Of a DNA stretch of 64,000 bases, positions 1-64,000 are shown piece after piece. Position 1 is the first letter of the stretch; each line of letters starts with the position of its first letter. The notes beneath the pieces were generated by a model. That model worked only from the letters and a program-made list of their open reading frames with translations. It made no database searches and was not told where the DNA came from. The stretch comes from Arthrobacter sp. DNA4 (GTDB lineage: Bacteria > Actinomycetota > Actinomycetes > Actinomycetales > Micrococcaceae), in assembly GCF_024362385.1 (NCBI RefSeq), contig NZ_CP101466.1, positions 1,612,001-1,676,000 of the forward strand. Reading direction: 5' to 3'. The position numbers were made by a program, and so were the translations under genes.

Positions 1-2
1 CC

Positions 3-239
3 GAGGACGTCGCGTGGGAAAAGGAAGGTGTCAGCATTGCGGCCCAGCCGGAGGGGGCCGAGCTGGCCCGCAGGCTCGCGGAAACGGATCTTGATGCCCT
101 GACGCCCATGGAGTTGTTCCATTACGTGCGGGCGGCACAGCGGCTCGCCTCCTGGGCAGAGGGCCTCCGGCAGTCGGCCGTTGGCCGCTATTGCCACGCG
201 GGGACGGACGCGCCACGGCCGGGGCGGCACCGTATTTGA
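3..239 (+). CDS. C-terminal part of an unidentified protein (5' truncated)
   Basis: An open frame enters from the left edge and stops with TGA at 237-239, giving about 78 residues. It was not closed by a start codon inside the window, so the gene begins upstream. The visible part is acidic then helical, with the stretch LTPMELFHYVRAAQRLASWA, which loosely resembles the helix that opens DUF222/13E12-type proteins. That resemblance is only by eye. It is followed closely by dapA, which appears to have its own promoter. I do not assign a function. Confidence 0.55.
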   Translation, partial: EDVAWEKEGVSIAAQPEGAELARRLAETDLDALTPMELFHYVRAAQRLASWAEGLRQSAVGRYCHAGTDAPRPGRHRI

Positions 240-284
240 CGTTCGTCACGCCCGTGGCATTGTCCTAACCAGCCGGGGACAGGG

Positions 285-290
285 TAACGT
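285..290 (+). promoter_or_regulatory. Candidate -10 element of dapA (leaderless type)
   Basis: The hexamer TAACGT ends 7 nt before the ATG at 298. There is no convincing Shine-Dalgarno sequence, so transcription probably starts at or next to the A of the start codon. No clear -35 is visible. Confidence 0.5.
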
Positions 291-297
291 TTTTTCC

Positions 298-1206
298 ATG
301 GCTGACTCTTCCGCGCACATCCCTGCCCTCGGTACCCTCCTGACCGCCATGGTCACGCCGTTCACCAAGGACGGCGCAGTGGATTACGACCAGGCGGCAG
401 CGCTGGCCAGCAAGCTGGTCGACGACGGCTGTGACGGCCTGGTGGTCACCGGTACCACCGGTGAGACCTCCACGCTGACAGACGAAGAGAACCTCGGCAT
501 GTTCCGCGCCGTGAAGGACGCCGTGGGCGGCCGGGCGGCCATCATTGCCGGGACCGGCACCAATGACACCGCGCACTCGGTCCACCTCTCCCAGCAGGCT
601 GCTGCCCTCGGCGTCGACGGCCTCCTCCTGGTGACCCCTTACTACAACAAGCCCAGCCAGGCCGGTGTCCGCGCCCACTTCGAGACCATCGCCTCCGCCG
701 TCGACGTTCCGGTCATGCTGTACGACATTCCCGGCCGGTCCTCGATCCCGATCGAACCCGACACCATGATCCGGTTGGCGCAGCACCCCAACATCGTCGC
801 CGTCAAGGACGCCAAGGCAGACCTCACCGCAGCCACCCGCGTCATGGCGGAAACCGACCTCCTGTTTTACTCGGGCGACGACGGGCTGACCCTTCCCTGG
901 ATGGCGCTGGGCGCCGTCGGCCTGGTGGGTGTCACTACCCACGTCGCCACCCGCCGCTTCCGCGAACTCATCGACGCCGTCAACGCCAATGACCTTGGGA
1001 CTGCCCGCAAGATCAACTTCGAGCTGCAGCCCGTGGTCCGCGCAACCATGACCCGTGTCCAGGGGGCCGTGGCGGCCAAACAGATTCTTAAATGGCAGGG
1101 AGTCCTGCCCAACTCGATTGTCCGTTTGCCCCTCGTGGAGCCGGACGAAACCGAGATCGAAACCATCCGCGGGGATTTGGCGGAAGCGGGGCTGGTCTTC
1201 TCCTGA
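298..1206 (+). CDS. dapA: 4-hydroxy-tetrahydrodipicolinate synthase
   Basis: Condenses pyruvate with aspartate semialdehyde in the diaminopimelate/lysine pathway in the cytoplasm. The 302-residue product has the normal family length. Visible family marks are the GTTGETSTL loop (residues 52-60, containing the active-site threonines), the YDIPGR motif whose Tyr142 corresponds to the catalytic tyrosine, and Lys170 in VAVKDA, the Schiff-base lysine. The start at 298 was preferred over an in-frame upstream start at 181 because homology begins here and a TAACGT hexamer lies 7 nt upstream. RNase J follows after 40 bp. dapF, a later enzyme of the same pathway, lies 12 kb away. Confidence 0.96.
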   Translation: MADSSAHIPALGTLLTAMVTPFTKDGAVDYDQAAALASKLVDDGCDGLVVTGTTGETSTLTDEENLGMFRAVKDAVGGRAAIIAGTGTNDTAHSVHLSQQAAALGVDGLLLVTPYYNKPSQAGVRAHFETIASAVDVPVMLYDIPGRSSIPIEPDTMIRLAQHPNIVAVKDAKADLTAATRVMAETDLLFYSGDDGLTLPWMALGAVGLVGVTTHVATRRFRELIDAVNANDLGTARKINFELQPVVRATMTRVQGAVAAKQILKWQGVLPNSIVRLPLVEPDETEIETIRGDLAEAGLVFS

Positions 1207-1246
1207 GGCTAAGACCGGCACCCTTCCGCCTGGAAAGAAGTGCACT

Positions 1247-2938
1247 ATGACCCAAACTGCCCTTACCGGCCTCGTTACCCCACCGCGCCTGCCCCAAGGC
1301 ACGCTGCGGATCGTCCCGCTTGGCGGGCTCGGGGAGATCGGCCGGAACATGGCCGTGTTCGAAATCGACGGCAAACTGCTGATCGTAGACTGCGGCGTCC
1401 TCTTTCCTGAGGAAACCCAGCCCGGCGTTGACCTGATCCTGCCGGACTTCTCGTACATCGAGGACCGGCTGGACGACGTCGTGGCCGTGATCCTCACGCA
1501 TGGCCACGAGGACCACATCGGCGCCGTGCCGTACCTGCTGCGCCTGCGCAACGACATCCCGCTGGTGGGCTCCCAGCTGACGCTGGCCCTGATCGAAGCG
1601 AAGCTGCAGGAGCACCGCATCCGGCCCTACACGCTGACCGTTGAGGAAGGCCAGGTGGAGAAATTCGGGCCGTTCGAATGCGAGTTCGTCGCCGTCAACC
1701 ACTCCATCCCGGATGCCCTTGCCGTGTTCATCCGCACTGCCGGCGGAACGGTCCTGCACACCGGTGACTTCAAGATGGACCAGCTGCCGCTGGACGGACG
1801 CATCACCGACCTGCGCCACTTCGCCAAGCTGGGCGAGGAGGGCGTTGACCTCTTCATGTCCGACTCCACCAACGCCGACGTGCCCGGATTCACCACGGCC
1901 GAGAAGGAAATCGGCCCCACGCTGGAGCGGCTTTTCGGCCAGGCCACCAAGCGCATCATCGTGGCGTCCTTCTCCTCCCACGTCCACCGCGTGCAGCAGG
2001 TCCTTGACGCCGCTGCCAAGCACAACCGCAAGGTGGCCTTTGTGGGCCGCTCCATGGTCCGCAACATGGCCATCGCGGAGAAGCTGGGCTACCTGGACGT
2101 CCCTTCCGGGCTGATCGTCGACATCAAGAACATCGACAACCTGCCGGACAACCGCGTGGTCCTCATGTCCACCGGCTCCCAGGGCGAGCCCATGGCGGCC
2201 CTGTCCCGGATGGCAAACGGCGACCACCGCGTGGTGGTGGGCGACGGCGATACCGTCATCCTGGCCTCCAGCCTCATCCCGGGCAATGAAAATGCGGTGT
2301 TCCGGATTATCAACGGCCTCCTCAAACTCGGCGCCGACGTGATCCACAAGGGCAACGCCAAGGTCCACGTGTCCGGCCACGCAGCAGCCGGCGAACTGCT
2401 CTACTGCTACAACATCCTCGAGCCGCTCAACGCGATGCCTGTGCACGGCGAAACCCGGCACCTGATCGCCAACGGCAAGATCGCCATCGAATCCGGTGTA
2501 CCGGATGCCAGCGTCATCCTTGCCGACAATGGCACCGTCATCGACCTGCGCGACCACCAGGCGGACATCGTGGGCCAGGTGGAGGTTGGATTTGTCTACG
2601 TTGACGGCTCCAGCGTGGGCGAAATCACCGACGCGGACCTCAAGGACCGCCGCATCCTGGGCGACGAAGGCTTTATCTCGATCATCACGGTCATCCACCG
2701 GGCCACCGGCAAGGTAGTGTCCGGGCCCGAGATCCACGCCCGGGGCGTTGCCGAGGACGATTCAGTCTTCGACGACATCATCCCCAAGATCAACGCGGCA
2801 CTGGAAGAAGCAGTCCAGAACCACGCAGACCACACCAGCCACCAGCTCCAGCAGGTGGTGCGCCGCGTTGTGGGCACGTGGGTCAACCGCAAGCTGCGCC
2901 GCAAGCCCATGATCATCCCGGTGGTGCTCGAGGCCTGA
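1247..2938 (+). CDS. rnj: Ribonuclease J
   Basis: Metallo-beta-lactamase/beta-CASP RNase of 563 residues, which in this family combines 5' exonuclease and endonuclease activity in mRNA decay and rRNA maturation. The zinc-binding signature THGHEDH is at residues 84-90, and a HTGDFKMD motif follows near residue 170. The C-terminal third has the usual beta-CASP and RNase J tail (ending MIIPVVLEA). The start ATG at 1247 has GGAAAGAAG upstream. It sits between dapA and ftsK, an order common in actinobacteria. A strong hairpin follows at 2967. Confidence 0.95.
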   Translation: MTQTALTGLVTPPRLPQGTLRIVPLGGLGEIGRNMAVFEIDGKLLIVDCGVLFPEETQPGVDLILPDFSYIEDRLDDVVAVILTHGHEDHIGAVPYLLRLRNDIPLVGSQLTLALIEAKLQEHRIRPYTLTVEEGQVEKFGPFECEFVAVNHSIPDALAVFIRTAGGTVLHTGDFKMDQLPLDGRITDLRHFAKLGEEGVDLFMSDSTNADVPGFTTAEKEIGPTLERLFGQATKRIIVASFSSHVHRVQQVLDAAAKHNRKVAFVGRSMVRNMAIAEKLGYLDVPSGLIVDIKNIDNLPDNRVVLMSTGSQGEPMAALSRMANGDHRVVVGDGDTVILASSLIPGNENAVFRIINGLLKLGADVIHKGNAKVHVSGHAAAGELLYCYNILEPLNAMPVHGETRHLIANGKIAIESGVPDASVILADNGTVIDLRDHQADIVGQVEVGFVYVDGSSVGEITDADLKDRRILGDEGFISIITVIHRATGKVVSGPEIHARGVAEDDSVFDDIIPKINAALEEAVQNHADHTSHQLQQVVRRVVGTWVNRKLRRKPMIIPVVLEA

Positions 2939-2966
2939 GATTACCTCCGCTGCCGTAGGGCAGGTT

Positions 2967-3003
2967 CGGAAGGCCCCGGTTCACCGTGAACCGGGGCCTT
3001 CCG
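2967..3003 (+). terminator. Strong hairpin after rnj
   Basis: A perfect 17-bp inverted repeat (2967-2983 with 2987-3003) closes a 3-nt loop. No T run follows, but its position between rnj and the ftsK promoter fits a transcription terminator. Confidence 0.7.
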
Positions 3004-3085
3004 CGTGTCCGGGCGGTGCGGCCGGTGCCCCCAACCGATGCGCTCCCCGGGCCCCGATATCCCCGGAATCACAGCATGCTTCCGG

Positions 3086-3091
3086 TACCGT
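3086..3091 (+). promoter_or_regulatory. Candidate -10 element of ftsK (leaderless type)
   Basis: TACCGT ends 7 nt before the ATG at 3099. It overlaps the alternative GTG start at 3090, which argues for the ATG as the real start. Confidence 0.45.
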
Positions 3092-3098
3092 GGCTACT

Positions 3099-5987
3099 AT
3101 GGCCACACGTACTACTTCCGCGCCCAAAGGTACCGGCAGGGGCAGCTCCGGCAGCAAATCCGGGAGCTCCACAGCCCGCGGAACCGGCTCCACTTCCAGC
3201 AAGGCAGGGCGCGGCGGCTCATCCAGCACCGCACGCACCCGCCAGCTTCCCGCCGTCGAACACCACCAGCCGTGGCTGCTGCGCGTCGTAGGCGGAGCAT
3301 GGCTGGGCATGGGCCATCTGGTGGGCGGGGGAGTGCGCCGCATCGGCCATGACGTCAGTGACCTTCCCGCCGAGGACCGCCGCGACGGCGCCGCGCTGTT
3401 CAACCTGGCGCTGGGCGTCTTCATCGCAACCTTCGCCTGGTGGGGCCTGACGGGCTGGTTCCCGGACGCCGTCTACGCCGTGGTCAACGGCACCTTCGGC
3501 TGGATTTCGCTGCTGCTCCCGCTCATGCTTTTTGTCTGCGCCTTCCGGTTGTTCCGGCAGCCCTCCGACGGCCGGGGCAACAACAGGGTGGGCATCGGCT
3601 TCCTGATCATGACGTTCGCCGGCTGCGGCCTGGCGCACATCCTGGGCGGCCAGCCCACCGTGGCCGACGGCTTCGACGGCCTCCGCAAAGCCGGTGGCAT
3701 GCTCGGCTTCCTGGCCGCCACGCCGCTGGCCGCCATCCACCCCGCCGTGCCTGTGGCCCTCTACGGCCTGCTCGCTTTCGTGTCCCTGCTGATTATCACG
3801 GCCACCCCGTTCACGGCCATTCCGCGCCGCATCCGCGGGGCCTACGAGCACCTCATGGGCGTGGACCTGATGGACCAGGAACGCCCCGACGTCCACGACC
3901 GCAGCTACCTGGAACGGACGGCCCCCGCCGCACCCCGGAAGAAGAAGCGCAAGCTCTTTGGGAAGGACCAGGAGACCGAGGCAGGCCTTGAGGGCTACGT
4001 GGGCGACGAAGCCTTTGAACACGCCGTCATTGACGACGACGAGCAGGAACCTGCCCGGCCTGCGCCGGGTGTGCGCCGGCCCACCCAGGCGGAGATCGCC
4101 GTCGAAAAGATCAAGGCAGCCCAGGGCCTGGGTGCCGCCTCCCAGGCGTCACCGCCGGAAAATGCCACCGAGGCCATTCCACTGGTCATCCCGGGGGCTG
4201 CTGCTCCCAGCAAGCCCGCTGCGGCGCCAACCGTGCCCTCCAACCCCGTGGCCCCGGCCCCGCCGCCCGTCCCCATCCCGCAGCGGACCGAGCAACTTTC
4301 ACTCGCCGGCGACGTCACGTACACCCTCCCGGCCTCGGACTTCCTCACACCCGGATCCATCCCCAAGGAGCGCACCGAAGCCAACGACGCCGTCGTCGCC
4401 GCCCTCACGGATACGCTGACCCAGTTCAACGTTGATGCCACGGTCACCGGGTTCAGCCGCGGTCCCACCGTCACCCGGTACGAGATCGAACTCTCGCCCG
4501 GCACCAAGGTGGAGCGCGTCACCGCCCTGTCCAAGAACATCTCCTACGCTGTTGCCTCCAGCGATGTCCGCATCCTCAGCCCCATCCCGGGCAAGTCCGC
4601 CATCGGCATCGAGATCCCCAACACGGACCGCGAAACCGTCTCCCTGGGCGATGTCCTCCGCAGCCAGAACGCACGCCGTACGGACCACCCGATGGTCATG
4701 GGCGTGGGCAAAGACGTGGAAGGTGGCTACGTGGTGGCCAACCTGGCCAAGATGCCGCACCTCCTGGTGGCCGGTGCCACCGGTGCCGGTAAGTCGTCCT
4801 TCGTGAACTCGATGATCACGTCCATCCTGATGCGCGCCACCCCGGACGAGGTCCGCATGGTCATGGTGGACCCCAAACGTGTGGAACTGACCGCCTACGA
4901 GGGCGTCCCGCACCTGATCACGCCCATCATCACCAATCCCAAGAAGGCCGCCGAAGCGCTGCAGTGGGTGGTGCGGGAAATGGACGCCCGCTACGACGAC
5001 CTCGCCAACTACGGCTTCAAGCACATCGACGACTTCAACAAGGCCGTGCGCGCCGGCAAGGTCCAGCCGCCGGTCGACTCCAAGCGCGTCATCCGGCCCT
5101 ACCCGTACCTGCTGGTGATCGTGGACGAACTTGCCGACCTGATGATGGTCGCTCCGCGCGACGTCGAAGACTCGATCGTGCGCATCACCCAGCTTGCCCG
5201 TGCCGCCGGCATCCACCTGGTGCTGGCCACCCAGCGGCCCTCGGTCGACGTGGTCACGGGCCTCATCAAAGCCAACGTGCCCTCGCGCATGGCCTTCGCC
5301 ACCTCCTCCGTCACGGACTCCAGGGTGGTCCTGGACCAGCCGGGCGCCGAAAAGCTCATCGGCCAGGGCGACGCGCTCTTCCTGCCCATGGGCGCCTCCA
5401 AGGCAATGCGCGTCCAGGGCGCCTGGGTCACGGAGTCGGAAATCCACAAGGTGGTGGAGCACGTCAAGGGGCAGCTGCAGGCTGTCTACCGTGACGACGT
5501 CGCCCCTGAAGCGGAAAAGAAGCAGATCGACGACGACATCGGGGACGACCTCGAGGTGCTGCTGCAGGCCACCGAACTGGTGGTCACCACCCAGTTCGGC
5601 TCCACCTCCATGCTGCAGCGCAAGCTCCGGGTCGGGTTCGCCAAGGCCGGCCGGCTGATGGACCTCCTCGAATCCAGGGGAGTGGTGGGCCCCTCGGAGG
5701 GTTCCAAGGCGCGTGACGTCCTGGTGAAGCCGGACGACCTCGCCGCCGTCCTCGCCGCCATGAAGGGCCAGGAAGCCCCTGCGGCGCCTGACTCGCAGAC
5801 CGCCGCACTCAGCGACAATGCCAACGCCAACATCGCCCAGGGCGGCTACGCCGAAGACCTGGTCGCTGCAGACCTGGACCAGAGGAAGCAGAACGTCGAA
5901 TACTACGACGGCTCGGACTCCGCTCCGGGAGGCTATGGCGATGACGACGACGGCTCCGAAGACGCCTGGTCCCTCACCGGGCGCTAG
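3099..5987 (+). CDS. ftsK: DNA translocase FtsK/SpoIIIE
   Basis: Septum-associated motor that pumps chromosomal DNA during division, 962 residues. The N-terminus is Ser/Gly/Thr-rich and basic, followed by several hydrophobic membrane segments between about residues 100 and 230, then an Ala/Pro-rich linker. The motor domain has Walker A GATGAGKSS near residue 560 and Walker B LLVIVDELADL near 670. A winged-helix gamma domain (TTQFGSTSMLQRKLRVG) that recognises polar sequences is near 830-880, and an acidic tail follows. The start could also be GTG 3090, but a TACCGT hexamer 7 nt upstream of 3099 favours the ATG. pgsA follows after 17 bp. Confidence 0.94.
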   Translation: MATRTTSAPKGTGRGSSGSKSGSSTARGTGSTSSKAGRGGSSSTARTRQLPAVEHHQPWLLRVVGGAWLGMGHLVGGGVRRIGHDVSDLPAEDRRDGAALFNLALGVFIATFAWWGLTGWFPDAVYAVVNGTFGWISLLLPLMLFVCAFRLFRQPSDGRGNNRVGIGFLIMTFAGCGLAHILGGQPTVADGFDGLRKAGGMLGFLAATPLAAIHPAVPVALYGLLAFVSLLIITATPFTAIPRRIRGAYEHLMGVDLMDQERPDVHDRSYLERTAPAAPRKKKRKLFGKDQETEAGLEGYVGDEAFEHAVIDDDEQEPARPAPGVRRPTQAEIAVEKIKAAQGLGAASQASPPENATEAIPLVIPGAAAPSKPAAAPTVPSNPVAPAPPPVPIPQRTEQLSLAGDVTYTLPASDFLTPGSIPKERTEANDAVVAALTDTLTQFNVDATVTGFSRGPTVTRYEIELSPGTKVERVTALSKNISYAVASSDVRILSPIPGKSAIGIEIPNTDRETVSLGDVLRSQNARRTDHPMVMGVGKDVEGGYVVANLAKMPHLLVAGATGAGKSSFVNSMITSILMRATPDEVRMVMVDPKRVELTAYEGVPHLITPIITNPKKAAEALQWVVREMDARYDDLANYGFKHIDDFNKAVRAGKVQPPVDSKRVIRPYPYLLVIVDELADLMMVAPRDVEDSIVRITQLARAAGIHLVLATQRPSVDVVTGLIKANVPSRMAFATSSVTDSRVVLDQPGAEKLIGQGDALFLPMGASKAMRVQGAWVTESEIHKVVEHVKGQLQAVYRDDVAPEAEKKQIDDDIGDDLEVLLQATELVVTTQFGSTSMLQRKLRVGFAKAGRLMDLLESRGVVGPSEGSKARDVLVKPDDLAAVLAAMKGQEAPAAPDSQTAALSDNANANIAQGGYAEDLVAADLDQRKQNVEYYDGSDSAPGGYGDDDDGSEDAWSLTGR

Positions 5988-5992
5988 GCCGG

Positions 5993-5998
5993 TAGCCT
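5993..5998 (+). promoter_or_regulatory. Candidate -10 element of pgsA (leaderless type)
   Basis: TAGCCT ends 6 nt before the GTG at 6005, in the short ftsK-pgsA gap. Confidence 0.4.
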
Positions 5999-6004
5999 AG
6001 AACC

Positions 6005-6649
6005 GTGACTAGCACTGATGCAACCGCCGCCGGTCAGGGCCGTGCCGGGGTCTGGAACCTTCCCAATGTCCTGACCATGATCCGCATCGCGCTGGTCCCG
6101 TTCTTTGTGTGGTTCCTCGTGGCCGATGCGCCCGGGCTGCACAGCACCTCCAGTCCGTGGCGCTGGGCGGCAGTGGCCGCGTTTGCTGTGGCCATCTACA
6201 CGGACAAGCTCGACGGCGACATCGCCAGGAGCCGGAACCTCGTCACCGACTTCGGCAAGATTGCCGACCCCATCGCCGACAAGCTCCTCATCGGCTCCGC
6301 GCTGGTGATGCTGTCCCTGCTGGGCGAACTGCCCTGGTGGGCAACCCTGGTGATCCTGGTCCGGGAATGGGGCGTCACTGCGCTGCGCTTCTTCGTGATC
6401 CGCTACGGCGTCATCCCCGCTTCCCGCGGCGGCAAGCTCAAAACCGTCGTGCAGACCGCGGCAATCTTCCTGTACCTGCTGCCGTTCGGGGCGTTCGCGC
6501 CGTGGATGTCCTGGGTGGCGTTCGCCGTCATGATGGCCGCCGTGGCGATCACGCTGTGGACCGGCGTTGAATACGTGATTGAAGCCCTGCGCCTCCGTGC
6601 GAAGGGCAAGCGGCAGGCAGGGACCGTGGAAGGGCAGGAACAGGCATGA
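6005..6649 (+). CDS. pgsA: CDP-diacylglycerol--glycerol-3-phosphate 3-phosphatidyltransferase
   Basis: Membrane enzyme of the CDP-alcohol phosphatidyltransferase family, making phosphatidylglycerol phosphate for anionic phospholipids. The diagnostic motif DG-x2-AR-x8-G-x3-D-x3-D is complete: Asp70, Gly71, Ala74, Arg75, Gly84, Asp88, Asp92. Four to five hydrophobic segments surround it, and the 214-residue length is slightly above usual because of a polar N-terminus. The related phosphatidylinositol-phosphate synthase is possible from the motif alone, but position next to cinA favours pgsA. Its stop overlaps the cinA start (ATGA). Confidence 0.88.
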   Translation: MTSTDATAAGQGRAGVWNLPNVLTMIRIALVPFFVWFLVADAPGLHSTSSPWRWAAVAAFAVAIYTDKLDGDIARSRNLVTDFGKIADPIADKLLIGSALVMLSLLGELPWWATLVILVREWGVTALRFFVIRYGVIPASRGGKLKTVVQTAAIFLYLLPFGAFAPWMSWVAFAVMMAAVAITLWTGVEYVIEALRLRAKGKRQAGTVEGQEQA

Positions 6650-7235
6650 GCAACCTTCACCAGCTGGCCGCGCAGGCCGTCAGGCAGGCGCTCGAGTCAG
6701 GACGGACCGTTGCCACCGCGGAATCTTTGACGGCCGGGATGGTGTCTGCGGTCCTGGCCGATACGCCCGGAGCCTCCGGCATGCTCCAGGGCGGGGTGGT
6801 GGCCTACCAGAACTCCGTGAAGGACGCGGTGCTGCACGTGCCCGCCGACCTGCTGGCCCGAGCCGGCTCAGTCGACCCCGACGTCGCCCGTGCCATGGCC
6901 GCCGGGGCGCGCACTGTCCTGGGCGCCGACGTCGGGCTTTCCACCACCGGCGTCGCCGGTCCCGAGGCCCACGACGGCAAGCCCGTAGGCCGGGTTTACA
7001 TTGGCATTGCCACGGCTGCGGCACCGCCGGTTTCGAATACACCTTTACCGGCAGCAGGCCGGACATTCGCGCCGCTGCGTGCGGCGCCGCCCTGGAAAGA
7101 CTGCTTGAGGCCCTGGTACTGACCCTCGCAGGCTGTGAAGTTACCGGGCGTAAAGTTGCCGGGAACAAAAGCCGGTACCGATTAGTTATTACATTGTGTC
7201 GCTTCCGGAGAGCGGAGGCGCCTAGGATGAAATGA
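6646..7235 (+). pseudogene. cinA: CinA C-terminal-domain protein (nicotinamide-nucleotide amidase), frameshifted
   Basis: Reading from ATG 6646 gives a clear CinA/PncC amidase start: the TVATAESLTAGMVSAVLAD segment, the GGVVAYQNSVK motif and STTGVAGP near residue 105. At about 7015-7021 the frame is lost. The unshifted product ends at 7122 in an unrelated tail, whereas the other frame continues the family sequence (GTAGFEYTFTGSRPDIRAAA) to a stop at 7235. One extra G at 7020-7021 (GG to GGG) restores a single frame of about 196 residues. The last 35 or so residues of that frame run toward the regulatory region of the next gene and may not be authentic. The start overlaps the pgsA stop. The defect may be a sequencing error. 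Confidence 0.8.
7200..7214 (+). promoter_or_regulatory. Inverted repeat CGCT-N7-AGCG, candidate ClgR operator
   Basis: The palindrome CGCTTCCGGAGAGCG lies 77 bp before the regulator at 7291. ClgR-type sites described in other actinobacteria have the same CGC/GCG half-sites, and ClgR is known to control its own gene, so an autoregulatory site is inferred. Confidence 0.4.
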
Positions 7236-7290
7236 CCAAGACGGGTTCGCCGGCGGCGGACCTGACCAATGAGGGAGCAAGGCGATACAG

Positions 7291-7743
7291 ATGGTAAAGC
7301 AGCCCGTATCCGTAAACGGCGTTGTCCGCTGGAAGGATGTGGGCCTCGCCGAACAGGCTAAGAGCGAACAGAAGGAGCGCAAGATGGTAGTACTTCGTCA
7401 CGAAATCGGTGATGTCCTGCGCGATGTCCGCCAGCGTCAGGGGCGCACGCTCCGTGAAGTTTCGCACAGTGCCCGTGTCTCCCTGGGATACCTCAGCGAA
7501 GTGGAGCGCGGCCAGAAGGAAGCATCATCAGAGCTTCTGTCCTCGATCTGCTCGGCACTGGATGTTCCGTTGTCAAGCATGCTCCGCGAGGTCAGTGACC
7601 GCGTGGCAGTAGCCGAAGGCGTCGCAGTTCCGGACACCGTTCCGCAGGAATTTTCCCAGCGTTACGGCCGTGACCTGGAACGCGACCTCAACACTGAACT
7701 GAACGACGAACTCTCCACGGGCCTCCTCTCCGGCGCCCGGTAA
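7291..7743 (+). CDS. clgR: XRE-family regulator, ClgR-like
   Basis: Helix-turn-helix protein: the Cro/C1 domain spans [17 protein letters not shown] through [18 protein letters not shown], with the recognition helix in [13 protein letters not shown]. ClgR in related bacteria activates clpP/clpC protease and proteostasis genes and is itself a Clp substrate. Two starts are credible: ATG 7291 (150 aa) and ATG 7384 (119 aa). The latter has AAGGAG 6 nt upstream and matches the length of characterised ClgR proteins. The 31-residue extension looks partly coding, so I kept the longer form. It follows cinA, the usual actinobacterial order. Confidence 0.82.
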
Positions 7744-7779
7744 AAGCAGCCCCACCCCAGGGTTGGACCAGGAAACATA

Positions 7780-7810
7780 AGGAAGCCCCCGGCCGTGCCG
7801 GGGGCTTCCT
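7780..7810 (+). terminator. Terminator between clgR and the MarR gene
   Basis: A perfect 14-bp stem (7780-7793 with 7797-7810) and a 3-nt loop, flanked by TAA-rich and TGCTGT sequence. It sits between convergent genes and could serve both strands. Confidence 0.75.
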
Positions 7811-7818
7811 GCTGTCGC

Positions 7819-8361
7819 TTAGTTGTCGGGAGCGTCTTCCTGTGCGGTTGATGCGTCCGCTGTTTCCCTGGCGAACCCGTCACGCTCATAGGTGGAGTTC
7901 AGCTTGGCCATGCACCGGGCCAGTTCCTGCAGGTCCTCCACCGGCCACTCGCGCAACCGTTCCTGGAAGACCTGGCGCCGCGCGTCCTGGACCTGGTGCA
8001 TCTTCTCTTCGCCCTTCGGCGTCAGCCGGATGGACTGCGCCCGGCGGTCCAGGGGGTCCGCCTCCTTGGACACCAGGCCCAGGCTTTCCAGGAAGGCAAT
8101 CTGCCGGCTGACAGACGGCTTGCCCACCCCGATGTTCATGGCAAGATCGGTGAGCCGGATGGGTCCTTCCCTGCGGATAACCGTCAGGAGCCCATACGCG
8201 GCAGGCTCCATGTCCGGATGGACCTCGCGCGAGAGCTGGTTGGAGATGGCCCGGGCCCGCCGCCAAAAGAGGCTGATCTGGTGTTCGACATTCTGCAGCG
8301 CGGCGTCGGCGGCGTCGTTGCCTTTGTCCTGCCGCGGCGGGAGATCCGGGGAGTTGCTCAT
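7819..8361 (-). CDS. MarR-family transcriptional regulator
   Basis: Winged-helix regulator of 180 residues. The DNA-binding part reads IRLTDLAMNIGVGKPSVSRQ, followed by the wing with DPLDRRAQSIRLTPKGEE, which is characteristic of MarR proteins. N- and C-terminal helices would form the dimer interface. Ligand and targets cannot be deduced. An in-frame ATG at 8388 exists, but the ATG at 8361 has a TAGAAT hexamer ending 7 nt upstream on the minus strand, which fits a leaderless start. It is divergent from DUF3046/recA with only 41 bp between starts. Confidence 0.88.
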   Translation of the reverse strand: MSNSPDLPPRQDKGNDAADAALQNVEHQISLFWRRARAISNQLSREVHPDMEPAAYGLLTVIRREGPIRLTDLAMNIGVGKPSVSRQIAFLESLGLVSKEADPLDRRAQSIRLTPKGEEKMHQVQDARRQVFQERLREWPVEDLQELARCMAKLNSTYERDGFARETADASTAQEDAPDN

Positions 8362-8368
8362 GGCAACA

Positions 8369-8374
8369 ATTCTA
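8369..8374 (-). promoter_or_regulatory. Candidate -10 element of the MarR gene
   Basis: On the minus strand TAGAAT ends 7 nt before the ATG at 8361. No Shine-Dalgarno sequence is present. Confidence 0.5.
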
Positions 8375-8402
8375 GGGTCCGCAATCATGAGAGGATTTAC
8401 CG

Positions 8403-8627
8403 ATGCGAATCAGCGAGTACTGGCGTCTCATGGATGACGAGTTCGGTGCGGGGTACTCCCGCATGCTGAGCAGTACCCTGGTCCTTGCCGGCGTAGGCGG
8501 GCGCACCGCTGACCAGGCCCTGGCCGCGGGCATTGAACCGCGGAGGGTATGGCTTGCTGTCTGCGACGTCCAGGACGTCCCGGCGGAACGGCGGCTCGGG
8601 CGCGACATCGCCCCGCGCCGCGATTGA
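8403..8627 (+). CDS. DUF3046 family protein
   Basis: A 74-residue protein beginning MRISEYWRLMDDEFG with the motif RTADQALAAGIEPRRVWLAVC. This small family of unknown function is found next to recA in many actinobacteria. GAGAGGA precedes the ATG by 7 nt. It lies 226 bp upstream of recA, and the recA promoter and SOS box are in between, so it is probably transcribed separately. Confidence 0.85.
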   Translation: MRISEYWRLMDDEFGAGYSRMLSSTLVLAGVGGRTADQALAAGIEPRRVWLAVCDVQDVPAERRLGRDIAPRRD

Positions 8628-8696
8628 CGGCGGGGCCGGCCTTGACGAGGGCGGCCGGGATCCTTCCTCCTGACACGCCGCAGGAACTCCACTCTT

Positions 8697-8724
8697 CGAA
8701 TACCTGTTCGGATAAGGCTATGCT
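8697..8724 (+). promoter_or_regulatory. recA promoter with SOS box
   Basis: CGAATACCTGTTCG at 8697-8710 matches the Gram-positive/actinobacterial LexA site CGAAC-N4-GTTCG at all but one position. A possible -35 (TTCGAA, 8695-8700) overlaps it, and TATGCT at 8719-8724 is a candidate -10 with 18-bp spacing. LexA bound here would cover the -35. Confidence 0.75.
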
Positions 8725-8853
8725 TTTTCCATCGGGTTTATCCACATAACCGTCGTCCTCCGGCCGGAATGTCAGTGGGTCCCCTTAGCGTCAGAGATGA
8801 CCAATAAAACGGCCGCGTAGGCCACCATCGAGAAAGCATTAGAGGTGTCAACC

Positions 8854-9909
8854 ATGGCGGCAGCCCCGGATCGTGCAAAAGCGCTGGAAGCAGCGCTGGC
8901 CCAGATTGACAAGCAGTTCGGCAAGGGCTCGGTCATGCGCCTGGGCGACGAAGTCCGTGCCCCGATCGAAACCATCCCCACGGGCTCCATCGCCCTGGAC
9001 GTGGCCCTCGGCATTGGCGGGCTCCCGCGCGGCCGCGTCATCGAAATCTACGGTCCGGAATCCTCGGGTAAAACCACCGTTGCCCTGCACGCCGTGGCGA
9101 ACGCCCAGCGCGCCGGCGGGATCGCAGCCTTCATCGACGCCGAGCACGCACTGGACCCCGACTACGCCGCCAAGCTGGGCGTGGACACGGATGCCCTCCT
9201 GGTCTCGCAGCCGGATACCGGTGAGCAGGCCTTGGAGATCATGGACATGCTGGTCGGCTCCGGCTCGCTGGACGTCATCGTCATCGACTCCGTGGCCGCC
9301 CTGGTGCCGCGCGCTGAAATCGAAGGCGACATGGGTGACAGCCACGTCGGCCTCCAAGCACGGCTCATGAGCCAGGCACTGCGTAAGATCACCGGCCGCC
9401 TGAGCCAGACCAAGACCACCGCCATCTTCATCAACCAGCTCCGCGAAAAGATCGGCGTGTTCTTCGGTTCCCCGGAAACCACCACCGGTGGTAAGGCGCT
9501 GAAGTTCTACGCGTCGGTCCGCATCGACGTCCGGCGGATCCAGACCCTCAAGGAAGGCGCCGATTCCGTCGGCAACCGGACCAAGGCGAAGATCGTCAAG
9601 AACAAGATGGCTCCGCCTTTCAAGGTCGCCGAGTTCGACATCATCTACGGCCAGGGCATTTCCCGTGAGGGTGGCATCATCGACATGGGCGTGGAGCACG
9701 GCATCATCAAGAAGTCCGGCTCCTGGTTCACCTACGACGGTGACCAGCTGGGCCAGGGCATGGAGAACTCGCGCCGGTTCCTCCGCGACAACCCCGAGCT
9801 GGCTGCCGAGCTGGAGCGCCTCATCAAGGAGAAGCTCGGTGTCGGGGTCAAGCCGGCGGAGGATGAGTCCAAGGACGCGCCGAAGCTGAAAGCTGTCGAC
9901 GGGTTCTAG
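8854..9909 (+). CDS. recA: Recombinase RecA
   Basis: Strand-exchange ATPase and co-protease for LexA cleavage, 351 residues. Walker [10 protein letters not shown] is at residues 67-75. The DNA-binding loop stretch [20 protein letters not shown] and the conserved [15 protein letters not shown] region ([14 protein letters not shown]) are intact. ATG 8854 was chosen over GTG 8845 because AGAGG lies 8 nt upstream. recX follows after 3 bp. The upstream SOS box shows it is in the LexA regulon, together with lexA at 19 kb. Confidence 0.98.
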
Positions 9910-9912
9910 CCC

Positions 9913-10529
9913 TTGACCGGACCACGAACACGGCGTTCCCGTTCCGGCACCTCCTCAACAGGGGTGCCGGACGGGTATGCAGTCCCTGAAGACCCGCAGG
10001 CCGCGGACGCCGAACCGGACCCGTTCACGGTGGCGCAGGCCATCGTGTACCGGCAGCTGACGGCGGCGCCCAAGAGCAGGCTGCAGCTTGCCCGGAAACT
10101 GGCCGAACGGAACATCCCGGAGCACGTCGCGGAGGCGGTGCTGGACAAATTCCAGGAAGTCCGGCTGATCAACGACGCAGAATTCGCTGACATGTGGGTC
10201 AGGAGCCGCGCCCAGTCCCGCAAGCTGGCCAAGGCGCGCTGAGGCGTGAGCTCGCGGAAAAGGGCATCGACCAGGAGACAGCGGCGTCAGCGCTGGAACA
10301 ACTGACTGACGCCGATGAGGAGTCCGCCGCGCGCGCCCTGGTTGAGCGCAAGCTCCGGCCCGGAACGGACCTGTCCGGTCCCGGGGAACGGGACAAGGCA
10401 GTGCGGCGCCTGGCGTCCATGCTGGCAAGAAAGGGTTACCAGCCCTCGCAGGCGTTCCGGATCGTCAACGATGTCCTCGATTCCCAGCAGGACCCCGACA
10501 GCGGGGGCCTCCAAAGCCGGTACCCTTAA
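9913..10529 (+). pseudogene. recX: Regulatory protein RecX, frameshifted
   Basis: RecX inhibits and modulates RecA filaments. The first frame (TTG 9913; a GTG at 9963 is an alternative) contains the typical start of the domain, AQAIVYRQLTAAPKSRLQLA and LINDAEFADMWVRSR, and stops at 10242 after LAKAR. The second half, ALRRELAEKGIDQETAASAL through RKGYQPSQAFRIVND, is in another frame ending at 10529. Inserting one G at 10233-10234 (AAGGCG to AAGGGCG) joins them into about 205 residues with the conserved KGALRREL junction. So either recX is broken or the base call is wrong. It directly follows recA. Confidence 0.87.
10521..10526 (+). promoter_or_regulatory. Candidate -10 element of miaB (leaderless type)
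   Basis: TACCCT, inside the end of recX, ends 6 nt before the GTG at 10533. Confidence 0.4.
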
Positions 10530-10532
10530 CGG

Positions 10533-12089
10533 GTGAGTTTGACCATTCCTTCCCCCCAACCCGGCACCACCCCTTCCGTCGAAGCAGGGGCCGCGCCGCA
10601 AACCGGAGGCCTGCCCCGCACCTACCAGGTGCGCACCTTCGGCTGCCAGATGAACGTCCACGACTCGGAACGGATGTCCGGCCTGCTCGAGGCCGCGGGC
10701 TACGTCCCGGCCGAGGGCGAGCATGCCGACGTCGTGGTCTTCAACACGTGCGCGGTCCGGGAAAACGCGGACAACAAGCTCTACGGCAACCTGGGCATCC
10801 TGGCCCCCGTGAAGGCGGCCAACCCCGGCATGCAGATCGCCGTGGGCGGTTGCCTGGCGCAAAAGGACCGCGAGACGATCCTGAAGAAGGCGCCATGGGT
10901 GGACGCAGTCTTCGGTACCCACAACGTCGGTGCCCTTCCCGCCCTCCTGGACCGGGCGCGGCACAACAATGAAGCGCAGCTGGAGATCCTGGAATCCCTG
11001 GACGTCTTCCCGTCAACGCTGCCAACCAAACGTGACTCCGTTTACTCGGGCTGGGTGTCCATCTCCGTGGGCTGCAACAACACCTGCACCTTCTGCATCG
11101 TGCCCGCCCTCCGCGGCAAGGAAAAGGACCGCCGGCCCGGAGAGATCCTCGCCGAGATCCAGGCACTCGTGGACGACGGCGCCATTGAAGTCACCCTGCT
11201 CGGCCAGAACGTCAACTCCTACGGGGTGGAATTCGGGGACCGGCAGGCATTCTCCAAGCTCCTGCGTGCCTGCGGAGAGATCGAGGGGCTCGAACGCGTC
11301 CGGTTCACCAGCCCGCACCCTGCCGCCTTCACGGATGACGTCATCGACGCCATGGCAGAGACGCCGAACGTGATGCCGCAGCTGCACATGCCGCTGCAGT
11401 CCGGATCGGACAGCATCCTCCGGGCCATGAAGCGTTCCTACCGGTCCACCAAGTTCCTGGGCATCCTGGACAAGGTCCGCGAAAGGATTCCGCACGCCGC
11501 CATTTCCACCGACATCATCGTCGGCTTCCCGGGCGAAACGGAAGAGGACTTCCAGGCCACCCTGGACGTGGTGGAAAAGTCCCGCTTCGCCACCGCCTTC
11601 ACCTTCCAATATTCAAAGCGTCCCGGCACGCCCGCGGCCGACCTGCCCGACCAGCTTCCCAAGGCCGTGGTCCAGGAACGCTTCGAACGCCTCACCGCCC
11701 TGCAGGACCGCATCGCCGCGGAGGAAAACCGGAAGCAGCTAGGCCGCCGGCTCGAAATCATGGTGACCGCACAGTCCGGGCGGAAGTCGGAGGAAACCCA
11801 CCGGCTGTCCGGCCGGTCGCAGGACCAGCGCCTGGTTCATTTCTCGGTGCCGGAGGGCGCACCTGCCCCCAGGCCCGGGGACCTCGTCACTGTCACCATT
11901 ACCGAGGCCGCGGCTTTCCACCTGGTCTCCGACCCGACGCCTGGGGACTACAGCCTTCGTCGTTCACGGGCAGGGGACGCGTGGGACAGGTCCCAGGCCG
12001 ACTCCTGCGGAGCGCCGGTCCCCGGTTCCGGAGAGGCACGAAAGGGCGTCTCCCTCGGCATGCCCTCACTGCCGCTGCGCACCCGCTGA
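10533..12089 (+). CDS. miaB: tRNA-2-methylthio-N6-dimethylallyladenosine synthase
   Basis: Radical SAM methylthiotransferase modifying A37 of tRNAs that read U-starting codons. The N-terminal UPF0004 cluster cysteines are Cys38, Cys73 and Cys107. The radical SAM CxxxCxxC is Cys181, Cys185, Cys188 (GCNNTCTFC), followed by the conserved [15 protein letters not shown] domain ends the conserved region (about residues 395-460). The 518-residue length includes a poorly conserved polar C-terminal extension of some 50 residues. miaA, which makes the substrate nucleoside, follows after 3 bp, so the two act in sequence. Confidence 0.95.
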
Positions 12090-12092
12090 CAG

Positions 12093-12989
12093 GTGGCTGC
12101 CCCGCCCGTCATCGCCGTCGTCGGTCCCACCGGCTCCGGAAAGTCCGACCTCGCCGTCAACCTTGCCCTCGAACTGGACGGCGAGGTCATCAACGCCGAT
12201 GCCATGCAGTTCTACCGCGGCATGGACATCGGCACCGCCAAGATCACGGTGGCCGAGCGCAGGGGAGTGCCGCACCACCTCCTGGACATCCTGGACGTGA
12301 CCCAGGAAGCCAGTGTTTCCGACTTCCAGGCCCAGGCGCGCGAAACCATCGACGACATCCATGGGCGCGGCAAGCGCGCCATCCTGGCAGGGGGCTCCGG
12401 GCTGTACGTCCGGGCCGCCCTGGACGTCCTGGAATTCCCGGGGACCGACCCTGCGCTGCGTGCCCGGCTTGAGGCGGAGCACGCGGAACTCGGCACAGGC
12501 GAACTCCTGGGCAGGCTCCGGAGGGTGGATCCCACCTCCGCCTCCCGGGTCTCCGATGCCCGGCGCATCATCCGCGCGCTGGAGGTCCACGAACTCACCG
12601 GGCGCCCCTTCAGCTCCTTCATGCCGCGGAGGGAGTACCACCAGCCCGCCGTCCAGGTGGGCCTCGGCGTGGACCGCGGGGTTTTGCGGGACCGGCTGGC
12701 AGCGCGCGTGCACCGGATGGTGGACGCCGGCCTGCTGGAGGAGGTCCGGATGCTCGATGCCAAAGGCCTGCGCCGCGGCAAAACCGCATCCCGCGCCCTG
12801 GGCTATGCACAGTTCCTGCGGGTCCTCGACGGCGCCTCCACCGTTGAGGCTGCCGCGGAAGAAACCATCGTGGCCACCCGGCAGTTTGCCCGGCGGCAGT
12901 TGACCTGGTTCCGCGCCGATCCCCGCATCACGTGGCTGGACTGGCAGGATCCGGAGCTCGTGGGCAAGGCAGCGGAGTTGTGCCGGTAG
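12093..12989 (+). CDS. miaA: tRNA dimethylallyltransferase
   Basis: Adds the dimethylallyl group to A37 of tRNA, the step before MiaB. The 298-residue product has P-loop GPTGSGKS near residue 11, the substrate motif [16 protein letters not shown] near 38-53, the PHHLLDI motif and a C-terminal [14 protein letters not shown]. The start is GTG 12093, 3 bp after miaB, which implies co-transcription. dapF follows with what looks like its own promoter. Confidence 0.95.
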
Positions 12990-13020
12990 CTGCGGTTTCA
13001 GGACCGGCAGCACCCGCCGC

Positions 13021-13026
13021 TACGCT
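13021..13026 (+). promoter_or_regulatory. Candidate -10 element of dapF (leaderless type)
   Basis: TACGCT ends 7 nt before the ATG at 13034. Confidence 0.5.
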
Positions 13027-13033
13027 TGGGATC

Positions 13034-13978
13034 ATGAATGCTACCCCCGCAGAAACCACCGGCCCCGCCCTGCGCACACTGAGCGGGCTCCGCTTTTCCA
13101 AGGGGCACGGCACCGGCAACGACTTCGTCCTGGTGGCGGACCCCGAGGGGACGCACGTAATCGGCGCCGACCAGGCCGCCGCCCTGTGTGACCGCCACCG
13201 TGGGATCGGGGCCGACGGCCTGATCAGGGCCGTCCCGTCCCGCTTCCTGCCGGAGGGCCGGGAACTGCTCGCCGGCACTCCGGACGCGGAATGGTTCATG
13301 GATTACCGCAACGCCGACGGCTCCCTGTCCGAGATGTGCGGCAACGGGGTCAGGGTCTTCGTCCACTTCCTGCGGACGCAGGGCCTGATCGACCTGCCCG
13401 ACGGCGGATCGCTCACCATCGGCACCCGGGGCGGCGTCAAGACCGTGGTCCGGACCGGAGACGGCTACGCGGTGGACATGGGACCCTGGGAGTTCATTTT
13501 CCCCGGTGAAGCCGGCGCCAAGGCCATGGACTCCCTTGTCACCGCCGACGGGCTGGAGGTTCCCCGGCCGGCACTCTCCGTGAGCATGGGCAACCCGCAC
13601 ACCGTGGTGGCCCTCGCTGAACTTGCGGAGCTCACGGGCACCCGGCTGTTCACCGCCCCGAAGGTCGACCCGGTACCCGCGAACGGGACCAACGTGGAAT
13701 TCGTGGTGCCGGCAGAACCGCTGGTCCACGACGGCGTCGGATCCGTAACCATGCGCGTGCACGAGCGTGGCGTGGGGGAGACCCAGTCCTGCGGGACGGG
13801 CGCCTGTGCTGCCGCCGTCGCCATCAGGCACTGGGCCGGGGCGGAAGCCCCCGACGCTTGGCAGGTCCACGTCCCGGGAGGAACGGTGGGCGTGAAGTTC
13901 TTCGCCGGCCCCGGCGGCCACGAGCATGTGGAGCTCAGCGGCCCCGCAGTCATTGTGGCGAGTGGGACGCTTTCTTGA
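13034..13978 (+). CDS. dapF: Diaminopimelate epimerase
   Basis: Converts LL- to meso-diaminopimelate for lysine and peptidoglycan, without cofactor. The two catalytic cysteines are visible: Cys102 in MCGNGVRVF and Cys253 in [12 protein letters not shown]. The N-terminal [12 protein letters not shown] and the duplicated alpha/beta fold pattern fit. It is 314 residues, a little longer than the E. coli enzyme, as usual in actinobacteria. The ATG at 13034 fits homology and the nearby -10. Its 3' end overlaps the convergent methyltransferase gene by 29 bp. Confidence 0.96.
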
Positions 13979-14573
13979 CCTTCAGGATCCGGAAGGACTT
14001 GGACGTCGATTCGCGGGTCACGGTGAAGGAACTGTCCAGTTCGGCGGCCAGCCAGCGCTGAAGGGAATCAGAGCCAAGGTTCTTCTGCACCACCAGCCAT
14101 GCGGTGCCGCCATCTGCCAGGCGCGGCAGCCACAGTTTGAGCAGGGCATGCAGTTCATCCTTGCCGATCCTGATCGGCGGGTTGGACCAGATGGTGTCGA
14201 AGCGGATGCCGGGATCCACGGCCTGGGGCGTGCTGGCGACGACGTTGGACAGTCCCAGCGCGGCGGCGTTCTCGTTGGTCAGGGTGATGCAGCGTTCGTT
14301 GACATCCACGGCGTAGACCTTTGATTCGGGGGCCAGCAGCGCCATAGTGAGCGCCACCGGACCCCAGCCGCACCCGATATCCAGGAGATTGCCCTTTGGA
14401 TGCGGGGCCGGAACTTCGGCGAGGAGCACCGCGGTGCCCTTGTCGATTCCGTCGGGGCTGAAGATGCCCGTGGAGGTCTGGAGCCGTCGCGTCTCACCGG
14501 CCAATTCCACCGTCAAAGGCTTCCGGGTAAAGGGGCCGGCAGGGGACGTGCTGAAATAGTGTGCGGACTCCAT
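13950..14573 (-). CDS. Class I SAM-dependent methyltransferase, RsmC-like
   Basis: A 207-residue protein with the SAM-binding motif [17 protein letters not shown], the acidic strand end YAVDVNERC and the NPPIR tetrad (WSNPPIRIG) typical of N2-guanine or N6-adenine RNA methyltransferases. It resembles the C-terminal catalytic half of RsmC, which methylates 16S rRNA G1207, but it lacks the N-terminal pseudo-domain, as is common in Gram-positives. It is convergent with dapF with overlapping ends. TACTCT lies 8 nt upstream of its ATG and may be its -10. Confidence 0.85.
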
Positions 14574-14632
14574 AACTGGCCAGAGTAGTTCCCCCTGCAG
14601 CGTAATGGGAAACCGGCCTGAAGGCCCTCTGC

Positions 14633-14638
14633 TACGCT
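14633..14638 (+). promoter_or_regulatory. Candidate -10 for the hflX leader transcript
   Basis: TACGCT ends 7 nt before an ATG at 14646 that opens a 6-codon ORF. A transcript starting there would carry a leader of about 365 nt before hflX. Confidence 0.45.
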
Positions 14639-14645
14639 GGAAGGC

Positions 14646-14666
14646 ATGTTCCTGATCTTCGAGTAG
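14646..14666 (+). other. Six-codon upstream ORF in the hflX leader
   Basis: ATG to TAG encodes MFLIFE. Its spacing from the TACGCT hexamer predicts a leaderless start. Five nt after its stop codon begins a hairpin, ACGGGC-CAT-GCCCGT (14672-14686). The arrangement resembles antibiotic-sensing leaders in which ribosomes stalled on a short ORF change downstream RNA folding. This role is inferred. Confidence 0.4.
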
Positions 14667-15010
14667 CCGGTACGGGCCATGCCCGTCCCGCAGCCTGTCC
14701 TCCAGCGACAGTCCGTCCCGCAGCGACGCAGGTTTCCATGCCTTCCGCTTTGCGCACCGGCCAGACCTTTCCGTCTGAGCCGGTCGCCGGACAATACTCG
14801 AAAGTCAGCCTGCTGCTGCACTTCCTGCCATTCTCCGGCCTTTTCCAGCCCTGCCGCCGTCCTGACGCGGCATTCGAGCCCCGGCCTCGCAGCCGGTCGC
14901 GAAACAACCAGGAGAACTGCATGACCGCAGGCCGTCAGCCCAGCGCGAATACTTTCCAACTTCCACCCAATCAGCACTATTCTGGAACTGCCGAATCTTC
15001 AAAGGAGACC
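14667..15010 (+). promoter_or_regulatory. Structured 5' leader of hflX
   Basis: This 344-nt stretch has no convincing gene. It contains the hairpin at 14672-14686 and a larger one at 14756-14784 (11 pairs with one bulged A and a 6-nt loop). A 12-base direct repeat, CCGTCCCGCAGC, occurs at 14683 and 14713, and a second possible promoter (-10 TATTCT at 14978-14983) is close to hflX. No hairpin is followed by a T run, so intrinsic termination is not evident. Confidence 0.45.
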
Positions 15011-16588
15011 ATGACCAGCCAGCCCAATACCGGTTCCGAACCAGCCTCCCAGGACATGAGTCCGCAGGAGATCCAGGCTGTCATCGACCGGATCCTCGCC
15101 AAGGAGGTACCGGCCAGAAACGTCAGCACGCCCGGTGGTGAAGGCGGCAATGGAAAGGCGGTGCTTGGCAAGGCGCAGGCAATTTCCCGCCTTGACGAAG
15201 AACACTCAACCTACGACGGCGACCAGCAGGACCTCGAGGAACGGCGCGCGCTGCGCCGGCGGGCAGGCCTGTCCACCGAACTCGAAGACGTCACCGAGGT
15301 CGAATACCGGCAGCTGCGCCTGGAACGCGTCGTCCTCGCCGGGCTCTGGTCCGAAGGAACGCTTGCCGACGCCGAAAACTCGCTGCGTGAGCTCGCGGCC
15401 CTCGCCGAGACCGCCGGTTCGGAGGTCCTCGACGGGTTGGTGCAGCGCCGCGACAAACCAGACCCCGGGACTTTCCTGGGGTCCGGCAAGGCCCAGGAGC
15501 TGAAGGACATCGTCATGTCCACCGGCGCGGACACCGTGGTGGTGGACGCCGAACTGGCACCTTCCCAGCGCCGCGGCCTTGAAGACATCGTCAAGGTCAA
15601 GGTCATTGACCGCACGGCCCTGATCCTGGACATCTTCGCCCAGCATGCCAAGAGCCGCGAGGGCAAAGCCCAGGTGGAACTGGCACAGCTGGAATACCTG
15701 CTTCCCCGCCTGCGCGGCTGGGGCGAGTCGATGTCCCGCCAGGCTGGTGGCCAGGTGGGCGGCGCTGCTGCCGGCATGGGCTCCCGTGGCCCCGGTGAGA
15801 CCAAGATCGAACTGGACCGGCGCCGGATCCGTACCCGCATGGCAAAGCTGCGGCGCGAAATTGCCGCCATGAAGCCCGCTCGGGAGACCAAACGGGCCAA
15901 CCGCCGTCGTAACGAAGTGCCCTCGGTGGCAATCGCCGGGTACACCAACGCCGGCAAATCCTCGCTGCTCAACCGGCTCACGGACGCAGGTGTCCTCGTG
16001 GAAAACGCGCTGTTCGCCACGCTGGATCCCACTGTCCGCAAGGCCGAAACCGCCGACGGCCTGGGGTACACCCTGGCCGACACCGTCGGATTCGTCCGGT
16101 CGCTGCCCACACAGTTGGTGGAAGCCTTCCGTTCCACCCTCGAAGAGGTCGCCGACTCGGACCTGATCCTGCACGTGGTGGACGTTTCGCATCCCGACCC
16201 CGAAGGGCAGATTGCAGCGGTCCGGAAAGTCTTCAGCGAAGTCGATGCCCGCAAGGTGCCCGAAATCATCGTCCTGAACAAGGCCGATGCAGCCGACCCC
16301 TTCGTGGTGGAGCGGCTGAAGCAGCGCGAGCCGCGGCACGTGGTGGTCTCCGCCCGGACGGGGGAGGGCATTCCGGAGCTGCTGAAGGCCATCAGTGAGT
16401 CCATCCCCCGGCCATCCGTCAAGATGGAGCTGCTCATTCCGTACGACCGCGGGGACCTGCTCAGCAAGCTCCACGAGTCCGACGCCGAAATCCTCAGCCT
16501 GGACCACGTTGAGACAGGCACCAGGGCTGCCGTGATGGTCCGTGAGGGCCTCGCGTCTGAACTGGAACCATTCGTCGTCAATGACTGA
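15011..16588 (+). CDS. hflX: GTPase HflX
   Basis: Ribosome-associated GTPase that splits stalled 70S ribosomes under stress, and in mycobacteria belongs to the macrolide-induced WhiB7 regulon. The N-terminal HflX domain contains PDPGTFLGSGKAQELK and the glycine-rich linker MGSRGPGETKIELDRR. G1 is GYTNAGKSS at 310-318, followed by DTVGFVRSLP (G3) and NKAD (G4). It is 525 residues. ATG 15011 has AAAGGAG, but an in-frame ATG at 14921 also has a good AGGAG and would add 30 residues. The intervening codons look non-coding, so the shorter form is preferred. The stop overlaps the next gene by 8 bp. Confidence 0.93.
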   Translation: MTSQPNTGSEPASQDMSPQEIQAVIDRILAKEVPARNVSTPGGEGGNGKAVLGKAQAISRLDEEHSTYDGDQQDLEERRALRRRAGLSTELEDVTEVEYRQLRLERVVLAGLWSEGTLADAENSLRELAALAETAGSEVLDGLVQRRDKPDPGTFLGSGKAQELKDIVMSTGADTVVVDAELAPSQRRGLEDIVKVKVIDRTALILDIFAQHAKSREGKAQVELAQLEYLLPRLRGWGESMSRQAGGQVGGAAAGMGSRGPGETKIELDRRRIRTRMAKLRREIAAMKPARETKRANRRRNEVPSVAIAGYTNAGKSSLLNRLTDAGVLVENALFATLDPTVRKAETADGLGYTLADTVGFVRSLPTQLVEAFRSTLEEVADSDLILHVVDVSHPDPEGQIAAVRKVFSEVDARKVPEIIVLNKADAADPFVVERLKQREPRHVVVSARTGEGIPELLKAISESIPRPSVKMELLIPYDRGDLLSKLHESDAEILSLDHVETGTRAAVMVREGLASELEPFVVND

Positions 16589-18638
16589 CCCTGCTGCCGG
16601 CGAAGCTGCGCAGACGGCGGGCGAGCAGTTCGTTATTGAACTGCTCGACCGCGCCGTCGCCGGCATGGGCGGACAAAGCCGCACCGGACAACACGAAATG
16701 GCCCGCCAGGTGGCCCGGGCCATCGAAACCGGCAACCACCTGTTGGTCCAGGCAGGCACCGGCACCGGCAAATCGCTCGCCTACCTGGTACCGCTTATCG
16801 CCCATGCCCTGGAAAGCAACAAACCGGCCCTGGTGTCCACGGCCACGCTGGCACTCCAGACCCAGATTGTGGGCAGGGACCTGCCCAGGCTCCTGAAGAA
16901 CATCACGCCGGCACTGGACCGGCCGGTCAAGGTTGCCTTGGTCAAGGGGCGGTCCAACTACGTTTGCCGCCACAAGCTTGAAGGCGGTTTCCCGTCAGAG
17001 GAACCATCGGAAGGGCAGCTCTTCTCCCTGGGAGAGGACACCAGCGTTCCACATTTCGCTGCTTCGGTGGGCGGACCATCGTCGCAGCTCGGCAAGGAAG
17101 TGGTACGGCTCCGCGAATGGGCCGAAAAGACAACCACCGGCGACAGGGACGAGCTCCTGCCCGGCGTGACCGACCGCGCCTGGCGCCAGGTTTCCGTGAC
17201 GTCGATGGAATGCCTGGGGGCACAGAAATGCCCGATGGCCGCCGAATGCTTCAGCGAACTCGCCCGGCAAGACGCAGCCGAGGCCGATGTGGTGGTCACC
17301 AACCACGCCATGCTGGCCGTCAGCGCGTTCGAGGGACTTGCCGTCCTGCCCGAATACGACGTCGTGGTGGTGGACGAAGCGCACGAACTGCAGGACCGGG
17401 TCACTGGCGCCGTGTCCGGACAGTTGTCCGTGGCTATGGTTCACGCTGCCGCTTCGGGTGCCCGGAAACATACCGCCATCACCGTTGACGCCCTGAACGC
17501 CGTAGCTGCCAACCTGGAACTGGCCCTTGCCGGCGCACCGAACGGTCTGCTTCCCAACGGGCTGAACGATGAACAGCTCGACTGCGTGGACCAGTTGCGT
17601 GAAGCGTGCCGGGCCGCGTTGTCCGATTCCAAAGGGGACAGCAACACCACAGCCGACGGCGGGCGGCAGCTGGCGCGTTCCCGGCTGATGCTCATCCTGG
17701 AACTCTGCGAAAGGCTCATTGCTGCACGCGAGAACCGCGAAGTGGTGTGGTTCTCCCGCGCCAGCACCTTCGATCCCGGCCAGGGATACTCACAGCCCGA
17801 TGACAGTGCGCCGGTGCTGATCAACATAGCCCCACTGTCCGTCGCCGGCAGGCTGCGGGAGGGACTCTTCGCAGACCACACCGTCGTGCTGACCTCTGCC
17901 ACCCTGGCCATCGGCTCCGCCTTTGAACCGGCGGCCGGGGGACTGGGCCTGGTAGGCGACGGGGCCCCCAGCTGGACGGGCGTGGATGTTGGCTCGCCCT
18001 TCGACTATCCCAAGCAGGGCATCCTCTACGTAGCCGGTCACCTGCCCAAGCCCGGCCGCGGCGTGTCACAGGAAGCGCTGTCAGAACTCGAAGCACTCAT
18101 CAAGGCATCAGGCGGGGGCGCCCTGTGCCTGTTCTCCTCGCGGCGGGCGGCCGAAGAGGCCGCCGACGCCCTCCGGCCCAAGCTCAATATGACTGTTCTC
18201 TGCCAGGGCGAGTCGACCATGACCGCCTTGGTCAAGCAATTCGCCGACGAACCGGACACCTGCCTCTTCGGCACTATGTCCCTATGGCAGGGCGTCGACG
18301 TTCCCGGAGGATCCTGCCGGCTGGTGGTAATAGACCGCATACCCTTCCCACGGCCGGACGATCCCCTGGTGACGGCGCGTTCGCGTGCCGTGGCGCAGGC
18401 AGGGGGAAACGGCTTCATGGCCGTTTCCGCCACCCACGCGGCCATCCGGCTCGCCCAGGGTGCCGGGCGCCTGATCAGGTCTACCGGGGACAAAGGCGTG
18501 GTGGCCGTCCTAGACTCACGGCTCGCCACCGAACGCTATGCAGGATTCCTGCGCGGTGCGCTGCCCCCGTTCTGGGCCACCACCGACCGCGCCAAGGCGC
18601 TGGCCGCGCTCAACCGGCTCGGTGCCGACGCTTCCTGA
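16581..18638 (+). CDS. ATP-dependent DNA helicase, DinG/YoaA type
   Basis: Superfamily 2 5'-3' helicase of 685 residues of the XPD/DinG group, acting on damaged or blocked DNA. Walker A is AGTGTGKS (58-65) and the DEAH box is at 265-268 (VVVVDEAHELQ). Between them are four cysteines (YVCRHKL, MECLGAQKCP, AECF) placed as for a 4Fe-4S cluster. The C-terminal motif VI region reads AIRLAQGAGRLIRS. It overlaps hflX and so is probably co-transcribed, and lies convergent to lexA. I see no SOS box at its own start. Confidence 0.9.
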   Translation: MTDPAAGEAAQTAGEQFVIELLDRAVAGMGGQSRTGQHEMARQVARAIETGNHLLVQAGTGTGKSLAYLVPLIAHALESNKPALVSTATLALQTQIVGRDLPRLLKNITPALDRPVKVALVKGRSNYVCRHKLEGGFPSEEPSEGQLFSLGEDTSVPHFAASVGGPSSQLGKEVVRLREWAEKTTTGDRDELLPGVTDRAWRQVSVTSMECLGAQKCPMAAECFSELARQDAAEADVVVTNHAMLAVSAFEGLAVLPEYDVVVVDEAHELQDRVTGAVSGQLSVAMVHAAASGARKHTAITVDALNAVAANLELALAGAPNGLLPNGLNDEQLDCVDQLREACRAALSDSKGDSNTTADGGRQLARSRLMLILELCERLIAARENREVVWFSRASTFDPGQGYSQPDDSAPVLINIAPLSVAGRLREGLFADHTVVLTSATLAIGSAFEPAAGGLGLVGDGAPSWTGVDVGSPFDYPKQGILYVAGHLPKPGRGVSQEALSELEALIKASGGGALCLFSSRRAAEEAADALRPKLNMTVLCQGESTMTALVKQFADEPDTCLFGTMSLWQGVDVPGGSCRLVVIDRIPFPRPDDPLVTARSRAVAQAGGNGFMAVSATHAAIRLAQGAGRLIRSTGDKGVVAVLDSRLATERYAGFLRGALPPFWATTDRAKALAALNRLGADAS

Positions 18639-18652
18639 CGGACTGCCGGACA

Positions 18653-18679
18653 ACGCCTGCGCGGATGCCGCGCAGGCGT
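18653..18679 (+). terminator. Bidirectional terminator between the helicase gene and lexA
   Basis: A perfect 12-bp stem (ACGCCTGCGCGG with its complement) with an ATG loop sits in the 48-bp gap between the two convergent genes. Confidence 0.75.
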
Positions 18680-18686
18680 GCGCAGG

Positions 18687-19421
18687 CTAGAGGGAACGCA
18701 GGACCGAGACGACCTTGCCCATGATGGTGGCGTGGTCGCCCAGGATTGGTTCGTACTGCGTGTTCTGGGGGAGCAGCCACGTGTGGCCGTCGCGCTGGCG
18801 GAACGTCTTCACGGTCGCCTCGTCGTCCAGCAGGGCAGCAACAATGTCCCCATTGGCCGCGTCAGCCTGGCGCCTCACCACCACCCAGTCACCATCGCAA
18901 ATGGCGGCGTCCACCATGGAGTCGCCAGCCACTTTGAGCATGAAAAGTTCGCCCTGGCCCACCAGCTGGCGGGGCAGCGGCATGACATCCTCCACGAGCT
19001 GTTCTGCGAGGATGGGCCCGCCGGCGGCAATCCGGCCCACCAAAGGAACCATGGCCGTATCCAGTGCGGTAGGCAGTTCGGTGACGGTGGCGCCCCCGCC
19101 CGCAGCCTGCGGCGCAGGAGACGCACCGGCGCCTTTGCCCCCGCCGTCCAGCGTGAGCGGCATCAGCACTTCCATGGCGCGCGGCCGCTTGGGGTCGCGG
19201 CGCAGGTAACCCAGCTTCTCCAACTGGGAAAGCTGGTGGGTCACGCTGGACAGGCTCGCAAGGCCGACGGTATCGCCGATCTCGCGCATGGAGGGCGGAT
19301 ACCCGTTCTCATTGACCGAGCGCTGGATGGTCTCGAGGATCTTTTTCTGCCGAGGGGTCAGCCCCTTGGCTGTCCTCTTGGATTGCGGGGCGGTCCTGCC
19401 CCCGGCGGCTGCTGCTGCCAT
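18687..19421 (-). CDS. lexA: LexA repressor
   Basis: SOS repressor and self-cleaving serine protease, 244 residues. The N-terminal winged helix contains [15 protein letters not shown] and [16 protein letters not shown]. Self-cleavage would occur at Ala133-Gly134 (IAAGGP). The catalytic dyad is Ser168 (GDSM) and Lys205 (ATVKTF). An Ala/Gly-rich linker of about 25 residues separates the domains. TTG 19430 would add three residues, but ATG 19421 has AAAGG upstream and is preferred. It has its own promoter overlapped by an SOS box, hence autoregulation, and is divergent from a LysM protein. Confidence 0.97.
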
Positions 19422-19551
19422 ATTCGCCAATGCCTTTCGCTTGCCGCCGGATCTTCCGTGGGCCGCTGTTCCACAGTGCCGCCGGAAGGACTCCCACTGT
19501 CATTGTCAGACCCTGCTGTTCAACTTCAGTGGTGGTTGTTCTGTGGTTTCA

Positions 19552-19580
19552 AAACTAGGCCAGCCACATTGCTTTTTCAA
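19552..19580 (-). promoter_or_regulatory. lexA promoter
   Basis: On the minus strand, TTGAAA (19575-19580) and TAGTTT (19552-19557) are separated by exactly 17 bp. The SOS box at 19578-19591 overlaps the -35. Confidence 0.7.
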
Positions 19581-19591
19581 ACATTTGTTCT
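19578..19591. promoter_or_regulatory. SOS box proximal to lexA
   Basis: CAAACATTTGTTCT (plus strand) matches the core GAAC-N4-GTTC with one mismatch (A for G). It overlaps the lexA -35. Confidence 0.65.
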
Positions 19592-19644
19592 AGCGAGTCT
19601 CGACATTGTTCGTTGATAGGTGCTAAAACTTAACAAGCAAAGTT

Positions 19645-19658
19645 CGAACATGTGTTCT
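19645..19658. promoter_or_regulatory. SOS box between lexA and the LysM gene
   Basis: CGAACATGTGTTCT contains a perfect GAAC-N4-GTTC core. It lies 118 bp before the LysM gene start and 67 bp from the first box, suiting control of the divergent gene. Confidence 0.8.
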
Positions 19659-19775
19659 AACCAGCAGATGCGCCATTCGAATACGCGGCCGGGAGAAGTC
19701 CCGGCGCGATATGAACGGCAAGGCAGCAGCGGGCGGACACCCGGGCAGCACGGCAAGTCCAGGAGGGCTTAGTTC

Positions 19776-20126
19776 ATGTCAGCTTTATCTCTTCACCAGG
19801 TTTCACCTTCGTCCGCGCCCCTGCGGCTGACCCGCCGGGGGAGGATCGTCCTGATCGGAGTTCCGCTCGTGCTCCTGGCTGTACTCCTGCTGTCGCTTTC
19901 GGGCCTCTTCCACTCCCCGGCCAAGGCGTCGGACTCGGCCGCCGACCTTGCGGTGACGCCCACCGTTACGGTGACCGTGCAGTCCGGCCAGTCGCTGTGG
20001 GCCATTGCGGGCGCCGTCGCTCCGGACCGGGACGCCCGGGACGTCGTGGCGGACATCGTCCAGCTTAACAACCTTGCCGCGGGTACCGTTCTTCCGGGCC
20101 AGCAGCTCTTCGTCCCCACCCACTGA
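19776..20126 (+). CDS. LysM-domain membrane protein, putative SOS-induced division inhibitor
   Basis: A 116-residue protein: a basic N-terminus (RLTRRGR), one membrane helix near residues 28-46 (IVLIGVPLVLLAVLLLSLSG), a short linker and a C-terminal LysM domain (VTVQSGQSLWAIAGAVAP through LPGQQLFVPT) placed outside the membrane. A single-helix LysM protein divergent from lexA is the pattern of YneA of Bacillus and ChiZ (Rv2719c) of Mycobacterium, which delay division during SOS. With two SOS boxes in the shared upstream region, the same role is inferred. GGAGGG precedes the ATG. Confidence 0.85.
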   Translation: MSALSLHQVSPSSAPLRLTRRGRIVLIGVPLVLLAVLLLSLSGLFHSPAKASDSAADLAVTPTVTVTVQSGQSLWAIAGAVAPDRDARDVVADIVQLNNLAAGTVLPGQQLFVPTH

Positions 20127-20269
20127 TTGTCCGGAGCCGCCGGATCTGCCGCCTCCGCCGGCTGCCAGGGCCCGCTGCCTGCGCTGCCGCCTCACGTGAA
20201 GCGGGCGGCCGCGGGACATGCCGAGGGCGAACAGGAACCGTCACATTTTCCGGTCGTTGCCGCGGCAAC

Positions 20270-20275
20270 TAAACT
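20270..20275 (+). promoter_or_regulatory. Candidate -10 element of hisC (leaderless type)
   Basis: TAAACT ends 6 nt before the GTG at 20282. This would start the his cluster transcript. Confidence 0.5.
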
Positions 20276-20281
20276 GTTCAG

Positions 20282-21400
20282 GTGAACGACCAGCTAGAAC
20301 GTCTGAACCGGCTTCCCCTCCGCAGCAACCTCCGCGGCCTGACCCCATACGGGGCGCCCCAACTGGACGTCCCCATCCTGCTGAACGTCAATGAAAACAC
20401 CCATGGTGTTCCCGCGGACGTGCGCGCCGCCATCAGTGCCGCCGTGACGGAGGCCGCTGCGGGCCTGAACCGTTATCCGGACCGTGAGTTCACCGCGCTC
20501 CGGAAGGCCCTGGCCGAATACCTCGGGCATGGGCTCGATGAAACCAACCTGTGGGCCGCCAATGGTTCCAATGAAGTCCTCCAGCAGATCCTCCAGGCCT
20601 TTGGCGGTCCGGGCCGCACCGCACTCGGTTTCCCGCCCACGTACTCCATGTACCCCCTGCTGGCCAGCGGAACAGACACGCAGTACATCACCGGGGAACG
20701 CGCGGAGGGCTATGACCTCAGCGCGGAGTCGGCCGCCCGCCAGGTCAAGGAACTGCAGCCGAACATCGTGTTCCTCTGCTCGCCCAACAACCCCACCGGG
20801 ACGGGACTTGGGCTGGACGTCGTGGAGGCCGTCTATGACGCCGGTGCCGACAGCCAGGCCATCGTCATCGTCGATGAGGCGTACCACGAGTTCGCGCACG
20901 ACGGAACTCCCAGTGCCCTGAAGCTCCTGCCCGGCCGTGAGCGGCTCATCGTGTCCCGCACCATGAGCAAGGCGTTCGCCCTGGCGGGTGCCCGGCTCGG
21001 TTACATGGCCGCTGCACCCGAGGTCACCGATGCCCTGCGGCTGGTCCGCCTGCCGTACCACCTGTCCGCCATCACCCAGGCCACCGCCCTGGCAGCACTT
21101 GAGCACCGCGAAGCGCTCATGGCCGACGTCGAAGACATCAAGAAGCAGCGGGACCGCATCGTGGCCGAACTGACCAGGATGGGCCTCAAGCCCGCCGCGT
21201 CGGACTCCAACTACGTGTTCTTTGGCGCCCTGGAAAATCCGCACCAGGTCTGGCAGGAACTGCTGGACGCGGGCGTGCTCATCAGGGACGTGGGCATCCC
21301 CGGCCACCTCCGGGTCACCGCAGGCACTGAGGCGGAAACCACAGCCTTCCTCACGTCCCTGGAACGCATCCTTGCCGGCCACGCCGCGCTTCACGCCTAG
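20282..21400 (+). CDS. hisC: Histidinol-phosphate aminotransferase
   Basis: PLP enzyme of fold type I, 372 residues, converting imidazole acetol phosphate to histidinol phosphate. Visible marks are NVNENTHG near the N-terminus, the CSPNNPTGTG motif, DEAYHEF and the PLP lysine Lys230 in SRTMSKAFALAGARLGY. The product starts at GTG. It heads hisC-hisB-hisH-(59 aa)-priA, all on the plus strand with small gaps or overlaps. hisD is not in the window. Confidence 0.95.
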   Translation: MNDQLERLNRLPLRSNLRGLTPYGAPQLDVPILLNVNENTHGVPADVRAAISAAVTEAAAGLNRYPDREFTALRKALAEYLGHGLDETNLWAANGSNEVLQQILQAFGGPGRTALGFPPTYSMYPLLASGTDTQYITGERAEGYDLSAESAARQVKELQPNIVFLCSPNNPTGTGLGLDVVEAVYDAGADSQAIVIVDEAYHEFAHDGTPSALKLLPGRERLIVSRTMSKAFALAGARLGYMAAAPEVTDALRLVRLPYHLSAITQATALAALEHREALMADVEDIKKQRDRIVAELTRMGLKPAASDSNYVFFGALENPHQVWQELLDAGVLIRDVGIPGHLRVTAGTEAETTAFLTSLERILAGHAALHA

Positions 21401-21461
21401 ACTTGATACTGCGGCGCTGGTCGCCTTGAACCACTCCTTCTCGCACTAAGGATCCTTCACC

Positions 21462-22088
21462 ATGAGTCCAACCGGATCGAATACGGCTGCTGCCCGGACC
21501 GCCCGCATGGAGCGTGCCACCAGCGAGTCCTCCGTACTCGTGGAGATCAACCTCGACGGAACGGGCGTATCGGACATCGATACCTCGGTGCCGTTCTACG
21601 ACCACATGCTGACCGCCCTGTGCAAGCACTCGCTGATCGACATGACGGTCAAGGCCACCGGAGATACCCACATCGACGTCCACCACACCGTGGAGGACGT
21701 CGCCATCACCTTCGGCGAGGTCCTGCGGACTGCCCTGGGCAACAAGGCAGGAATCCGACGGTTCGGTGAGGCCACCGTGCCGCTGGATGAGGCCCTTGCC
21801 AATGCTGTGGTGGACGTCTCCGGCCGCCCGTACCTGGTGCACGGGGGTGAGCCGTCGGGCCAGGAATACCACCTGATCGGCGGCCACTTCACAGGGTCCC
21901 TGACCCGTCACGTTTTCGAGGCCATCACCCTGCACGCCGGCATCTGCCTGCACATGAACGTGATCGCCGGCCGGGACCCGCACCACATCGTCGAGGCACA
22001 GTTCAAGGCCTTTGCCCGTGCCCTGCGCGCCGCCGTTGAACCGGATCCGCGGGTTGAAGGCATCCCGTCCACCAAGGGTGCGCTGTGA
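21462..22088 (+). CDS. hisB: Imidazoleglycerol-phosphate dehydratase
   Basis: Monofunctional dehydratase of 208 residues, the sixth step of histidine synthesis. The metal-binding duplicated motifs are present: HHTVEDV and [17 protein letters not shown], plus the first-half FYDHMLTAL. There is no phosphatase domain, as expected outside enterobacteria. AAGGATCC precedes the ATG. The last bases overlap the hisH start (GTGA). Confidence 0.96.
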
Positions 22089-22846
22089 GCGGGCAGGTCC
22101 TGAAGGACGGGGCGGTCATCGACCCGTCGGTGTCGCGCAGGCTGCCGTCGCCGGAAGGCAAGCCCACGGTCACGGTGCTGGACTACGGGTCCGGGAACGT
22201 CCGGTCGGCCGTGCGCGCCCTGGAACGTGCCGGCGCGGAAGTGATCCTGAGCTCGAAGCCGGAAGATGTGCTGAACGCGGACGGCCTGGTGGTGCCAGGC
22301 GTCGGCGCGTTCGAGACCGTGATGCGCGAACTCAAGGCCGTGGACGGCATCCGGCTCATCGGCCGGCGCGTGGCGGGCGGCCGCCCGGTCCTTGGTATCT
22401 GCGTGGGCCTGCAGGTCCTGTTCGAGGCCGGGGTTGAACACGGTACCGAAGCCCAGGGCATCGGCGAATGGCCCGGCAAGGTGGAGGCCCTCCCCGCCGA
22501 AGTTGTTCCGCACATGGGCTGGAACACCGTCAAGGTCCCCGAAGGCTCGAAACTCTTTGCCGGCGTCGAAAACGAACGGTTCTACTTCGTGCACTCCTAC
22601 GGCGTGCAGGAATGGAACTTCGACGTCATCCAGCCTCGGATGGCGCCGCCCCTGGTTACCTGGTCCGAGCACGGCGGACCGTTCATCGCCGCCGTTGAAA
22701 ACGGCCCGCTCTGCGCCACCCAGTTCCACCCCGAAAAGTCCGGCGATGCCGGCGCGCGGCTCCTGCGCAACTGGGTCGAAGGCCTGCGCAAGCCGGCCGC
22801 CGCTGACTCTGGCGCCCCGGCGGCCGACGCCGGCAGTGACGCCTAG
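22085..22846 (+). CDS. hisH: Imidazole glycerol phosphate synthase subunit HisH
   Basis: Glutamine amidotransferase subunit that supplies ammonia to HisF. The nucleophile is Cys106 in LGICVGLQ, and the histidine/glutamate pair is in QFHPEKSG. The N-terminus carries a 28-residue extension before [11 protein letters not shown], which is unusual, but the GTG start overlaps the hisB stop (GTGA) and so is likely coupled. The C-terminus adds an Ala/Asp-rich tail of about 20 residues. hisF is not adjacent. Confidence 0.94.
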
Positions 22847-23026
22847 ATGTGGCCCGTACTCCTGACGGGCCTCGCCGGCCTGCTGATTGGCGGCGGCATC
22901 TCGTTCCGGCAGCAGCGCAAGCCCCTCTGGACCCAGGTGGCCTTTTATGTCCTGGCCGCCATGTCGCTGGTCGCCGCCTACCTGCTCACGCTGCGGCTGA
23001 TCCAGGGGCTCTGCGGCCCTGCCTGA
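22847..23026 (+). CDS. Small two-helix membrane protein in the his cluster
   Basis: The ATG at 22847 immediately follows the hisH stop, and the frame gives 59 residues. Two hydrophobic segments ([18 protein letters not shown] and [19 protein letters not shown]) flank a basic loop RQQRKPLW, predicting a hairpin membrane protein. Third codon positions are G/C-rich as in neighbours, which supports coding. I do not know its function. A role linked to histidine synthesis is not implied beyond co-transcription. Confidence 0.7.
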
Positions 23027-23084
23027 ACGCGCCGAATTCCACCCGCCTTTGCCCGAAACCGAAGAACCAACACCGAGGATGAGT

Positions 23085-23831
23085 ATGACCACCGCACATG
23101 ACCTGCCGGTACTTGAACTGCTGCCTGCCGTCGACGTCGTCAACGGCCAGGCCGTCCGGCTGGTCCAGGGCGAGGCGGGCAGCGAAACCAGCTACGGAAC
23201 CCCCCTCGAAGCGGCGCTGAACTGGCAGCAGCAGGGTGCCGAGTGGGTTCACCTGGTGGACCTTGACGCAGCGTTTGGGCGCGGCTCCAACGCCGACCTG
23301 CTCCGCGAGGTGGTGGGCCGGCTGGACATCAAGGTGGAGCTCTCGGGCGGACTCCGCGATGACGAAACGCTGGAAGCAGCCCTCGATTTGGGCGTCGCAC
23401 GCGTCAACCTCGGGACCGCAGCACTCGAAAACCCGGAGTGGACTGCCCGGGCCATCGAGCGCTTCGGCGACAAGATCGCCGTCGGCCTTGACGTCCGGGG
23501 GACCACCTTGGCCGGTCGTGGCTGGACGAAGGAGGGTGGAGACCTGTGGGACGTGCTGGGCCGCCTCGAAGAGGCCGGCTGCGCCCGCTACGTGGTGACC
23601 GATGTGACCAAGGACGGCACCCTGCAGGGCCCGAACGTTGAACTCCTGCGCCAGATGGTGGAGAAGACCGGCAAGCCCGTGGTGGCCTCCGGCGGCATCT
23701 CCAGCCTGGACGACCTCAAGGTCCTCCGCTCGTTGGTTCCCCTGGGCGTCGAAGGCGCCATTGTGGGCAAGGCCCTCTACGCCGGAGCCTTCACGCTGCC
23801 CGAGGCCCTCGACGTCGCCGGCCGCCGCTAG
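23085..23831 (+). CDS. priA: Bifunctional HisA/TrpF isomerase PriA
   Basis: A (beta/alpha)8 isomerase of 248 residues. In most actinobacteria PriA isomerises both ProFAR (histidine) and phosphoribosyl anthranilate (tryptophan), replacing hisA and trpF. The start [21 protein letters not shown], the [10 protein letters not shown] motif and the [15 protein letters not shown] segment are as in PriA. The acids in AVDVV and TDVTKDG are the catalytic pair. ATG 23085 was chosen over ATG 23079 and 23049 because GAGG lies 6 nt upstream. Substrate range cannot be proved from sequence. Confidence 0.92.
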
Positions 23832-23852
23832 GCGCGGGGAAGCAGCCCCGCC

Positions 23853-24737
23853 ATGCCCAGCTCCGAAGAACCGGTAAGCCCTCCCGCCCGCCACCTGCCC
23901 GGACACATCGCGGCGGCGCTTGCCGGCGCCGGTGGTGCCACGGATTCCGCGGGACAGCCATGGGCCGGCCGCAGCCTCGCCGGTGAGGACGCGAAGATCC
24001 ATAACTTCGAGGACGACGACGGAACGGCCGACGCCGGCTACCTCGCCGCCATTGCCGCGCTCCGCGAGGGGCGGGGCGATGAGGCGGATGTCGTCGCGTC
24101 ACTGGCCACGGTCCGGGTCTTCATTCCCATCGTGGCGCAGCTGGCTGAAGAGGCAGAAACAGAGCACGGGCTGCACGCCGACAAACAGGCGGACATGGCG
24201 CTGGTGACGCTGAAGGCTGCGGACGGACGGACTGCGCTGCCGGCCTTCACGTCGGCAGCCGCATTGTCCGCATGGCATCCCGAGGCCCGGCCGGTGGCCG
24301 TCTATGCCGCGCGGGCGGCGCTCTCGGCCGTCGCCGAAGGGGCAGAACTCCTGGTCCTGGATCCGGGTGCCGACGTGACGTTCGTGGTGCGCAGGCCCGG
24401 TGTCTGGGCCCTCGCCAAGCAGCATGGCTGGACCCCTTCCTACAGTGACCAGGAGCTGGCCGCCGAGATGGGCAACGTTGCCACCGGCTTCGCGGCTGTC
24501 CGCGGCATGGAGCTGCTGCCTGGCAGGGGAGTGGCCGCCAGGGCCGCCGACGGCTCTGTGGTTCCAGGCGGCGGTGCCGGGCCGGAGCTGCAAGTGGTGC
24601 TGTACCTTGAAGACGGCCTCGACGCTGCCGGTGTGCAGGGGCTCGTGGCCGGTCTGCAGTCGGAGTGGTCGCGGAATGTATTGTTTGGGGAGCGCGTCGA
24701 CTCGCTGGAAATCAAACTGAGGCGCGCTCCCGATTAA
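23853..24737 (+). CDS. SseB family protein
   Basis: A 294-residue soluble protein following priA by 21 bp. It has an SseB-type N-terminal half: DDDGTADAGYLAAIAALREG, VFIPIV and ADMALVTLKAADGRTALPAFTS, with the aspartate/glycine pattern of that family. The function of SseB-like proteins in actinobacteria is unknown. The C-terminal third (LQVVLYLEDGLDAAGVQGLV) resembles the extra domain of two-domain SseB proteins. Confidence 0.8.
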   Translation: MPSSEEPVSPPARHLPGHIAAALAGAGGATDSAGQPWAGRSLAGEDAKIHNFEDDDGTADAGYLAAIAALREGRGDEADVVASLATVRVFIPIVAQLAEEAETEHGLHADKQADMALVTLKAADGRTALPAFTSAAALSAWHPEARPVAVYAARAALSAVAEGAELLVLDPGADVTFVVRRPGVWALAKQHGWTPSYSDQELAAEMGNVATGFAAVRGMELLPGRGVAARAADGSVVPGGGAGPELQVVLYLEDGLDAAGVQGLVAGLQSEWSRNVLFGERVDSLEIKLRRAPD

Positions 24738-24794
24738 CCGCTGCAGGATGGGTGATCCCCGCCGGTACAGCGGAATACCCTGAAGGACCGCTTC

Positions 24795-26093
24795 GTGAAT
24801 TTCGCTCTCTACCGGGAGTTGCTCGCCATCCGGCCGATCCGGCGGCTGCTGCTGGTGGGCATGGTTGCCCGCATCCCGCATTCAGCCGCAGGGGTCCTGC
24901 TGACCCTGCACATCGTCCTCACCCTGGGCCAGGGCTACGCCGCAGCCGGCGCTGCAGCGGCCGTCATGACCATCGGGATTGCCCTGGGGGCGCCGTGGCG
25001 GGGGAGGCGCGTGGATACCGTGGGGTTGCGGACCGCCCTCATCCCGTCGGTCATCTCAGAGACCGTGATCTGGTCCATCGTGCCCCATGTGTCGTACCAG
25101 TGGCTCCTGCCGCTGGTCTTCGTGGGCGGCCTGCTCACACTGCCCATCTTCAGCGTGGTGCGGCAATCCCTGGGTGTCCTGGCCGAGGGTGACCAGCGGC
25201 GCACGGCGTTCGCCCTGGATGCCATCACCACGGAATTCGTGTTCATGATCGGCCCGGCCGCCGGCGCCGTCGTAGCCACCAGCGGCCACACTATTGCAGG
25301 CCTGACAGTGGTGGGCGTGGCTACATCCCTCGCCGGGCTGTTCCTCATGTGGTTCAACCCGCCCACCCGCAGCCCGGACCAAACAGTCGAGTGCATGGAA
25401 GACGAACAGCACGCTGCGGAAGTCGCCGTCGTCTCCACGGCCCCGGCGCATGTCCAGGAAGCAGCCGCGGAGCTGGCCCCTGCCGGCGCGGCCACCAGCG
25501 CGGCACAAAGCGGCCTGCGGGGAAGACTGGCCGGCGGCTTCGCCTGGTTCACCGCCACGGTCGCGGCACTCTTCGCCGTTGCCGCCGGTGCGGGCATGGT
25601 CCTCAGTGGCACCGACGTCGGCATTGTCGCGGCCCTGGAAACCGGCGGCCACCAGAGCGAAATCGGGATCGTCTTTGTCTTCTGGTGCGCTGCCTCCGTG
25701 CTGGGCGGCCTGATATACGGCGCCATGCACCGGCCCATTCCACCTGTCATCCTGCTGCTGGGCATGGCCGCGCTGACCCTGCCCATGGCCTTCGCCCACG
25801 ACACCTGGACGCTTGCCTTGGTCTCCGTCCTCCCCGGCCTGCTCTGCGCCCCCGTCCTGTCCGCGGCCTCCGAGAAGGTCGCGGACCTGGTATCGGAGGA
25901 ACGGCGCGGGGAGGCCATGGGCTGGTACGGCTCAGCGCTGACCGCCGGCGTTGCGCTCGGTTCGCCCCTCGCCGGGGTCTTCATCGACATCATGGGTCCC
26001 TCCGGCGGCTTCGTGTCCGTCGGCGCCGCCGGCGTGCTGCTCTGCCTGGTGGGCCTGGCGCTCCAGCAGCGCCGCCGCCGCGCCGCCGCCTGA
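24795..26093 (+). CDS. Major facilitator superfamily transporter
   Basis: A 432-residue membrane protein with about 11-12 hydrophobic segments split by a long cytoplasmic loop (residues about 195-240, rich in Glu and Ala). The start GTG 24795 gives NFALYRELLAIRPIRRLLL. Conserved MFS loop motifs are weak, and the substrate cannot be told. A drug or metabolite exporter is likely from general similarity. It lies 57 bp after the SseB-like gene in the same direction. Confidence 0.82.
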   Translation: MNFALYRELLAIRPIRRLLLVGMVARIPHSAAGVLLTLHIVLTLGQGYAAAGAAAAVMTIGIALGAPWRGRRVDTVGLRTALIPSVISETVIWSIVPHVSYQWLLPLVFVGGLLTLPIFSVVRQSLGVLAEGDQRRTAFALDAITTEFVFMIGPAAGAVVATSGHTIAGLTVVGVATSLAGLFLMWFNPPTRSPDQTVECMEDEQHAAEVAVVSTAPAHVQEAAAELAPAGAATSAAQSGLRGRLAGGFAWFTATVAALFAVAAGAGMVLSGTDVGIVAALETGGHQSEIGIVFVFWCAASVLGGLIYGAMHRPIPPVILLLGMAALTLPMAFAHDTWTLALVSVLPGLLCAPVLSAASEKVADLVSEERRGEAMGWYGSALTAGVALGSPLAGVFIDIMGPSGGFVSVGAAGVLLCLVGLALQQRRRRAAA

Positions 26094-26122
26094 GCGGGCC
26101 CGTCCAGTGGGGAGTTAAAGCA

Positions 26123-26160
26123 CGACGGCGGGACGACCTGTGAAGGCCGTCCCGCCGTCG
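26123..26160 (+). terminator. Terminator between the MFS gene and the DUF1844 gene
   Basis: A 13-bp perfect stem (CGACGGCGGGACG and its complement) with a 12-nt loop between two convergent genes. Confidence 0.75.
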
Positions 26161-26184
26161 GACGCTGCTTGGGGGAGCTGCTCC

Positions 26185-26571
26185 CTAGTTCACGGCTCCG
26201 GTGTACTTTTCACCCGGGCCCTTGCCCGGTGCGTCCGGAATCAGCGACTCTTCCCGGAAAGCCAGCTGCAGGGACCGCAGGCCGTCGCGCAAGGGCCCTG
26301 CGTGCTGGGAACCGATCTCCGGGGCCGCCGCGGTCACCAGGCTTACCAGTGCGGTGATCAGCTTCCGGGCCTCGTCGAGGTCCTTGAGTTCGGCTGCGTT
26401 GTCCTCTGCGGCCAGGCCAAGCTTTACCGCGGCCGCGCTCATCAGGTGCACGGCGGCCGTGGTGATGACCTCGATGGCGGGAACTTCGGAGATGTCGCGG
26501 ATCTGTTGTGAAACGTCTGCGCCTGCTTCGCCGGGCTCGAAGACGTACGAATTACTGTCTGAGGTGCTCAT
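26185..26571 (-). CDS. DUF1844 family protein
   Basis: A 128-residue protein with the family core VITTAAVHLMSAAAVKLGL and LDEARKLITALVSLVTAAAP. DUF1844 proteins are small and helical, of unknown function, and are often encoded beside infC in actinobacteria, as here, where it is divergent from infC. The start is ATG 26571. Confidence 0.88.
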   Translation of the reverse strand: MSTSDSNSYVFEPGEAGADVSQQIRDISEVPAIEVITTAAVHLMSAAAVKLGLAAEDNAAELKDLDEARKLITALVSLVTAAAPEIGSQHAGPLRDGLRSLQLAFREESLIPDAPGKGPGEKYTGAVN

Positions 26572-26657
26572 ACTGGTAAGCTTGACACAGACCGACTGGA
26601 TGTCGTTATTTCAGGGATCGTCCCAAACGATCAGGTTCCCAACAGTGCTTCGCGGCG

Positions 26658-26685
26658 TTGACGGGAATTTTTTCTGTAGTATGGC
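26658..26685 (+). promoter_or_regulatory. Candidate promoter of infC-rpmI-rplT
   Basis: TTGACG at 26658-26663 and TATGGC at 26680-26685 are 16 bp apart, in an unusually T-rich stretch. This leaves a leader of about 240 nt before infC. Confidence 0.35.
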
Positions 26686-26928
26686 TTCCAGTTTGCAAGC
26701 GGAGTTCTCTCCCACCCGCGTCAGCCGTTGTCCCGCCCGTTCCTTTGGAACCTGCAGGGGCGCAAGGTTGCCGGGTACCTGGTTGGGCATGGGCCGGCAT
26801 TTGCCGTCATCGTGCGCGTGCAGTCCTTTACGGGTTGCCGGTCCAACCTCTTTGAGGCCTTCGATTGCTCCGGCAATTGGGGGCCTTCTTCATTTGCCGG
26901 ACTCAACAACAAACACAGGAGCTTTAAC
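26686..26928 (+). promoter_or_regulatory. Long 5' leader of infC
   Basis: About 240 nt without a convincing gene precede infC. A small hairpin (GTTCC-TTT-GGAAC, 26739-26751) and several GCCGG repeats are visible. In other bacteria this operon is autoregulated through its leader by L20 or IF3, so a similar role is possible but not shown. Confidence 0.35.
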
Positions 26929-27993
26929 ATTAGCGAGCCAAGAATCAATGAGCGTATCCGCGTCCCCGAGGTGCGGCTGGTCGGACCTGCAGGTGAACAG
27001 GTAGGAATCGTCCGTATTGAGGATGCCCTGCGCCTGGCTGCCGAGTCCGACCTTGATCTCGTTGAAGTTGCACCTCAGGCGAAGCCTCCGGTGTGCAAGC
27101 TGATGGACTTCGGCAAGTACAAGTACGAGGCCGCGGTCAAGGCACGTGAGGCCCGGAAGAACCAGACGAACACGGTTCTGAAGGAAATCCGCTTCCGCCT
27201 GAAGATCGACACCCACGACTACGAGACCAAGCGCGGCCACGCCCTGCGCTTCCTCGGCGCCGGGGACAAGGTCAAGGCGATGATCCAGTTCCGTGGCCGT
27301 GAGCAGCAGCGTCCGGAGATGGGCATCCGCCTGCTCCAGCGCTTCGCCGACGACGTCGCCGAAGTCGGCGTGGTGGAGTCCAGCCCCCGCATCGACGGCC
27401 GCAACATGGTCATGGTGGTTGGCCCGCTGAAGAACAAGGCTGAGGCCAAGGCGGAAGCACGCCGGGCAACCCAGCGCGCCGAAGCGAAGGCACAGAACGA
27501 AGCCAAAGCCGAAGGACGCGTTGACACCTCCGGCAAGGACCAGACCCCCATGACCCAGTCACTGGCGGACCTCCTGCCGGAAGGCTTCACCGTTTCCACC
27601 GAACCGGAGGCAACGGCCGCGGACAGCACCCCGGCTGAAGCGCCTGCTGCCGCTCCTGAGCAGGAAGCCCCCAAGGCCCCCGCATCGAAGCAGGAAGCTC
27701 CGAAGCAGGAGGCCCCGAAGGCTGAAGCCGCCAAGGCTCCCGCTCCGAAGCAGGAAGCTCCGAAGCAGGAGGCCCCGAAGGCTGCCGCTCCCAAGGCTGC
27801 TGCACCGAAGGCGGCCGCTCCGGCGCCTAAGCCTGCAGCTGCCGCCAAGCCGGAAGCAGCCGCACCGGCGGCGCCGAAGCCGGCTGGTGTGCCTGCGCCG
27901 CCGAAGCCGGTGGCCAGGCCTGCTGCACCGAAGCCTGCTGCCCGCCCTGCCCCCAAGGCAGTGCCGAAGCCGGCCGGTAAGAAGACCAACTAG
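26929..27993 (+). CDS. infC: Translation initiation factor IF-3
   Basis: Binds the 30S subunit and checks initiator tRNA and start codon. The N-domain starts [18 protein letters not shown] and the C-domain includes [16 protein letters not shown] and [17 protein letters not shown]. The start is a rare ATT at 26929, with AGGAG 8 nt upstream and no ATG/GTG placed to give the conserved N-terminus. ATT/ATC/ATA starts are known for infC and allow IF3 to repress its own translation. The 354-residue product carries an unusual C-terminal tail of about 170 residues rich in Ala, Pro and Lys with repeats of the form APKQEAPK. rpmI and rplT follow. Confidence 0.96.
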
Positions 27994-28111
27994 TTCACAG
28001 CTGCCGGGGCGTGTCCCCGGCAGTCAGCAACCAGCATGCTGCCCGCAGGGGTGGCTGCGCGATAGAACTGCCGGCCCCCGGGTCCGCAGAAACGTAAGGA
28101 GATCGGTTCCC

Positions 28112-28306
28112 ATGCCGAAGATGAAGACCCACAGTGGTGCTAAGAAGCGCTTCAAGCTGACCGGCAGCGGCAAGCTGCGCCGCCAGCAGGCCAACCGCCG
28201 CCACTACCTGGAGCACAAGTCCAGCCGCCTGACCCGCCGCCTTGCCGGCGACAAGATCGTCTTCAAGGGCGACGCCAAGGTCATCCGGAAGATGCTCGGC
28301 ATCTAG
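28112..28306 (+). CDS. rpmI: 50S ribosomal protein L35 (bL35)
   Basis: A 64-residue basic protein, [20 protein letters not shown] at the start and [11 protein letters not shown] at the end, typical of bL35. AAGGAGATCG precedes the ATG. It is the middle gene of infC-rpmI-rplT. Confidence 0.97.
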
Positions 28307-28424
28307 TTTCCAAGTTTATTGATGGACCGCTTACCGGTGGTCCGTCACCTGCCAAACAGCCTTCTCAGGCCGCCGGAACACCGGCAACAGATGCTTGGGA
28401 TCAGATTTTCGAAGGAGTACGCAC

Positions 28425-28814
28425 GTGGCACGTGTGAAGAGGGCGGTCAACGCCCACAAGAAGCGCCGGGTTGTTCTTGAACGGGCGAAGGGTTACCGCG
28501 GACAGCGTTCGCGCCTGTACCGCAAGGCCAAGGAACAGCTGCTGCACTCGTTTGTGTACAGCTACGGTGACCGCAAGAAGAAGAAGGGCGACTTCCGCCG
28601 CCTGTGGATCCAGCGCATCAACGCTGCGTCCCGCGCCAACGGCCTCACCTACAACCGCCTCATCCAGGGCCTGAAGGCCGCTGAGGTCGAGGTTGACCGC
28701 CGCATGCTGGCCGAGCTTGCCGTTTCTGACGCCAACGCCTTCGCCGCACTGGTCCAGGTGGCCAAGGACTCCCTGCCGGCAGACACCTCCGCCAAGAAGG
28801 TTGCCGCAGCCTAG
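28425..28814 (+). CDS. rplT: 50S ribosomal protein L20 (bL20)
   Basis: A 129-residue basic protein that binds 23S rRNA early in assembly. The start is GTG 28425 with GAAGGAG 7 nt upstream, giving [15 protein letters not shown]. The conserved [15 protein letters not shown] and [10 protein letters not shown] segments are intact. An ATG farther upstream (28395) would add a non-homologous extension. Confidence 0.97.
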
Positions 28815-28826
28815 CAGTCGCTGCCG

Positions 28827-28842
28827 CCCCTCGCCTGAGGGG
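28827..28842 (+). terminator. Weak hairpin after rplT
   Basis: CCCCTC-GCCT-GAGGGG forms a 6-bp stem just after rplT. No T run follows. Confidence 0.35.
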
Positions 28843-28871
28843 CCAGTTCAGGAACTGGAAGCGTCAGCTAC

Positions 28872-28877
28872 TACAGT
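28872..28877 (+). promoter_or_regulatory. Candidate -10 element of the TrmH-family gene
   Basis: TACAGT ends 6 nt before the ATG at 28884. Confidence 0.45.
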
Positions 28878-28883
28878 TCTTGT

Positions 28884-29810
28884 ATGAACGAAACCGGGCG
28901 CCCGCAAGATCTTCCACTGTCCAACCCCCGAGCCGATCGGGTCAGGGACGTGGCAAAGCTTGCAGGGCGCCCGGCCCGTTTAAAGCGCGGCCATTTCCTT
29001 GCCGAGGGGCCGCAGGCGGTCCGGGAAGCCCTCAAGCTCCACCAGCAGCGCCTCTCGGCGGGAGCGCCCGGAGTGGTTACCGAGGTATTCGCCAGCGAAA
29101 GCTGCCTGGACCGCTTCCCCGAATTCGAAGAGCTCGCCGAAGGCACCAACGCCCGGCTGGCCACCGATGAGGTCCTGGCGGCCATGGCGGACACCGTCAA
29201 CCCTCAGGGAATCGTGGCCGTCTGCAGGTTCGTGGACGTCGCCTTGGCGGACGTGCTCGACGCCGGCCCGCGCCTGATTGCCGTGCTGTGCCAGGTCCGG
29301 GACCCGGGGAATGCAGGCACCGTGTTGCGTGCGGCCGATTCGGCCGGCGCCGACGCCGTCATTTTCACGGCGTCCAGCGTAGATATCTACAACCCCAAGG
29401 CGGTCCGCTCCACCGCGGGGTCGCTGTTCCATCTTCCGGTCGTCCTGGCTGCGGATCCTGCGGAACTGGCTGCCGCCTGCAAGGCCCGGGGCATCGGCGT
29501 CCTCGCTGCCGACGGTTACGGGCAGCTGGACCTGGATGTCCTGCAGGACGAGAACGCGCGCCGCAGGCTCACCGGTGAAGGCCCTGCATCCGCCTTTGAC
29601 CTCGCTGCACCGACCGCCTGGTTCTTTGGGAATGAGGCCCAGGGGCTCTCGGCTGAGGAGCTTGAACTTGCGGACCACCGGGTTGCGGTTCCGGTCTACG
29701 GTGCGGCCGAAAGCCTCAACCTTGGAACGGCGGCCACTGTGTGCCTCTACGCCAGCGCCCGTTCCCAGCGCCGCCCCGATACTGCCGCCGGGCAGGTCCG
29801 CGCCGGGTAG
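28884..29810 (+). CDS. TrmH-family (SpoU) RNA 2'-O-methyltransferase
   Basis: A 308-residue SPOUT enzyme with an N-terminal substrate-binding domain (KRGHFLAEGPQAVREAL) and three knot motifs: VRDPGNAGTVLRAAD, WFFGNEAQGLS and VPVYGAAESLNLGTAATVCLY. It probably methylates rRNA or tRNA 2'-hydroxyls. Position after rplT and upstream of pheST is common in actinobacteria (compare Rv1644, tsnR). The exact target cannot be assigned. Confidence 0.9.
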   Translation: MNETGRPQDLPLSNPRADRVRDVAKLAGRPARLKRGHFLAEGPQAVREALKLHQQRLSAGAPGVVTEVFASESCLDRFPEFEELAEGTNARLATDEVLAAMADTVNPQGIVAVCRFVDVALADVLDAGPRLIAVLCQVRDPGNAGTVLRAADSAGADAVIFTASSVDIYNPKAVRSTAGSLFHLPVVLAADPAELAAACKARGIGVLAADGYGQLDLDVLQDENARRRLTGEGPASAFDLAAPTAWFFGNEAQGLSAEELELADHRVAVPVYGAAESLNLGTAATVCLYASARSQRRPDTAAGQVRAG

Positions 29811-29904
29811 GGGCGCACGACGGCGGTTGGCGGCCTGCGCCCAGCGGGATTCCCGGGCGCCCATGTTCACCTGCGGGGCAGCATGATTGCGGGCCACAAA
29901 GAAA

Positions 29905-29924
29905 GGCCCCGGAAATCCGGGGCC
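29905..29924 (-). terminator. Terminator of the GlsB/YeaQ-like gene
   Basis: GGCCCCGGA-AA-TCCGGGGCC is a 9-bp stem. Read on the minus strand it is followed by TTTCTTTG, which fits a rho-independent terminator. Confidence 0.75.
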
Positions 29925-29949
29925 CGATGGTTGTTGCTGGACAGAGTTA

Positions 29950-30225
29950 TCAGGGAGCGCGGCTGGCTTTTCCGCGTCCGGTGACGGCTCCGTAGATGCC
30001 GGCGACAACCAGGCCGCCGACGATAGCGAGAATCCAGGTGCCGAGGTCGAAGAAGGCAAGATCGCCCTTGTTGAACAGGAGGCTGCCAATCCAGCCGCCA
30101 ACGATGGCTCCAACGACACCCAGGATGAGGCTGGTAACCCAGCCGCCGCCGACCCGTCCGGGCATAACGGCTTTAACGATGGCCCCGACAATCAGGCCCA
30201 GAATAATCCAAGCAAGAAAACCCAT
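29950..30225 (-). CDS. GlsB/YeaQ/YmgE family stress-response membrane protein
   Basis: A 91-residue, very hydrophobic, glycine-rich protein: MGFLAWIILGLIVGAIVKAV, then a GRVGGGW loop and two more membrane segments. This matches the transglycosylase-associated (YeaQ/YmgE) family, often induced by envelope or acid stress. The biochemical role is unknown. A strong GAGGAGGAG Shine-Dalgarno sequence precedes the ATG. Confidence 0.88.
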   Translation of the reverse strand: MGFLAWIILGLIVGAIVKAVMPGRVGGGWVTSLILGVVGAIVGGWIGSLLFNKGDLAFFDLGTWILAIVGGLVVAGIYGAVTGRGKASRAP

Positions 30226-30244
30226 GTCTCCTCCTCATTGTGAC

Positions 30245-30261
30245 CGGGATTAATAGTCCCG
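30245..30261. promoter_or_regulatory. Palindrome upstream of the GlsB/YeaQ-like gene
   Basis: CGGGATTAATAGTCCCG is a 17-bp inverted repeat with one mismatch, 20 bp upstream of the start codon. It could be an operator or a 5' UTR hairpin. Confidence 0.35.
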
Positions 30262-30392
30262 ATGAGCCTCAAGCTAACATAAGCACCCCGCAAAGTCAGT
30301 AGCCCCAAAAAGGGCGTTGCCGCATCGTTAGGAGCCTCACGCGGCCGGGAGTTGGAGGGGCCGTGACGGCGGGGCACGCGGTGGTCGGCAGC

Positions 30393-31601
30393 CTAGCCCG
30401 CCAGCGGCCTCTTGCGTTCCAGCAAGCCGCTGAGGAGGGCGACGCCGAAACCGAGGACGGCCAGGACGGCGCCGACGAGTGCCGGGGCAACAAAGCCCCA
30501 GCCGAGGGCGATGACCACTCCACCGAGGAACGCGCCGAGTGCGTTGGCGACGTTGAGGGCGGCATGGTTGAGGGAAGATGCCAGCGACGGTGCATCCGGC
30601 GAGGCGTCGAGGAGGCGGGTCTGCAGGGCGGGGATCAGCATGGAACCGGAAGCTCCCACCACGAACACCATCACCATGGCGCTCCACTGCCAGTGGGCTG
30701 CCACCGCGTAAACCACCAGGGCAACGGCAATAGCCGGGAGGACGCGGTAGAGGGTGCCCATCACCGATTTATCGGCCAGCCTGCCCCCGACAATGTTTCC
30801 GGCCACCATGCCCAGCCCGTAGAGCGCCACCACCAGGGGGAGCAGCCCCGACGGGATGCCGGCCACAGCCGTCATGGTGTGCGCGATGTAGGTGTAGGTG
30901 GCGAAGAAGCCGCCGAAGCCCACGATGCCCACCAGGAGGGCCAGCCAGACCTGGAGCCGCTTGAGGGCGCCAAGTTCGCGACGGATGCTGGCATCGGGGT
31001 GGGCGTGCTGGAACGGGACGAATTTCCACACCATGGCCAGGGCCAGCAGGCCGATGGCGCCCACCAGCACAAACAGCAGGCGCCACCCGAAGGTTTGGCC
31101 CAGCCACGTGGCGAACGGGACGCCCACCACGTTGGAGACACTGAGCCCGGCCATGACCATGGAGATGGCCCAGCCCCGCCGGGTGGGGGGAACCAGGGAT
31201 GCAGCGATGACGGCTGCAACTCCGAAGAACGCCCCGTGGGGCAGCCCGGCGGCAAAGCGGGAAACGAGCATCGACCCGTAGTCAGGGGCCATGAACGAGG
31301 TCAGGTTGGCCACGGTGAAGAACAGCAGGAGGCCCAGTGCCAGTTTCTTGCGGGGCAGCCTGGCGCCAACGGCGGCAAAGAGCGGAGCACCTACCACTAC
31401 TCCCAGCGCGTAGGCGGAGATCAGGTGCCCGGCCTCTGGAGTACTGATCCCCAGGCCCTGTTCCACTTCCTTGAGCAGGCCCATCATGGTGAACTCGGTG
31501 ACGCCGATGGCCACCCCGCCCATGGCCAGGGCAAAGATGGCCATGCCGACGTTGGGGGTCTTGGTGCGGGCTGCCGTGGACGGGGAAATAACGCTGCTCA
31601 T
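30393..31601 (-). CDS. MFS exporter, AraJ/YdhP-like
   Basis: A 402-residue permease with 12 predicted membrane segments. Family marks include GVTEFTMMGLLKEVEQGLGIS in the first segment, SAYALGVVVGAPLFAAVGARLPRK between segments 2 and 3 (MFS motif A) and AGLPHGAFFGVAA, all typical of the arabinose-efflux-like DHA1 branch. Substrate unknown. Start ATG 31601 (MSSVISPST) is preferred to ATG 31649 because AGCAGG is close upstream. It is divergent from the Nudix gene. Confidence 0.88.
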   Translation of the reverse strand: MSSVISPSTAARTKTPNVGMAIFALAMGGVAIGVTEFTMMGLLKEVEQGLGISTPEAGHLISAYALGVVVGAPLFAAVGARLPRKKLALGLLLFFTVANLTSFMAPDYGSMLVSRFAAGLPHGAFFGVAAVIAASLVPPTRRGWAISMVMAGLSVSNVVGVPFATWLGQTFGWRLLFVLVGAIGLLALAMVWKFVPFQHAHPDASIRRELGALKRLQVWLALLVGIVGFGGFFATYTYIAHTMTAVAGIPSGLLPLVVALYGLGMVAGNIVGGRLADKSVMGTLYRVLPAIAVALVVYAVAAHWQWSAMVMVFVVGASGSMLIPALQTRLLDASPDAPSLASSLNHAALNVANALGAFLGGVVIALGWGFVAPALVGAVLAVLGFGVALLSGLLERKRPLAG

Positions 31602-31744
31602 ATGCCTGCTTCTCGTCAAGTGTGGATCTGGAACGGGGACGGATGCCACGGCAGTGGGGCGGGACGGTCCGGACAGTCTGGCAAACCCCTGGCAGGCAGG
31701 AGCTATTCCCGGCGCTTCGGCCGGACGAAGGCAAACTGACGTTC

Positions 31745-31773
31745 CTGGACCTTCCCATTGTGGCCCATAGAAT
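31745..31773 (+). promoter_or_regulatory. Candidate promoter of the Nudix gene
   Basis: CTGGAC (31745-31750) and TAGAAT (31768-31773) are 17 bp apart, and TAGAAT ends 6 nt before GTG 31780. A perfect palindrome GGCCCAT-AGA-ATGGGCC (31762-31778) covers the -10 and could be an operator. Confidence 0.5.
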
Positions 31774-31779
31774 GGGCCG

Positions 31780-32235
31780 GTGACTGGACTGATTCAGGTA
31801 GTGGGCGGAGCCGTGGTGGACTCGCTGGCCAATCCAACGGCACTGCTGGTGGCGAGGCGGAGCGCTCCGGAGCACCTCGCCGGGCTGTGGGAGTTCCCCG
31901 GAGGCAAGGTGGAACACGGCGAGGCTGCCGAAGCGGCGCTGGTACGGGAGCTGGCCGAGGAGTTGGGAATCGGAGTGCGGTTGGGAGCAGAACTGCCGGC
32001 GGAAACACCGGCCGTCTGGCCCCTCAACGACCGGGCCAGCATGAGGGTGTGGTTCGCCGAAGTGACCCGTGGCGAACCTGCACCCCTGGAAGACCATGAC
32101 GAACTGCGCTGGATCCGGCTGCAGGACAGCGAAGCAGTCCTTGGGCTGCCGTGGATTCCGGCCGATTACCCGATTGTCCGTGCCCTCCTGGAGTCAGTGG
32201 CGGCACTGGTGCCCGGGTCCCCGGCGCAGGGTTAG
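31780..32235 (+). CDS. Nudix hydrolase, MutT-like
   Basis: A 151-residue (d)NTP pyrophosphohydrolase. The full Nudix box GX5EX7REUXEEXGU is seen at about residues 41-64 (GGKVEHGE...RELAEELGI). The short length, the N-terminal QVVGGAVVD strand and the WEFPGGK motif resemble 8-oxo-dGTP-cleaving MutT, but the substrate is inferred. The start is GTG 31780. It ends 43 bp before the convergent radical SAM gene. Confidence 0.9.
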   Translation: MTGLIQVVGGAVVDSLANPTALLVARRSAPEHLAGLWEFPGGKVEHGEAAEAALVRELAEELGIGVRLGAELPAETPAVWPLNDRASMRVWFAEVTRGEPAPLEDHDELRWIRLQDSEAVLGLPWIPADYPIVRALLESVAALVPGSPAQG

Positions 32236-32278
32236 ACCCGGAGAGAACCACCCAGCGGACGCTTAGACCTGCGAACGG

Positions 32279-33427
32279 TTAGAAGAGCGATTCCTGCACC
32301 GCGGGGCGGGATGCCGAAGAGGACGCTGCCGGGGAGTCGGCTGGGGATGTTCCGGTAACCGCGGTGGGAATGATCCCCGCCGGGTACTCCGCTTCCTCGG
32401 CGCGTGGATCATCCACGTCCCGGTTGTCGAGGTCCCTGTTGTTGAGGTCCCGGTGGCTGAAACCGGAGGAATGCGAAAAGCCGTGGCGTGCCTTGAAATA
32501 GCGGACCTTGCCCGCAAGCCACGTCCGGTATTCCTTGGACGCGTAGGAGCCGGTCCCGTAGAGCCGCCGGTAGCGGCCGGCCAGTTCGGGATGGTTGGCG
32601 GCGATCCACTTCATGAACCATTCCCTGGTGCCCGGCTTCAGGTACAGCGCGCCCGCACTGACTCCGGTCGCGCCGGCAGCCGCCAGGGAACCGAACAGCG
32701 CATCCAGGGCTTCGTCGCTGTCGGAGAGCCACGGCAGGATGGGCATCGCCATGACGCCGCAGGGCAGCCCGGCCTCGCGCAGCCGGGACACCAGTTTGAG
32801 CCGGGCCCTGGGACCCGGGGTGCCGGGCTCGATGGCCTCGGATAGGGCTTCGTCGGTCATGGCCAGGGAAATCCCAAGCCCTACCGGCACCTGTGCGGCA
32901 GCACTCTTGAGCAGCGGGATGTCCCGTGCCAGCAGGGTCCCTTTGGTGAGGATGGACAGGGGAGTGCCGGACTCCGCCAGGGCATTGATGATGCCAGGCA
33001 TGAGCCGGTACCTGCCCTCGGCCCGCTGGTAGGGGTCGGTGTTGGTGCCCAGCGCCACCTGCTGGCGCGTCCATGAGGCCTTGTTCAGTTCCTTCCGGAG
33101 GACTTCCGCGGCGTTGACCTTCACCACCACCTGGCTGTCGAAGTCCATGCCGGCGTCGAAGTCCAGGTAGGTGTGGCTCTTGCGGGCAAAGCAGTAGACG
33201 CAGGCGTGGCTGCAGCCGCGGTAGGGATTCACTGTCCACTCGAAAGGCATCTTCGATCCCGCCGGGACCCTGTTGAGCACCGATTTTGCGGTGACCTCGT
33301 GAAACGTGATCCCGGCGAACTCGGGGGTGGTGACGGAGCGGACCAGCCCGGCCAGCGGAAGCAGCGCGGGGCCGGGTCCTCCTGCGTTGTCCGGCGTGGG
33401 CACCAGTGCTTGCGCTTCCCATCTCAT
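32279..33427 (-). CDS. Radical SAM protein, Rv2578c family
   Basis: A 382-residue radical SAM enzyme related to spore photoproduct lyase. The cluster cysteines are Cys72, Cys76 and Cys79 (RGCSHACVYCF). The surrounding VNPYRGC and GTNTDPYQRAEGRYRL motifs mark the Rv2578c/COG1533 group, whose reaction is not established. The C-terminal 70 residues are polar and of low complexity (repeats of DLDNRD type). ATG 33427 was chosen because a promoter with an SOS box predicts transcription starting at this codon; upstream ATGs lie inside that promoter. Damage induction suggests a DNA-repair or photoproduct role. Confidence 0.88.
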   Translation of the reverse strand: MRWEAQALVPTPDNAGGPGPALLPLAGLVRSVTTPEFAGITFHEVTAKSVLNRVPAGSKMPFEWTVNPYRGCSHACVYCFARKSHTYLDFDAGMDFDSQVVVKVNAAEVLRKELNKASWTRQQVALGTNTDPYQRAEGRYRLMPGIINALAESGTPLSILTKGTLLARDIPLLKSAAAQVPVGLGISLAMTDEALSEAIEPGTPGPRARLKLVSRLREAGLPCGVMAMPILPWLSDSDEALDALFGSLAAAGATGVSAGALYLKPGTREWFMKWIAANHPELAGRYRRLYGTGSYASKEYRTWLAGKVRYFKARHGFSHSSGFSHRDLNNRDLDNRDVDDPRAEEAEYPAGIIPTAVTGTSPADSPAASSSASRPAVQESLF

Positions 33428-33434
33428 GGGACCA

Positions 33435-33463
33435 TTCGAAAACATGTTCGAATTTAAGTCAAG
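33435..33463 (-). promoter_or_regulatory. SOS-boxed leaderless promoter of the radical SAM gene
   Basis: On the minus strand TTGACT (33458-33463) and TCGAAT (33435-33440) have a 17-bp spacer. The box CGAAAACATGTTCG read on the plus strand (33438-33451) fills the space between them and differs from CGAAC-N4-GTTCG at one base. The -10 ends 7 nt before ATG 33427. Confidence 0.75.
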
Positions 33464-33533
33464 GCGCCACACAGTCCAATCCAGTCGAAACAGTGCCTCG
33501 ACGCGGCGGGCACCGCTGCAGGCACCGAAGGGG

Positions 33534-34193
33534 CTAGGGCCGCAGTTCCCATGTGACGGTGACCGCTGCCTCCACCCGGTTCAGGCCCGGTTCAACTTGT
33601 GGACCTTCCGTGGCGGATGCACGCTGCAGCCCGGCAAGCGGCACCGGTCCCGGCGCCGGGCGCTGGTCGGTGACGGACAGGACACTTCCCAGGCCGGCCG
33701 AGGCCAATGCCGCATACTGCGCAGCGGAACTGAGCGCGTCCTGCCATGCCGCGTCACGGGCCTGTGCCCGGACCACTGAGTCGTCCGAAAGGACCAGCTG
33801 CAGGCTGTTGAGGCGGACATTGTCCCCGTCAGTGTGGACGGCTGCGGAAACGGTGCCGGCCGCGCTGCCGAGGTCCCGCAGCCTGACCGCGAGGCTGCTG
33901 GAGGCGATGTAGCCCACAAGCCGCTGGCCCTCACCGTCCCGCCAAGCGAGGTCGGCGCGGACGGCCAGCCCGGCCGAGCGGATATCGTCCGGGGCAACGC
34001 CCCGGCTGCGGAGGACCGAGCCAACTGCCGCCAGGTCCTTGCCCGCGGCCGCGTAGGCTTCCCCTACCGATTCGGCGCGGCACTCCACGCCTATGGAGAC
34101 AAGCATCAGGTCCGGCGCCGCTTCTGCCCATCCAGTCCCCGTGGCGGTGATGGTCCCAGGATCCCGGCGGCCCTGCTGGTCCTGGCCCGTCAC
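33534..34193 (-). CDS. SIMPL-domain (DUF541) protein
   Basis: A 219-residue protein with the SIMPL pattern: ITATGTGWAEAAPDLMLVSIGVE at the start, then SAGLAVRADLAWRDGEGQRLVGYIASSSLAVRL and RLNSLQLVLSD. SIMPL proteins have unknown molecular function, and some are periplasmic. No signal peptide is evident here. The start GTG 34193 overlaps the upstream gene's stop (GTGA), so the two are translationally coupled. Confidence 0.8.
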   Translation of the reverse strand: MTGQDQQGRRDPGTITATGTGWAEAAPDLMLVSIGVECRAESVGEAYAAAGKDLAAVGSVLRSRGVAPDDIRSAGLAVRADLAWRDGEGQRLVGYIASSSLAVRLRDLGSAAGTVSAAVHTDGDNVRLNSLQLVLSDDSVVRAQARDAAWQDALSSAAQYAALASAGLGSVLSVTDQRPAPGPVPLAGLQRASATEGPQVEPGLNRVEAAVTVTWELRP

Positions 34194-34642
34194 GGCTGCC
34201 TCGCCGCCCGGAGTGGGTAGCCGCCGGCGGCAAGGCCTGCCCGCCGCTCGAAGATGTTCGCTGTCCCCGGATTGCCGCTGCGCAGCACGGACCAGCCGGC
34301 CGCTGCCAGGTACAAGGGGATGAAGGGCAGCCCCAGGCACCACGCGTACTGGCTGCAATGCCGTTCCTCGTGTCCCAGGAGCGCAGGCCGGGACAGCAGG
34401 TCCGCAGCCGTGCTGCGGCACAGCACCACGTTGCCCAGGGTGTAGGCGCCCGCGAAAGGCAGCCGCCAGCGGTAGCCGGCCGCAATGATCAGCCCGCGCG
34501 GCCCCCGGCTGATCCGGGTCCGGGCGGCCAAGGCGACGGCGAGCCCGGCCAGGGTGCTCCCGTTGAGGAGGTTTGCTGCCCGCCTGAGCCGCTGGGCCGT
34601 CGTCGGGCCATTCACCGAACCCGCGTGCTGCCGCAAAGTCAT
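34190..34642 (-). CDS. Putative membrane protein with an HExxH motif
   Basis: A 150-residue protein I do not recognise. After a basic N-terminus there are hydrophobic stretches near 31-40 and 105-120. The striking feature is LLGHEERHCSQYAW: His91-Glu92 and His95 form the zincin HExxH signature, and Glu132 in NIFERRAG is placed as a possible third ligand. This is compatible with a small metalloprotease-like fold, but no activity is shown. It is coupled to the SIMPL gene downstream. Start ATG 34642 is the first that avoids a long upstream extension. Confidence 0.65.
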   Translation of the reverse strand: MTLRQHAGSVNGPTTAQRLRRAANLLNGSTLAGLAVALAARTRISRGPRGLIIAAGYRWRLPFAGAYTLGNVVLCRSTAADLLSRPALLGHEERHCSQYAWCLGLPFIPLYLAAAGWSVLRSGNPGTANIFERRAGLAAGGYPLRAARQP

Positions 34643-34843
34643 GAGGCCATGGTAACCGGAGGGTTCTACTAGACTGGAGGGCAGTGGCCGCCGGTCCTGC
34701 CGGCGAGCCCTGACCTGGTCATTGAATGACACTGACGTTCAGCGCATTCATCCATGACCTGCCAGCGACGGAGGCACCGGGCGGGAAACCGCGCAGGGCT
34801 GCCCCGGCCGCAGGCAGCCACGACTCGTAGCTAAGAACAGTAG
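34643..34843 (+). promoter_or_regulatory. pheST upstream region
   Basis: This 201-bp region separates the minus-strand HExxH gene from pheS. It holds no obvious T-box. A 34-codon ORF (34726-34830) with two Phe codons near its start could be a leader peptide, but enrichment is weak. No hairpin with a T run is visible. Confidence 0.3.
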
Positions 34844-35905
<1,062 letters not shown>

Positions 35906-35907
35906 CA

Positions 35908-38451
35908 GTGCGTATCCCACTTTCCTGGCTGCGGGAATTCGCAGCAGTACCGGCCGGAGCAACGGCCGAAGACGTTATGGAAGAACTGGTCAAGGTCGGC
36001 TTTGAAGAAGAAGCCGTCCACCGTCCCACGGACACCCTCCAGGGCCCCGTGGTGGTGGGCCAGGTCCTGAGCCTGGTCAAGGAACCGCAGACCAACGGCA
36101 AGACCATCAACTGGTGCCAGGTCCGCGTTGTCCCCGAAGGCAAGGAACAGACCCTCACCGGAGACGGAATCGACCCGTCCGGCGTCCAGGGCATCATCTG
36201 CGGAGCGCACAACTTCGTTGAGGGCGACAAAGTGGTGGTCACGCTTCCGGGCGCCGTGCTGCCCGGCGACTTCCGCATCTCCGCCCGCAAGACGTATGGC
36301 CACCTTTCCGCCGGCATGATCGCCTCGGTCCGCGAACTGGGCATCGGCGAGGACCATGACGGCATCCTGGTGCTGTCCCGCATCGGGCTGGACCCCGAGG
36401 TGGGCACCGACGCCATGGAGCTCCTGGGCCTGTACGACCAGGCTGCCGAAATCAACGTCACCCCGGACCGCGGCTACGCCTTCTCCATCCGCGGCGTGGC
36501 CCGCGAATACGCGCACGCCACCGGGACCGCCTTCACGGATCCCGCATCCAGGGTCCAGGCACCGGCCGAACTTTCCGGCGGCTACGGCGTCAAGCTCAAC
36601 GACGACGCGCCCATCTACGGCAAGGCCGGCTGCGACCGGTTCGTGGCCCGCACCGTCAGGGGCGTGGACGCCACCCGGCCCACCCCGCCATGGATGGTCT
36701 CCCGGCTCCGGCTCGCCGGCATCCGCTCCATCTCGCTGCCGGTGGACATCTCCAACTACGTCATGCTCGAACTGGGCCAGCCCACGCACTGCTATGACCT
36801 GGACAAGCTCTCCGGCGACATCGTGGTGCGCCGCGCCTCCGCAGGGGAGAAGATCACCACCCTGGACGGCAAGGAACGCACCCTTGACGCCGAGGACCTG
36901 CTCATCACGGACGACTCCGGCGCCATCGGCATCGCAGGTGTCATGGGCGGTGCCGCCACCGAGGTGAGCGACTCGACGTCGAACATCCTGGTTGAGGCGG
37001 CGCACTTTGACGACGTGTCCATCGGCCGCTCCCGGCGCAGGCACAAACTGCCGTCCGAGGCGTCCAAGCGCTTCGAGCGGGGCGTGGACTGGCAGGTGGC
37101 AGGCGTCGCCGCCCAGCGCGTGGTTGACCTCCTGGTGGAACTGGTAAGCGGCACCGCTGACGAAGCGGGAACCGACGTCGGGACTGCCCCGGACACCGTC
37201 ACCATCGACTTGCCGGCGGGCTTCGCCGCCGCACGGATCGGCATCGACTTCACCGGGCAGCAGATCGTCACCTCGCTTGAGGACCTCGGGGCCGTGGTGG
37301 TAAAGCACGACGCCGGGTGGACGGTTACGCCGCCGAGCTGGCGGAGCGACCTGGAGACCAAGGAAGACCTGACCGAGGAAATCGCCCGCCTGGTGGGCTA
37401 CGACAAGATCCCCGCCACCCTGCCGGTCGCCCCTCCGGGCCGTGGACTGACGCGCGTCCAGCAGCAGCGCCGCCGCCTGATCCAGGCCCTGGCGGACGCC
37501 GGACTCACCGAGGTCCTCTCCTACCCCTTCGTGTCCAAGGCGGCCAACGACACCTTCGGCGTGGCTGATGAAGGAGGGGCGCGGACCGCCCTCAAGCTGG
37601 CCAACCCGATCAGCGAGGAGCACGGCTACCTGCGCACGTCCATCCTGCCCGGCCTGATCGAGGTGGCCAAGCGCAACCACTCCCGTGGCTTCCGGGACCT
37701 GGCCCTGTTCGAATCCGGCCTGGTGTTCCTGCCCGGGGGGACAGTGGGCACAGCCTCCATCCCGCCGCTGGGCGCCAAGCCTGCCGACGAGGTCCTTGAC
37801 GCACTGTACGACGGCGTCCCCAACCAGCCATTCCACATCGCGGCAGTCTTCACCGGCCACGATTCCCCGGCCGCCGCGTCCCACACGCCCCGTGCGTGGG
37901 ACTGGGCCGACGCACTGGACGTGGCCCGGCTTGCCGGCGACGTGCTGGGCGTTGACCTGGTGGTCAGCCAGGGCAGCCACCAGGCGTTCCACCCCGGCCG
38001 CACCGCCCGGCTGGCGCTGCGCACGGGGGAGACCGTTGGCTACGCCGGCGAACTGCACCCCAAGCTGCTGGCCGCCTCGGACATGCCCGCCCGTTCGGTG
38101 GCACTGGAACTTGACGCCGATGCCCTGTTCGAAGCCGCACCGGACGTGATTGTGGCCCGCCACATTTCCACGTTCCCGGTGGCCACCCAGGACGTGGCGC
38201 TCGTGGTCCCCGCCGACGTGCCGGCAGACGAGGTCCTTGCCGCCCTGCGTGAAGGCGCCGGAGAACTGCTGGAAGACGTGGCCCTGTTCGACGTTTACGC
38301 CGGCAAAGGCATCGAAGAAGGCAAGAAGTCGCTGGCCTTCGGGCTCCGGTTCCGGGCCGCCGACCGCACCCTGACCGCTGACGAGGCCTCGGCGGCGCGT
38401 GAAGCCGCAGTCGCGCTGGCCGCCGAACGCTTCGGAGCTGTCCAGCGCTAG
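35908..38451 (+). CDS. pheT: Phenylalanine--tRNA ligase beta subunit
   Basis: An 847-residue subunit with an N-terminal tRNA-binding OB domain (VVGQVLSLVKEPQ through GICGAHNF-type segment IICGAHNFVEGDKVVV), the B3/B4 editing domain, two B5 domains, a degenerate class II core and a C-terminal anticodon-binding FDX domain (ISTFPVATQDVALVV). The start GTG 35908 gives MRIPLSWLREFAAV, the conserved N-terminus. A terminator follows. Confidence 0.97.
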   Translation: MRIPLSWLREFAAVPAGATAEDVMEELVKVGFEEEAVHRPTDTLQGPVVVGQVLSLVKEPQTNGKTINWCQVRVVPEGKEQTLTGDGIDPSGVQGIICGAHNFVEGDKVVVTLPGAVLPGDFRISARKTYGHLSAGMIASVRELGIGEDHDGILVLSRIGLDPEVGTDAMELLGLYDQAAEINVTPDRGYAFSIRGVAREYAHATGTAFTDPASRVQAPAELSGGYGVKLNDDAPIYGKAGCDRFVARTVRGVDATRPTPPWMVSRLRLAGIRSISLPVDISNYVMLELGQPTHCYDLDKLSGDIVVRRASAGEKITTLDGKERTLDAEDLLITDDSGAIGIAGVMGGAATEVSDSTSNILVEAAHFDDVSIGRSRRRHKLPSEASKRFERGVDWQVAGVAAQRVVDLLVELVSGTADEAGTDVGTAPDTVTIDLPAGFAAARIGIDFTGQQIVTSLEDLGAVVVKHDAGWTVTPPSWRSDLETKEDLTEEIARLVGYDKIPATLPVAPPGRGLTRVQQQRRRLIQALADAGLTEVLSYPFVSKAANDTFGVADEGGARTALKLANPISEEHGYLRTSILPGLIEVAKRNHSRGFRDLALFESGLVFLPGGTVGTASIPPLGAKPADEVLDALYDGVPNQPFHIAAVFTGHDSPAAASHTPRAWDWADALDVARLAGDVLGVDLVVSQGSHQAFHPGRTARLALRTGETVGYAGELHPKLLAASDMPARSVALELDADALFEAAPDVIVARHISTFPVATQDVALVVPADVPADEVLAALREGAGELLEDVALFDVYAGKGIEEGKKSLAFGLRFRAADRTLTADEASAAREAAVALAAERFGAVQR

Positions 38452-38473
38452 CTGGGCGCTTCCGGAAGCCAAA

Positions 38474-38505
38474 AGTCCCCGCAACCTGCAATGGTTGCGG
38501 GGACT
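38474..38505. terminator. Bidirectional terminator between pheT and the oxidoreductase gene
   Basis: A 13-bp perfect stem (AGTCCCCGCAACC and its complement), 6-nt loop, followed by GTCTTTGTT and preceded by AAA, so it can act in both directions for the convergent genes. Confidence 0.85.
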
Positions 38506-38530
38506 GTCTTTGTTGGCTGGCGACCCTGCA

Positions 38531-39496
38531 TCAGGGAACCAGGAGAACCTTCCCCGTGGTCTTGCGGCCCTCGAGGTCGCGGTGCGCCTGCCCGGCCTGG
38601 CCGAGCGGGTAGCGCGCCCCGATCCGGACCTTCAGGCTGCCGTCGGCCGCGGCGGCGAACACCTCGTCCGAGCGCCAGCGCCGCTCAACCGCGTCCCGCA
38701 GGTAGTGGCCCATGGTGGGGCGCGTCAGGAACAGGGAGCCGGCGGCGTTGAGGCGCTGCGGGTCAAACGGCGGGACGGGCCCGGAGGCCGCCCCGAACAG
38801 CACCAGCATCCCCCTGACACGCAAAGCGGACAACGAGCCGTCGAACGTATCCTTCCCCACGCCGTCGTAGACAACGTCCACGCCGGCTCCGCTGGTGATG
38901 TCCCTGACCCGCTCCGCGAAGCCGTCGTAGCGCAGCACGTGGTCCGCGCCGGCGTCGAGCGCAAGCTGTTCCTTTTCGTCGGTGGAGACGGTGGTGATGA
39001 CTTCCGCGCCCCGTGCCTTGAGCAGCTGGATCAGCAGCAGCCCCACGCCGCCGGCGCCCGCGTGCAGCAGGACCTTGTGGCCGGGCTCCACCTTGAAGGT
39101 GGAATTCATCAGGTAGTGGGCGGTGACGCCCTGCAGGGGGAGCGCTGCTGCAGTGAAAACATCCAGGCCTTTCGGTACCGGCAGTGCGGCATCCTCATCC
39201 ACCAGCGCGTAGTCCGCGTAGCAGCTGATGCCTTCAGCGGTAGCTACCCGGCTGCCCACGGCGAAGCCGGTCACGCCCTCGCCCACTGCCTCCACCGTGC
39301 CCGCGGCCTCCGAACCGGGAGTGAAGGGGTAGGAGACTTTGTACGTGCCGCTGCGCTTGTAGGTGTCGATGAAGTTGACGCCGGTCGCCCCGACCTTGAC
39401 CAGCAGCTGCCCCGGGCCCGGAACGGGGGGCTCCGCCTCCGTGTACTCAAGGACTTCCGGTCCGCCTGCCTGCCGTGCGACGATTGCGTGCGTCAT
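38531..39496 (-). CDS. NADPH:quinone oxidoreductase (zinc-independent MDR family)
   Basis: A 321-residue medium-chain dehydrogenase of the QOR branch. The N-terminal GroES-like domain contains GVNFIDTYKRSGTY and PFTPGSEAAGTVEAVG, and the Rossmann motif is LLHAGAGGVGLLLIQLLKARG. The zinc-ligand cysteines of alcohol dehydrogenases are absent, as in quinone reductases. ATG 39496 has GAAAGGAG upstream and is preferred over ATG 39571. It is divergent from the arg operon. Confidence 0.92.
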   Translation of the reverse strand: MTHAIVARQAGGPEVLEYTEAEPPVPGPGQLLVKVGATGVNFIDTYKRSGTYKVSYPFTPGSEAAGTVEAVGEGVTGFAVGSRVATAEGISCYADYALVDEDAALPVPKGLDVFTAAALPLQGVTAHYLMNSTFKVEPGHKVLLHAGAGGVGLLLIQLLKARGAEVITTVSTDEKEQLALDAGADHVLRYDGFAERVRDITSGAGVDVVYDGVGKDTFDGSLSALRVRGMLVLFGAASGPVPPFDPQRLNAAGSLFLTRPTMGHYLRDAVERRWRSDEVFAAAADGSLKVRIGARYPLGQAGQAHRDLEGRKTTGKVLLVP

Positions 39497-39601
39497 GGCT
39501 CTCCTTTCGCGGGTCCCGGCGTCTCCGGCCCCGGCTGCCGAAACCATCCTAGGGACACTCCCGTGCGGCACGACAAGTGCCGTGTTGCCCGGACGCGCTC
39601 G

Positions 39602-39634
39602 AATGCATAATTATCAGTACCAATGCATAACTAT
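39602..39634. promoter_or_regulatory. Two ARG-type boxes before argC
   Basis: AATGCATAATTAT (39602-39614) and AATGCATAACTAT (39622-39634) are near-identical and 20 bp apart, i.e. on the same face of the helix. They resemble half of the 18-bp ARG boxes bound by ArgR hexamers and lie over the likely -35 of argC. argR is in the same operon. Confidence 0.75.
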
Positions 39635-39639
39635 TGCTG

Positions 39640-39645
39640 TATAGT
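39640..39645 (+). promoter_or_regulatory. -10 element of argC (leaderless type)
   Basis: TATAGT ends 6 nt before ATG 39652, predicting transcription from the start codon itself. Confidence 0.65.
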
Positions 39646-39651
39646 CGGAGC

Positions 39652-40683
39652 ATGACTATTTCTGTTGCGGTTTCGGGAGCCAGCGGCTACGCCGGGGGAG
39701 AAGTCCTCCGCCTCCTTGCCGGGCACCCCGGTGTGACCATCGGCGCCATCACAGCCCACAGCAACGCCGGTTCCCGCCTCGGTGAACTGCAGCCCCACCT
39801 GCACGGGCTGGCCAGCCGCATCCTCGAGGACACCACGGTGGAAAACCTCTCCGGACACGACGTCGTGTTCCTCGCGCTGCCCCATGGTGCGTCCGCCGGG
39901 ATCGCCGCCCAGCTGCCGGAAGGGACCGTGGTCATCGACGCCGGAGCCGACCACCGCCTCGAAGATCCCGCCGCCTGGGAAAAGTTCTACGGCTCCGCCC
40001 ACGCCGACACCTGGCCCTACGGACTTCCCGAGCTCCCCGGCCAGCGCGAGGCCCTCAAGGGAGCCAAGCGCATCGCCGTTCCCGGCTGCTACCCAACGTC
40101 CGCCCTGCTGGCCCTGACCCCCGGATTCGCCGCGCACCTGCTGGAGCCCGACGACGTCGTGATCGTTTCCGCGTCCGGCACCTCAGGCGCGGGCAAGGCC
40201 GCCAAAGTCAACCTGATCGGTTCGGAGGTCATGGGCTCCATGAGCCCCTACGGCGTAGGCGGCGGCCACCGGCACACCCCTGAAATCGAGCAGGGCCTGT
40301 CCAACGCGGCGGGGGAGCAGGTCACCGTATCCTTCACGCCCACCCTTGCGCCGATGAGCCGCGGCATCCTCACCACCGCCACGGCCAAGGTCAAGGCCGG
40401 CACGACGGCCGCGGAGCTGCGCCTGGCCTGGGCCGAGGCGTACGAGGATGAGCCGTTCGTCCACCTGCTGCCGGAAGGCCAGTGGCCCACGACCAAATCG
40501 GTCCAGAGCTCCAACCATGCCGCCATGCAGCTGGCCTTCGACGCCCACACCGGCCGGGTCATCGTCACCTGCGTCATCGACAACCTCACCAAGGGCACTG
40601 CCGGCAGCGCCGTGCAGTCCATGAACATCGCACTCGGCCTGCCGGAAACCGCCGGCCTCAACCTGCAGGGAGTAGCCCCGTGA
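39652..40683 (+). CDS. argC: N-acetyl-gamma-glutamyl-phosphate reductase
   Basis: Third step of arginine synthesis, 343 residues. The N-terminal NADP-binding motif is [16 protein letters not shown], the catalytic cysteine is in [14 protein letters not shown] and the [12 protein letters not shown] segment follows. ATG 39652 was preferred over an upstream in-frame start at 39634, which would lie in the operator. It is the first of eight genes argCJBDFRGH with overlapping or closely spaced ends, probably one transcript under ArgR control. Confidence 0.96.
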
Positions 40684-41846
40684 CCATCACCGCACCCCAG
40701 GGATTCCGGGCCGCCGGCGTCACTGCCGGACTCAAGGCCTCCGGCAATCCGGACCTCGCCCTGGTCGTCAACGACGGCCCCTCCAAGGCCGCAGCCGCCG
40801 TGTTCACCAGCAACAGGGTGGCAGCAGCCCCCGTGCACTGGTCCCGCCAGGTGGTCTCCGACGGCCGGGTGGACGCCGTCATCCTCAACTCCGGCGGCGC
40901 CAACGCCTGCACCGGCCCCACCGGGTTCCAGAACACCCACAGCACAGCGGAAAAAGTGGCGAAGGTTCTGGGGATCTCGGCCACCGACGTCTTCGTTTGC
41001 TCCACAGGCCTGATCGGCGAGCAGCTGCCCATGGACAAGATCCTGCCGGGGGTGGAGGCTGCCGCGGCGGCGCTGAGCACGGACGGCGGCCCGGCCGCCG
41101 GCACCGCCATCATGACCACGGACAGCGTGCCTAAGTCGGCGCTCTTCATCGGCACCGACGCCGACGGCCAGGAGTTCAGCATTGGCGGCATAGCCAAGGG
41201 AGCCGGCATGCTGGCCCCGGGCCTGGCCACCATGCTTGTGGTGCTCACCACGGACGCCGACGTGCAGCCCGAAATGCTCGACGTCGTCCTCCGCGATGCC
41301 ACCCGCGTCACCTTTGACCGCGCCGACTCGGACGGCTGCATGTCCACCAACGACACCGTGGTCCTGCTCGCCTCGGGAGCCTCCGGTGCGGTGCCCACAG
41401 CGGAAGCGTTTGGTGCCGGGCTGACGCAGGTCTGCGCCGAGCTGGCACGCAAACTGATCGCTGATGCCGAGGGCGCCAGCCACGACATCGCCATCCGGAC
41501 CTTCAACGCGGCCAGTGAAGCCGACGCCGAGACGGTCAGCCGCTCCGTGGCCCGCTCCAACCTCTTCAAGGCCGCCATCTTCGGCAAGGACCCGAACTGG
41601 GGCCGGGTGCTCTCCGCCGTGGGCACCACCGACGCCGCTTTCGAGCCGGACAAACTCAACGTGGCCATGAACGGCATCCAGATCTGCCGGAACGGCAGCA
41701 TCGGCGATGACCGCTCCCTGGTGGACCTTGAACCCCGCGAAGTGCTGGTGGAGATCGACCTGCAGGCAGGCGACGCCGAAGCCACCATTTGGACCAACGA
41801 CCTCACCCACGACTACGTGCACGAAAACAGCGCCTACTCCAGCTAG
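40680..41846 (+). CDS. argJ: Glutamate N-acetyltransferase / amino-acid acetyltransferase
   Basis: Ornithine acetyltransferase of 388 residues that recycles the acetyl group. The self-cleavage site and nucleophile is Thr184 in [13 protein letters not shown]. The conserved [12 protein letters not shown] and [14 protein letters not shown] motifs are present. The start GTG 40680 overlaps the argC stop by 4 bp. Whether it also acts as a full acetylglutamate synthase cannot be judged from the sequence. Confidence 0.95.
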
Positions 41847-41900
41847 GAGCCCCGGCCACGGCAAAACCGCCGGGCACAAGCCGCTGTGGAAAGTGACAAC

Positions 41901-42860
41901 ATGAACACCCAGACGCGTGAAACCACCAGCATGTCCGCTGCCCAGGACAAGGCAGAAACCCTGATCGAGGCACTGCCCTGGATCCAGCGGTTCGCCGGCA
42001 CCACCATGGTGATCAAATACGGCGGCAACGCCATGGTCAATGACGAACTCCGGCGTGCCTTCGCCGAGGACATCGTCTTCCTCCACCACGTGGGCATCCA
42101 CCCCGTGGTGGTGCACGGCGGCGGCCCGCAGATCAACTCCATGCTGGGCCGGCTGGGCATCGAATCCGAATTCAAGGGCGGCCTGCGGGTCACCACCCCT
42201 GAGGCGATGGACGTGGTCCGCATGGTCCTCACCGGCCAGGTGGGACGCGAACTGGTGGGCCTGATCAACTCCCACGGCCCGTACGCCGTCGGCATGTCCG
42301 GCGAAGACGGCGGGCTCCTCCGCGCCGTCCGCACCGGGACCGTGGTGGACGGCGAAGAAGTGGACCTCGGGCTGGTGGGCGAGGTGGTAGGCGTTGACCC
42401 CGCCGGCATCATGGACATCCTCGCCGCGGGCCGCATACCCGTGATTTCCACGGTGGCCCCGGAAATCGTCGACGGCGGTGAGGGCGTGCCGGGGACCGCA
42501 CGGTTCCAGCCCACCGGCCAGGTCCTGAACGTCAATGCCGACACCGCGGCGGCCGCGGTCGCCTCGGCGCTTGGCGCTTCCAAGCTGGTGATCCTGACCG
42601 ACGTTGAAGGCCTCTACGCCAACTGGCCGGACAAGTCCTCGCTGATTTCCTCGCTCACAGCGTCGGAGCTGCGGGCCATGCTGCCCCGCCTCGAGTCCGG
42701 GATGATCCCCAAGATGGCCGCGTGCCTCAAGGCCGTCGACGAAGGCGTGGAACAGGCACACATCGTGGACGGGCGCCTGCCCCACTCCATGCTTCTTGAA
42801 ACATTTACGACGGCGGGCATCGGCACCCAGGTAGTCCCGGACGAGGAGATTTACGGATGA
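41901..42860 (+). CDS. argB: Acetylglutamate kinase
   Basis: Amino-acid kinase of 319 residues. It shows [14 protein letters not shown] near the N-terminus, the [14 protein letters not shown] motif and [16 protein letters not shown]. An N-terminal helix before the core ([15 protein letters not shown]) is the kind that links hexameric, arginine-inhibited kinases, so feedback inhibition by arginine is likely. ATG 41901 has GGAAAG 7 nt upstream; GTG 41886 is an alternative. It overlaps argD by 4 bp. Confidence 0.95.
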
Positions 42861-44110
42861 ACACCGTGGAAAAATCATCAGTGAATGAGTTGGTGGAAAC
42901 CACCGGCCACGCCGGCTCCGAGTGGCTGTCCCGCTACTCCAGCTCGCTGATGAACGTGTTCGGCACGCCGCAGCGGGTCCTGGTGCGCGGCGCCGGCTGC
43001 CTGGTCTGGGACGCCGACGGCAAGGAATACCTGGACCTCCTCGGCGGTATCGCCGTGAACGCCCTGGGCCACGCCCACCCGTTCGTGACGTCGGTGATTG
43101 CCAGCCAGCTGGCCACCCTGGGGCACGTCTCCAATTTCTTTACCAGCCCTACCCAGGTGGCGCTGGCTGAGAAACTCCTGGAACTGGCCCACGCGCCCGC
43201 CGGCTCCAAGGTGTTCTTCAGCAACTCCGGCACGGAGGCCAACGAGGCAGCGTTCAAGCTGGCGCGCCGCAACACCGGCGACGGACCGGTCAAGCGGACC
43301 AGGATCATTGCCCTCGAAGGGGCCTTCCACGGGCGGACCATGGGGGCCCTGGCGCTGACTGCCAAGGAAGCCTACCGTGCACCCTTCGAGCCGCTGCCCG
43401 GCGGCGTGGTGCACATCCCGTTCGGTGACATCGCCGCGCTGGAGGCAGCAGTGGACGACACCGTCGCCGCCGTGTTCCTGGAGCCCATCCAGGGCGAGGC
43501 AGGCGTCCGTCCGCTGCCGCCCGGATACCTGAAGGCGGCGCGGGAGGCCACCAGCAAAGTGGGCGCCCTGCTCATCCTGGACGAGGTCCAGACCGGCATC
43601 GGCCGGACCGGCAAATGGTTCGCCAGCGAGGACGCGGGCATCGTCCCCGACGCCATCACCCTGGCCAAGGGGCTGGGCGGGGGCTTCCCCATCGGCGCCC
43701 TGCTCACCTTTGGTGAGCAGACGTCGTCGTTGCTCTCCGCAGGCCAGCACGGCACCACCTTCGGCGGAAATCCCGTGGCGACCGCGGCGGCCCTGGCCAC
43801 CCTCCACGCCCTGGAAAGCCAGAACGTGCTGGCCAACGCGGCGGCGGTGGGGGAGCACCTGCGCTCCGCGCTGGCGGCCATCCCCGGCGTCACCGAAGTC
43901 CGCGGCGAAGGACTGCTGATCGGCTTCGACCTGGACGCCGACGTCGCGCCGGCCGTGGTGCAGGCGGCCCTCGACGCCGGCTTCATCGTCAACAGCCCGG
44001 GTCCGCGCACCATCCGCCTGGCCCCGCCGCTGATCCTCACCACGGCACAGGCCGATGCCTTCCTCTCCGCTTTCCCGGCAATCCTCCAAGCAGCTAAGGA
44101 CGCCCAGTGA
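42857..44110 (+). CDS. argD: Acetylornithine aminotransferase
   Basis: PLP-dependent class III aminotransferase of 417 residues. Marks are [41 protein letters not shown] and the PLP lysine in [15 protein letters not shown]. It starts with ATGA overlapping argB and ends overlapping the argF GTG, so coupling along the operon is tight. Confidence 0.96.
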
Positions 44111-45108
44111 CAACCGCAACCCGGCACTTCCTCAAGGACACCGACCTCAGCCCCGCCGAGCAGGCGGAGGTGCTGGAACTTGCCGCCCGCATGAAGGCGG
44201 CCCCCTACAGCGTGCAGCCCTACGCCGCGGAAGGCAGCGGCCGCAAGACCGTGGCCGTGATTTTCGACAAGACCTCCACCCGGACCCGCGTGTCCTTCGC
44301 CACCGGCGTTGCCGACATGGGTGGCAACGCCTTGGTCATCAACCCGGGTGAAGCCCAGATCGGGCACAAGGAATCCGTGGAGGACACCGCCAAGGTCCTC
44401 GAACGCATGGTATCCACCATCGTGTGGCGCACCGGCGCGCACGCAGGCCTGGTGGCCATGGCGGAGAACTCCAGGGTCCCGGTCATCAACGCCCTGTGCG
44501 ACGACTACCACCCGTGCCAGCTCCTTGCGGACCTGCTCGCCGTCAAGGAACACAAGGGCGAACTCAGTGGTCTCACCATGAGCTACTTGGGCGACGCCGC
44601 GAACAACATGGCCAACTCCTACCTGCTGGCCGGAGTCACGGCCGGAATGCACGTCCGGATCGCCGGGCCGGAGGGCTACCTGCCCGCGGAGGGCATCGTC
44701 GCGGCAGCCCAGGAGCGCGCGGCAGAAACCGGCGGCTCCGTGCTCATCACCACCGACGCCAAGGAAGCGCTGCAGGGCGCAGACGTCGTAGCCACCGACA
44801 CCTGGGTGTCCATGGGCCAGGAGGCCGAAAAAGAAGCCCGGATGCAGCTGTTCCGGGACTACTCCGTGGACGCGGACGCCATGGCACTCGCCGCGGATGA
44901 CGCCGTCGTGCTTCACTGCCTGCCCGCCTACCGCGGCTACGAAATTTCCGCCGACGTCATCGACGGCCCGCAGTCCATCGTCTGGGACGAAGCCGAAAAC
45001 CGGCTGCACGCCCAGAAGGCGCTGATGGCCTGGCTGATGCACCGCTCAGGCCTTGCCTTCGTGGACGGACTTTCCCCCGTCGAGGGCACTGGGGAGAGCA
45101 CGTTCTAG
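44107..45108 (+). CDS. argF: Ornithine carbamoyltransferase
   Basis: A 333-residue carbamoyltransferase. The carbamoyl-phosphate site is STRTRVSF, and the ornithine-binding HCLPAYRG loop and the HPCQLLADL motif are conserved. GTG 44107 overlaps argD by 4 bp. Confidence 0.96.
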
Positions 45109-45638
45109 TGTCAGCCCAGCCGTCCTCCCCGGGCACCAGCCCCGCCACCAAGACCGCCCGGCAGGCGCGCATCACCGCCATCCTCACTGGGCAGTCCGTG
45201 CGTTCCCAGGCGGAGCTTGCGGCGCTGCTGGCGGACGACGGCGTCCAGGTCACCCAGGCCACGCTGTCCCGCGACCTCGTGGAACTGGGGGCCGTCCGGG
45301 TCCGCGGGAAGGAGGGCGTCCTGGTGTACGCCGTCCCCGGCGAGGGCGGCGAACGGGGCGCCAAGAGCGGTGTCACCCAGGAGATCCTGGATGCCCGGCT
45401 CGCCCGGCTGTGCAGCGAACTGCTGGTCACCGCCGAAGCGTCCGCCAACATCGCAGTGCTCCGGACGCCGCCCGGAGCTGCGAACTTCCTGGCCCTGGCC
45501 ATCGACCACTCGGTGATGCCGTCCATCCTGGGCACCATCGCCGGTGACGATACCGTCCTGCTGGTCTCCCGCGACCCGCTGGGTGGCCCGGACCTCGCCG
45601 CCCGCTTCCTGCAACTGGCTGAGGAAGCCGGGCAATAA
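45108..45638 (+). CDS. argR: Arginine repressor ArgR
   Basis: A 176-residue regulator with an N-terminal winged helix ([40 protein letters not shown]) and a C-terminal hexamerisation and arginine-binding domain ([28 protein letters not shown]). GTG 45108 overlaps the last base of argF. It is expected to bind the ARG boxes before argC, and so represses its own operon. Confidence 0.95.
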
Positions 45639-45684
45639 GCTTGAAGACAACGAATCAACCAACCCCCAACAAGGAGCATTTAAA

Positions 45685-48323
<2,639 letters not shown>

Positions 48324-48338
48324 GAAACATTGTTGGCA

Positions 48339-48367
48339 GGGCCCCGGGGCATGTTCCCCCGGGGCCC
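48339..48367 (+). terminator. Terminator of the arg operon
   Basis: An 11-bp GC-only stem (GGGCCCCGGGG and its complement) with a 7-nt loop, followed by TTGG, shortly after argH. Confidence 0.75.
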
Positions 48368-48381
48368 TTGGCGTCTGTGGC

Positions 48382-48387
48382 TAGGCT
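48382..48387 (+). promoter_or_regulatory. Candidate -10 element of the PNPOx-like gene
   Basis: TAGGCT ends 6 nt before ATG 48394. Confidence 0.45.
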
Positions 48388-48393
48388 GGGGCC

Positions 48394-48942
48394 ATGAGCG
48401 AAACCTTCCGCAAGTTCCTTCGCACCCTGCCCGACTTCCCGTCCGACCTGCCCGGCTTCGACCCGGCCAACGCGCCGCAGGACCCGGCGTTGCTCTTCAA
48501 ACAGTGGCTTGACGAGGCACTGGATGCGGGGGAGCAGCAGCCGCACGCCTTCAGCCTGGCCACGGTAGCTGCGGGGGACGGGGACGCCCCGCAGCCTTCT
48601 TCGCGGATGCTCATCCTGAAGAACATTGACGACGACGGCTGGCACTTCGCCACGTCCCGCACCTCCCGCAAGGGCCGCGAGCTGTCGGAGTCACCGCGCG
48701 CGGCGATGAACTTCTACTGGCCGGGCCTGGGCCGGCAGGTCCGCGTGGTGGGCACCGTGGTTGAGCTTTCCGCCGAAGCCTCCGCCGTCGACTGGCACGA
48801 GCGGCCCCGGGCCGACGGCAGCGACAACCCGGACTGGCAGCTCTACGCCCTCCAGCCGGTCGAAATCGAGTTCTGGCAGGCCAGCAACGACCGCCGGCAC
48901 GTCCGCCACCGTGTCGGGCGGGACGGAAGCCCGCTGGACTGA
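48394..48942 (+). CDS. Pyridoxamine 5'-phosphate oxidase family protein
   Basis: A 182-residue FMN-binding split-barrel protein. The FMN-contacting stretch SSRMLILKNIDDDGWHFATS, SRKGRELSESPRAAMNFYW and the C-terminal LQPVEIEFWQ resemble PdxH, which makes pyridoxal 5'-phosphate. It is some 30 residues shorter than classic PdxH, and the end (HRVGRDGSPLD) diverges from the usual RLAP tail. It may therefore be a PdxH-like enzyme with other flavin chemistry. Confidence 0.8.
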   Translation: MSETFRKFLRTLPDFPSDLPGFDPANAPQDPALLFKQWLDEALDAGEQQPHAFSLATVAAGDGDAPQPSSRMLILKNIDDDGWHFATSRTSRKGRELSESPRAAMNFYWPGLGRQVRVVGTVVELSAEASAVDWHERPRADGSDNPDWQLYALQPVEIEFWQASNDRRHVRHRVGRDGSPLD

Positions 48943-48951
48943 CTGCTCGGC

Positions 48952-48957
48952 TAGGCT
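48952..48957 (+). promoter_or_regulatory. Candidate -10 element of the isomerase-fold gene
   Basis: TAGGCT ends 6 nt before ATG 48964, the same arrangement as at 48382. Confidence 0.45.
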
Positions 48958-48963
48958 GGCCGC

Positions 48964-49701
48964 ATGACCTCACCTTCCCCTGCCGCCCTCCTCGCTGAAC
49001 TGCACAAGGCCGCGGACGCGCTGACCGCTGCGGTGGACCGGATTCCAGCCGGCGGCGAAAGGGATCCGTCCACCCTTCCCGGCTGGAGCCGCGGCCATCT
49101 CCTGGCCCACATCGCCGGCATCTGCGGCGCGCTGGCCCGCCAGGTGGAATACGGGCGGTCGGGCAGGACGGTGGAGCTGTACGACGGCGGCGTGGACGGC
49201 CGCAACCGGGCCATCGAGCTTGCCGCCGGCCACAGCCTGGAGGAGCACCGGGAAGACGTAGCGGCCGCGGTGCAGCGGGCACTGGCGGCCTTCGAAGGGC
49301 TGGGGGAGGACGAATGGCAGACGCGCATCGCCTTCCGCGACGGCGTGATCTTCGACGCCGGTTTGGCGCTCTGGCGCGAGCTGGTCATCCACACCGCGGA
49401 CCTGGACACCGGCGCGGGACCCGAGACCTGGAACAGGGCATTCTGCTCCCACCTCTTCGACTTCCTCGCCGCCCGCGTGCCGGCGGAAAGCCGGCTGGTC
49501 CTGCAGCCCGTGGCACTCCCGCCGCTGACCCTCGGAACCGGCGGCAGCACCGTCGTCGTCAGCGGGATGGTGACGGACATCGCCGCGTGGCTTTCAGGCC
49601 GGCAGCCGTCGCTGGACAGCCTGCGGGCCACTGCCGCCGGGGACGGCACCGATCTTCCCGGCCTGCTGCCCTGGCCGTCGGCCATGCCCGACCCGAAGTA
49701 G
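48964..49701 (+). CDS. Maleylpyruvate isomerase family mycothiol-dependent enzyme
   Basis: A 245-residue protein of the DinB/MDMPI fold. The N-terminal four-helix part includes LPGWSRGHLLAHIAGICGALAR with a conserved histidine, and the second metal-ligand region WRELVIHTADLD. Such proteins use mycothiol as cofactor in actinobacteria. The substrate of this member is unknown, since no gentisate pathway genes are nearby. It lies 21 bp after the PNPOx-like gene but seems to have its own -10. Confidence 0.82.
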   Translation: MTSPSPAALLAELHKAADALTAAVDRIPAGGERDPSTLPGWSRGHLLAHIAGICGALARQVEYGRSGRTVELYDGGVDGRNRAIELAAGHSLEEHREDVAAAVQRALAAFEGLGEDEWQTRIAFRDGVIFDAGLALWRELVIHTADLDTGAGPETWNRAFCSHLFDFLAARVPAESRLVLQPVALPPLTLGTGGSTVVVSGMVTDIAAWLSGRQPSLDSLRATAAGDGTDLPGLLPWPSAMPDPK

Positions 49702-49708
49702 CCATTCG

Positions 49709-49767
49709 TTGCTCCATCACCTTTGGTCCCTAAACCGGGGTTTTAGGGACCACAAGTGATGGAGCAA
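49709..49767. repeat. 59-bp imperfect palindrome (REP-like)
   Basis: Outer arms TTGCTCCATCAC and GTGATGGAGCAA (12 bp) and inner arms TGGTCCCTAAA and TTTAGGGACCA (11 bp) are separated by 3-nt internal loops, with a 7-nt apical loop. It lies between the convergent isomerase-fold gene and ogt. It has no T run and its AT-rich arms differ from the GC-rich terminators of this genome, so a mobile palindromic element is considered. Confidence 0.7.
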
Positions 49768-49790
49768 CCCAGGGGCAGGGGAGGGAGTGG

Positions 49791-50285
49791 TCAGGCGGCC
49801 TCGCGGGCCAGCAGGCTCTCCTTGACTCGCAGGCCCCAGCGGAAACCGCCCAATGAGCCGTCGGTCCGGATGACGCGGTGGCACGGCACGAACAGGGCAG
49901 CCGCGTTGAACGCGCAGGCACTGGCGGCGGCCCGCACGGCGCGCGGGTTGCCGGTCAGGGCGGCGTACTCCGAGTAGGTGACGGGTGAGCCCGGCTTGAC
50001 CTGCCGCAGCACATCCCAGGCGTGGGCACGGAACGGTCCGGACTGCTGGCGGACCGGCACCGCCATGGCCGGGGCCGGGTCACCGGCATAGAAGGCCTCC
50101 ACGGCGGATGAGATCCCGGCAAGATCCGTTACCTCTTCCACGGCGTCGGGCCGCAGCGCTGGATGGACCTGGCCGGTCAGTTCGGCCAGGCCGGCCGTCC
50201 AGCCGGACGCAAGGACCACGCCATCCTGGGCAAGGACAGTAAACGGACCGTCCGGCGTGGACAGCTGCAGCAGTTGGGCTTTCAT
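49791..50285 (-). CDS. ogt: Methylated-DNA--protein-cysteine methyltransferase
   Basis: Suicide repair protein for O6-methylguanine, 164 residues. The acceptor is Cys135 in FVPCHRVIR, with the DNA-binding helix YSEYAALTGNPRAVRAAASA and an arginine finger. ATG 50285 overlaps the ada-alkA stop (ATGA) and has AAAGGGACGCC upstream, so it is the second gene of an alkylation-repair operon. Confidence 0.95.
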   Translation of the reverse strand: MKAQLLQLSTPDGPFTVLAQDGVVLASGWTAGLAELTGQVHPALRPDAVEEVTDLAGISSAVEAFYAGDPAPAMAVPVRQQSGPFRAHAWDVLRQVKPGSPVTYSEYAALTGNPRAVRAAASACAFNAAALFVPCHRVIRTDGSLGGFRWGLRVKESLLAREAA

Positions 50286-51760
50286 GGCGTCCCTTTCGCG
50301 GGAATGGTGTTTCTTGTGGCGGGCCGGGCGGCAGCGCGCCAGAGATGCATGGTGGCGTAGGAGCGCCACGGGCTGGTCTCCCGGAAGTCCGGGCTCAGGT
50401 GGTTGGTTCCATTATCGAGGGCGCGGATCCCGTTCCGCACGGCGGCGTCGTTGGCAAGGAAAATGTCCGGGGCGCCCAGGACCCGCATGGCGACGTACCC
50501 CACCGTCCAGGGCCCGACGCCGGGGAGCGGCAAAAGTGCCGCGGTGAGGCTTGGGAGGTCGTCGCCGTAGCCGAAGTCCAGGCGGCCGCCGGTCATGGCC
50601 TCCGCAGCAAGCAGCAGCGACTCGGTCCGGCGCTTTGGTCCGCGAAGCAAGTGACCTGCAGCTGCGACTTCCGCCGGAGTGGGAAACAGGCGGTCCAGGC
50701 CGTCGCCGGGGGCACTGGCGGGACTGCCCGCCGCGGACAGCTGGGTCAAGGCTGTCCTGGCGGCCGCCACCGTGATCTGCTGGCCCACCATGGCCCGGAT
50801 CAGCAGTTCCTGCGGATCCACCGCGCCCGGCAGGCGCATCCCCGGTGCGGCGGCAACGGAGCCGACAAGCCTGGGATCGGCGGCGAGCGTGCCGTCGATC
50901 GCCTCCGGGTCCGCATCCAGGTCGAACAACCGGCGGACGCGGCTGAGCAGCGCCGGAAGGTCGCGAAGGTCCACCGCGCCGATGGTGAGGGTCAACGGCC
51001 GTTCCCGGGCCCCGTCGTCGTACTCCACCCTGAAGCGCGCGTCGCCGTGGGGGAGCCGCAGCGTCCGGGCATAGGAAGTGGGTGTGCCGTCCTCGACTCC
51101 GGGGATGGCGCGGACCGCCAGGAAGGAGAAGATGCCCGGATCGAAAGGCGGCCGGTAGGGCAGGCCCAGGGTCAGGGCTGTGGCGCCGGTGACGGGCGCA
51201 GAATGGCGGACGGTCCTCCTGAGCGCCGTGGGCGTCATATCGAACACCTCGGCGATGGTCTCGTTGAACTGCCTGACGCTGCTGAAGCCTGCCGCAAAGG
51301 CGACGTCGGCGAGTTTCATCGATGTTGAAACCAGCAGGGTGCGGGCCGTCTGGGCCCTGGCGGCGCGGGCCAATGACAGGGGACCGGCGCCAAGCTCCTG
51401 GCCGAGGATCCGGTTCAGCTGGCGCGGCGAATACCCCAGCCGGGCGGCCAGGCCCGCCACGCCGTCGCGGTTGATCACGCCATCGTTGATCAGGCGCATC
51501 GCGCGCCCCGCGATGTCCTGCCGCACGTTCCAGGCCGGGGTGCCTGGGACCGCCTCCGGCAGGCAGCGCTTGCAGGCGCGGTAGCCTGCCTCGTGCGCTG
51601 CGGCGGACGTCTCGTAGAACGTGACGTTGGATGCCTTGGGGGTCCGGGCGGGGCAGGAGGGCCGGCAGTAGATCCCGGTGGTGCGGACGGCCGTGAAGAA
51701 CTGGCCGTCGAACCGGGTATCACGGGCATCGATTGCCCGGTAGCGCTGCCAGAAGTCCAT
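50282..51760 (-). CDS. AdaA-AlkA fusion: methyl-phosphotriester sensor, AraC regulator and 3-methyladenine glycosylase
   Basis: A 492-residue three-part protein. Residues 1-75 form the Ada zinc module with Cys32, Cys36, Cys63 and Cys66 at the same spacing as Cys38/42/69/72 of E. coli Ada, so Cys32 is the expected methyl acceptor. Residues about 85-185 are an AraC helix-turn-helix pair (LGYSPRQLNRILGQ, LADVAFAAGFSSVRQFN). The rest is AlkA with an HhH motif (LLPLPGVGPWTVGYVAMRVLG) and an aspartate after it (PDIFLANDAAVRNG). It resembles mycobacterial alkA (Rv1317c), which precedes ogt, and likely self-activates after methylation. Confidence 0.93.
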   Translation of the reverse strand: MDFWQRYRAIDARDTRFDGQFFTAVRTTGIYCRPSCPARTPKASNVTFYETSAAAHEAGYRACKRCLPEAVPGTPAWNVRQDIAGRAMRLINDGVINRDGVAGLAARLGYSPRQLNRILGQELGAGPLSLARAARAQTARTLLVSTSMKLADVAFAAGFSSVRQFNETIAEVFDMTPTALRRTVRHSAPVTGATALTLGLPYRPPFDPGIFSFLAVRAIPGVEDGTPTSYARTLRLPHGDARFRVEYDDGARERPLTLTIGAVDLRDLPALLSRVRRLFDLDADPEAIDGTLAADPRLVGSVAAAPGMRLPGAVDPQELLIRAMVGQQITVAAARTALTQLSAAGSPASAPGDGLDRLFPTPAEVAAAGHLLRGPKRRTESLLLAAEAMTGGRLDFGYGDDLPSLTAALLPLPGVGPWTVGYVAMRVLGAPDIFLANDAAVRNGIRALDNGTNHLSPDFRETSPWRSYATMHLWRAAARPATRNTIPAKGTP

Positions 51761-51877
51761 GCCTCCATCCTGCCAGCCGCCGGTCACTGCTTCTAGCGGA
51801 AATCGGACATGGCCGTGGTCGCACAGAACCACCCCGAACCCCTTTTCCGGTGGCGGATGAAACCTGCGGGATCTGGG

Positions 51878-51883
51878 TAAGGT
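51878..51883 (+). promoter_or_regulatory. Candidate -10 element of mpg
   Basis: TAAGGT ends 6 nt before ATG 51890, supporting that start over ATG 51911. Confidence 0.45.
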
Positions 51884-51889
51884 CACGTC

Positions 51890-52578
51890 ATGAACCAAAG
51901 CGCTGGGGCAATGGCACTGCTTCGGGAATTCCTGTCCGCGGACGCCCGGGAACTCGCACCAAAGCTGCTCGGTGCCGTGCTGACCCATGAGTCCCGCGAC
52001 GGTGCCGTCTCCGTCCGGCTCACCGAGTTGGAGGCCTATATGGGCCCCGAGGACTCCCTGCACCCCGACCCCGGCTCCCACACCTGCCGCGGCCCCACGC
52101 CCCGCAACGCCCCCATGTTCGGCCCCGCCGGTCACCTCTACGTCTACTTCACTTATGGAATGCACCACTGCACCAACATCGTGTGCGGTCCGGCCGGCGT
52201 CGCGTCCGCCCTGCTGCTCCGGGCAGGGGAAGTGGTGGACGGGCTGGAGCTGGCCCGGCTGCGCCGTCCGACGTCCAAAACTCCTGCGGACCTTGCCAGC
52301 GGGCCGGCACGCCTTGCCAAAGCGCTGGGATTGACGACGGCGGACAGCGGCCGGGATGCGCTGGCTCCGCCGTTCCGGCTGGAACTTCCGTCCGCTCCCG
52401 CCGGCGCGGTCAGTTCCGGTCCCCGGGTGGGGGTGGTAGCGCCGGAGGCACTGACGAATACGCCTGGCGGTACTGGCTCACCGGCGACCCCACCGTGTCC
52501 AGATACAAGGCAGCGAAGCCGCGGACCCGGAAGCAGGCAGCGGAACACCGGCCGGATGCAACGTTTCACCTGCGTTAA
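51890..52578 (+). pseudogene. mpg: DNA-3-methyladenine glycosylase (AAG/Mpg family), frameshifted
   Basis: The first 180 residues are clear AAG family: LLGAVLTHESRDGAVSVRLTE, the EAYMGPEDSLHP catalytic region, TPRNAPMFGPAGHLYVYFTYG and CNIVCG-like CTNIVCGPAG. At about 52431-52440 the frame is lost. The original frame continues with unrelated sequence to 52630, while the alternative frame carries the expected end, GGTDEYAWRYWL, stopping at 52578. One extra G at 52435-52436 restores a 229-residue enzyme. It is divergent from ada-alkA, making a compact alkylation-repair cluster. Confidence 0.87.
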
Positions 52579-52629
52579 CGGAAATGGTTGTAGAATGGAC
52601 GGTCTGTCTTTTGCGATAGGGGAACGTTA

Positions 52630-54855
52630 ATGCTTGACGCCGAATTGGCCCACGAACGGGAGTACGTAGCCGGTCTGTACGCCCGGCTGGAGGAACTCCG
52701 GGAGGAAAAGCGCCGCCAGCTGGCGCAGGTCCGTCGTGCCGGAGCCGTGGGCACCATGCAGAACGTTTCGGAGCGGGACGCTTTCGCCGCACTGTATGAG
52801 GACCGCCTGGCGCAGCTGGACGCCGTGGATGACCGGCTGGTTTTTGGCCGCCTGGACCTGGACTCCGGCGAAGCGCAGTACATCGGCCGCATTGGCCTCA
52901 CCACCGAGGACCTGCAGCGTCTCATGGTGGACTGGCGCGCCCCCGAGGCCGGGCACTTCTACCAGGCCACGGCCTTTGACCGGCAGGGCGTCCGCCGCCG
53001 CCGGCACCTGATCCTGCAGGGACGCGAGGTCAAGGCCATCGAGGACGATGTCCTGGACGCCGGGATGCTCACGGACGACGAGTCGCTCCAGGGCGAAGGT
53101 GCCCTGCTGGCTGCCCTGAACTCCAAGCGGACCGGCCGCATGTCGGACATCGTCAGCACCATCCAGTCGGAGCAGGACCGGATCATCCGCTCCTCCATCT
53201 CCGGCGCCGTCGTGGTCCAGGGCGGCCCCGGCACGGGCAAGACCGCCGTGGCCCTGCACCGCGCCGCCTACCTGCTCTATACCCACCGTGACCGCCTCAA
53301 AAGTGCCGGCGTGCTGCTGGTGGGGCCGTCGTCGTCGTTCATGAAATACATCGAACGCGTGCTGCCCTCGCTGGGCGAGACCGGCGTGGTCATGGCCAGC
53401 CTTGGCCGCCTGATGCCCGGCATCCACGCCGTCCCGGAAACAGATGCTGACGTCGCCGCCATCAAGGGGCGCCTGGACATGGCCGCCATAGTGGCCAACG
53501 CCGTTTCCAACCGCATGCGCGTCCCCGCCCAGAACCGGATCCTCGAAGTGGACGGCCGCAAGCTCACCCTCACGCCCCGGCAGGTGCGCCGCGCGCGCGA
53601 ACGTGCCCGCGCCACCGGCAAGCCGTACAACGAGGCCCGCGTGACGTTTGTGAAGATCCTGCTGCGCGAACTGACGGAACAGATGACCGAACTCGTCGAA
53701 GCCGGAAACATCGGCAACAACGCGGACCGCTCGTACCTTGCCGAGGACGTCCGGACCGCCCGCGACGTCCGGATCGCCCTGAACCTGTGCTGGATGCCCA
53801 TGACGCCGGAGAAGCTGATTTCCGACCTCTTCAGCAGGCCGGAGGTGCTGGAATTCTGCACCCCGAACCTGACCCCGGCCGAGCGGGCGCTGCTGCAGCG
53901 CCCGGCCGATGCGCCGTGGACCGAGTCCGACGTCCCGCTCCTGGATGAGGCCGCCGAGCTGCTCGGTGAGCTGGACCCGGCGGCAGGCCGCGGATTGGCC
54001 CAGCAGGAGCACGACCGTGCCCGGGACCTCGCCAACGCAAAGCAGACCCTGGTCAACATGGAGGCCGCCGGCGTCGATCCATTGATGTCCGCTGAAGAAC
54101 TGGCGGAGCAGAACCGGGAGCAGGAGGCCCGGCAGACGGCGGCCGAACGCGCAACGAGCGACCGCACGTGGGCCTTCGGGCACATCGTGGTGGATGAGGC
54201 CCAGGAACTTTCGCCCATGCAGTGGCGTCTGCTGGTGCGCCGCTGCCCGCTGAAGTCCTTCACCATCGTGGGCGATATTGCCCAGACCAGTTCCGTTGCC
54301 GGGGCCAATTCCTGGCAGGGGGCGCTGGCCCCGATGTTCGGCGACCGCTGGCAGCTGGAGGAGCTGACCGTCAACTACCGCACCCCGTCCCAGATCGCCG
54401 AGGCTGCCGTCAGGATGGCCAACGCCGCGGGCCTGGTGGTCTCCGCACCCAAGGCTGTCCGGGAGGGCCGCTGGGCCCCCATCATCGACGAAGTGTCCGC
54501 GGCGGCATCGTGGACCGGCTGGTGGAGGTCCTTCCGGAGGAGCTTGCGGCGCTCGACGGCGGCCTGCTCGCCGTGATTGCCGACGGTGACCTCCTGCCCC
54601 AGGCAACGGCGGCCCTCCGCGCCGTATACGGCCGCAGGATCGGCTCCGGGGCGCAGCTATGAGCAGGACATCGTGGTCATCAGCCCGCGTGAGGCAAAGG
54701 GCCTGGAGTTCGACGGCGTCGTGGTCCTGGAACCGTCCGTGATGCTCAACCACGAGCACGGCAAAGTGGGGGACCTCTACGTGGCCATGACCCGCGCCAC
54801 GCAACGGCTGCGGCTGATTGCGGCGCAACCCGTGCCCGCCGGTATTGCCGGCTGA
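52630..54855 (+). pseudogene. helD: HelD/HelR-type RNA polymerase-recycling ATPase, two compensating frameshifts
   Basis: UvrD-like superfamily 1 ATPase with an N-terminal coiled coil (ELAHEREYVAGLYARLEELR) that in HelD enters the polymerase secondary channel. Walker A is GGPGTGKT at 198-205, Walker B DEAQ at 522-525, and the closing motif is VAMTRATQRL. The main frame runs to 54576. The conserved sequence switches frame at 54501-54502 (one G missing) and back near 54649-54652 (one G too many). With both corrected, the protein is about 741 residues, the normal size for actinobacterial HelD. As given, it would be truncated before the C-terminal ATPase motifs. HelR-type members can displace rifampicin. 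Confidence 0.85.
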
Positions 54856-54876
54856 CGGGGCCGTCGGCGTTACTGC

Positions 54877-54882
54877 TAACTT
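54877..54882 (+). promoter_or_regulatory. Candidate -10 element of tyrS
   Basis: TAACTT ends 7 nt before GTG 54890. An AGGAAG lies in between, so a short-leader transcript is also possible. Confidence 0.35.
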
Positions 54883-54889
54883 AGGAAGC

Positions 54890-56203
54890 GTGCCAGAACT
54901 GAACAACCTCGAACCGCAGCGCAACGACCCCACTTTCGCCAACATTTGGCAGGAACTGAAGTGGCGTGGGCTGGTCCATGTCTCCACCGATGAAGCGGAG
55001 CTCGAAAAGCTCCTCGCCAACGGGCCGGTCACGTACTATTGCGGCTTCGACCCCACCGCGCCGAGCCTGCACCTGGGCAACCTGGTCCAGCTCCTGGTCA
55101 TGCGGCGGCTTCAGCTTGCAGGGCACAGGCCGCTCGGCCTGGTGGGTGGGTCCACCGGCATGATCGGGGACCCGCGTCCGACGGCGGAACGCACCTTGAA
55201 CACCAAGGACACGGTGGCGGAGTGGGTTGGCTACCTCCAGGCTCAGGTGCAGCGCTTCCTCAGCTTCGAGGGGGACAACGCTGCCAGGATGGTGAACAAC
55301 CTGGACTGGACGGCGCCGCTGAGCGCCATCGACTTCCTGCGCGAAGTGGGCAAGCACTTCCGCGTGGGCACCATGCTGCGCAAGGACGCCGTGGCATCCC
55401 GGCTGAACTCGGATGAAGGCATCAGCTACACCGAGTTCAGCTACCAGATCCTGCAGGGCATGGACTACCTGCAGCTTTACCGCGACTACGGCTGCGTCCT
55501 GCAGACCGGCGGCTCGGACCAGTGGGGCAACCTCACCAGCGGCACGGAACTGATCCGGAAGGTGGAGGGCAAGAGCGTCCACGCGCTGGGGACCCCGCTC
55601 ATCACCAACTCTGACGGAACCAAGTTCGGCAAGAGCGAGGGCAACGCCATCTGGCTCGATGCCGGCATGTGCAGCCCGTATGCGTTCTACCAGTTCTGGC
55701 TCAACACTGCGGACGCGGACGTGGTGGACCGGCTCAAGGTGTTCACGTTCCTGACCCGCGCCGAGATCGAAGAGATTGCCGTTTCAGTGGCGGAACGTCC
55801 GTTCGCGCGGGAGGGGCAGCGGAAGCTTGCCTTTGAAGTGACCTCATTGGTGCACGGCGTTGACGCCACCGAAAAGGTCATCGCAGCTTCGGCGGCGCTC
55901 TTTGGCAACGGTGATTTGGCTGCCCTGGATAAGGCAACCCTGCAGGCTGCAACCTCCGAACTTCCTTCCACCACGGTGCAGGTGGATGAGATGGGGATTG
56001 TGGACCTGCTGGTGGCGTCCGGTCTTTCCGAAAGCAAGTCCGCCGCGCGCCGGACCGTGGGTGAAGGCGGAGCCTACGTGAACAACGAGAAAGTCTCGGA
56101 TCCTGAAGCTGTGATCTCCGAGTCGGAGCTCCTGCATGGCCAGTACCTGCTCCTGCGCAGGGGCAAGAAGAACCTTGCCACCGTGGAGGTACTCGTCCCG
56201 TAA
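54890..56203 (+). CDS. tyrS: Tyrosine--tRNA ligase
   Basis: Class I synthetase of 437 residues. The HIGH-type motif is HLGN at 61-64 and the KMSKS-type motif is KFGKS at 245-249. Tyrosine-binding segments YCGFDPTAPSL and GGSDQWGNL are intact. A C-terminal S4 RNA-binding domain (ESKSAARRTVGEGGAYVNNEKV) completes it. The start GTG 54890 is 34 bp after helD. A T-tailed terminator follows and then the rRNA operon. Confidence 0.97.
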   Translation: MPELNNLEPQRNDPTFANIWQELKWRGLVHVSTDEAELEKLLANGPVTYYCGFDPTAPSLHLGNLVQLLVMRRLQLAGHRPLGLVGGSTGMIGDPRPTAERTLNTKDTVAEWVGYLQAQVQRFLSFEGDNAARMVNNLDWTAPLSAIDFLREVGKHFRVGTMLRKDAVASRLNSDEGISYTEFSYQILQGMDYLQLYRDYGCVLQTGGSDQWGNLTSGTELIRKVEGKSVHALGTPLITNSDGTKFGKSEGNAIWLDAGMCSPYAFYQFWLNTADADVVDRLKVFTFLTRAEIEEIAVSVAERPFAREGQRKLAFEVTSLVHGVDATEKVIAASAALFGNGDLAALDKATLQAATSELPSTTVQVDEMGIVDLLVASGLSESKSAARRTVGEGGAYVNNEKVSDPEAVISESELLHGQYLLLRRGKKNLATVEVLVP

Positions 56204-56228
56204 CCCCGGGAGCGCAACCTACCACCTG

Positions 56229-56280
56229 CACGCCCCTCAGCGGCCGATTTGCGCGGCCGCGGAGGGGCGTGTATTGTTTT
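56229..56280 (+). terminator. Rho-independent terminator of tyrS
   Basis: The 10-bp stem CACGCCCCTC/GAGGGGCGTG encloses a smaller GGCCG/CGGCC hairpin and is followed by TATTGTTTT. Confidence 0.85.
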
Positions 56281-56706
56281 CTGAGTCGCCGCCGCTGAGT
56301 GGTGACAAACCCCCAACTGATATTGAGAAGCGATTCTCGGCCATGCGGTGCATGGAACGAAGAATGCTTCTCATTCTGCTGGGCGGATTCATTCCCCTGA
56401 GTGAATTCCGGGAAAACAACCGGATTTGCAAAAGCGAATATGAATGAAATAAGATAAAAACATCGCAGCGAAGAAATACGGAAAAGAAATCCTCTTTTGA
56501 ATTTGTTCCGGGAATATTCGAATGTGTCTGTTGTTTGAGAACTCAATAGTGTGCCAAGTTTGTTGATACCGATTATGTATGTAATTGGTTGAATTTGCCG
56601 AATCGTGCCGCCCCTGTGGTGTGGTTTGGTGTTTTTAGCTGGTTTCAAATTTTGTGCAGCCTTTGTCGCCGTTATTTCCGGTGGTTTTGGTTGTGTCTGT
56701 TTGTTT
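56281..56706 (+). promoter_or_regulatory. rRNA operon promoter and leader region
   Basis: This 426-bp AT-rich region carries no gene. A good promoter is TTGCAA (56426-56431), 18 bp, TAAGAT (56450-56455), set in A-rich DNA like an UP element. The leader holds TTTGAGAACT (56535-56544), a motif repeated in the spacer at 58601, and the left arm of the 16S processing stem (56541-56557). Confidence 0.6.
56541..56557 (+). promoter_or_regulatory. Left arm of the 16S rRNA processing stem
   Basis: ACTCAATAGTGTGCCAA pairs over all 17 positions (with G-U pairs) with TTGGCACACTGTTGGGT at 58445-58461 in the spacer, enclosing 16S. Confidence 0.75.
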
Positions 56707-61866
<5,160 letters not shown>

Positions 61867-61889
61867 CCACACAGATACATACAAAATTC

Positions 61890-61930
61890 TGCTTGCGTCC
61901 ACTATGTGGTTCCCAACCAACAACCCCCCA
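61890..61930 (+). promoter_or_regulatory. Right arm of the 23S rRNA processing stem
   Basis: CGTCCACTATGT (61896-61907) is the perfect complement of ACATAGTGGACG at 58611-58622. Pairing continues on both sides with a few mismatches, through AACCAACAACCCC against GGGGTTGTTG. Confidence 0.75.
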
Positions 61931-62051
61931 ACACGGGCACGGTAGGAACCAACACAACTACATACAACACCACAACGCTGTCCCTGGACAGCGAGTTGTA
62001 ACCACAGATTTCCCACACCACCCCCCACACGGGTTGGTGACGGGTAGAAGG

Positions 62052-62171
62052 GTTACGGCGGTCATAGCGTGGGGGAAACGCCCGGTCCCATTCCGAACCC
62101 GGAAGCTAAGACCCACAGCGCCGATGGTACTGCACCCGGGAGGGTGTGGGAGAGTAGGTCACCGCCGGAAC
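62052..62171 (+). rRNA. rrf: 5S ribosomal RNA
   Basis: A 120-nt RNA whose ends pair (GTTACGGCGG with CCGCCGGAAC). The conserved CCCATTCCGAACCCGGAAG loop and GGGAGAGTAGGTCACCGCC end are present. Confidence 0.96.
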
Positions 62172-62184
62172 ATCATTCATGGTC

Positions 62185-62214
62185 GAGGCCCCAACCACAC
62201 ACGGTTGGGGCCTC
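62185..62214 (+). terminator. rRNA operon terminator
   Basis: GAGGCCCCAACC-ACACAC-GGTTGGGGCCTC, a perfect 12-bp stem 14 nt after 5S. Confidence 0.85.
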
Positions 62215-62497
62215 CCACATTTAACAAACAAAACACCGCGCGCTGCCGGCGGTGTCTGGCGGCGAAGCTCATGCCTGCGGCTCGGTTGCAGCGCGCAGCG
62301 GCTACGGCAGGCTGTCCCCGTTGTGAAGATGGCCACGATACCGGTCCCAGGGCCCGCACTGTCCCGGGGGATTTGGTTGCTCCACTAGAATTGATGAAGA
62401 TGTACGGACTTCGAAGCGCTTGATTTCGGGTTGCGTAGGAAACGAAACGAGCGGCTGCAGTTGTGCCAGTGGTCGGCTCACAACAGGAGGAATCCAC
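62215..62497 (+). promoter_or_regulatory. Upstream region of the repeat protein gene
   Basis: These 283 bp hold no gene I can support. A 9-bp inverted repeat GCGCGCTGC/GCAGCGCGC lies at 62238 and 62288, and TAGAAT at about 62385 may be a -10. A strong AGGAGG precedes the ATG at 62498. Confidence 0.35.
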
Positions 62498-64000
62498 ATG
62501 GCCGAGCATAACGGTGGCAACCGCGGCAACGACCGGGGCGCGTTCCGCGGCAACAACAACTCCGGCGGTGAGCCCCGCGGATTCCGGTCCCGGTCCGACC
62601 GCGATGGCAACAACTTCTCCCGCGGTGGCTCTGCCGGCGGTGGCGAGCGTAAGCCGTTTGGTGATCGTGAGCGCAAGCCGTTTGGTGACCGTCCCCGCCG
62701 CGATGGCGAGGGCGACCGCCGCGGTTTTAGCGGCTCTGCTGGCGGTGGCGAGCGTAAGCCGTTCGGTGACCGTGACCGTAAGCCGTTCGGTGACCGTGAC
62801 CGTAAGCCGTTTGGCGACCGTCCGCGCCGCGACGGTGAAGGCGACCGTAGCCAGTTTGGTGATCGTGACCGTAAGCCTTTCGGTGACCGTCCCCGTCGCG
62901 AGGGTGAGGGTGACCGCCGTGGTTTTGCGGGCGGTGACCGTGACCGTAAGCCCTTTGGCGACCGTCCCCGTCGCGAGGGTGAGGGTGACCGCCGTGGTTT
63001 TGCGGGCGGTGACCGTGACCGTAAGCCCTTTGGCGACCGTCCCCGTCGCGAGGGTGAGGGTGACCGCCGTGGTTTTGCAGGCGGTGACCGCGACCGCAAG
63101 CCGTTTAATGACCGTCCGCGCCGCGACGGCGAAGGCGAGCGTCGCCAGTTCGGTGACCGTGACCGCAAGCCGTTTAATGACCGTCCGCGCCGCGACGGCG
63201 AAGGTGACCGCCGTGGTTTTGGTGGCGGCGATAACCGCAAGCCGTTCGGGGACCGGCAGGACCGGGCACCCCGCAGCTTCGACCGCGGTGACTCCCGCGC
63301 CGAGTCCGCCCGTGGCGCCGGCCCCCGCAGCTTTGGCCGCGACCGCCAGGAAGACCGTCCTGTCCGCGTGCCCAACGCCGCTGACCTCCGCAGCGCCAAC
63401 CGCCCGGACCGGGAACGCTCACCCGAAATCGATGAAGACGTTACGGGTAAAGAACTGGACCGCGCCACCCAGCACCAAATCAAGACCCTCGAAGCCAAGA
63501 GCTCGGAATGGGTGGCCCGCCACCTGGTGATGGTAAGCCGCCTCATCGATGACGAGCCGGAGCTTGCCTTCCAGCACGCCCTGGCAGCCAGCCGCCGCGG
63601 CGGCCGGCTCGCCGCTGTCCGTGAAGCCGTTGGCCTGACTGCCTACGCCGCCGGGCACTACGGTGAGGCGCTGCGCGAGTTCCGCACCTTCCGCCGTATC
63701 AGTGGTTCCAACGTCCACCTCCCCATCATGGCGGACTGCGAGCGTGGCCTGGGACGCCCCGACCGCGCCCTGGATGTGGCCCGCTCGGAGGAAGCCCAGG
63801 ACCTGGATGCCCCCGGCAAGGTGGAACTGGCAATCGTCGCGGCCGGTGCACGCACCGACCTGGGCCAGCTGGACGCGGCAGTAGCCGAACTTGAAATCCC
63901 GCAGCTGGACATGAACCGCGCGTTCTCATACAGCCCGCGCCTCTTCCGCGCCTACGCCGACGCGCTGGCTGCGGTGGGACGCGAAGACGAGTCGCAGAAG
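62498..64000 (+). CDS. Protein with Arg/Gly/Asp-rich repeats and a C-terminal helical-repeat (TPR-like) domain, 3' truncated
   Basis: The frame is open from ATG 62498 (AGGAGG upstream) to the right edge, 501 codons. Residues about 1-270 are low complexity, built of units around DRKPFGDRPRR and GEGDRRGF with a 25-residue period; three units are almost identical. From about residue 305 the sequence is an ordered helical domain: ELDRATQHQIKTLEAKSSEW, LAAVREAVGLTAYAAGHYGE, FRTFRRISGSNVHLPIMADC. This folded part resembles the TPR protein encoded after tyrS in mycobacteria (Rv1691). The basic, disordered N-terminus suggests RNA or ribosome binding, which is inference. Confidence 0.85.
   Translation, partial: MAEHNGGNRGNDRGAFRGNNNSGGEPRGFRSRSDRDGNNFSRGGSAGGGERKPFGDRERKPFGDRPRRDGEGDRRGFSGSAGGGERKPFGDRDRKPFGDRDRKPFGDRPRRDGEGDRSQFGDRDRKPFGDRPRREGEGDRRGFAGGDRDRKPFGDRPRREGEGDRRGFAGGDRDRKPFGDRPRREGEGDRRGFAGGDRDRKPFNDRPRRDGEGERRQFGDRDRKPFNDRPRRDGEGDRRGFGGGDNRKPFGDRQDRAPRSFDRGDSRAESARGAGPRSFGRDRQEDRPVRVPNAADLRSANRPDRERSPEIDEDVTGKELDRATQHQIKTLEAKSSEWVARHLVMVSRLIDDEPELAFQHALAASRRGGRLAAVREAVGLTAYAAGHYGEALREFRTFRRISGSNVHLPIMADCERGLGRPDRALDVARSEEAQDLDAPGKVELAIVAAGARTDLGQLDAAVAELEIPQLDMNRAFSYSPRLFRAYADALAAVGREDESQK

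Follow-up and report, generated by a model that had tools for sequence, protein, structure and literature searches.

The window, that is, the whole stretch of DNA analysed (64,000 nt of an Arthrobacter/Pseudarthrobacter chromosome, from the genome here called G000), carries cinA, recX, mpg and helD, all with disturbed reading frames, together with rRNA genes (Table 1). Readings at the lesions were referred to the closest genome, G034. The initial annotation had placed frame breaks in these four genes; they are indeed present in the letters, near the places it gave, and are lacking in relatives.

Table 1. Features and altered places in the window, in window coordinates
Feature	Position	Strand	Reading
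cinA, CinA/PncC amidohydrolase family	6646..7122	+	158 codons as written; natural stop 7120-7122
cinA lesion 1	7018..7022	+	window GCGGC, G034 GCCGGC
cinA lesion 2	7116..7119	+	window GTAC, G034 TCCGGC; two letters shorter
recX	9913..10529	+	split over two frames (9913-10242; 10194-10529), with the lesion near 10233-10235
between hisH and hisA-trpF	22993..22997	+	window GCGGC, G034 GCCGGCCGGC; five letters shorter
altered word	26341..26346	+	GCTTAC, G034 GCCGGC
altered word inside pheT	37144..37149	+	GTAAGC, G034 GCCGGC; in-frame substitution
mpg, DNA-3-methyladenine glycosylase	51890..52630	+	246 codons as written
mpg lesion	52436..52440	+	window GTAGC, G034 GCCGGC; frame change
helD/helR-type RNA polymerase recycling ATPase	52630..54855	+	two frames, 52630-54576 and 54577-54855
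helD lesion 1	54499..54503	+	window GCGGC, G034 GCCGGC
helD lesion 2	54651..54654	+	window GCGC, G034 GCCGGC
16S, first GCCGGC place	56989..56994	+	GCCGGT here; GCCGGC in 1/5 copies
16S, second GCCGGC place, conserved CGGCUAAcu stretch	57182..57187	+	GCTTAC here; GCCGGC in 0/5 copies
23S GCCGGC place	59040..59045	+	GTAAGC here; GCCGGC in 0/5 copies
23S GCCGGC place	59140..59145	+	GCTTAC in 5/5 copies
altered word	63533..63538	+	GTAAGC, G034 GCCGGC

Lesions in cinA, recX, mpg and helD

Loci were matched in 20 of the 29 relatives given for CinA and likewise for RecX, in 79 of 80 for Mpg and in 80 of 80 for HelD. Among them, the frame is uninterrupted in all 20 for RecX, all 79 for Mpg and all 80 for HelD, and CinA has 150 residues or more in all but one of 20, the exception having 102. 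In the alignments, the gaps of the window are filled by letters in the 8 relatives shown, out of 10 given, for cinA and recX, and in all 10 for mpg and helD. A stricter gap table, in which placement varies, records this at recX in 16 of 20 covering loci and at the second helD place in 72 of 80, with the first helD place below its listing threshold.

The corrected lengths proposed for RecX (205 residues) and HelD (about 741) agree with the relatives, whose comparison gives 742 for HelD. For Mpg, the 229 residues expected are those of G034, but the median over 79 relatives is 218. The 196 residues expected for CinA are wrong: G034 has 159, which is also the median of 20 relatives. A second cinA lesion had been overlooked. 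The frame is lost between the two lesions and restored after the second, so the stop of the gene as written is the natural one.

The breaks had been described as single-G changes in short G runs. Only one of the six lesion places, recX, fits this description: the relatives shown read AAGGGC there, the length of the G run has changed, and no GCCGGC is involved. Homopolymer-length error was consequently rejected as the general class. The other five places read GCCGGC or TCCGGC in G034, and several of the lesions are multi-letter replacements. At the second helD place, where the window had been thought one letter too long, it is two letters shorter than the relatives, although the net compensation of the frame within helD holds.

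Altered GCCGGC words in the window and in the rRNA operons

More altered places of like kind occur inside the window and beyond it. G034 has a minus-strand frame of 1000 codons across 22993, which we took as antisense noise because hisH and hisA-trpF flank the place. GTAAGC words in a tandem array at 62753-63228 are array units and were excluded from the miscall count. Some 62 kb beyond the window, at 126329 in the extended sequence, the length of a cytosine run has changed.

The rRNA genes supply the decisive control. Four GCCGGC places in the five rRNA operons of G000 make 20 copy-sites, and 19 of these do not read GCCGGC, through substitutions as well as deletions. At three of the four places the forms differ between operons. 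GTAGC, GTAC and GCGC, the forms found in mpg, cinA and helD, recur among the rRNA copies, GTAC of the second cinA lesion in two 23S copies. The second 16S place is GCCGGC in all 146 copies from 46 other genomes of the genus, against none of the five in G000, and the Rfam model calls for CGG at the letters that are UUA in the window. Judging by this conserved consensus, a ribosome with CTTA in place of CCGG in this stretch should not work.

These observations bear on two alternatives. Motif-independent errors in the length of short G runs, one G at a time, would suit the recX lesion, and the cytosine-run change mentioned above is similar. Nevertheless, they are a very improbable account of the whole, as five of six lesion places lie at CCGG in G034 and multi-letter replacements and rRNA substitutions at GCCGGC are not of this kind. 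Still less credible is a real change of the DNA, either decay of the genes or mutation tied to GCCGGC, for instance through restriction cleavage followed by inexact end joining. A motif-bound process would be motif-specific too, and some of the changes from GCCGGCC to GCCGGTC described below could be real. Against it stand the 16S word missing from every copy here and kept in all those of other genomes, the differing forms per operon, the ribosome expected to fail, and hundreds of recurrences of one signature. Pseudogene decay was set aside as well, the lesions being tied to GCCGGC and reaching all five 16S copies, whereas decay should follow no single word and leave indispensable genes untouched. 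The repair-gene decay offered by the initial annotation as its alternative is thus rejected on the rRNA evidence and the GCCGGC link, except that recX may be lost through a plain, real indel.

Motif specificity and genome-wide recurrence

When G034 and G000 were compared, GCCGGC words of G034 had at least two changes or an indel in G000 at 32 of 275 places, while the reciprocal count was 6 of 226. Exact GTAAGC or GCTTAC stands at 13 of the 32 altered places and at none of the 6. Among NCCGGN words this asymmetry is confined to GCCGGC; the others are symmetric, which rules out a wider CCGG motif. The GC-only palindromes GGCGCC, CGGCCG and CCGCGG showed no comparable excess. The pentamer CCGGC had the lowest p of 495 (4.9e-7), which survives correction; the hexamer GCCGGC had the lowest of 1359 (1.3e-4), which does not survive correction on the hexamer alone. 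GCCGGCC became GCCGGTC at 14 of 155 places, versus 0 of 103 reciprocally. A TG preceding GCCGGC is not decisive, since 13 intact places have it too. Counting against a miscall at the word, most places are correct: GCCGGC is intact at 171 of 275 in the comparison with G034, versus 1 of the 20 rRNA copy-sites.

In the most frequent miscall, GCCGGC is written as GTAAGC or GCTTAC, and the word TGGTAAGC belongs to this form. It was counted 392 times in G000 and 14 to 76 times in 60 genus-mates, a control word being ordinary, and it reaches at most 83 in 294 other genomes of the family, a sample overlapping the first. The miscall signature is about tenfold over-represented across G000. GCTTAC counted without flanks, in G000 alone, is mildly high (1264, versus 1099 for a control word). 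The excess of changes in G000 is 26 to 49 per 114 kb; by rough extrapolation, the genome may hold one to two thousand miscalled places. Systematic base-call or consensus error, as the initial annotation had suspected, is therefore strongly supported by the five damaged rRNA operons and the tenfold signature, but not in the form of single-G changes in G runs.

A modified GCCGGC as the probable source

Since five of the six lesion places lie at CCGG in G034 and GCCGGC alone is asymmetric, the error is motif-linked and probably linked to DNA modification. We think, with a probability of about 0.87, that the lesions are consensus errors, systematic miscalls that arise where native long reads, probably from nanopore, pass over a modified GCCGGC. 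The palindrome would carry a base modification in this strain, and native long reads, most likely nanopore as we infer, would often misread it as GTAAGC or GCTTAC, as the shortened GTAGC, GCTAC, GTAC, GCGGC or GCGC, or as GCCGGT before C. Pooling of reads would leave the miscall in the consensus. The assembly would then show false frameshifts, substitutions and corrupted rRNA genes although those in the cell are intact. The recX lesion, an indel in a G run, would stand apart from these and is probably an error as well.

A PF00145 search found one C5-cytosine methyltransferase in G000, with no counterpart in G034 or G055, and this enzyme is a candidate modifier of GCCGGC. It resembles Druantia in matching DruM2 (732 bits) and in adjoining DruF4-like (776) and DruL4-like (208) genes in PADLOC models. 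It differs in scoring slightly higher on the general Type II model MTase_II (766), and its link to GCCGGC is that of a candidate. Two PF01555 methyltransferases were discarded as the source, as they resemble adenine-type enzymes (RsrI, CcrM; Type III Mod). Carriers of the candidate elsewhere may count against the explanation. G028 has a methyltransferase 98% identical to it, yet its 16S is intact and its TGGTAAGC count, 44, is ordinary. Ordinary counts were also obtained for 14 further genomes of the family sample that carry more distant relatives of the enzyme (E up to 1e-100). G049 (92% methyltransferase) was dropped as a second affected genome, its 16S near tyrS being uninformative (a match of 122 bases only, with N runs).

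The clean G028, with nearly the same methyltransferase, also favours a motif-linked weakness of base caller or assembler at GCCGGC with no base modification. We regard such a weakness as unlikely. The TGGTAAGC excess is found in G000 alone among 61 genus and 295 family genomes (overlapping), a weak argument if only G000 is unpolished. The absence of excess at the GC-only palindromes GGCGCC, CGGCCG and CCGCGG speaks against it. Moreover, methylated sites usually are exact palindromic hexamers, and GCCGGC has this shape.

Modification-mediated nanopore errors are known. In Listeria, consensus errors cluster in their thousands at a single short motif in each lineage, either GCAGC or GCTGG, and related strains lack them (Chiou et al. 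2023, PMC10687267). G000 resembles this in that its errors are tied to one short word and are lacking in relatives. The Listeria errors, however, are mostly mismatches, with Illumina and amplified-DNA controls, whereas those of G000 lie at GCCGGC, often as deletions, and the evidence for them comes solely from relatives and the rRNA copies. Methylation-induced ambiguous positions were described in nanopore assemblies of Klebsiella and other species (Lohde et al. 2024, PMC11610573), likewise strain-specific, motif-linked and on both strands. There, purines are confused with purines or pyrimidines with pyrimidines at RA/TY, whereas G000 has a G to T change and lost letters. This transition-only class was rejected, since GCTTAC and GTAAGC involve a transversion and the shortened forms have lost letters.

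GCCGGC is the target of M.NgoAIV of Neisseria (PMC12871193) and of a methyltransferase in Aeromonas hydrophila NEB724 (PMC8565308). Both share the hexamer with the errors of G000, and consensus errors are not described for them in the available texts. In literature on nanopore errors, GCCGGC methyltransferases, Arthrobacter and Druantia methylation, mostly titles, GCCGGC was not found as an error site. The kind of artefact is thus already known, and GCCGGC was not found reported as its site in that material. Plain 5mC at GCCGGC may not suffice for the miscall, because base callers are trained on 5mC (PMC10687267) and 5mC at GCCGGC in Neisseria is called by nanopore with consensus error not mentioned in the available text (PMC12871193). 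We tentatively suggest, at rather long odds, that an uncommon mark other than plain CpG 5mC sits on GCCGGC chromosome-wide, set by the Druantia-like methyltransferase or another enzyme, and that the errors are its fossil record.

In summary, an assembly that passes completeness tests (99.98%) has wrong rRNA genes in all five operons. Annotation of such an assembly would report gene losses that are false, in this case among repair genes, and its corrupt 16S would enter reference sets. Five rRNA operons in one assembly offer a read-free test that separates motif-linked miscalls from biology, and the miscalled word GCCGGC hints at the DNA modification of the strain. If the errors are truly the fossil record of a mark, public assemblies could be mined for such marks, with no need of reads, through rRNA copies whose only disagreement lies in a single word.

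Frame breaks in cinA, mpg, helD and recX

The initial annotation held that cinA, recX, mpg and helD are broken by single-G changes. The gene names are borne out, and so is the change of frame in all four when they are set against relatives, whose genes are intact. The frame is preserved in 79 of 79 matched loci for Mpg (80 given), in 80 of 80 for HelD and in 20 of 20 matched loci for RecX (29 given), while among the 20 matched cinA loci (29 given), 19 encode 150 residues or more and the remaining one 102. With 80 loci kept, the best HelD matches in named genomes all belong to Arthrobacter, Pseudarthrobacter or Paenarthrobacter, and most of these bacteria come from soil. The chromosome holding the window is a single contig of 4.56 Mb; its closest relative, G034, shows about 96% identity across 60 kb of the window, and a further genome, G055, 92% in a first search.

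The lesions themselves have another form than was proposed. G034 carries GCCGGC or TCCGGC at the cinA, mpg and helD places, a G-run change is found only in recX, and the second helD place, described as one letter too long, is two letters shorter. A CinA of 196 residues would overrun the true end, because the second cinA lesion returns the frame to the natural stop (7120-7122); the relatives' median is 159. The recX place reads AAGGGC in relatives, outside the GCCGGC motif, and is likely a plain indel error in an assembly of such kind. Since recX is dispensable in many bacteria, its genuine loss is possible.

Lesions in the window and the defence-type locus elsewhere on the chromosome (C1)
Feature	Position	Window	G034	Content
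cinA lesion 1	7018	GCGGC	GCCGGC	
cinA lesion 2	7116	GTAC	TCCGGC	
mpg lesion	52436	GTAGC	GCCGGC	
helD lesion 1	54499	GCGGC	GCCGGC	
helD lesion 2	54651	GCGC	GCCGGC	
Defence-type locus	C1:1150466-1159183 (L160:4466-13183)			DruL4-, DruF4-like genes on minus strand

GCCGGC against relatives and among rRNA copies

Restricted to the window, the comparison finds 102 of G034's 153 GCCGGC words conserved, where the rate for hexamers at large is 80%. Over 114 kb aligned (the window and parts of the next 100 kb), 171 of 275 G034 places are intact, 72 are singly changed and 32 have at least two letters changed or an indel, compared with 6 of 226 in the reciprocal direction. Among NCCGGN words the asymmetry is confined to GCCGGC, whose p-value of 1.3e-4 ranks lowest among 1359 hexamers but fails multiple correction by itself; the pentamer CCGGC (4.9e-7, 495 pentamers) survives it. 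Natural divergence accounts for some of the 32 places. At 13 of them, and at none of the reciprocal six, the word is precisely GTAAGC or GCTTAC, its reverse complement; TG precedes 9 of the 13 on the GTAAGC-reading strand, and also 13 intact places. A milder class, GCCGGCC to GCCGGTC (14/155, reciprocally 0/103), may in part be genuine. When polarised with G055, on small counts from ungapped window words, GCCGGC shared by G034 and G055 is the same in the studied genome, G000, at 58 of 80 places, and that shared by G000 and G055 is present in G034 at 58 of 66.

The chromosome has five 16S genes. At the four rRNA places where G034 has GCCGGC, 19 of 20 copy-sites in G000 differ from it, reading GCTTAC, GCTAC, GTAGC, GTAAGC, GTAC, GCGC, GCAGC, GCCGGT or shorter forms. 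The 23S place at 59140 is GCTTAC in all five copies, and the copies are discordant at the other three. Apart from a single letter in one copy (56753), the 16S copies disagree solely at their two GCCGGC places, whereas the 23S genes and spacers are discordant at further places too, partly by ordinary variation. The second 16S place lies within the conserved stretch CGGCUAAcu and shows UUA in the window against CGG in the Rfam consensus. It is GCCGGC in all seven relatives for which the 16S sequence retrieved spans this place (four further loci, with no 16S match, are outside this count) and, by row count across 61 genus genomes, in 146 of 146 copies from 46 others against 0 of 5 in G000, 14 genomes that matched neither word being uninformative. 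The mpg form GTAGC, the cinA form GTAC and the helD form GCGC recur among these copies; GCGGC, seen in cinA and helD, is absent from the rRNA copies of G000.

GCCGGC fails at 19 of 20 rRNA copy-sites, whereas 171 of 275 aligned places are intact; one guess is that polishing was perhaps effective in unique sequence and ineffective in repeats. At 60321-60340 and 60475 the window's 23S copy and three others disagree in short blocks with the 0.82 Mb copy and G034, either by genuine variation or by additional errors. The 23S-5S spacer (61928-62050) varies across the five operons, with an 18-base-scale insert bearing a short inverted repeat in the window's copy only. A coding-looking tandem array (62645-63228; units of 24, 75 and 144 bases) sits in a 355-codon frame (62463-63530) that matched no Pfam family.

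Genome-wide extent

TGGTAAGC occurs 392 times in G000 (182 on one strand, 210 on the other), compared with 14 to 76 in 60 genus-mates and at most 83 in 294 other family genomes, a sample overlapping the genus set; the reversed control word has an ordinary count of 65. Beyond the window, at 126105-127180 in window-extended coordinates, a 362-residue G034 protein is spread over three frames in G000; GCCGGC is the site of three of its lesions, and a C run that of another. Extrapolated roughly from an excess of 26 to 49 changes per 114 kb, the genome would contain between one and two thousand errors. The GCCGGC asymmetry, the rRNA copies and the genome-wide excess uphold the initial annotation's view that sequence error is the source of the frame breaks, and the alternative of repair-gene decay is not supported.

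Probable base modification and a candidate enzyme

A modified base at GCCGGC likely disturbed the signal of what we infer to be a native long-read platform, a cause with which the exact palindromic hexamer, the single affected genome and the variety of output forms agree. PMC10687267 describes disturbance of this kind in Listeria, at GCAGC and GCTGG rather than GCCGGC, and PMC11610573 reports modification-linked errors at RA/TY in other species. Methyltransferases that target GCCGGC are known from Neisseria (PMC12871193) and Aeromonas (PMC8565308).

G000 has one C5-cytosine methyltransferase (PF00145; 766 bits with a Type II methyltransferase model, 732 with DruM2), missing from G034 and G055. 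It lies in the defence-type locus tabulated above, next to the DruF4- and DruL4-like genes, and is followed in order by a 468-codon frame with no family match, then an SNF2-type helicase, then a NOV_C-domain protein. However, the genus genome G028 carries the methyltransferase at 98% identity yet is clean, counts are ordinary in 14 further genomes of the family sample that carry a relative, and plain 5mC is reportedly familiar to base callers (PMC10687267), so the modification type and the enzyme are uncertain.

Outside the window, a segment some 18 kb long between aligned blocks (C1:1705566-1723991; L117, L118) had no match within the G034 stretches fetched. It contains a Type III methyltransferase gene, and the frame at its left edge may, judged by eye, encode a phage integrase.

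In summary, this kind of artefact is already known; what is new is the GCCGGC motif and its read-free demonstration in the rRNA copies.
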